From the IMG/VR virus record IMGVR_UViG_3300021414_000012, positions 1-26,087 of that record: DNA of 26,087 nt; one strand, 5' to 3'. The DNA is from a virus. Below, in pieces: positions 1 to 26,087 of the stretch. The notes under the pieces were generated by a model. The model saw only the letters and a program-made list of their open reading frames with translations. It did not search any database and was not told where the DNA came from. Positions within the stretch are counted from its first letter, which is position 1, and each line of letters opens with the position of its first letter. The position numbers and the translations under genes are program-made.

Positions 1-14
1 AATTGCTGGCTAGT

Positions 15-91
<77 letters not shown>

Positions 92-139
92 ATAGAATCA
101 AAGGCTTACAGTGAAAGCTGTATGCAACAACAGTACTGT

Positions 140-160
140 ATATTATCGCTGCGATAATAT
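140..160. repeat. 21-nt perfect palindrome, 1-nt centre
   Basis: Two 10-nt arms, ATATTATCGC and GCGATAATAT, are perfectly complementary around a single T. The site is AT-rich within a GC-rich region and is preceded by the short palindrome CAGTACTG (131-138). It lies 50 bp past the tRNA, where arm-type recombination sites or dimeric repressor sites could occur. No T tract follows, so it is not a terminator. The function is unknown. Confidence 0.5.
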
Positions 161-164
161 CGAC

Positions 165-208
165 AATGGCCGGAGTGCTCTAAACGAGCCTCGCGGCCAT
201 TTTCATTT
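165..208 (+). terminator. Rightward intrinsic terminator downstream of tRNA-Pro
   Basis: AATGGCCG (165-172) pairs with CGGCCATT (194-201). The stem continues inward with GAG/CTC and GCTC/GAGC around the loop TAAAC (181-185), with only two single-base bulges. On the + strand it runs into TTTTCATTT (200-208). The opposite strand lacks a T tract, so it suits the tRNA transcript rather than the leftward late phage transcript. Confidence 0.6.
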
Positions 209-239
209 GCGTCATATCGAAGTCGCTGCACCGGTGCCG

Positions 240-440
240 ATGCACCATTTTGGCATGACTCCGCGCACCGACACTGCCACTGCCAGCCGGGTCGACCTGG
301 CCCTGATCCTGCTGCCCGAGATCACCTGGCTGGAGGCGTCTACCATGCTGGCGCTCAGCGGGGTGCCTGCGGAGGTGGCGGCACGGGTGCTGGCCCTGCC
401 GGGGGCGCGGCGGGCGCCGAAGGACACCCAGCAACGATGA
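240..440 (+). CDS. Possible small protein of unknown function (doubtful)
   Basis: This 66-residue reading frame is the only plausible + strand gene. From about 255 onward nearly all third positions are G or C, and most leucines are CTG. The product looks protein-like, with an LPEITWLEASTM stretch that could form an amphipathic helix, followed by a basic tail. Upstream of 240 the same frame uses AT-rich codons and crosses the terminator hairpin, so I start it at ATG 240; ATG 255 is equally possible. No convincing ribosome binding site is seen. It overlaps the 3' end of the convergent Rz1-like gene by 86 bp. It could be a host or phage accessory gene, or simply an antisense frame in GC-rich DNA. 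Confidence 0.3.
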   Translation: MHHFGMTPRTDTATASRVDLALILLPEITWLEASTMLALSGVPAEVAARVLALPGARRAPKDTQQR

Positions 441-651
441 CTTCCAGCTTCGTGGCGTAGCCTTCCCACGCGGTCGCGTCGATCAGGGCCGCCTGCGCGG
501 CAGCTTTGTTGCCCGGGTAGGCGCCGGTGCCGAACGTGTTGACCGGGCGCGCCGGCACAGCGCCGACACAGCCGACTGTTACTGGTATCGGAACCTTCCG
601 CTGCTCAACCGCGCAACCGGCCAGGAGCAGGCAAAGGATCAGCGCCCTCAT
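355..651 (-). CDS. Rz1-like outer-membrane spanin lipoprotein
   Basis: A 98-residue protein that begins with a short basic start, a hydrophobic stretch and the lipobox LAGC (residues 10-13, Cys13 lipidated). Ala at +2 fits outer-membrane sorting. It starts at ATG 651, overlapping the Rz stop as ATGA, immediately after the Rz-like gene. In the o-spanin role it would pair with Rz across the periplasm to fuse the membranes after endolysin action. Usual o-spanins are Pro-rich; here the proline is concentrated in the C-terminal 23 residues (PSAPAAPPAG and onward), beyond a second Cys. That tail lies over the doubtful + strand ORF and may be a read-on extension. This is the last gene of the late region. 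The assignment rests on lipobox, size and position rather than sequence identity. Confidence 0.72.
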   Translation of the reverse strand: MRALILCLLLAGCAVEQRKVPIPVTVGCVGAVPARPVNTFGTGAYPGNKAAAQAALIDATAWEGYATKLEVIVAGCPSAPAAPPAGPAPVPPPPQAPR

Positions 652-1016
652 TTCCAGCCTGCCCAGGCTTCGCGCATCACGCCGTCGCAGTCCGGCGCCT
701 GACTGGCGGCGACGGCAGCGCTGCGGTTCTGCGTGCGTGCGATTGCGGCGGCGGCGAACTTCTCGGCCACCTGGCGGCGCTCGTCAGCGGCGCGCTTCTC
801 GGCACCCAGCTTGTCGACCGCGGCGCTCTGCTCGAGCAGCGTCTTCTCCACCGCAGTGCGCTTGCTGGTTTCGCTGGCCAGCTCGCGCTGATGTGCGGCA
901 GCCAGGCGCCAGCCATTGGCGACAGCACCCGCGGTCGCTGCACTGGCCAGCGCCAGCACCAGGGCCGCAGCGCCGGCGGCCACCTTGTACTGCGCCGGGA
1001 TGATCGGCAGCTTCAT
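648..1016 (-). CDS. Rz-like inner-membrane spanin
   Basis: A 122-residue protein with one N-terminal membrane segment (about residues 11-30, Ala/Leu-rich) followed by an Ala/Glu/Lys/Arg-rich coiled coil (about 38-95). This is the standard i-spanin design: N-terminus in the inner membrane, coiled coil crossing the periplasm. The frame stays open further upstream, but ATG 1016 is chosen because it overlaps the endolysin stop as ATGA and directly precedes the membrane segment. Its own stop overlaps the start of the Rz1-like gene, so the two spanin genes are tandem rather than nested as in lambda. It acts as the final lysis step, after holin and endolysin. Confidence 0.78.
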   Translation of the reverse strand: MKLPIIPAQYKVAAGAAALVLALASAATAGAVANGWRLAAAHQRELASETSKRTAVEKTLLEQSAAVDKLGAEKRAADERRQVAEKFAAAAIARTQNRSAAVAASQAPDCDGVMREAWAGWK

Positions 1017-1423
1017 GGGTACGCCTTCCACGTGAGCTGGAAGTGCGGGCCGTCGACCAGCGATTTCCAGTCGCCTCCCCATTCGATCGGCACCCGCAGC
1101 TCTTCCGCTGCCGCCTTCATGGCCTTGGCCAGCTTCGGATAGAGCGGCCAGTCCCACCGCACCTCGGTGCCGACCATCGCCGCCAAGTCGACCGCGCACG
1201 ACAGGCCACACTTGTTCGCCGTCGGCAGGTGGCGCGAGCGCGTGGTCTGCGAGGCGCCGGCGGCCACCAGCTGCTGCTGGCGCGCCGCCGAGCGCACGCC
1301 TTCGGTCACGGCGAAGTCGATGTCGGTGATCTCGATGGCACGCTTAACGACCTTGACCAGGTCCGGGTGCACGCCGTCCAGGCGCGAGAGTGAACGCGCG
1401 CTCAGTTGGAAATTAGCCTTCAT
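1013..1423 (-). CDS. Endolysin, M15-type (VanY/CwlK-like) L,D-peptidase
   Basis: A 136-residue single-domain peptidase. Visible zinc and catalytic motifs are SRH (His65), AVDL (Asp79), WGGDW (115-119) and the DGPHF block (Asp124, His127). These match the SxHxxGxAxD...GGxW...DxxHF pattern of phage M15_4 endolysins, which cleave the L-Ala-D-Glu bond of the peptidoglycan stem peptide. An 8-residue segment (LPTANKCG) separates His65 from the usual following Gly/Ala-Asp motif, slightly longer than typical. There is no signal peptide, so release depends on the upstream holin. The start ATG 1423 has AAGGAG at about 7 nt and overlaps the holin gene by 11 bp. Metal-dependent L-alanyl-D-glutamate endopeptidase is the most likely activity. 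Confidence 0.85.
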   Translation of the reverse strand: MKANFQLSARSLSRLDGVHPDLVKVVKRAIEITDIDFAVTEGVRSAARQQQLVAAGASQTTRSRHLPTANKCGLSCAVDLAAMVGTEVRWDWPLYPKLAKAMKAAAEELRVPIEWGGDWKSLVDGPHFQLTWKAYP

Positions 1424-1787
1424 GGGGCGGCTCCTTCGGTGGTTGGGTAGATGGGAATTTGGTGTCAGCCCAGGCGCTCAACTTGGCCTCGGCCTTGAAG
1501 AGCGCGCGCGAACCCATATGCGAGGTGATGCCGACGAGCGCCGGCGCCAGGTCGGACGAGAAGCCCTGCCATTGGCACAGCTTGAAGGTGATGATCCCGA
1601 CGAAGGCCGACGTCGCCAGCTCGCCGATAAACTCGGTGATGTTCCAGGCGCGCACGTGGCCGGCCCGCAGCTTCTGGTAGAACGACACGAAGCCGCCGAG
1701 CAGGGACAGGGCCACGACCCACGCCCAGGTAAGTAGCGTCGCCAAGTCGCTGATGAAAATCGGCTGGTGCGGTGGTTTTTCGAGCAT
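1413..1787 (-). CDS. Holin, LydA / superfamily III type
   Basis: A 124-residue membrane protein. A first hydrophobic segment lies at about residues 14-36, a second around 57-72 (ATSAFVGIITF), and a third weaker one around 78-92 containing GITSHMGSRA, the signature of the LydA-like holin family. Length and order fit that family. The C-terminus is hydrophilic and Pro/Lys-rich. It is immediately upstream of the endolysin with an 11-bp overlap, as expected for a holin/endolysin pair that times lysis. ATG 1787 is preceded by TAAGG at about 6 nt. A hairpin with seven Ts lies only 22 bp before the start, so expression may be limited by termination or depend on antitermination. Confidence 0.82.
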   Translation of the reverse strand: MLEKPPHQPIFISDLATLLTWAWVVALSLLGGFVSFYQKLRAGHVRAWNITEFIGELATSAFVGIITFKLCQWQGFSSDLAPALVGITSHMGSRALFKAEAKLSAWADTKFPSTQPPKEPPHEG

Positions 1788-1808
1788 GAGTGCCTTATGG
1801 TTGGGCGT

Positions 1809-1828
1809 AAAAAAACCGCTCGAGGCGG
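1809..1828 (-). terminator. Weak sense-oriented terminator-like hairpin before holin
   Basis: On the minus strand CCGC-CTCGA-GCGG is followed by seven Ts (1815-1809). The stem is only 4 bp, so termination may be partial. It lies between the end of the papain-like gene (1860) and the holin start (1787), in the direction of late transcription. Confidence 0.4.
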
Positions 1829-1859
1829 CCTGGTTTGCTGGTTTCTGGTGCTGTGCGGC

Positions 1860-2360
1860 TCACGCGCGCATCAGTTCTGACTTGGGGTAGTCGACCATGT
1901 GCAGGTCGATCGGGCGGACCCGCTTCATCATCGCCGGGTCGAACAGCCGGGTTCCGCCGGCGACAACGATAGCGAAGGTCAGATCGGAGCACCACCACCG
2001 GTCATCGTCGGCCCAGTCCACCGAGTAGGTGAGCGGTATGCCGACGGCGCCGCGGAAGTCGTACTTCTTGGGCTTAGCCGGCGGCGGCGGTGCGCACTGC
2101 GCTTCGGCGAAGGCGCGCGCTGCGTCGACGTCGGGCACGATCACGTGCATGTCTCGGTAGACCACGATGCCTTCCATCAGCTGGTCGACCGTACCCGCCC
2201 GGCAGCCATGCACCATCGACGCCTCATAGGCGCGGTCGCCAATGATCGTGATCGAGTGCGAGAACTGGCGCGAGCCAGCGCAAACCCCGACAGCCAGGCT
2301 GAGCGGGTTGTACGGCCACCGGCTGGTGAGCCGGACCGTGACAATTCCTGAGCGCTTCAT
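1860..2360 (-). CDS. Phage permuted papain-like (NlpC/P60 superfamily, YiiX-like) putative hydrolase
   Basis: A 166-residue protein. A His in FSHS (about His35) precedes a Cys in WWCSDL (about Cys124), with a YDFRG motif (about 100-104) between them. The His-before-Cys order is that of the circularly permuted papain-like/YiiX branch of the NlpC/P60 fold, which often occurs near tail genes or lysis cassettes. The usual phage motif is CSEL; here the Glu is Asp. The probable role is cleavage of a peptidoglycan or amide bond during DNA entry or lysis, which I infer. The start is ATG 2360, not the TTG three bases upstream, because AAGGAGG sits at the right distance, inside the last codons of the upstream gene. 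Stop and start overlap as TGATG. Confidence 0.6.
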   Translation of the reverse strand: MKRSGIVTVRLTSRWPYNPLSLAVGVCAGSRQFSHSITIIGDRAYEASMVHGCRAGTVDQLMEGIVVYRDMHVIVPDVDAARAFAEAQCAPPPPAKPKKYDFRGAVGIPLTYSVDWADDDRWWCSDLTFAIVVAGGTRLFDPAMMKRVRPIDLHMVDYPKSELMRA

Positions 2361-3646
2361 CAAACCTCCTTGAAAGTAATGCTGGTTGTATAGGCGGCCG
2401 CGTACTTCAGGGCGATCGCACTGCTTTTCGACCTTGTTGCATAAAGCATGTGGGCGCGTTCGCGGGACGGATCGAGGTCATTCGGGAAGCCGCTGACCAG
2501 CAGCGGGTAGACAGCGCTGTTGCGCGCCATGCCCATCACTGCAGCGCGGTCCGGCTCCTCCATGTAGGTGAGGTCGATGCTGACCTCGCCCGAAATGAAG
2601 CCCACCTCGCCGCATGTGTCACCGCCGCCGGTGGTCACGTATTCCGAGCCGTCAAGAGGCGTCACCGATATCGCCGACGCGTTGTACTTCGGTGACCAAT
2701 ACGGGGCGGCCACCATGCAGGCCGCCTCGAGGTAGCCCTGTACGTTGCCTGGGTCGGCGATGTCGACCGCGAGCCCGAGCGCCGCAATCTCGGTCGGCAG
2801 CCAGTGGCGCGCGTAGGTGCCGCCGCCGTAGGCGTAGGCGCTCGCAGCCTGGGCCGCGGTGTAGCCGCGCAGCTTGGCCGCCGGCCACGGGCAGGCCGGC
2901 ACCATGCCGCTGTCGTAGTCATAGCTCTGCCAGGCATCGATGAAGCCAGCCGTGCGCGCCGCCGCCGCGCTAGCCGTCGGGATGTGGCTGGTGCAGACGG
3001 CGCCCGTCTCAAGTTGGGCGCCCCAGGCTTGGATGTCACGCGCGGTGGCGCCGCCGGTGGTCGTGATCGCGAAGTTCGCCGACGTGGATGTCTTTCCGGA
3101 CGCCTGCAGCCGCTGCCAGGCGGTGCTGAGCACGAACAGCTGGTCGATGCCGCCGGCCGTCACCGTGATCGTCTGCCCAGCGACACCCTTGACCCAAACC
3201 GACCCGGAACAGGCCAGGCCCGTGCCCAGGCCCGTGCCCTGCGACACAGACTGGCCGGAGCCAGAGAACACCAGGCGCTGGGCAGTGTTTGTGCCATCCG
3301 GTGCGGCGCCGTAGTTCGCCGTCACCGTGACGCCGGTCTTGGTCCAGGCGGCGTTATCGAACGCCGCGGAGTAGCGCACCAGGTTCGTGGCGGCCGCCTC
3401 GCTGCTGGCGCGCACCCGCATCATGGCCGTGGGCGACCAGTTGCAGAACGGGAAGCCGGTGAACTGGATCGGCTCGGGCGTGGCGAACAGCGCCGTGATG
3501 CGCGCACTGGTGCCGGTGGCGCGCCAGAAGCTCGACTTCTTCCAGTTAGCCAGGTTCGCCGCGGCCAGTGCGCCGGCGGTGCTCGACGCGGTCAGCGCCG
3601 TGGCGCGCTCGAGCGCGTTGTCCGAAACGATTCTCAGGTTTGGCAT
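2360..3646 (-). CDS. Virion/tail protein with inserted carbohydrate-binding-like domain
   Basis: A 428-residue protein that I read as three parts. An N-terminal segment (1-85, begins MPNLRIVSDNALERAT) and a C-terminal segment (about 228-428, with the GYLEAACMVAAPYW and TYMEEPDRAAVMGMARN blocks) resemble a family of small phage tail-associated proteins. Between them lies a Thr/Gly/Ser-rich beta region (about 87-225, TNLVRYSAAFDNAAWTKTG then an AQRLVFSG block). It resembles the jelly-roll, carbohydrate-binding-like domains common in phage fibres. Position downstream of the fibre and fibre-assembly genes supports a virion or host-contact role. ATG 3646 has AGAGGA at about 5 nt. The exact function is unknown. 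Confidence 0.55.
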   Translation of the reverse strand: MPNLRIVSDNALERATALTASSTAGALAAANLANWKKSSFWRATGTSARITALFATPEPIQFTGFPFCNWSPTAMMRVRASSEAAATNLVRYSAAFDNAAWTKTGVTVTANYGAAPDGTNTAQRLVFSGSGQSVSQGTGLGTGLACSGSVWVKGVAGQTITVTAGGIDQLFVLSTAWQRLQASGKTSTSANFAITTTGGATARDIQAWGAQLETGAVCTSHIPTASAAAARTAGFIDAWQSYDYDSGMVPACPWPAAKLRGYTAAQAASAYAYGGGTYARHWLPTEIAALGLAVDIADPGNVQGYLEAACMVAAPYWSPKYNASAISVTPLDGSEYVTTGGGDTCGEVGFISGEVSIDLTYMEEPDRAAVMGMARNSAVYPLLVSGFPNDLDPSRERAHMLYATRSKSSAIALKYAAAYTTSITFKEV

Positions 3647-3655
3647 GCGTCCTCT

Positions 3656-4222
3656 TTACCAAGTGATTGCTGCTATTTCTTCGGGTGTCGCCGCCACCGC
3701 AAGCGTCGCTTTCAGCTGCTGCGCGCGCTTGAAGTGGGCTGTACCGCGCTCGGCGATGGCCAAGGTGAAGGCCTTCCAAGTATCGACATCGGGCAGCGGC
3801 ACCCAGCGGTTGCTAATGGCCTTCCAAGCGCCGGGCCAGTCCGCCCATGTCGGCATGGTGTTGGTCAACGTCACCCAGTTGTGCACGGCCTGGATCTCGA
3901 TGCGGTCCGAGTCCTTGAACGAGATTTGCTCGCCGGCGAACTCGAAATAGGTGTTGTTCGCCTCCAGCTTCCAGGCGTTTATGGCGCGGCTTCTGTCGGT
4001 GCGCAGCTGTTCAAGTGGCGCGGTTTCGACCCACTCCAGGTGTCCATCTACGACAAAGAGTTCCTGGGTCGGTGAGCCTTGCCCGGACCAGTCGAAAGGG
4101 CCTGGAAGCGCCAGATAGTCGAAGGCTTGGTCGAACGGATTGCCCTGAATCGGGTGCTCGACAATCATGCACTGGTTGACGCGCCCGGTTTCCGGCTCGT
4201 ACTCAGCAAAAGATTCGATCAT
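3656..4222 (-). CDS. Tail fibre assembly-like protein, DUF4376 domain
   Basis: A 188-residue protein. The N-terminal part (1-75) is acidic and fibre-assembly-like. The C-terminal part (about 76-188, starts RSRAINAWK and includes the DSDRIEIQAV and WKAFTLAI blocks) has the look of the DUF4376 domain found in phage proteins encoded directly after fibre genes. It probably helps fold or attach the upstream 585-residue fibre. Start ATG 4222 overlaps the fibre stop as ATGA, so the pair is translationally coupled. No signal peptide or membrane segment is visible. The domain assignment is from recognition only. Confidence 0.62.
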   Translation of the reverse strand: MIESFAEYEPETGRVNQCMIVEHPIQGNPFDQAFDYLALPGPFDWSGQGSPTQELFVVDGHLEWVETAPLEQLRTDRSRAINAWKLEANNTYFEFAGEQISFKDSDRIEIQAVHNWVTLTNTMPTWADWPGAWKAISNRWVPLPDVDTWKAFTLAIAERGTAHFKRAQQLKATLAVAATPEEIAAITW

Positions 4223-5976
4223 GCTGGCGTCCCAAGGTTGACATTGACAATGAACGACACTTTCGCGAGCCGGTTGTTGGCGTCGATGCCGCTGCCAGTA
4301 ACCACTGCTTTGAGGTTGACGTTATTGCCGGCGGCGGTCACGGTCACGGTGCTGGTGCCGTCGCCGGAAATTTTGAGGAAGTTGACGCCATCGCCCACGT
4401 CTCCGGTGATGACCCATGACACGGCGCTGTAAGGCCCGGTGCCCCCGGAGAACGTCAATGTTCGGCTCCCGAGAGTGCGGGTGCCGCTGGCGAAATTGCC
4501 CGTCATTGAGCCAGCATTAAGGGACGCCGAGAATGTAGACAGGATGGCGGTTGCCGCCCCGTTGGCATTTGCTTCAATGGTCGTTGCCGGAGTGCTGCCC
4601 ACATTCGTGCCGGCAGGAGCGCCGACAGTCGCCCCGAGCGCATGCCGCCCGATCCACAGACCGTTTGCACCGAGATAGTTTCCAGTGAACCCAGGTGGCC
4701 CGTCCTGTTGTAGCCAGGGTGTAGCCGCAACAGCCCCTGCTGGAACAGTCAATACGCCCTCGACCAGTCCAAATCCCTGCCCAGGTGACCTATAGCAAAC
4801 TTGGCAATACATGGCGACATTGTTCTTGTCGTACGCAACCACGCCAAACGCACACGTGAAGCCTGTGACCAGCGCATTTAGGTTCGCGAGGAAGTACAGT
4901 TTTTCGCCAGGAGTTACCGGGAATTTATTGCCGCTCTCAATTACATCGCGCGCGACAGTAGTCAGCTGATTCTTATACGAGGTCCCTGCTGACGATACCG
5001 CCTCGACGAACCCGCTACTCCAAGTGCCCAGCGAACCATCCTCGAATGTCCCCTTCTTGACGAGATTCGAAACATCGTAGGGACGGCCGGTCACGCTGTC
5101 GTAATTTGCGGTCGTGGCAGACTTCGCCGCGATCGCGTTGAGCAAGGCCTGCTTCGCATCGAAGTAGTTCTTGAAGTTTGTCCGATAGGTCGCGCCCACG
5201 ATGCTGATCGTCGACCCTGGGATGGTCGCGAAGCCCGCCCCCAGACCGCCGATGTAGGTGCTGAGCGCGTTGTAGGAGTTCACATAAGCAGTACGCTCGG
5301 CGTCGATCCCGAGCGCCGCGGCCTGGGCGTCAATCCCGGGCCGCTCGCCAACGACTGTTATCCACCGCAGATTTTCCGACGGCTTCTCGGCAGGCGACAG
5401 CAGATCGTCGCGCGTCATATCGCTGATCGCGACGTTGGCGGCGTCTGCCACGCCCTGCGCCGTCGCTGCCGCCTGCGCCGCGGAATCAGCCGTGCTTTTT
5501 GCTGCGGCCGCGTTCGCCTGGATGGTGGCGGTGATCTTGTTCAGGAGTGCCTGACGCTTCGCGTACACGTCCGCGAACTTCGCCCGGAAGTCTGCACCGA
5601 CGATGTTGACCGTCGAGCCGGGGATCGTGTTCCACCCTGCCAAGGTGCCGAGATAGGTACTCAGCGCGGTAACCGCTGCGGTATATGCTGTTTTTTCGGT
5701 CGTTATCGACAGGCCAGTGGCTTGAGCCTCGATGCCAGCTTGTTCGGCCAGGATCGCGTCGCGCTTGGCGACGGCTTCAGGCTTCTCGCTCGGCGTGAGT
5801 TTGCTATCGCTGGCGATGTCCTCCAGTAAAGCATTCGCCGTGGCCGCAGCCTGCGCGGCGGCGTCAGCGGCGCCCTGGGCGGCACCAATGGCAGAGGCAA
5901 GCGCAGCATTCGGATTGACAAAGCGAATGACAGATCCCTGCAGCAGCGCGTCGCAGTCGTTCAGTACTCCGCTCAT
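4219..5976 (-). CDS. Tail fibre / receptor-binding protein with duplicated module
   Basis: A 585-residue protein with several visible parts. An N-terminal Ala-rich helical segment (about 23-50) probably anchors it to the tail. Two copies of a roughly 95-residue helical module follow (about 53-148 and 184-283), each with L(T/S)P(S/A)EKP, TIPGST and a QALLN ending; this module is common in gpJ-like and fibre proteins. A beta-rich region starts at about 303 (NLVKKGTFEDG), with a jelly-roll or carbohydrate-binding look, to about 455. A C-terminal Ig-like Ser/Thr/Gly-rich domain spans about 485-585. DNA for residues about 305-440 is clearly poorer in G+C than its surroundings, suggesting a separately acquired receptor-binding part. 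It starts at ATG 5976, overlapping the hub gene stop as ATGA. Confidence 0.68.
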   Translation of the reverse strand: MSGVLNDCDALLQGSVIRFVNPNAALASAIGAAQGAADAAAQAAATANALLEDIASDSKLTPSEKPEAVAKRDAILAEQAGIEAQATGLSITTEKTAYTAAVTALSTYLGTLAGWNTIPGSTVNIVGADFRAKFADVYAKRQALLNKITATIQANAAAAKSTADSAAQAAATAQGVADAANVAISDMTRDDLLSPAEKPSENLRWITVVGERPGIDAQAAALGIDAERTAYVNSYNALSTYIGGLGAGFATIPGSTISIVGATYRTNFKNYFDAKQALLNAIAAKSATTANYDSVTGRPYDVSNLVKKGTFEDGSLGTWSSGFVEAVSSAGTSYKNQLTTVARDVIESGNKFPVTPGEKLYFLANLNALVTGFTCAFGVVAYDKNNVAMYCQVCYRSPGQGFGLVEGVLTVPAGAVAATPWLQQDGPPGFTGNYLGANGLWIGRHALGATVGAPAGTNVGSTPATTIEANANGAATAILSTFSASLNAGSMTGNFASGTRTLGSRTLTFSGGTGPYSAVSWVITGDVGDGVNFLKISGDGTSTVTVTAAGNNVNLKAVVTGSGIDANNRLAKVSFIVNVNLGTPA

Positions 5977-7475
5977 ACGAGGAACCCTACTTTGACGCGC
6001 CCAGTGTTCCAGTCAGGCGCGAGTGAAATAACGATGCCCGGCACGCCGGCGGCCATGCCGAAGCGCGGGTTGTAGACGGTGACGGCCTGGCCGAGTTCGA
6101 GCTGCAGCAGTTCGGGCACGCCGTCGAACTCGTATGTGGTACGCGGCACCTTCCAGAGGTCGAGCCGCCGCTGCGCCTCCGCCCCCGCGTCCGCGCGCGT
6201 CAGCAACATTGTGTCCTGCTGCACCGGTTCGGCGTTCAACCTGAACTTGGCCAGCGTCGCAGCATCGGACTTGGTCGTGGTTCGCCATTCGGTGGAGAAC
6301 AGATCCTTGTGCCGATCGGGAAGGCCGGCCAGCGTGCCAGCCTCCTGCACGGTCCAGTTTTTGCAGAAGCCCAGCTTGACCGCGCCGACGGCAGCTGTGC
6401 GGCCGGTCGGCTGCAGCGTGCTCTCGCCTTGCTTTGTGTGGACGACGTGCTCGGGCCCGATGACGAACGGAGTGCCCACGCCTGGAAGTGCAAGCTGCAC
6501 GATCCGGAGCAGGCCGAGGCGGGACATCACCAGCTGAGCGCCGAGGCTGCCAGCCAGCATTTGACACGCGGTAAGCACGTTCAACCTATCAGATGAATAC
6601 AGGCCGACACCCTGTTGGTGACCCGAATCAAAGGTGGAAAAATTGACCAGGTCGATGTCGGCATCGCTGAACCGGTCGGACGCCTTGCCATAGGCAGTGA
6701 CGATGCGCTTGATGATCGGCGCCACGGTTTCCCGGTATCCGCCGACGTTGTCGCCCCGGAACGAGACTGTCACGGCGCCGGCCGGCTGATCGCCCAGGGT
6801 GAACGTACCCCCTGCAGGGTTCGTCGTGTACTCGCCGCCGATCAGCGGCGCGCCGTTGTCACGCGGCTCGATGATGCCCTCGCTCGATCCATCATGCCCC
6901 TGATAGTCGAGCGTCCCCGTGCTCGTGCGCAGCGGCGTCACGTTGAACACTTGGCCGAAAGCGACAGGCCGGAGCGCGTCCTGGTTCTCCCCGGTTCCGC
7001 CCAGCTTCGCTTCGCTGATCGGGGTGTTCAGGCGCTGCAGCTTGTCGCGCAGCTTCAGGGCCAGCTTGCTGCGGCCGCGCGGCGCAATGTCGGCCACGAT
7101 GCCATTGAAGATCATGCGGAAGTCCGCGCGCGGCCAGCGCACGTCGCCGATGTAGGCCTTGATGGAGCGGTTGGCCCAGACGTAGCTGGTGCCGGCCCAG
7201 GCATCACGCTCACCGCCGATGTTGTCGATCTCCAGGTCGCCAGCCGAAAGCGAGCCGTCACCTTCGAGCAGCAGCCTCTCGGTGAACAGCGTGCCGACGG
7301 TAGCGATCGGGAGATAGGTCGTGTTGGCCGGCGCCTCGCCGGGGCCGGTGGTGAATGGTTTCGTCGCCAAGTAGACGACGGACTCCACGCCACCGATTTG
7401 CGGCGCCACCTCGATGAGGACGCAACGACGCGCAGCCTGGCTTTTCAGCCAGTCCGTAAATTGAGCATCAGTCAT
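5973..7475 (-). CDS. Tail hub / distal tail tip protein
   Basis: A 500-residue protein encoded directly after the tape measure gene (ATGA overlap at 7475), the usual place for Dit/Tal-type hub proteins. It belongs by recognition to a family of phage tail proteins with a conserved N-terminal half: DWLKSQAARRCVLIEV near the start, a VGTLFTERLLLEGDGSLS block (about 60-78), WANRSIKAYIGDVRWPRADF (about 100-119) and a LKLRDKLQRLNTPISEAKL block (about 141-159). The rest is beta-rich and lacks any enzyme motif I recognise. The likely role is to close the distal tube end, hold the fibre and open on binding. The C-terminus ends in a beta hairpin-like WNTGRVKVGFLV. An exact Dit or Tal equivalence cannot be set from sequence alone. 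Confidence 0.66.
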   Translation of the reverse strand: MTDAQFTDWLKSQAARRCVLIEVAPQIGGVESVVYLATKPFTTGPGEAPANTTYLPIATVGTLFTERLLLEGDGSLSAGDLEIDNIGGERDAWAGTSYVWANRSIKAYIGDVRWPRADFRMIFNGIVADIAPRGRSKLALKLRDKLQRLNTPISEAKLGGTGENQDALRPVAFGQVFNVTPLRTSTGTLDYQGHDGSSEGIIEPRDNGAPLIGGEYTTNPAGGTFTLGDQPAGAVTVSFRGDNVGGYRETVAPIIKRIVTAYGKASDRFSDADIDLVNFSTFDSGHQQGVGLYSSDRLNVLTACQMLAGSLGAQLVMSRLGLLRIVQLALPGVGTPFVIGPEHVVHTKQGESTLQPTGRTAAVGAVKLGFCKNWTVQEAGTLAGLPDRHKDLFSTEWRTTTKSDAATLAKFRLNAEPVQQDTMLLTRADAGAEAQRRLDLWKVPRTTYEFDGVPELLQLELGQAVTVYNPRFGMAAGVPGIVISLAPDWNTGRVKVGFLV

Positions 7476-10400
7476 TCAGGGGATACCCTTCCGTTTGCGC
7501 TCGCCTGGAGCATTGCCATCTTCACGGCGCTGGAAACGCGCTGTGCCGATGCCTCCGACGCCAAGGCGTTGGCGGTGATCGACGCGCCAGTCTGCTGCTG
7601 CTGATCGCCGCGCAGACCCGACACCTCAGTTCGGAGCGCCTTCACTTCGGCCACCAGTGCTTCGGTGTTCGACGTTCCGTACGAGCTGTACGGGATCGGC
7701 GTGTTGACCGGCGGCGCCACGGCGGTCAGGGGCACGGTGTTCCCGCCCAGCGCGGCCTGGTACTGGATCAGCGCATCACGCACCGACAGCACCGACTTGT
7801 TGATCTCGATGATCCCGGAGACTTGGGACTTCAGGACGTCCAGCTGGGCCTGGCCGACGTCGACCTGCGCCTCAGCCCAGCGTGCAGCCTCCTCCGTCGC
7901 GGTCTGCGCGTAGGCGAAGTCCGTCTGGTATTGGCTGCTGCTGGCGAAAACCGCGCGCGACGCCTCGAGGAACGAGGTGAACGCGCTTTGGTAGTTCGAC
8001 TGGGCGCCTTCATCGCCGCCACGGGCGGCCGACAGCACCGCTTCGTATTGCGACTTCGCCTCGGCGTACTTCTGCTGCGGCGACAGCGGCGACAGGTTGC
8101 CCAGCAGCGCGCTGTCACGCATGCTGCGCAGGCTCGATGCGAATGAGCCCATGCGGTCGATCGTCGCTTTCAGCGCTTCGGACTCGGCGTTGTAGGCATC
8201 CGTGAGCGCGGAGCGGTATGACGTCAAGTCCTTGGTTGCTTCTTCGGTTTCAGGGTGCACCGCAGCGAACGCCTCGGCCAGTTTCATCAAGGCGGCGTAC
8301 TGGGCGGCGCCTGCGTCCGTGCTCACGTTCAGCCCGTCGATTACCTGCTTGAATTGCGCGCGCGTCGTGACGCTGACCAGCCCCAGCCGCGACATTTCCA
8401 CCGACAGCGCGTCCGCCACGGGCTTCATGCGCTCGGCTTCCGTCAGGAAGTTTTGTGCATACGCGGCAGTCGACTGCATGAATGCATCGGCGCCACCGAA
8501 CAGATCTACCATGTGCTCGCGCGCGGTGAGCGACTGAACGCCCACCTGGCCGAACTGCTTGCTGATGGACGACAGTGCCGAGTCGACCGCGGCATAGTCG
8601 GACGCTACCCGCTGCAGCGTCGCCGACGCGGTCTCACCGGTTTTGCCGAGAGACGCGATCGACGGCACCAAGCGGAGAGATAGCTCGTCGCCGATCTCGC
8701 CGAACATCTTGGCGATCGCCTCCTGGTTCTTTGCCTCGTCGGCGCCGAGCTCGAGCGTGATCGCCTTCGTGTAGCCGGTGATGACGGACGTTTCAAGGCC
8801 CATCGCCGAGCCGAAGCCTTTCACGGCCTGGATCATCGCTTGAACGGTACCGTCGAGGGTTGCATCCTGGTCGCTGCTCAGCGGCGTTCCCGTGGTGTAG
8901 CGCTTGGTACTGCGGAACAGGCCGCCTTTCTCGACGATATTCGCGTAGGTGTCGCCGTCGAAGCCGGAGGCGCTGACTGTGCCGCGCAGCCCTTGGGACT
9001 CGACCTTCGGATCCTTGCGGCCGAACAGGGCAGATACCGTCGAGGCGCCGGATAGCATGTTGGCCAAGCTGTTGCTCAAGCCCAGCTTCTGGAGGCCCTG
9101 ATTCAGGTGCAGCATTGGAGCGTTGAAAGGCATGATCGCCTTGCCGCCGAGAGAGTCGGTTAGCGAGCCGTTCTCGGCGTTCCAGCCCTGCTTGTAGAGC
9201 GAGTTCGACAAGGCCATGCCAGCTGCGATCCATCCTGCGATCGGAATGGCATAGGCGCCGGTACTGGCGCCGGCTGCAGCACTGCCTGCGGCCGCCGTCC
9301 CGGTCGAGGCGCCCGCTGCTCCGCTCGCCAACTCGCCCATGATCGCCGCCGCACCAGGCGAACTCATCCCGGTGCCGAACGCGGTTGCGGCCGTAGATCC
9401 GAACATGCTGCCGGCGGACGATACCCATCCACCGAGCGAGCTGGCAATGCCGCCTGTGAAGCCGGAGTAGATCGTCTTGCCCATGCTGACCAGGCTCATG
9501 GCGTTGCCCAACGCACTGCCGTCCCTGCCAGAGCCACCGAACAGGCTTGCCGCCTGCGTCAAGCCGCCCTGGCCGCTGACCTGGCCGCTGATGTTGACGA
9601 TCCACTTCCTGACCGTCATCTGGTACAGCAGGTCGAGCAAGCCATTCTTCAGGGCGTCCTTCAGGCGGTCGAACGCAGACTTGCCGCTGTCGAAAATGCT
9701 GATGAAGGTGTCGTGCGCAGTGCGCTCGACGTCGCCCCAAACCCGCTTCTGATCTTCGACGATTTGATCAGCCGCCTTCTTACTTGCGTCCAAGACCTCC
9801 TTGTTCTTGGCCAGCTCCGCCAGCTTGCCCATTTTCGCGATTTGCTCGTCCAGCGCGATCAGCTCTGCATAGGTCGCCGGGCCGAGTGCGAGCTTGGCCT
9901 CAAGCTTCGCCTTTTCCATCTCGATCGCCGCTGACTCGGTAAGACCGTACGTCTCGATCTCGCGTTCCATCTGCTTGATCCGGTCGTCGATGGCGGCCGT
10001 GCTGGCGCGCAGCCGGTCGTAGTGGTCAGAATCGTTTTTTGCCTCGATCTCGGCCCACTTGGCCGTGCGCTGCTGCGCCTCGATGGCCTGTTCCTGCGCT
10101 TCGACCTTGGCGATCATGGCGCGCGTTTCCTTGACGTGCTCGGCGCTCAGCTTGCTCTTGCCGGTGCCGATCGCGGCGTCCAGCTTGATCGTCATCTTCT
10201 GCGACTCAGACAGCTTGTCGTAGCCGCTCAGCTCCAGGTCGTTGGCCGCCAGCTTCTCGTGGATCGAAGTAATCAGGTTCGAGTAGGCGGTTTGTTCCTG
10301 CTTCAGAGCGGCGGCTGCCCCTTTGTCCGCATATTTTTCGCGGATCCGCCGCTCCATTTCGGCGTACTCGCCGGTCTTGCCCTTCAAGTCCGCGATAGCC

Positions 10401-12205
10401 TTGAGCTCGGCAGCCATCTGCTCCTGCTTGGTCGCGTGTTCTTTTTTGAAGGCAGCGACTCGCTCTGCGACGGAGTTTGCCGAAACGGCCGCGCTACCCT
10501 TTTCAGCAGCCGCCATTTTCTCGGTCTGCTCGGTAATGGCGCGCAGTACCTTGATTCGCTCGAGCTCGACCTCGGTATTGCTCTGGCTGGCGAACTCGCC
10601 CGTCCGGTTGTTGATTTGGTTCAGCCGTTCAGACGCCGCAGCGAGTTGCGTCACAAATGGCAGTGCTTTCTCTGCCTCACTCTTGGTCGCACCGAGGTTT
10701 CGCATCTGGAGCAGCTTTTCGTTCTTCGCGATTTGCTCATCCAAGCCTTTGATGATGCGCGAATGCGCCTCGTCGAACGATTCGGCCGCCTTCTCATTTC
10801 CCTCCTTCGACTTGTTGCCCCAAACCATCCAGGCGGTGGCGGCAAGGCCGAGCAGCGTAATAACTGCGCCAATTGGACCGCCAAGAAATCCCAACGCACG
10901 CGAAGCCAGGCCCGCGCTACCAATGCCAGCGCCAGTGGCTGCGTTCAGTCCAGTCTGCGCAGCTGCTTGCGCGGCTGTCGCAACGGTAATTTGGGCTGAC
11001 ACCGAGGCCTGTTGGCGGCCGAGAATCGCCAGCTCGGCGAGCATTGCAGAGCGCTGCGCCTCAGCCACCGTCAGTTCTGCCGTGGCAAGGCGGACAGTGC
11101 GAAGTGCGAAGCTCTGTGCGCCAGCCGCTTCCGCTGCCGCGATTGCAGTTCGGGCCGCCGTGATATTCGCGTTCGAGCTCACCAGCTTCGCTGCCGCCTC
11201 CTCTCGGGCGACCACAATCATTGCTTGGGTGCTGTTCAATTGAGCAAGCTTCGCGCCGGTGCTGGCTACTTCAGCTTCAGCCGAAGCGATGGTCGCTGCG
11301 CGCAGCGCCACCGCCGCAGTCACTTGACGGTAGGTGGACGCCACCCATTCGCCTATGATGCTACCGAGCTTGGCGGCGCCGATAGTCAACGCCGTGCCGG
11401 CGACCAGAGCCAGGTTATCTGCCAGAAGCGTAAGACCGCCGGTCAATGCGGCAACGGCACCATTTGCTTGGGCCTGCACGCCGACAAATTCCATGACGTT
11501 GTTACGTAGCACCGTGAAAGCGCCAGAAATAGTCTGGACTTCCTTCGATTCTTCGCGCAGCTTGGTCAGGGCACCTGGCAAGACCTCCGCCATGATTCCG
11601 GACGTGATTTTGCCTTCTTCGGCCATTTTCTTGAGGGCCCCGACCGGCATGCCCATACCGTCAGCCAATGCTTTCATAAGGCGCGGAGCCGCTTCGTTCA
11701 CAGCATTGAATTCTTCACCCCGCAAGGTACCAGAGGCGAACGCTTGCGATAGCTGCAGCTGGGCGGATGCCGACTCGGAGGCGGCTGCACCTGAGACCTT
11801 CAGGGCCAGGTTCACGACTTCGGTGATATCGGCAACCCGGGACTGCGCGACACCGAGCTCGCGGGTCCCGTTCGCGATCCTTGCGTACAGCATGCCAGTC
11901 GCGCCGAGATCCTGCTGAGCGCCGTTTGCGATACGTCGGGTGTCAGACCTGGCTTGGGCGTATTCGCGCTCCGACCCGGTGGCCAGCTTAAGCTGTGCCG
12001 TGTATTTGGTGTATTCGTCGGTAATGCGGACGAGCTCCCGCCCGCCCAGGCCTGCGGCAATACCAGCGAGCGCAGCCTTCGCTGCCGCCGCTGCACGCTC
12101 CATTCCTGCCGTGGCATTTCCCACGACCTGACGGGCGGAATCCATGTCACGCTGCAGCCGGGCGATGTCGGCGCGCAGCCGGATTTCCATTTCGCTGATG
12201 ATCAT
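7472..12205 (-). CDS. Tail tape measure protein
   Basis: The largest gene in the window, 1577 residues from ATG 12205. The N-terminus (MIISEMEIRL, then ADIARLQRDMDSARQVV) is helical and typical of siphoviral tape measures. A conserved block (about 65-110, YTAQLKLATGSEREYAQA) fits the tape-measure N-terminal domain. Two hydrophobic stretches (about 440-464 and 970-1005) could enter the host membrane. Long Ala/Lys/Glu coiled coils fill about 465-830. At about 1.5 angstroms per residue it predicts a tail near 200-240 nm. An in-frame ATG at 12229 is rejected because it lies in the T tract of the preceding terminator hairpin. The ribosome binding site of ATG 12205 is weak; ATG 12190 is the alternative. 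The 3' end overlaps the hub gene as ATGA. Confidence 0.92.
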   Translation of the reverse strand: MIISEMEIRLRADIARLQRDMDSARQVVGNATAGMERAAAAAKAALAGIAAGLGGRELVRITDEYTKYTAQLKLATGSEREYAQARSDTRRIANGAQQDLGATGMLYARIANGTRELGVAQSRVADITEVVNLALKVSGAAASESASAQLQLSQAFASGTLRGEEFNAVNEAAPRLMKALADGMGMPVGALKKMAEEGKITSGIMAEVLPGALTKLREESKEVQTISGAFTVLRNNVMEFVGVQAQANGAVAALTGGLTLLADNLALVAGTALTIGAAKLGSIIGEWVASTYRQVTAAVALRAATIASAEAEVASTGAKLAQLNSTQAMIVVAREEAAAKLVSSNANITAARTAIAAAEAAGAQSFALRTVRLATAELTVAEAQRSAMLAELAILGRQQASVSAQITVATAAQAAAQTGLNAATGAGIGSAGLASRALGFLGGPIGAVITLLGLAATAWMVWGNKSKEGNEKAAESFDEAHSRIIKGLDEQIAKNEKLLQMRNLGATKSEAEKALPFVTQLAAASERLNQINNRTGEFASQSNTEVELERIKVLRAITEQTEKMAAAEKGSAAVSANSVAERVAAFKKEHATKQEQMAAELKAIADLKGKTGEYAEMERRIREKYADKGAAAALKQEQTAYSNLITSIHEKLAANDLELSGYDKLSESQKMTIKLDAAIGTGKSKLSAEHVKETRAMIAKVEAQEQAIEAQQRTAKWAEIEAKNDSDHYDRLRASTAAIDDRIKQMEREIETYGLTESAAIEMEKAKLEAKLALGPATYAELIALDEQIAKMGKLAELAKNKEVLDASKKAADQIVEDQKRVWGDVERTAHDTFISIFDSGKSAFDRLKDALKNGLLDLLYQMTVRKWIVNISGQVSGQGGLTQAASLFGGSGRDGSALGNAMSLVSMGKTIYSGFTGGIASSLGGWVSSAGSMFGSTAATAFGTGMSSPGAAAIMGELASGAAGASTGTAAAGSAAAGASTGAYAIPIAGWIAAGMALSNSLYKQGWNAENGSLTDSLGGKAIMPFNAPMLHLNQGLQKLGLSNSLANMLSGASTVSALFGRKDPKVESQGLRGTVSASGFDGDTYANIVEKGGLFRSTKRYTTGTPLSSDQDATLDGTVQAMIQAVKGFGSAMGLETSVITGYTKAITLELGADEAKNQEAIAKMFGEIGDELSLRLVPSIASLGKTGETASATLQRVASDYAAVDSALSSISKQFGQVGVQSLTAREHMVDLFGGADAFMQSTAAYAQNFLTEAERMKPVADALSVEMSRLGLVSVTTRAQFKQVIDGLNVSTDAGAAQYAALMKLAEAFAAVHPETEEATKDLTSYRSALTDAYNAESEALKATIDRMGSFASSLRSMRDSALLGNLSPLSPQQKYAEAKSQYEAVLSAARGGDEGAQSNYQSAFTSFLEASRAVFASSSQYQTDFAYAQTATEEAARWAEAQVDVGQAQLDVLKSQVSGIIEINKSVLSVRDALIQYQAALGGNTVPLTAVAPPVNTPIPYSSYGTSNTEALVAEVKALRTEVSGLRGDQQQQTGASITANALASEASAQRVSSAVKMAMLQASANGRVSPE

Positions 12206-12218
12206 GTGTCGGCCCGAT

Positions 12219-12240
12219 AAAAAAGCCACCCGTAGGCGGC
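12219..12240 (-). terminator. Sense-oriented terminator before tape measure gene
   Basis: On the minus strand GCCGCC-TACG-GGTGGC forms a 6-bp stem with one G-U pair and a tetraloop, followed directly by TTTTTT (12224-12219). The tape measure ATG follows only 13 nt later. It points along late transcription. Confidence 0.6.
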
Positions 12241-12277
12241 GAAGTGATTTCTCGCTTAGCTGCTGACAAATGTTGCA

Positions 12278-12598
12278 TCAGTGCTTGGAAGCGGATTCGA
12301 GAGCGATCCGGTCGAACATCTGGAGGACCTCGAGCTCCCATTCAGTGAAGCGAACGCGATACAGCGACTGGTACGCCTGGATGCCGACCATGGTGATTGG
12401 CCCGATCCCTTCCATCACTGGCTGGCGATCGAGCCGCTTGAAGGCCTCCCACAGGGGGAGGCCCAGCTTCGGCCACTGGATGCTCAGGCGAGGATCGACC
12501 TCGCCCGTGTTTTTTGCCACACGCTGCAGGTGGGCCCGTAGTGTGGCGCCGTCACCTTGCCGAGCCAGAAGCTCGTACTCGGCCCGGCAGCACTCCAC
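12278..12598 (-). CDS. Second tail assembly chaperone ORF (gpT-like)
   Basis: A 106-residue ORF between the first chaperone ORF and the tape measure gene, the place of lambda gpT. It opens with GTG 12598, sharing one base with the TAG of the upstream ORF (TAGTG). It has no clear ribosome binding site, so it is made by re-initiation or as a -1 frameshift fusion. Its frame stays open upstream to a TAA at 12635-12637, leaving a window in which a ribosome could shift. The product has the features WPKLGLPLWEAFKR and FTEWELEVLQMFDRI, helical and without membrane segments. In lambda the gpG-gpGT fusion brings tube subunits to the tape measure. Function is assigned by position. Confidence 0.66.
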   Translation of the reverse strand: MECCRAEYELLARQGDGATLRAHLQRVAKNTGEVDPRLSIQWPKLGLPLWEAFKRLDRQPVMEGIGPITMVGIQAYQSLYRVRFTEWELEVLQMFDRIALESASKH

Positions 12599-12634
12599 TA
12601 GGCTTTCGCGGAGTCCGTGATAAAAAGCTCGGTC
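12598..12634 (-). promoter_or_regulatory. Candidate -1 frameshift window between chaperone ORFs
   Basis: Between the -1 frame TAA (12635-12637) and the zero-frame TAG (12598-12600) the two frames overlap for 12 codons. The only slippery run is five Ts (12622-12626) within zero-frame CTT TTT ATC. A tRNA-Phe on TTT could slip one base back onto TTT and then read TAT. This is not a canonical XXXYYYZ heptamer. Confidence 0.35.
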
Positions 12635-13053
12635 TTACGGATGCCGGCGAGCACTTGGGCGCGCAGCCACTGCTTTTTCGGGTCGGTGTACAGGGCGCGG
12701 GCGTTCGCTGGCGAGAACTCGATCGGCACGCCGCCGCGGGTCAGGTTCCAGCCCAGCGTCGACGCCACCAGGTAGTCGGTTTCGTCTTCGATGTCGTCCA
12801 GCGGGTCGGTGGCGTTGAGCTTGCCGTTGTTGGCGAACTCGGCGCGCAGGCGGCGCGTGCGGGCCAGGTCGATGCGTTTGCGCGATTCGTGCTCCGGGCT
12901 GGCCAGTTCGATGACGGAGCTGGTGGGCGCACCGGTCTTCGGATCGGTCAGGGTCAGCTTGCCGACGGCGATGTCTTCGTAGGCGTCGATGTCCAGGGTG
13001 TCGACCAGTTTGTACAGCAGGTTCGAAGGCTGAGCGGTGTTCATGGTGTTCAT
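12598..13053 (-). CDS. Tail assembly chaperone (gpG / Mu gp41-like)
   Basis: A 151-residue protein that follows the tail tube gene and precedes the tape measure, the standard chaperone position. Visible blocks are YEDIAVGKLTLTDPKTG (about 27-43) and RKRIDLARTRRLRAEF (about 62-77), with a Trp-containing GWNLTRGGVPIEFS block (about 106-119). They fit tail-assembly chaperones that bind the tape measure during tail building. It starts at ATG 13053 behind AAGAGAAA; a second in-frame ATG at 13044 is the alternative. The stop TAG overlaps the GTG of the next ORF. Near its 3' end the codons CTT TTT ATC include a run of five Ts that may allow -1 slippage. Confidence 0.72.
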   Translation of the reverse strand: MNTMNTAQPSNLLYKLVDTLDIDAYEDIAVGKLTLTDPKTGAPTSSVIELASPEHESRKRIDLARTRRLRAEFANNGKLNATDPLDDIEDETDYLVASTLGWNLTRGGVPIEFSPANARALYTDPKKQWLRAQVLAGIRKTELFITDSAKA

Positions 13054-13075
13054 GGTTTTCTCTTTCGCGAGTGGT

Positions 13076-13131
13076 AAAAAATGTGCCCGCGCCGGCCGCC
13101 GCTCCCGCGAAAGGAGACAGCGGCCCGCCGG
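13076..13131 (-). terminator. GC-rich hairpin with T6, between tail tube and chaperone genes
   Basis: A long GC-rich inverted repeat has outer CCGG arms at 13092-13095 and 13128-13131 and inner CCGCT/AGCGG arms. On the minus strand it is followed, after about 10 nt, by TTTTTT (13081-13076). A second short hairpin, GCCGC/GCGGC (13142-13156), lies just past the tail tube stop. The gap between stem and T tract makes termination uncertain; the structures may instead stabilise the abundant tail tube mRNA. Confidence 0.35.
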
Positions 13132-13164
13132 TGCCTGGGTTGCCGCACAAAGCGGCGAAAGGGT

Positions 13165-14376
13165 TTAAGCGGCCGAGTCCTGCACCGAAATGGTGGTCAG
13201 GTCGGTGGCCGCCGCGGCGCCGCCGGCAGTGTTCAGCAGCGCCTGGTACGGGATGGTCTGGATCAGGATCTTCTCGCCGTCGTCCTTGTCGGCGCCGTTG
13301 ACCTTCAGGCGGTTCATGCTGAACGCGATGAAGTCCGAGCTCGGCGAGTTGTCCGCCGTGAAGGCCAGGTAGGCCGACACTTCGGTCTCGTTGTAGAAAG
13401 CATCGCGCAGCGCGGTCGAATCGAACTTGGCCGTGATCTGACCGGTCACGATGACGCGGCCGGTGGCCACCTGCTCGGCGACGTTCGAACCGATGCCCGG
13501 CTCGCTCGATTGCGCGGCCGAGATCTCGATGCTCGCGCTCGTGATCGTGCCGCCGGTCGCGGTGCCGACCTTGACCACGCCGTTGACCGCCGCCATGGTG
13601 CCGGTGACGGTGACCGGCGTCGGGCTGGTGAAGTACTGGGCGCCGGTGCCGGCAGCGTCGCGGCCGGTGAACTCGACGGCGACGGTGGCCATGCCGGTTG
13701 CCGGCAAGGTGAACGTGACCTTCGACACCTTGCAGCCGGTGAACAGCTCGCTGGCCGGGACGTCCGGGTGCCAGTGCTCGATCGCGAACGATTTGTCGGT
13801 GTGCCCGGCCTGCGGGATCATCGTTTTCTTGCCGATGACGGCGACGGTTGCCGTGGCGATCGGGCCTTCGGTGACGAGCGCCGAGCCGTTCAGGACCACG
13901 CCAGTCAGCACCGTGGCGGTGAGCGCGGTGACCTGGACGTTCTTGTTCAGGTTCGCCGCGTTGAAACCACCGGCGGTGGCGCGCACCACGTCGCCGACCT
14001 TCACGCCGTCCGTCAGCCAGGAACCAGCGGCCCGGGTGAGGGTCCAGGCGCCGGCCGTGCCGCCGATCGTGATCGACACGCCTACGGCGCTGACGCCGGC
14101 GACGAAGTCCTTCTTCAGCGCCGCGGCGATGAAATCGGCATAGGTTTTGGCCGACAGATCGCCGCTGATCGAGCCGCCCACCTTGCGCAGGCCGTGCCGG
14201 AAGTCGGCGACCTGGAAGTCGGGGCGGATCTCGCCGGACTGATAGGTGTCTTTCGACAGGCTCAGCGACGAGCTGACCCGGCGCATCGATTGCGCGCTGG
14301 CCGCTGCCGGCGCGACGCCGTAGGTGGTCTCCGGTTTGTAGGTGACCTGTTTGTAAACTCCGCTTGCGATTCCCAT
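13165..14376 (-). CDS. Major tail tube protein
   Basis: A 403-residue beta-rich protein beginning MGIASGVYKQVTYKPETTYG, the usual opening of the siphoviral Phage_tube_2-type tail tube family. SLSLSKDTYQS and IRPDFQVADFRHGLRKVGGSISG (about 37-72) fit its conserved N-terminal core, and a QITAKFDSTALRDAFYNETE block lies near 325. The C-terminal half is Thr/Val/Ala-rich with possible Ig-like parts, giving a protein longer than the usual 150-300 residues. It assembles as stacked rings around the tape measure. ATG 14376 has a strong AAAGGAG at 5 nt, fitting a very abundant protein. A strong hairpin with T6 lies just upstream. Neighbours are the tail terminator gene and the chaperones. Confidence 0.86.
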   Translation of the reverse strand: MGIASGVYKQVTYKPETTYGVAPAAASAQSMRRVSSSLSLSKDTYQSGEIRPDFQVADFRHGLRKVGGSISGDLSAKTYADFIAAALKKDFVAGVSAVGVSITIGGTAGAWTLTRAAGSWLTDGVKVGDVVRATAGGFNAANLNKNVQVTALTATVLTGVVLNGSALVTEGPIATATVAVIGKKTMIPQAGHTDKSFAIEHWHPDVPASELFTGCKVSKVTFTLPATGMATVAVEFTGRDAAGTGAQYFTSPTPVTVTGTMAAVNGVVKVGTATGGTITSASIEISAAQSSEPGIGSNVAEQVATGRVIVTGQITAKFDSTALRDAFYNETEVSAYLAFTADNSPSSDFIAFSMNRLKVNGADKDDGEKILIQTIPYQALLNTAGGAAAATDLTTISVQDSAA

Positions 14377-14393
14377 GTTTCTCCTTTGGGCAT

Positions 14394-14425
14394 AAAAAAG
14401 CCCGCAAGCGGAAAGCGTTGCGGGC
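14394..14425 (-). terminator. Strong sense-oriented terminator before tail tube gene
   Basis: On the minus strand GCCCGCAA (14425-14418) and TTGCGGGC (14407-14400) form a perfect 8-bp stem around a 10-nt loop. Six Ts (14399-14394) follow directly. The AAAGGAG ribosome binding site of the tail tube gene begins a few bases downstream. Confidence 0.72.
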
Positions 14426-14444
14426 GGGTTTGAAGTGGGTACTG

Positions 14445-14852
14445 CTAGTTCTGTTCGTGGTACGTGACCTTGAAATCGACGCTCTTGATGCTGTTGCCGG
14501 CCAGGTCGCCCAGGTCGGGGCCGACGGTGTCGCGCAGCACGCTGATGACGTCGACCCCGGCAATCTGGCCGCGCTGGAAGTTGCAGGCCCGCCGCACCGC
14601 GTCGGCCAGGGCCTTCACGTCCGGATAGGGCTTGCCGACCAAGGTCACCTGGACGCGGCTGGTGACGACCGAGAATTCGGCCTGCGCGTCGATGGCGCCC
14701 ACCGGCACACAGCTCACTTCCTTGATGCCGATCGCCGGCAGCGGCGCTTCGGCGGGGATGTCTCCCACCACGATCCGATCCGGCTCATTCGGGACGCGCG
14801 CGGTGACCGCGGCGGCGCCGACCAGCAGTGCGCGAATGACTTTCACGCTCAT
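14445..14852 (-). CDS. Tail terminator / completion protein (DUF3168-like)
   Basis: A 135-residue protein located between the gp10-like gene and the tail tube gene, the canonical place of the tail terminator (lambda gpU, DUF3168-type). It begins with a helix (SVKVIRALLVGAAAVTA), followed by beta strands and a repeated V-V-T-S-R-V-Q-V-T style strand around 62-72. It then has the KALADAVRRACNFQRG helix (about 80-95), a pattern typical of these small alpha/beta ring proteins that cap the tail and bind the head connector. ATG 14852 has GGAGGA close by and overlaps the upstream stop as ATGA. No enzymatic motif is present. Family membership is judged from pattern and context. Confidence 0.7.
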   Translation of the reverse strand: MSVKVIRALLVGAAAVTARVPNEPDRIVVGDIPAEAPLPAIGIKEVSCVPVGAIDAQAEFSVVTSRVQVTLVGKPYPDVKALADAVRRACNFQRGQIAGVDVISVLRDTVGPDLGDLAGNSIKSVDFKVTYHEQN

Positions 14853-15331
14853 CGTTCCTCCGGTGCCGGCGTGTTGATGTTTTCTTTCGTCAACCGCTCG
14901 CGGATCTTGGCGGCGACAGCCGCGACAGCTTGCGGTGGCCGACTATCTGCCGCTGGCCGCATGAATGGCTGCGCCTTGGCGCCCGGGTGGTCGACCTCGC
15001 GCACCACGATGCCGTTGAAGGACAGCGCGTGCTGCGGCTTTGCCGTGATCTTGTGTGCCGCAGTACCGAACTCCACCAGGTGGGCGTGGGGCGCGCGCTT
15101 GCCGCCCACTTTCAGCTTCGCATAAACAGTGCCCCGCTTCGTATTCGTGGTCACACGGATACTTGCCTTCAGGTCGCCTTCGTCAACAGGAACGCGCAGC
15201 TTCGCCTCTTCCTTGAACTCGTTAGCCCCTGCGCGCAGAGCCGCGCGCATGATGTTCTTTTCTACCTTGGCCGGAAGCTGCTGCAGGAAGTCGCTGAGCT
15301 CACGGCCGCCGAAAATTGATTGATCAGCCAT
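14849..15331 (-). CDS. HK97 gp10-like morphogenesis protein
   Basis: A 160-residue protein with the hallmarks of the HK97-gp10 family. An N-terminal helix has LSDFLQQLPAKVEKNIMRAALRAGA (about 12-36). Then come KLRVPVDEGDLKASI (about 44-58), the APHAHLVEFGT motif (about 80-90) and PFMRPAADS (about 121-129). Such proteins sit between the head-closure and tail-terminator genes and act at the head-tail or tail-completion step. Its start overlaps the upstream gene by 8 bp, with GGAGGG some 10 nt before ATG. The assignment to the family is firm. Its exact position in the virion differs among phages and cannot be read from sequence. Confidence 0.86.
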   Translation of the reverse strand: MADQSIFGGRELSDFLQQLPAKVEKNIMRAALRAGANEFKEEAKLRVPVDEGDLKASIRVTTNTKRGTVYAKLKVGGKRAPHAHLVEFGTAAHKITAKPQHALSFNGIVVREVDHPGAKAQPFMRPAADSRPPQAVAAVAAKIRERLTKENINTPAPEER

Positions 15332-15680
15332 GCGAGTAGCCCTCCAACATAAATTCCATGTGCCGGCGGTCGTCCAGCAGCGCCGCCTCGGTAGTGATCT
15401 GCATGCGCCGGCTACCCTTGTCGTGCAGCGTCACCCGCATCGCGGCGGTGATCCGCCAGTCGATCTGGATGCGCAGCCTGGTGTGCGTTACCGCCGTCTT
15501 CAGCCCGTTCGCCGTGGATTCGCCGCGGCTGGGCAGCACGTCCTGGCAGTTGGCCCATATCTTCTCGGCCACTGGCTCCCATCCTTCGCTGCCCTCGATC
15601 TCGGTTCCGTAATCAGGATCGCGCTGCACCGTGCGCTGCTCGATGGTGACCTGTTCGTCCAACCTTACTGGGGCCGCCAT
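15324..15680 (-). CDS. Head-closure / head-tail joining protein (SPP1 gp16-like)
   Basis: A 118-residue, mostly beta protein. Typical family blocks are LDEQVTIEQRTVQRD (7-21), EGWEPVAEKIWANCQDVLPSRG (about 32-53), and HTRLRIQID (about 66-74) before a closing LLDDRRHMEFMLEGY. They match the phage head-tail joining family (SPP1 gp16/lambda gpFII-like), which plugs the connector after packaging and provides the tail docking surface. It lies between the gp6-like connector and gp10-like protein, as in HK97-type phages. Stop of the upstream gene and this ATG overlap as TGATG. No unusual features were seen. Confidence 0.8.
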   Translation of the reverse strand: MAAPVRLDEQVTIEQRTVQRDPDYGTEIEGSEGWEPVAEKIWANCQDVLPSRGESTANGLKTAVTHTRLRIQIDWRITAAMRVTLHDKGSRRMQITTEAALLDDRRHMEFMLEGYSHG

Positions 15681-16216
15681 CAGTACACCGTGTGCCGGTC
15701 AAGCCGGCGGCACAGAAACTGCGCGTTCGGGTTCGGGTAGTAGTGGTTCTCGACCATGCCCAGGATGTATTCCTTGATCCCGGGCGGCACGTTGGCGTCA
15801 TCCGGGCCATAGCCGCAGACGAATTGCACTTCCACCGCGTTGATGCGCGCGGCGGTTGCTGGCCAGGCCTTGCCCGGCGCCGGCACGATGTAGCCTGGCT
15901 CGCTGACGCTGTCGACCTGGTAGTCGTCCGGATGCAGGGTTTGCAGCTGGCCGGCCGCGTCGTAAAACTTCACGTGCTTTACTGAGATGAGCGGCGGATG
16001 CGGCAACTTGATCGCCCCATCGAATCGGTCGAGCGTCAGCGCCCACGTTTGCTGCACCAGGGCGCGCCCGGTTTCGTGCTCGACGTCGTCCGTGATGCCT
16101 TGAATCTTTTCGGTCAGCTCGGCGTCGAGCGCCGTGCCGTTGGTGCGCGCAGCGCGTCGCGCGGCCACCAGCGCCACCGCCAGCGCCGCCGGCGCAACAA
16201 TCAATCGTTCGATCAT
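15680..16216 (-). CDS. Head-tail connector, phiE125 gp8 / HK97 gp6-like
   Basis: A 178-residue protein recognised as the phiE125 gp8-type connector. An N-terminal helical region (5-60) is followed by GRALVQQTWALTLDRFDG (about 50-67), a PHPPLISVKHVKFYDAAGQ block, then the VEVQFVCGYGPD motif and PPGIKEYILGMVENHYY near the C-terminus. Such proteins form the dodecameric adaptor ring under the portal. The family more usually lies right after the capsid gene; here it is separated from capsid by about 3.6 kb of other genes. ATG 16216 has GAGGA about 8 nt upstream and overlaps the preceding stop as ATGA. Confidence 0.84.
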   Translation of the reverse strand: MIERLIVAPAALAVALVAARRAARTNGTALDAELTEKIQGITDDVEHETGRALVQQTWALTLDRFDGAIKLPHPPLISVKHVKFYDAAGQLQTLHPDDYQVDSVSEPGYIVPAPGKAWPATAARINAVEVQFVCGYGPDDANVPPGIKEYILGMVENHYYPNPNAQFLCRRLDRHTVY

Positions 16217-16392
16217 CGCGTGTTCCTCTGGATGGCCGGCGGGCGGCCGGCGGTCGTTGCCACGGTGCCGGCGTCGGGCGCGCGTGCGTATTCGACAGCT
16301 GAGGCGTGCTCGGTCGGCACCGTCTTGTCCTTCGCCGCCGCGTCAAGCTCGAGCTGCGCGCGCACAGCCGGGAGGTCTGCAATATTGATCAT
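16213..16392 (-). CDS. Small unknown protein
   Basis: A 59-residue protein starting MINIADLPAVRAQLE, helical and charged in its first half, low-complexity Ala/Thr/Pro/Arg in its second half. I do not recognise it. The frame is open further upstream, but ATG 16392 is supported by AGGTGG just upstream and by the ATGA overlap with the previous stop. Its own stop overlaps the connector ATG the same way. This tight coupling makes it a real gene and suggests a structural or assembly role with the connector. Confidence 0.62.
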   Translation of the reverse strand: MINIADLPAVRAQLELDAAAKDKTVPTEHASAVEYARAPDAGTVATTAGRPPAIQRNTR

Positions 16393-16724
16393 GGGTCCAC
16401 CTTGTTGAACCAGGTTGTCTTGTCGAACCGCTCGCCGTTTGCGCAGGTCACACGGGCTACCCACTTCCAACCGTCCGGGGGATCAGTGTCGGTACCACCA
16501 AGGAACGCCACAACGTACGTACGCTGCACCTCGCCCAACATCGCCGTTTGAATTTCTGGAGGCGCCAGCTGCACCACGCCGATCAGAACCAACTCGACGG
16601 ATACTGCGGTGGTGGCCCGGTCCGCTAGTTCCGGCGTGATGTCAGCCGCGTAATGGCTTTTCTCGTCAGGATCCCGGTTTACCGTCCACTTCTCGCCAAC
16701 CTTGATTGGTGCGATCGCACTCAT
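16389..16724 (-). CDS. Unknown phage protein, possible virion component
   Basis: A 111-residue protein starting MSAIAPIKVGEKWTVNRDPD, with predicted beta strands (SVELVLIGVVQ, RTYVVAFLGG) and a closing GWKWVARVTCANGERFDKTTWF block. The pattern resembles short phage proteins made of one immunoglobulin-like or beta-sandwich unit that occur near virion genes. I know no function for it. GAGG lies about 6 nt before ATG 16724, and both gene ends overlap their neighbours as ATGA. Its stop overlaps the 59-residue gene. Confidence 0.6.
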   Translation of the reverse strand: MSAIAPIKVGEKWTVNRDPDEKSHYAADITPELADRATTAVSVELVLIGVVQLAPPEIQTAMLGEVQRTYVVAFLGGTDTDPPDGWKWVARVTCANGERFDKTTWFNKVDP

Positions 16725-17515
16725 TGAAACCTCACTGTTCTGCTTCCACTGCCTTCGAACGGAACGACGCGGCTCCCACTGCCCCCGAAAGGAGTGACAC
16801 GGCTGCCGCTGCTTTCGAAAGGAACGACACGGCTACCGCTGCCCTCGAAGACAACGATGCGCGCCGGAGAAATTTTTGATATATCGATCTTCCCGCCCGC
16901 CACGACAACTCGGATCGTTGCGGCGGCTCCGGAAAGTGCATAGTTGCCGGGCCCTGCCGGCAGCCGGCGCGTCACGCGCATGCCGACAGCGGAGCCCGTC
17001 ATCAGGAACTGGCCTGTTTGGGTCACGAGGACGTTGGCTTGGGCAGCTGGCGAGTACACCAGCTGCACCGCGCCACCGGTGAGCGTGAACGCACCAGCGG
17101 CCGTAGTCAGTCGGCGAGCCACCGTCAGCCGCGCATCCGACCCGGTCAGCGCGAGCGCCGCCGGCGCGACGGGGATGCGGCGCGCTGCACGAAGCGCAGC
17201 TCCTTGGCCGGCAACGACGAACGCACTGGGCAAAGCGGCAAGAGCGCGAGCGGCCCTTATCGACGCCGCGGCGCTGACCAGTGTGAACACACCAGGTGCA
17301 GCAGCCACCTTGCGGGCGGCGCGCAGCGTCACACCAGTCCCCGACAGCGAAAACGAGGCAGCGTTGCCGACCAGCCTCCGGGTGGCGCGAATGGATGCTG
17401 TCGAGCCTGCCAGCCCGAACACACCGGGTTCCGCCGTAAGGGTGTAACGGGCAGCAGCGACAGCTCCGGTGTCGAAGGCGCCGCTGTCAAAGGCGCCGCT
17501 GTCGAAGGTAGCCAT
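16721..17515 (-). CDS. Repeat-built putative virion surface protein
   Basis: A 264-residue protein made almost wholly of short repeats. The N-terminus has three copies of a 5-residue D(S/T)GAF-like unit (5-18). Next come about eight copies of a roughly 22-residue unit (about 23-214) with the consensus RRLxAAPGxFxLTGxxAxLRAA, alternating strand and turn as in beta-helical or stacked beta repeats. A linker (KIDISKISP) leads to 4.5 copies of a 10-residue unit, R(V/I)VPFEGSGS (219-264). No enzyme motif, signal peptide or membrane segment is visible. Similar FxLTG repeats occur in other phage proteins by memory, but no function is known to me. The position between capsid and connector genes suggests a head-attached fibre or decoration. 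Start ATG 17515 lies right after the TAA of the upstream gene. Confidence 0.66.
   Translation of the reverse strand: MATFDSGAFDSGAFDTGAVAAARYTLTAEPGVFGLAGSTASIRATRRLVGNAASFSLSGTGVTLRAARKVAAAPGVFTLVSAAASIRAARALAALPSAFVVAGQGAALRAARRIPVAPAALALTGSDARLTVARRLTTAAGAFTLTGGAVQLVYSPAAQANVLVTQTGQFLMTGSAVGMRVTRRLPAGPGNYALSGAAATIRVVVAGGKIDISKISPARIVVFEGSGSRVVPFESSGSRVTPFGGSGSRVVPFEGSGSRTVRFQ
16724..16861 (-). repeat. 30-bp tandem repeat, 4.5 copies, in coding sequence
   Basis: These direct repeats encode the R(V/I)VPFEGSGS units at the C-terminus of the repeat protein. Copies keep TTCGA.GGCAG.GG.AGCCG-like spacing but differ at wobble positions, so the repeat is old or selected at protein level rather than a fresh duplication. 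It overlaps the start region of the next gene. It is not a CRISPR array, because there are no unique spacers. Confidence 0.75.
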
Positions 17516-17902
17516 TTACAGGCTCGCTGCCAGTTCGAACAGCGCGTACATCTCTTCGCGCGTCTTGCCCAGGCTCGCGCCCATGGCGATAGCCAGCTCG
17601 TTGTCCGAGTAGAAGCGCGGCGAGTGCAGCCATCCGTCCTTCAGCTCGATATCGTTGCTGGCGGCCACGGCGTCGTCGACGGCGCTGCGCAGGCCCACCG
17701 CGTTGAGCGCCTTGCGAATCTGCCAGGCCGACACATCGATACGCGGCAGGGATGGCTCTACATCCGGCACTTTGGTTGGGCCGTTCCCGGCGCGCAGGAA
17801 GGTCAAGTAGCGCCGATACGCCGGCGTGCTGTCGTCCTGCTGGAGCGGCACGCCGTTTTCGAAGATCACCCCGCTCGGCACGGAGATTGTCCAGACCGTC
17901 AT
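17516..17902 (-). CDS. Unknown phage protein with fibre-type C-terminal region
   Basis: A 128-residue protein. The N-terminus (SVPSGVIFENGVPLQQDDSTP) is beta-like. From about 53 it has PRIDVSAWQIRKALNAVGLR, then DDAVAASNDIELKDGW and a closing AMGASLGKTREEMYALFELAA. This helical arrangement resembles the C-terminal region found in several phage fibre and fibre-associated proteins. A role in fibre or decoration assembly is inferred. ATG 17902 has GGAG about 8 nt upstream. It lies 1 nt after the stop of the 311-residue gene and directly before the repeat protein. Confidence 0.58.
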   Translation of the reverse strand: MTVWTISVPSGVIFENGVPLQQDDSTPAYRRYLTFLRAGNGPTKVPDVEPSLPRIDVSAWQIRKALNAVGLRSAVDDAVAASNDIELKDGWLHSPRFYSDNELAIAMGASLGKTREEMYALFELAASL

Positions 17903-17903
17903 G

Positions 17904-18839
17904 TCAGTTCTCCGTTTCGATGTACATCAGCATGAGGTCGACGCCGGCGGCGACAGCAGAAGGCCCGTTCGACACGTTCAGGTGCGGCTGCAACAGGATT
18001 TCGACGGGGAGGTCGCCCGTCATGCTGCCGACGGTGGTCACGCCGGTCGTCAGGTTGGTGGCCTGCCAGTAGACCGTTTGCGAGGCGGGCGCCACGCGCA
18101 TGGCGAACTCGATCACATCGGTGTTGTTGGTGTTGCAGGGGAATCCGGCCGGGAGCGGGGTCTTGGTCGGGACGCCGGATGAATCGTTGTTGTAGACGCT
18201 CCAGACGGTGTCGCCCGCGTCAAAGCCAATCCCGAGCATGTCGGTGAGCGAACTCGGGGATGCCGAACCGTACGCCGACGAGCTGCCCATCATACCAAAA
18301 AAGCATCGAGCGTCATTCACATACGCCGAGGTGCCGATGCGCCACACCTGCAAGAAGCCGCCGGTGCGCGGGGCGGTGCCGATGATATAAAGCCGCTCGG
18401 ACGCCGTGCCGGCACGTGCGTTGACGTTGGCGTTGGCCGTCGCGGCGGTCACGTAGCCGACGCGACGGTGCGAGGTGAAGAACGACAATGAGCCGACCGA
18501 TCGCGCGGTTGGGGCGCCCGGATTAATGAGCATGCCGCTGGCCGTGACGGTGGTCGTGCCTCCGTTCGGCAACCAGTAGGCCGGACGACAGCGCAGAAAA
18601 GCCGTCTGCTGCAGCATGGCCGCGCCAGTCGGGGCCAAGGCCGCCAGCATCGGGCGCCCGGCGAAGTCCTGGGCGAACGTGACCAGGCCAGACGCCGGCG
18701 CCGCAGCACCTGCCACGCTGGACGCCATCGGGATGCCAGCCGCGTCAACGAGGTGCTCCTCGTTCCACTTGCCCGCGTCGATGTCGTCCGGATCCGGCGT
18801 CGACGCCTTCCCCGACACGAACTTGTGCTTGATCGTCAT
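17904..18839 (-). CDS. Putative fibre-like virion protein
   Basis: A 311-residue protein beginning MTIKHKFVSGKASTPDPDDI then KWNEEHLVD, an opening I know from phage fibre and head-fibre proteins. The remainder is a Gly/Ser/Thr-rich beta domain (about 90-311) containing SFFTSHRRVGYVT and FGMMGSSSAYGSASP blocks, which look like a receptor- or carbohydrate-contact domain. It is too short for a main tail fibre and lies in the head gene cluster, so a head fibre or decoration is more likely than a tail fibre. Its ribosome binding site is weak, and it starts 3 nt after the upstream stop. No functional evidence exists in the sequence. Confidence 0.55.
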   Translation of the reverse strand: MTIKHKFVSGKASTPDPDDIDAGKWNEEHLVDAAGIPMASSVAGAAAPASGLVTFAQDFAGRPMLAALAPTGAAMLQQTAFLRCRPAYWLPNGGTTTVTASGMLINPGAPTARSVGSLSFFTSHRRVGYVTAATANANVNARAGTASERLYIIGTAPRTGGFLQVWRIGTSAYVNDARCFFGMMGSSSAYGSASPSSLTDMLGIGFDAGDTVWSVYNNDSSGVPTKTPLPAGFPCNTNNTDVIEFAMRVAPASQTVYWQATNLTTGVTTVGSMTGDLPVEILLQPHLNVSNGPSAVAAGVDLMLMYIETEN

Positions 18840-18842
18840 GGC

Positions 18843-19262
18843 TTAACCCAAGGTCAGGACGCCGCCGGCCTGGTCGAGGTCGAGCAGGATCGATTCGCCG
18901 TCGAGCAGCGTGATGCTGTCGCCGCGGTCGTAGAAGCCGATCAGATCCTTCGCGGTCGCGCTGTCGTTGTACAGCACGGCGTAGCGGAACGGGCCGACCG
19001 AGCCGCCAGCAGCGGTCAGGGTCGCATCCGCACAGGTCAGCTTGTAGGTGCCGCCGGTCTGCGCCGACGCGCTGGTAGTCACGTTGCGGCTCGAGCAGTA
19101 GGTGTAGGCGACTTCGGCGATGTCGGCGAGGACGCCGGCAGTGGCGGCAACCGGGAGCGTGTTCGTCAGCGCGACCTTGATCTGCGCGGTGCTCAGGTTG
19201 TGCTTGCCGTGGGCGACCGCCTTGACGAATTCCTGAAATTTGATGAATGGGACGGTGGCCAT
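18843..19262 (-). CDS. Putative head decoration / structural protein
   Basis: A 139-residue protein starting [23 protein letters not shown], then [26 protein letters not shown] (about 26-51) and a [21 protein letters not shown] block (about 93-113). This is a recurrent phage family annotated as structural, in which FVxxVAxGxHNL and LTNTxPVA motifs are shared. It probably decorates the virion or forms part of a fibre base. ATG 19262 has GAGGA at about 5 nt, so it is likely well expressed. It is in the same transcription unit as the downstream fibre-like gene. Confidence 0.6.
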
Positions 19263-19269
19263 GTGGTCC

Positions 19270-19557
19270 TCAATTATTCGTTTGGCCGCCGGCGCCGGGC
19301 GCCGACAGCTCGATTGTTTTCATGCGCCCGCGCCGCTCGAGCATCACCGTGGTGACGCCGCTTGCGCGCAGCAGGTTGAGCATCGATTCCCAGGTCTCGC
19401 GGTCGGCGATGCCATGGGCGCCACTCAGGTAGACGACTTGGTCGTTGAGGTGCGTGACGGTGACGATTGCGCGGTAAGGCAATCGTTTTTCGTAGCCGCC
19501 TGGCTGGTCGTAGGCGCGGATCTCGGAAGTTCGCGTGCTCATTTCCAGGTGGATCAT
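19270..19557 (-). CDS. Small unknown head-region protein
   Basis: A 95-residue protein whose true start is ATG 19557, because GGAGG lies 5 nt upstream; the frame is open further back but that part is arginine-rich antisense-like sequence. Predicted strands ([19 protein letters not shown]) and the [18 protein letters not shown] end resemble a small phage family of unknown function found beside head genes. No enzymatic motif, signal peptide or membrane segment is seen. It lies between the 53-residue gene and the putative decoration gene. Confidence 0.6.
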
Positions 19558-19580
19558 GTCGACCTCCAGGCGCCTGCGGA

Positions 19581-19742
19581 TTACTTCAGCGATTCGGCGT
19601 ACGCGACGGCGGCAGGGTCGGTGTCGACCACGCCGGCCAGCGCCTTGACTTCTTTTTCGTCGATCTCGATCACGTCGTCGCACTTGCCATAGGCGCCATC
19701 GACCAGCACGCGGCCCTTCAATTTTTTAGCTTCGGTTGCCAT
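19581..19742 (-). CDS. Small post-capsid protein, DUF7210-like
   Basis: A 53-residue protein starting at ATG 19742, chosen because AGGAG lies 6 nt upstream; the longer frame has no such signal. The sequence KGRVLVDGAYGKCDDVIEID followed by KEVKALAGVVDTD has the pattern of tiny SH3-like phage proteins (DUF7210-type) in which a short beta-barrel ends with a helix near Ala-Gly-Val-Val. They occur directly after capsid genes. A head-assembly or decoration role is plausible but unproven. Confidence 0.62.
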   Translation of the reverse strand: MATEAKKLKGRVLVDGAYGKCDDVIEIDEKEVKALAGVVDTDPAAVAYAESLK

Positions 19743-19796
19743 GTTGTTCTCCTGATGAGGTTGGGCGGCCAGCACCACGCCGGCCGCCGGATTTGA

Positions 19797-21044
19797 TTAC
19801 GACGCGCTGTTCTGGTAGTACTTGATCGCGCCGCCGATATCGACCATGTTCGCGCCCGAACGCTGGAAGGCGAGGAAGCCGACCTGGCCCTTCTCGGTGT
19901 ACTTCGAGTCGGTCATGCGGAACACGGTCAGATCCATCACGTCGCGGATCAGGTACTTCGAGAAGTCGCCGAACAGGATCGACTTGGCGTTCGCCGCCAT
20001 CACCGGCATGTGCTGGTTGATGATGATCTCGCGACCCATCAGGCGATCAGGCGCGCCGCCCGGGTTGCCCTGCTCGTAGCCCGGCACGAAGATCGGACGA
20101 CCATTGCCGTCCTTGAGCTTGCGGAGGACCTTCAGGGTGTCGTCGTGCATCATCCATTTGGCCGTCGCACGGTAGTACGGGTCAACCGAGTGCTCCAGGT
20201 CAACCAGGTCGTCGTAGGTGACGGTCAGGGTCTGGCCGGTGGCGCCCACCTTGCCGGCGCCGGACGCGGTCACGATGCCGCGCGGCTGCGCGGTGCCGGT
20301 GCCCACGGTGTGGTGGCGGTTCTGGATGCGGCCCAGGCGCAGCTGCAGCAGGCTCTGGATGTAGGCCTCGAGGTTGAACATCGAGTCCTGGATCAGTTCG
20401 AACGGCAACGCGATCGACTTCGACGAGTACTTGTACACGTCCATCGATGCCTGGCCGAAGCCGGTCTCGCCGAGGTTTGCGGGGGCGCTTTGGCCGACGA
20501 TTTCGCCTTCTTCCGAGGTCGAATCGGCCGTCGGGAACAGCATCTGGGCACCAGTCGAGGTCTGGATGTTGCTGGCGACATTGCGCACTGCGAACGCGGC
20601 CTTCATGGCCTGGATCAGCGTCTTGTTGAACTCGGTCGCGACGGTGTAGCCGCCCTCGGAGCCAGTGGTGGTCGACATCGCGGCGCGGATGTCGTGGTTC
20701 ACGCGTGCGTTCATCGCGCTGCGCTGTGCAGCGCTCAGGTTCGACAGGCCACCGGCCAGCATGGCGCGCAGCGCGGCGCTTTCATCTGCGTCGCGCGCGC
20801 CACCACGGGCAGCGGCCTGCATCGCGGCGTCGTGCTGTGCCTCGGGGTTTTCGCCAGCCAGCTGCGCGATGCGCTGTTCGCGCGAGATCTCGGCGTCGAT
20901 CGCTTCGACTTCAGCCAGGAAGCCGTCCAGCTGGGCAGCTTCTGCGGCCGGCATGCGCTGGTCGGTCGGGTACTTGTTGTTCAGGTCGTGGACTTTTTTG
21001 GCCGCGGCGTCGCGTTGGGCGCGCAGTTGGGCGAGCTTGCTCAT
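19797..21044 (-). CDS. Major capsid protein, HK97 fold
   Basis: A 415-residue protein with the HK97 gp5 layout. An N-terminal charged coiled-coil scaffolding delta domain (about 1-115, LAQLRAQRDAAAKKVHDLN and later EVEAIDAEISREQRIA) is followed by a loop with AMSTTTGSEGGYTVATEF (about 122-139) where the mature protein should begin. The body includes the SMDVYKYSSKSIALPFELIQDS E-loop and strand region, GTGTAQPRGI, and GREIIINQHMP before the GQVGFLAFQRSGANMVD end. The upstream ClpP-like protease would remove the delta domain. No separate scaffold gene is visible, which fits. ATG 21044 has AAAGG about 10 nt upstream. A strong hairpin with T7 separates it from the protease gene. Confidence 0.95.
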   Translation of the reverse strand: MSKLAQLRAQRDAAAKKVHDLNNKYPTDQRMPAAEAAQLDGFLAEVEAIDAEISREQRIAQLAGENPEAQHDAAMQAAARGGARDADESAALRAMLAGGLSNLSAAQRSAMNARVNHDIRAAMSTTTGSEGGYTVATEFNKTLIQAMKAAFAVRNVASNIQTSTGAQMLFPTADSTSEEGEIVGQSAPANLGETGFGQASMDVYKYSSKSIALPFELIQDSMFNLEAYIQSLLQLRLGRIQNRHHTVGTGTAQPRGIVTASGAGKVGATGQTLTVTYDDLVDLEHSVDPYYRATAKWMMHDDTLKVLRKLKDGNGRPIFVPGYEQGNPGGAPDRLMGREIIINQHMPVMAANAKSILFGDFSKYLIRDVMDLTVFRMTDSKYTEKGQVGFLAFQRSGANMVDIGGAIKYYQNSAS

Positions 21045-21094
21045 GTGGGTAGTGCCTTTCGGTGGTTGGTCCGCTCTCGCGGCCGGGGTGGGCG

Positions 21095-21118
21095 AAAAAA
21101 ACGCCGCTCGAAAGCGGC
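21095..21118 (-). terminator. Strong sense-oriented terminator between protease and capsid genes
   Basis: On the minus strand GCCGCT-TTCG-AGCGGC forms a perfect 6-bp stem closed by a UUCG tetraloop, followed after one G by seven Ts (21101-21095). It lies between the protease stop (21140) and capsid ATG (21044) and points along late transcription. Confidence 0.75.
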
Positions 21119-21139
21119 TGGTTTAGTGGCGCGAGAGCG

Positions 21140-21898
21140 TCAGCTAACTTTTCTGCGGGCCATCATGCTGATGCGTTGCATTTGGCGCGCGCGGTGTTCT
21201 TCGGTGGCAGCAGGGTCGAGCTGCTCCGGCTCCTTGTTCTCGATCTTCGGCGCCTTGGCATAGGCGCTCATGTTCCAGGAGGCCTCGGCCTTTTTGCCCA
21301 CGGCGATGCGGTCGACCAGGCCGGCCGCGACAGCTTCGTCCGCCGTGTACCAGGTCTCGGCATCCATAGCGGCGCGCACGTCGTCGACGGCCATTCCGCT
21401 CTTCTGCGAATACTGGCCGGCCAGGCTGCTGTCGATTTTCCCGAGCAGGACGGCGGTGGCGGTCAGGTCGTTCGCGTTGCCCATCGCCCAGGTCCAGGCG
21501 TTATGGATCATGAAAAACCCGCCGGGGGCGATCTCGACCTCGTCGGCCGCGATGGAGATCACGGTCGCTGCGCTGGCGGCGTAGCCGTCGATGTGGGCGA
21601 TCACCTTGGCGCCGGTGTCGCGGATCGCCTGGCAGATGGTCTGCGCGGCGAAGACGTCGCCGCCCGGGCTGTTGATGCGCAGGTGGATCGTGCCGCCCTT
21701 GATGTTGCGGATAGCCGGCACCAGGGCCTCGGCCGAAACGCCGCCCCACCAGTACGCGGTGTCCTCGTCGGCAACGATCGCGTCGTAGATATAGATCTCG
21801 GTCTCGCCACCGTCCGCGCTCGCGACAATGCGCGATTGCGGCAGCCGGTCAGGCCGCTTTTTGTTGCTCGCCAGGAGCTGGGTCAGACTTTTCGGCAC
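21140..21898 (-). CDS. Prohead protease, ClpP-like (S14)
   Basis: A 252-residue Clp-type serine protease. The catalytic Ser is in GYAASAAT (about Ser109), His in FMIHNAW (about His132), and an acidic residue in DAETWYTADEA (about 179-181) sits where ClpP has Asp171. HLRINSPGGDVFAA (about 72-85) forms the oxyanion region. Phage members process the capsid delta domain during head maturation. The C-terminal 50 residues are Lys/Glu/Ala-rich and are probably an assembly tail. It starts at GTG 21898, strongly supported by GGAGG 5 nt upstream, and overlaps the portal gene by 50 bp. Position between portal and capsid fits. Confidence 0.92.
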   Translation of the reverse strand: MPKSLTQLLASNKKRPDRLPQSRIVASADGGETEIYIYDAIVADEDTAYWWGGVSAEALVPAIRNIKGGTIHLRINSPGGDVFAAQTICQAIRDTGAKVIAHIDGYAASAATVISIAADEVEIAPGGFFMIHNAWTWAMGNANDLTATAVLLGKIDSSLAGQYSQKSGMAVDDVRAAMDAETWYTADEAVAAGLVDRIAVGKKAEASWNMSAYAKAPKIENKEPEQLDPAATEEHRARQMQRISMMARRKVS

Positions 21899-23156
21899 TG
21901 TTGCCTCCGTTCATTTTCAAATTGGTGTTCGGCGGCATGTTCTCCAGCCGGCGGATTTCGTCAGCGGTCATGAACGGCATCTCGCCAGCGCGCCCCAGGG
22001 CGATCCGATACCCCTCGTACCGCGCCTTAATGTCGCCGCGCTCGAGCGCAGCTGTGATGTGTTCGACGAAGTACTTCTGGCGGACCGGCCAGAGCTTGCT
22101 GTTCAATTCCTGCTGGATCGGGGTCAGGTGCCGCTGCAGCGTGTAGCGTACGAAGCTGGCGCCTTGCTCTGCAATGCCGCTTCCCTGACTGGATTGCTTT
22201 TCGGTGTGGCCGACCATGTGCGGCGGCACGCCGAATATCCGGCAGATTTCCTCGACGGTGAACAGCCGGGTCGCCAGGATTTCGGCATCCTTCGAATTCA
22301 CGCTCAGCTGCGCTGGCACCAGGCCGCCGCCGAGGATCAGGGGGCCGCGGCCACCGTTCTGAGCGCGCGCGATCAGCGATGCCTTGAGCAGCTGCATCTG
22401 CTTTTCGTCGAGTTTCTTTTCCGATTTGAGGGCGTAGTCGAAGTTGGCGCCGCCCGAGAAGAATTTGCCCGCGTGATCCTGGGCGGCCAGCGCGGTGCCG
22501 ATCGCCTCCAGGGCCGCGTAGGTCAGCGGGCTCGGACTGGTCAGGCCGTCGAAGCCGAGACTGGGCAGGTGGATCACGTCGGCTCGGTTCAGGACATACG
22601 ATGGCTTGTCGCCCGGGCTGATGCGGTAGTAGACCTCGCTCCCATCCTTGAAAGGCTGCACCGTGTGGCGCGGCAGAGGCTTCCAGCCGATCACCCGGTT
22701 GCTGTGAAAGCCTGGCCGAATCCACTCGCCAAAGCCATCGCCATGCGACAGCTTCGAGAGCATGATCGCCTCCCAGGCTGCCGAGGCGGTCCAGCCGTCG
22801 GTCGCCTTTTCGTTCAGCATCCACCAGTAATCGTGGTCGGCCGAATCGCGGTCGTTGCCGGTACGCTGAAACACGCCGACCGGCAGGGTAGCAATCGCGC
22901 CGGCGACCAGCGCCATGCAGCCGTAGGCCGCCGAAACGCGCATTGCGGTCTCAGCCGTCACCGCGGCGCCGGACGACGACCGATGTGCGGCGCCCAGCAG
23001 GTTGGCCAGCTCGCCCATTTCCAGGGCGCTGTGCGAGTTCTCGCCCAGGGCCACGACGCCGGCGCGTTCGGCCGCGCCGTCTCGACCGGCCAGCCAGGAG
23101 CCCAGCACGCGCGATTCCTGCCGCGAGGCCTCCAGGTTCAGTAGTTTTCCGGTCAT
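21849..23156 (-). CDS. Portal protein, HK97 gp3-like
   Basis: A 435-residue protein of the HK97 portal family. Visible blocks are AMRVSAAYGCMALVAGAIATLPVGVF (about 66-91), WWMLNEKATDGWTASAAWEAI (about 110-130), a DVIHLPSLGFDGLTSPSPL block (about 193-211) and FGVPPHMVG (about 315-323) before the conserved RYTLQRHLTPIQQELNSKL. It forms the dodecameric vertex ring through which terminase packages DNA and to which the connector binds. The stop of terminase and this ATG overlap as TGATG. The C-terminus (NGGNSAEKSDPAPGEQQK) is charged and overlaps the protease start. Length is normal. Confidence 0.93.
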   Translation of the reverse strand: MTGKLLNLEASRQESRVLGSWLAGRDGAAERAGVVALGENSHSALEMGELANLLGAAHRSSSGAAVTAETAMRVSAAYGCMALVAGAIATLPVGVFQRTGNDRDSADHDYWWMLNEKATDGWTASAAWEAIMLSKLSHGDGFGEWIRPGFHSNRVIGWKPLPRHTVQPFKDGSEVYYRISPGDKPSYVLNRADVIHLPSLGFDGLTSPSPLTYAALEAIGTALAAQDHAGKFFSGGANFDYALKSEKKLDEKQMQLLKASLIARAQNGGRGPLILGGGLVPAQLSVNSKDAEILATRLFTVEEICRIFGVPPHMVGHTEKQSSQGSGIAEQGASFVRYTLQRHLTPIQQELNSKLWPVRQKYFVEHITAALERGDIKARYEGYRIALGRAGEMPFMTADEIRRLENMPPNTNLKMNGGNSAEKSDPAPGEQQKAA

Positions 23157-24868
23157 CAGTAGTCCATAACGTAAATTTCAGGCGCGTCCGGGGTCTCGGG
23201 GTCGAGCGCCATCAGGGAGACTGCATTGAACAGCGCCATCAATGGGTCGATCTTTCCGGTGCCCGAAGCCTGCTTGGTGATCAGCGCCGCGTTCCCGCGG
23301 GGTTCGACCTTCGCGTTTCCGACGCACCAGGTCATGAGCGCCTGGCCGCCGTGCACGAGCACGCCCTCGGCAAGCTTCCGTTCCGCGACGCTGATCGGGC
23401 CGATCAGCTTCCAGCCCTGCGAGATCCCGAAGCACTTCGACTCGTCGATCTCGGCGTCGACCAGGGCCTGGAACATGACCTTGTGGGTTTTCTCCGGGTC
23501 GAGTCCGACCGAGGCGAGCAGCCCGCTGTCGTCAACCTGCTTAACGAGCGCGGCCACCGCGGCGACGTCGCCGGGAAGTTCCGGGATGATCACCAGGTCG
23601 CCTTGCTGTTCGAAGTCGCTGTATTTGGTCTCTTCGCTCTTGCGGCGCTCGATGGCGATTGGGTGGATAAACGCCCGGGTCCAGGCGAGCCACTTCTTCG
23701 TGCCGCGCTCGCGGCCCAGGGCGGCAAAGCCTAGCAAGTCATCCAGGCCGCCGCCGTCGATGCCGACAGTGACCACCTCGCACCGATCGAGCAGCTGCTC
23801 GAGTGTCAGGCCCGGGATCTTTGCTTGTTTCTCCCAGAAATCCGCTCCGGCCCACCGATCGGCGCGCAGGTTCATGCCGATCTGCACGTTCAGGTGCTTG
23901 GCCAGGAATTTCTGCAGCGAGCCGTCGGTCTTGTGCTCCAGTTTCTTGAGCTGGTCCTCCAGCCATTCGAGGCTGACCGAGCGACCCAGGTTCGGATTCG
24001 TGATGTAGAACGTTGACGAGTCGAGGTAGGCTTTCGCCTTCAGCATCTTCGCCGGGTACTCGTAGAGCACGCCAAGCGACTTTTGATCGTGGATCTTGCC
24101 GTCGCGGACGTCGCGGTAGTAATCGAGCTTTTCCTTGAACACGCCGGCCGGCGGCTCGTCGCTCTGTGTCGTCAGGTAGATGACCCAACCTTCGTCGCGC
24201 GACACCTGGCCGCCAAGCGCCTCCATGAACATGGCGCCAGCATTTGCGCGCTTGCCGAACAGCCAGTGCTCGTCGACCAGCACCTTGCCGGACTTCTTGC
24301 CCGAAACGGTATCGGTGTCGGCCGCGACGACTTTCAGCGACGCGCGCGAGACCAGATGCGTGATCGTCCGGAGGTGGTCAGCCACATGAAACAAGGCGCT
24401 GAGCTCAGGATCGGCGCGCACCATCGCGGCAGCAGGAATAAAACTGTTCCCTGCCACTTCCTTGGTCGGCGCAAGGATCAGGTGCTCTTCTCCCTCGCGC
24501 CAGCAGAGGATCAAGGCCGTCAGCATGATGCCGGCGGCGATGGTCGACTTCGTGTTCTTTTTGCTGATCAGAAGGTAGTACTCGCGGATCAGCTGCTTGC
24601 CGGTTTCAGCGTCGTACCCACCGAAGATCGCAGCAACGAAATCGAATACAAATTCATCGCTGCACTCGCCAAAGTTCGGGCTTCGGTACTCGCCCAGGAC
24701 CTCGTCCCAGACGCTCTTCGGCAGGTCGGTAACCTGCAGGAGTTTGAAGATGGCGAGCGCTTGCTCGGCCTGGTCGGGAAAAATCGGGGGCGGGATGATG
24801 GAGTCGCCATTGATGAGGCGCTGCTCCCAGTCGAGACAGGCTGTCGTCCATGCTGGCGTCGCACCCAT
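23156..24868 (-). CDS. Terminase large subunit, HK97-type (Terminase_1)
   Basis: A 570-residue packaging motor. The ATPase part has a Walker A-like SKKNTKST (about 102-109, Lys107), Walker B VLVDEH (about 196-201, Asp199/Glu200) and coupling motif TTQSDE (233-238). The RNase H-like nuclease part has VGIDGGGLDD (Asp371, Asp376, Asp377), VGLDPE (Asp457) and KIDPLMAL (Asp541). The atypical Walker A, lacking the GxxGxGK form, is normal for phage terminases. It cuts and pumps DNA into the prohead through the portal. It starts 2 nt after the small subunit stop, with AAGG about 8 nt before ATG 24868. Confidence 0.95.
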   Translation of the reverse strand: MGATPAWTTACLDWEQRLINGDSIIPPPIFPDQAEQALAIFKLLQVTDLPKSVWDEVLGEYRSPNFGECSDEFVFDFVAAIFGGYDAETGKQLIREYYLLISKKNTKSTIAAGIMLTALILCWREGEEHLILAPTKEVAGNSFIPAAAMVRADPELSALFHVADHLRTITHLVSRASLKVVAADTDTVSGKKSGKVLVDEHWLFGKRANAGAMFMEALGGQVSRDEGWVIYLTTQSDEPPAGVFKEKLDYYRDVRDGKIHDQKSLGVLYEYPAKMLKAKAYLDSSTFYITNPNLGRSVSLEWLEDQLKKLEHKTDGSLQKFLAKHLNVQIGMNLRADRWAGADFWEKQAKIPGLTLEQLLDRCEVVTVGIDGGGLDDLLGFAALGRERGTKKWLAWTRAFIHPIAIERRKSEETKYSDFEQQGDLVIIPELPGDVAAVAALVKQVDDSGLLASVGLDPEKTHKVMFQALVDAEIDESKCFGISQGWKLIGPISVAERKLAEGVLVHGGQALMTWCVGNAKVEPRGNAALITKQASGTGKIDPLMALFNAVSLMALDPETPDAPEIYVMDY

Positions 24869-24870
24869 CG

Positions 24871-25182
24871 TCAGACCTTCTTACCGCCGGCCGCAGCCAG
24901 CCGCGGCGCCGTGGCCTGGGCAAAGCGCCCCGCCACTTTTTTAGCGTCCTCGTTCTTCTGGTCCTTCTTCCCGCCCTCGCCCAGCTTCTTGTGCATAAAC
25001 GGCATCAGGGCACGCGCTGCGCCGACGCGCAGTTTCGCGTCGGCGCCGGTGTCGTTCATCACCGCCTTGAGGAAATCGATCGGGTCGCTGTACTGGACCG
25101 CCAGCGGCAGCACAGCGGGTTCTTTCTTCGGGCGGCCAGCACCCGGACGGGCACCGCCGCTCCGGCCTGGTTGACCTGCCAT
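24871..25182 (-). CDS. Terminase small subunit (putative)
   Basis: A 103-residue basic protein directly before the large terminase gene. It begins MAGQPGRSGGARPGAGRPKK, the Gly/Arg-rich AT-hook-like opening of many HK97-type small subunits. A helical core (about 33-68, DPIDFLKAVMNDTGADAKLR then VGAARALMPFMHKKLG) follows, with a Lys-rich tail. It should recognise the packaging start and regulate the large subunit. The ATG 25182 has only a weak GAAAGA upstream. The assignment is by pattern and position. Confidence 0.8.
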   Translation of the reverse strand: MAGQPGRSGGARPGAGRPKKEPAVLPLAVQYSDPIDFLKAVMNDTGADAKLRVGAARALMPFMHKKLGEGGKKDQKNEDAKKVAGRFAQATAPRLAAAGGKKV

Positions 25183-25302
25183 TTGAATTCTTTCGAAAAG
25201 GGGGATTTAATCTGCACGTGGGTGGGGAGTCGGTGTCTGTCCGGGACGCCCCAAACGTTCGATACCCCCCCGTTGCGATTATGCAACAATGTTGCTTGAT
25301 GG
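25183..25302. other. 120-bp gap between HNH and terminase genes; possible cos region
   Basis: No ORF is credible here. The stretch has GTTGC (25272-25276), GCAAC (25283-25287) and GTTGC (25291-25295); the last two form a 5-bp hairpin with loop AAT. In cos-type phages with an HNH next to terminase, the cos site is often close by, so this is one candidate place. That is inference from layout. Confidence 0.3.
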
Positions 25303-25629
25303 CTATCTTCCTGCCCGTTCGGCCGTCTCGCGGGCCGACTTCGCATCGTGATGCTCGCGACACAGCATTTCCTTGTTGCTGTCGTCATCGCTGCCGCCTT
25401 TCCACAGCGGCTTGATGTGGTCGACGTCGGTGCCGATGCCGATGTGCTCGCGGCGTTCGCGCTTGCACTGCTGGCACTGACCTTCGTCGCGCTGACGGAT
25501 GCGCTCGCGATCCTTCACGCCAGACCAGCCGCGCTTGCGCTCAACGATGTCGGCGCGGAGCGGCTGCGATGGGGTGATGCGGCTGCGCGCCATCTGTAGG
25601 CTGGACTTCAACGTTTGCAGCTTCGGCAT
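25303..25629 (-). CDS. HNH endonuclease (packaging-associated)
   Basis: A 108-residue HNH protein. Two zinc knuckles are visible: CQQC (Cys52, Cys55) and CREH (Cys90, His93). The catalytic block is TDVDHIKPL (His71), with Asn85 in SNKEM and His94 in REHHDAKS completing the H-N-H set. The frame is open far upstream, but I start it at ATG 25629 because the MPKLQTLKSS opening is typical of this phage family and it lies 10 nt after the previous stop; no strong ribosome binding site is seen, and ATG 25593 is an alternative. HNH proteins beside terminase genes are required for cos cleavage or packaging in HK97-like phages, which is the likely role. It is unlikely to be a free homing endonuclease given this conserved context. 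Confidence 0.84.
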   Translation of the reverse strand: MPKLQTLKSSLQMARSRITPSQPLRADIVERKRGWSGVKDRERIRQRDEGQCQQCKRERREHIGIGTDVDHIKPLWKGGSDDDSNKEMLCREHHDAKSARETAERAGR

Positions 25630-25639
25630 CTGAATAGTC

Positions 25640-25873
25640 TTAGCGGTTGTATCGAGGCAGCCCTGGCGTATTCGCGAAGGCAGCGATCGCCTCGGGTGAG
25701 AAGGGCGGCCAGTCGCAGCTAAGGTGGTAAGCGGTGCGCTCCATGAACTTGGCATGAGCAACGTTGACTCGGTGTCGCATCCATCTATCGAATTCCGATT
25801 CCTCGGCCTGCAGCGCTGCTTGTTCGCAGCTGGACCGCATGACGAAGTGATGCGAGACCGAGTTGACGCCCAT
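25640..25873 (-). CDS. Small unknown protein upstream of HNH
   Basis: A 77-residue protein starting MGVNSVSHHFVMRSSCEQA, helical in the middle (ESEFDRWMRHRVNVAHAKFMERTAYH) and ending DWPPFSPEAIAAFANTPG. I do not recognise it. The start ATG 25873 is supported by GAGG about 5 nt upstream. It ends 10 nt before the HNH start and follows a hairpin with six Ts, making it the first gene after a terminator-like signal. The reading frame is clean and the spacing gene-like, so it is probably real. Confidence 0.6.
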   Translation of the reverse strand: MGVNSVSHHFVMRSSCEQAALQAEESEFDRWMRHRVNVAHAKFMERTAYHLSCDWPPFSPEAIAAFANTPGLPRYNR

Positions 25874-25888
25874 GCGTACCTCAGGAAG

Positions 25889-25913
25889 AAAAAAGCCCGG
25901 CAGTTAGCTGGGC
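25889..25913 (-). terminator. Sense-oriented terminator before first small late gene
   Basis: On the minus strand GCCCAGC-TAACT-GCCGGGC forms a 7-bp stem with one A-C mismatch, directly followed by TTTTTT (25894-25889). The start of the 77-residue gene lies 15 nt further on. It may end the upstream transcript or be a site of antitermination. Confidence 0.6.
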
Positions 25914-25976
25914 AAAGGGGCTGGTGCCGAGTCAGCCCAGGAGACATCTTGTGGCGGCCACGAGGGCCTCACGCGT

Positions 25977-26087
25977 TCAGCGCTTGACCACACGGCTGGC
26001 GACGGCCCGTTCATAGGGTTGCGCGTGCACTCGCGGGTTTCGTCTGCCCCGGCAGGCTGACTCTATCCATCGCCAAGCGTGTGGCGC
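25977..26087 (-). CDS. 3' end of an unknown ORF (partial, cut by window edge)
   Basis: An open frame enters from the right edge and ends with TGA at 25977-25979, giving 36 residues that contain HAWRWIESACRGRR and end AVASRVVKR. It includes rare-looking codons such as ATA and CGA, so coding status is uncertain. It lies just upstream of a terminator-like hairpin, which would suit the 3' end of a gene. I do not recognise the sequence. Confidence 0.35.
   Translation of the reverse strand, partial: APHAWRWIESACRGRRNPRVHAQPYERAVASRVVKR

Follow-up and report, generated by a model that had tools for sequence, protein, structure and literature searches.

The ladder of hairpins that runs through the late genes of the 26,087-base virus contig analysed here (the window, which holds the late-gene half of a prophage of siphovirus type whose nearest named relatives are Massilia prophages) probably consists of two things, namely five true intrinsic terminators within an antiterminated late operon and, at the chaperone site, a cis-acting RNA pseudoknot. 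The late genes all lie on the minus strand, in the order HNH, TerS, TerL, portal, protease, major capsid protein (MCP; 19797-21044; phrog_10, 1.2e-73), connectors, tail tube (13165-14376; PF18906 Phage_tube_2, 5e-32), tail assembly chaperone (TAC; 12598-13053; phrog_313 tail assembly chaperone, 2.7e-6), tape measure, tail tip genes, holin and endolysin, the gene annotation being by profile matches only; a tRNA-Pro is found at 15-91. All six hairpins listed in the initial annotation are present on this coding strand, upstream of the first small ORF and of the MCP, tail tube, TAC, tape measure and holin genes, as it had described. Its statement that they occupy the main real gaps needs correction, since two further gaps are present, between HNH and TerS (120 nt, without a terminator) and between the MCP gene and the next gene (54 nt).

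On the minus strand, the first late ORF (orf1) is preceded by a terminator at 25889-25913 (hairpin 25895-25913 followed by T6, d = 18.4), the capsid gene by one in the protease/MCP gap at 21095-21118 (21103-21118, GCCGCT-TTCG-AGCGGC followed by G and T7), the tail tube gene by one at 14394-14425 (14400-14425, GCCCGCAA..TTGCGGGC followed by T6, d = 25.1), the tape measure gene by one at 12219-12240 (hairpin 12225-12240 followed by T6, d = 21.1) and the holin by a weak one at 1809-1828 (hairpin 1816-1828 followed by T7, d = 1.1). When each hairpin was scored with a terminator predictor, as had been proposed, these five gave d > 0 and the tube-TAC site gave -10.8, where d comes from our own implementation of the d'Aubenton-Carafa formula and is a relative score only. 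At the five sites a GC-rich stem is adjoined by a U tract, above chance expectation; this combination of a GC-rich stem and a direct U tract is absent from the tube-TAC site. Six of the seven sense runs of at least six Ts fall within the 1010 non-coding of 25733 bases (3.9% of the late region; binomial P ~ 2.5e-8), and the five gap terminators with d > 0 compare with a mean of 0.18 (maximum 2) in 60 dinucleotide shuffles, so that a chance origin of the gap hairpins was rejected. A simple consensus terminator scan over whole stretches gave no clear excess (12 versus 11.7 and 20 versus 11.9), and position and homologous junctions were therefore used instead; the terminator signal is one of position, not of overall number.

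The terminators are also conserved at their junctions. The genes of the window were located in as many as 105 related loci, and the homologous junctions there were scored in the same way, yielding a terminator with d > 0 at the protease-capsid junction in 78 of 105 loci (78 of the 80 in which the gap is at least 40 nt), before the tail tube in all 48, before the tape measure in 27 of 43 and before the holin in 8 of 9 relatives, where it is often stronger than that of the window; these loci share descent and are not all independent, and their gene starts were placed by similarity. The tube-TAC junction carries such a terminator in only 16 of 53 loci and the junction between the capsid gene and the next gene in 2 of 40, and none was found at any other junction of the related loci, including the long HNH-TerS gap (0/19), which indicates that a gap by itself does not yield a terminator. 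The stem of the capsid terminator has undergone compensated sequence changes (GCCGCC/GGCGGC, GCCACC/GGTGGC, CCCGCC/GGCGGG, GGAGCC/GGCTCC), and the T tract is kept, with 6-8 Ts in most loci, even where capsid identity is as low as 42%. Some relatives have no capsid terminator, as in those of Photobacterium type, in which the capsid gap is 13 nt. Conservation at the same junction with compensatory changes in the stem, as found here, is characteristic of intrinsic terminators, and the comparison of gaps in related prophages suggested in the initial annotation showed that hairpins persist while sequence changes, a terminator being kept before capsid, tube, tape measure and holin.

This layout is a known kind of feature and not a new one, since scoring in the same way reveals a terminator ahead of the capsid gene in lambda (between D and E), KS9, PHB09, VarioGold and H4907, and a terminator before the tube gene that is strong in HK97, KS9, PHB09 and H4907 and weak in VarioGold, and since the GenBank entry of HK97 (NC_002167), a phage whose late operon is of this same type, marks terminators, themselves putative, before the tube, after the tube, before the tape measure and after the capsid gene. 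HK97 differs from the window in that its annotated capsid terminator follows the gene, whereas that of the window precedes it, and in that its after-tube stem is simple, whereas the after-tube hairpin of the window is the pseudoknot element. Compared with that annotation, the present analysis adds a measurement of junction conservation over many loci.

Also found at these junctions are hairpins without a T tract. A strong one (minus strand, 19764-19788, GGCGGCCGGC..GCTGGCCGCC), absent from the list in the initial annotation, lies right behind the capsid gene, and a strong stem-loop is predicted in the post-capsid gap of all 27 distinct relatives listed, window included. A small hairpin (minus strand, 13142-13156, GCCGC-TTTGT-GCGGC) lies right behind the tail tube stop codon and recurs in a subset of relatives; in lambda or HK97, hairpins with no or short T runs likewise lie behind capsid and tube. 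The capsid and tube genes each have a terminator hairpin before and a T-less hairpin after them in the window family, and largely so in lambda and HK97. Conserved junction by junction over divergent phages, this arrangement offers a testable design rule, that of a terminator before capsid and tube and a hairpin after.

The window ends before the Q region, and a lambda-type layout was read from relatives. The closest relative with upstream sequence (L025/L170, TerL 96%) has, in this order, a Q-like ORF, a promoter-like sequence with TTGACA, a tandem pair of terminators and orf1. The tandem leader terminators are also found in L171, L174 and L175, and because near relative L170 has two of them here, downstream of the promoter-like sequence, the terminator at 25889-25913 is probably the second of such a pair. 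The Q-like ORF (L025:4091-4474) matches phrog_79 at 4.2e-5, a profile also matched in 9 of 14 control genomes, and its protein matches PF06530 weakly (E = 0.19); a search of solved structures with this protein gave nothing significant. A 185-aa ORF of L170 was considered as a Q candidate and rejected as lying in the wrong frame. In H4907, an annotated antitermination protein is found upstream of the late genes. The arrangement in L025/L170 resembles lambda Q - pR' - tR' in its succession of Q-like gene, promoter-like sequence, leader terminators and late genes, and differs from lambda Q control in having several further terminators inside the operon, in the weak similarity of the Q-like protein and in being seen in a relative rather than in the window. 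Antitermination, which the initial annotation had taken as the context, is supported to the extent of this layout and of the weak Q-like match in relatives.

Bypass of intrinsic terminators by promoter-loaded antiterminators is documented in other phage-like operons, where GafZ carries polymerase past a terminator within the 14 kb GTA cluster of Caulobacter (PMC11150451) and AlpA of P. aeruginosa does so at intrinsic terminators (PMC7969949); these antiterminators belong to other families, and the terminators tested there mostly lie close to the promoter or the first gene. Unmodified polymerase, for example in leaky transcription of the lysogen, would stop at the five terminators, and polymerase loaded with a Q-type antiterminator at the late promoter would pass them. 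Judged from the sequence, the sites are most likely terminators read through by antiterminated polymerase rather than attenuators of dose. Promoters behind the individual terminators were also considered and rejected: no convincing sites were found, the distance to the next start is about 20-60 nt in most loci, and promoter-like matches within the window are not above chance.

Other readings of the five sites were weighed against this one. The hairpins might serve as punctuation of the mRNA, protecting or separating the messages of individual cistrons as 3' stabilisers or processing sites and rendering the bracketed capsid and tube cistrons more stable; the placement of a terminator hairpin before and a T-less hairpin after each of these genes speaks for such a role, which we regard as possible if clearly less probable, since a stabiliser has no need of the T tract that is retained beside a changing stem in most loci. 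It is unlikely that the sites are partial attenuators which step down or delay transcription along the operon and so set the dose or timing of modules, as the initial annotation had proposed. Antitermination of the GafZ type is in fact incomplete, a terminator insert in the GTA system still causing a drop in expression of about 8-fold (PMC11150451), which would leave room for attenuation; however, the scores along the operon (18, 19, 25, 21 and 1 for orf1, capsid, tube, tape measure and holin) show no gradient, the blocks would cut the supply of capsid and tube, which are in greatest demand, and the genes whose products are least needed (terminase and portal) lie upstream of most sites. A dose ladder is disfavoured on account of the missing gradient and of the position of these blocks.

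Slightly less probable still is that the hairpins are left over from exchanges of modules or from the insertion of morons. This reading, raised in the initial annotation as leftover module borders, has some purchase at the TACb-TMP junction, where the correlation of identity across the hairpin is poor (0.40), where in several relatives the terminator remains 7-23 nt ahead of TMP despite about 400-540 nt of additional sequence, and where HK97 has a moron; at the protease-MCP and tube-TAC junctions, by contrast, the correlations are 0.89 and 0.75, so that no border is indicated there. The genes behind the terminators are mostly core structural ones, unlike a moron in the sense of a promoter-gene-terminator insert. 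The reading as terminators of an antiterminated operon agrees with the excess over chance and with the conservation of junctions while stems change.

The tube-TAC site is of a different nature, and its listing at 13076-13131 among the terminator-like hairpins in the initial annotation was a misreading: it is not a plain terminator, since the stem is long and bulged and is separated by ACA from a T run that relatives have often lost. The 85-nt element at 13051-13135 (CM R1 match, 95.7 bits) comprises, on the minus strand, a long hairpin (13085-13134) with a conserved bulged A and U in its stem, followed by ACA and T6. The apical loop strand CTTTCGCG (13106-13113) is complementary in 8 of 8 positions to the strand CGCGAAAG (13062-13069), which lies at the 5' margin of the Shine-Dalgarno sequence, shortly before the start codon of TAC, and the T6 run between hairpin and ribosome binding site (RBS; run at 13076-13081) is variable and absent in many relatives. 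In all 71 aligned elements, 7-14 nt separate the end of the pairing strand from the ATG. Loop-RBS complementarity is found in nearly every locus, with a mean in cis of 8.63 bp against a maximum of 8.50 in 1000 permutations, and over 34 haplotypes it is 7.38 against a maximum of 6.71 in 2000 permutations. For the whole structure, 97.7% of cells are paired, in an alignment fitted to the hairpin model and not to the pseudoknot, versus 38-50% when slid, and none of 500 shuffles reached as high a covariation score. Compensated loop/RBS pairs include TTCGCGGG/CCCGCGAA, TTCGTGGG/CCCACGAA, TTCGTCGG/CCGACGAA and TTCGTAGGG/CCCTACGAA, as well as TTCAGCGG/CCGCTGAA, TTTCAGTGG/CCACTGAAA, CTTTCAGCAG/CTGCTGAAAG and TTTTGCAGGG/CCCTGCAAAA, and such covarying pairing of the two strands, which extends over many lineages, is the mark of an RBS-sequestering pseudoknot RNA. 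The pairing is broken or weakened in L137, L196, L222, L231 and L274; in L222 and in L194, where an HNH-like gene follows and no chaperone, the RBS strand is lost, which is what one would expect of an element that serves the RBS of the chaperone gene.

We consider it very unlikely, and the least probable of the alternatives, that the chaperone site is an ordinary terminator or a protein-bound inverted repeat in DNA. Some members do have a T run behind the stem, and relatives of the L015/L083 type carry an ordinary terminator between tube and TAC instead of the element, but in many members the T run is lost while the loop-RBS pairing persists and covaries with the stem, and one strand always keeps its distance from the start codon. 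In the pseudoknot favoured here, pairing of the apical loop with the edge of the Shine-Dalgarno sequence would lower or time translation of the chaperone with respect to the abundant tube protein, and the element may also give the tube mRNA a stable end. Its function is probably translational control, and repression is not certain because the pseudoknot often abuts the Shine-Dalgarno sequence without covering it (L182, L188). The preQ1-I riboswitches are ribosome-binding-site pseudoknots in which, as in the tube-TAC element, the loop of a hairpin forms base pairs with a strand located at the Shine-Dalgarno sequence; the present element differs in that no ligand domain is known, in its bulged stem of about 50 nt and in its place between the tail tube and chaperone cistrons.

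The element has no match in Rfam above the gathering score or at E <= 1, no significant CM match in lambda, HK97, KS9, PHB09, VarioGold or H4907 and no blastn hit in 50,697 phage records, and no paper on it was found in the open-access literature. On these comparisons it is an undescribed RNA fold that recurs in prophages with unrelated tail proteins. In Burkholderiales prophages it sits between the tube and chaperone genes, its upstream neighbours being tail tubes of at least three families (PF18906, PF08813, phrog_158) and its downstream neighbours chaperones of more than one (PF08748, phrog_313 and others). As neither neighbouring protein is constant, autoregulation by the tube or chaperone protein is unlikely, and an effect acting purely in cis, on the access of ribosomes or on the end of the tube mRNA, would fit better. 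We lean, by a narrower measure than for the two-part reading of the ladder, towards a new class of cis-regulatory RNA pseudoknot in siphovirus-type prophages of Burkholderiales, which would control the step from tail tube to chaperone whatever the protein family and whose partner would probably be the ribosome or a host factor. With its strong covariation and a gene context that is kept while the proteins change family, the element matters more than the terminator set, and it is relevant to the tube-to-chaperone ratio and to the way in which phages set it. That ratio has so far been discussed mainly through frameshifting; a canonical slippery heptamer for a -1 frameshift was not found in the TAC/TACb overlap. 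CM searches, with rough E-values and with strict filters in the larger ones, located the element in 20 of the 196 genomes from the Massilia family, in 5 of 17 from the genus, in 4 of 399 from the order and in none of 369 from the class, and viral contigs supplied 30 more element loci among 75 pattern matches, some of them repeats of known loci.

The apical loop of the tube-TAC pseudoknot RNA pairs with the RBS strand before the tail assembly chaperone gene (TAC). Three related loci have a copy of the hairpin of this RNA in which that RBS strand has been lost (L194, 1501-1572; L222, 3208-3279; L195, 1501-1557), and in L194 the gene 3' of the hairpin is HNH-like, replacing the chaperone. Four copies of the element occur in a single genome, G151, which therefore probably contains several prophages that carry it. 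A differing tube-TAC junction is observed in L015, L083, L031, L013 and similar loci, lying ca. 5.5-8 kb after the capsid gene and containing two hairpins, the second of which is an ordinary terminator followed by ca. 5-9 Ts.

A strong hairpin without a T tract (19764-19788, minus strand) is located ca. 10 nt 3' of the capsid stop codon in the window, and such a hairpin is predicted in all 27 distinct gaps listed for this junction among relatives, the window's own being one of them.

Like lambda G/GT, TAC and the following gene, TACb, overlap in the -1 frame (12598-12640, minus strand); the open stretch of that frame is only ca. 40 nt, and no canonical slippery heptamer is found within it. In six related loci (L130, L120, L124, L134, L144 and L118), ca. 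500 nt of additional sequence separates TACb from the tape measure gene, the start of which is preceded at ca. 22 nt by a strong terminator. This is the same place at which HK97 holds a moron.

Between the HNH and TerS genes lies a 120-nt gap (25183-25302, minus strand) that lacks a terminator and contains CAACATTGTTGCATAATCGCAACGGGGGGG; it could be a cos region. A tRNA-Pro gene (15-91, plus strand) is located at the end of the contig and is a possible prophage attachment site.
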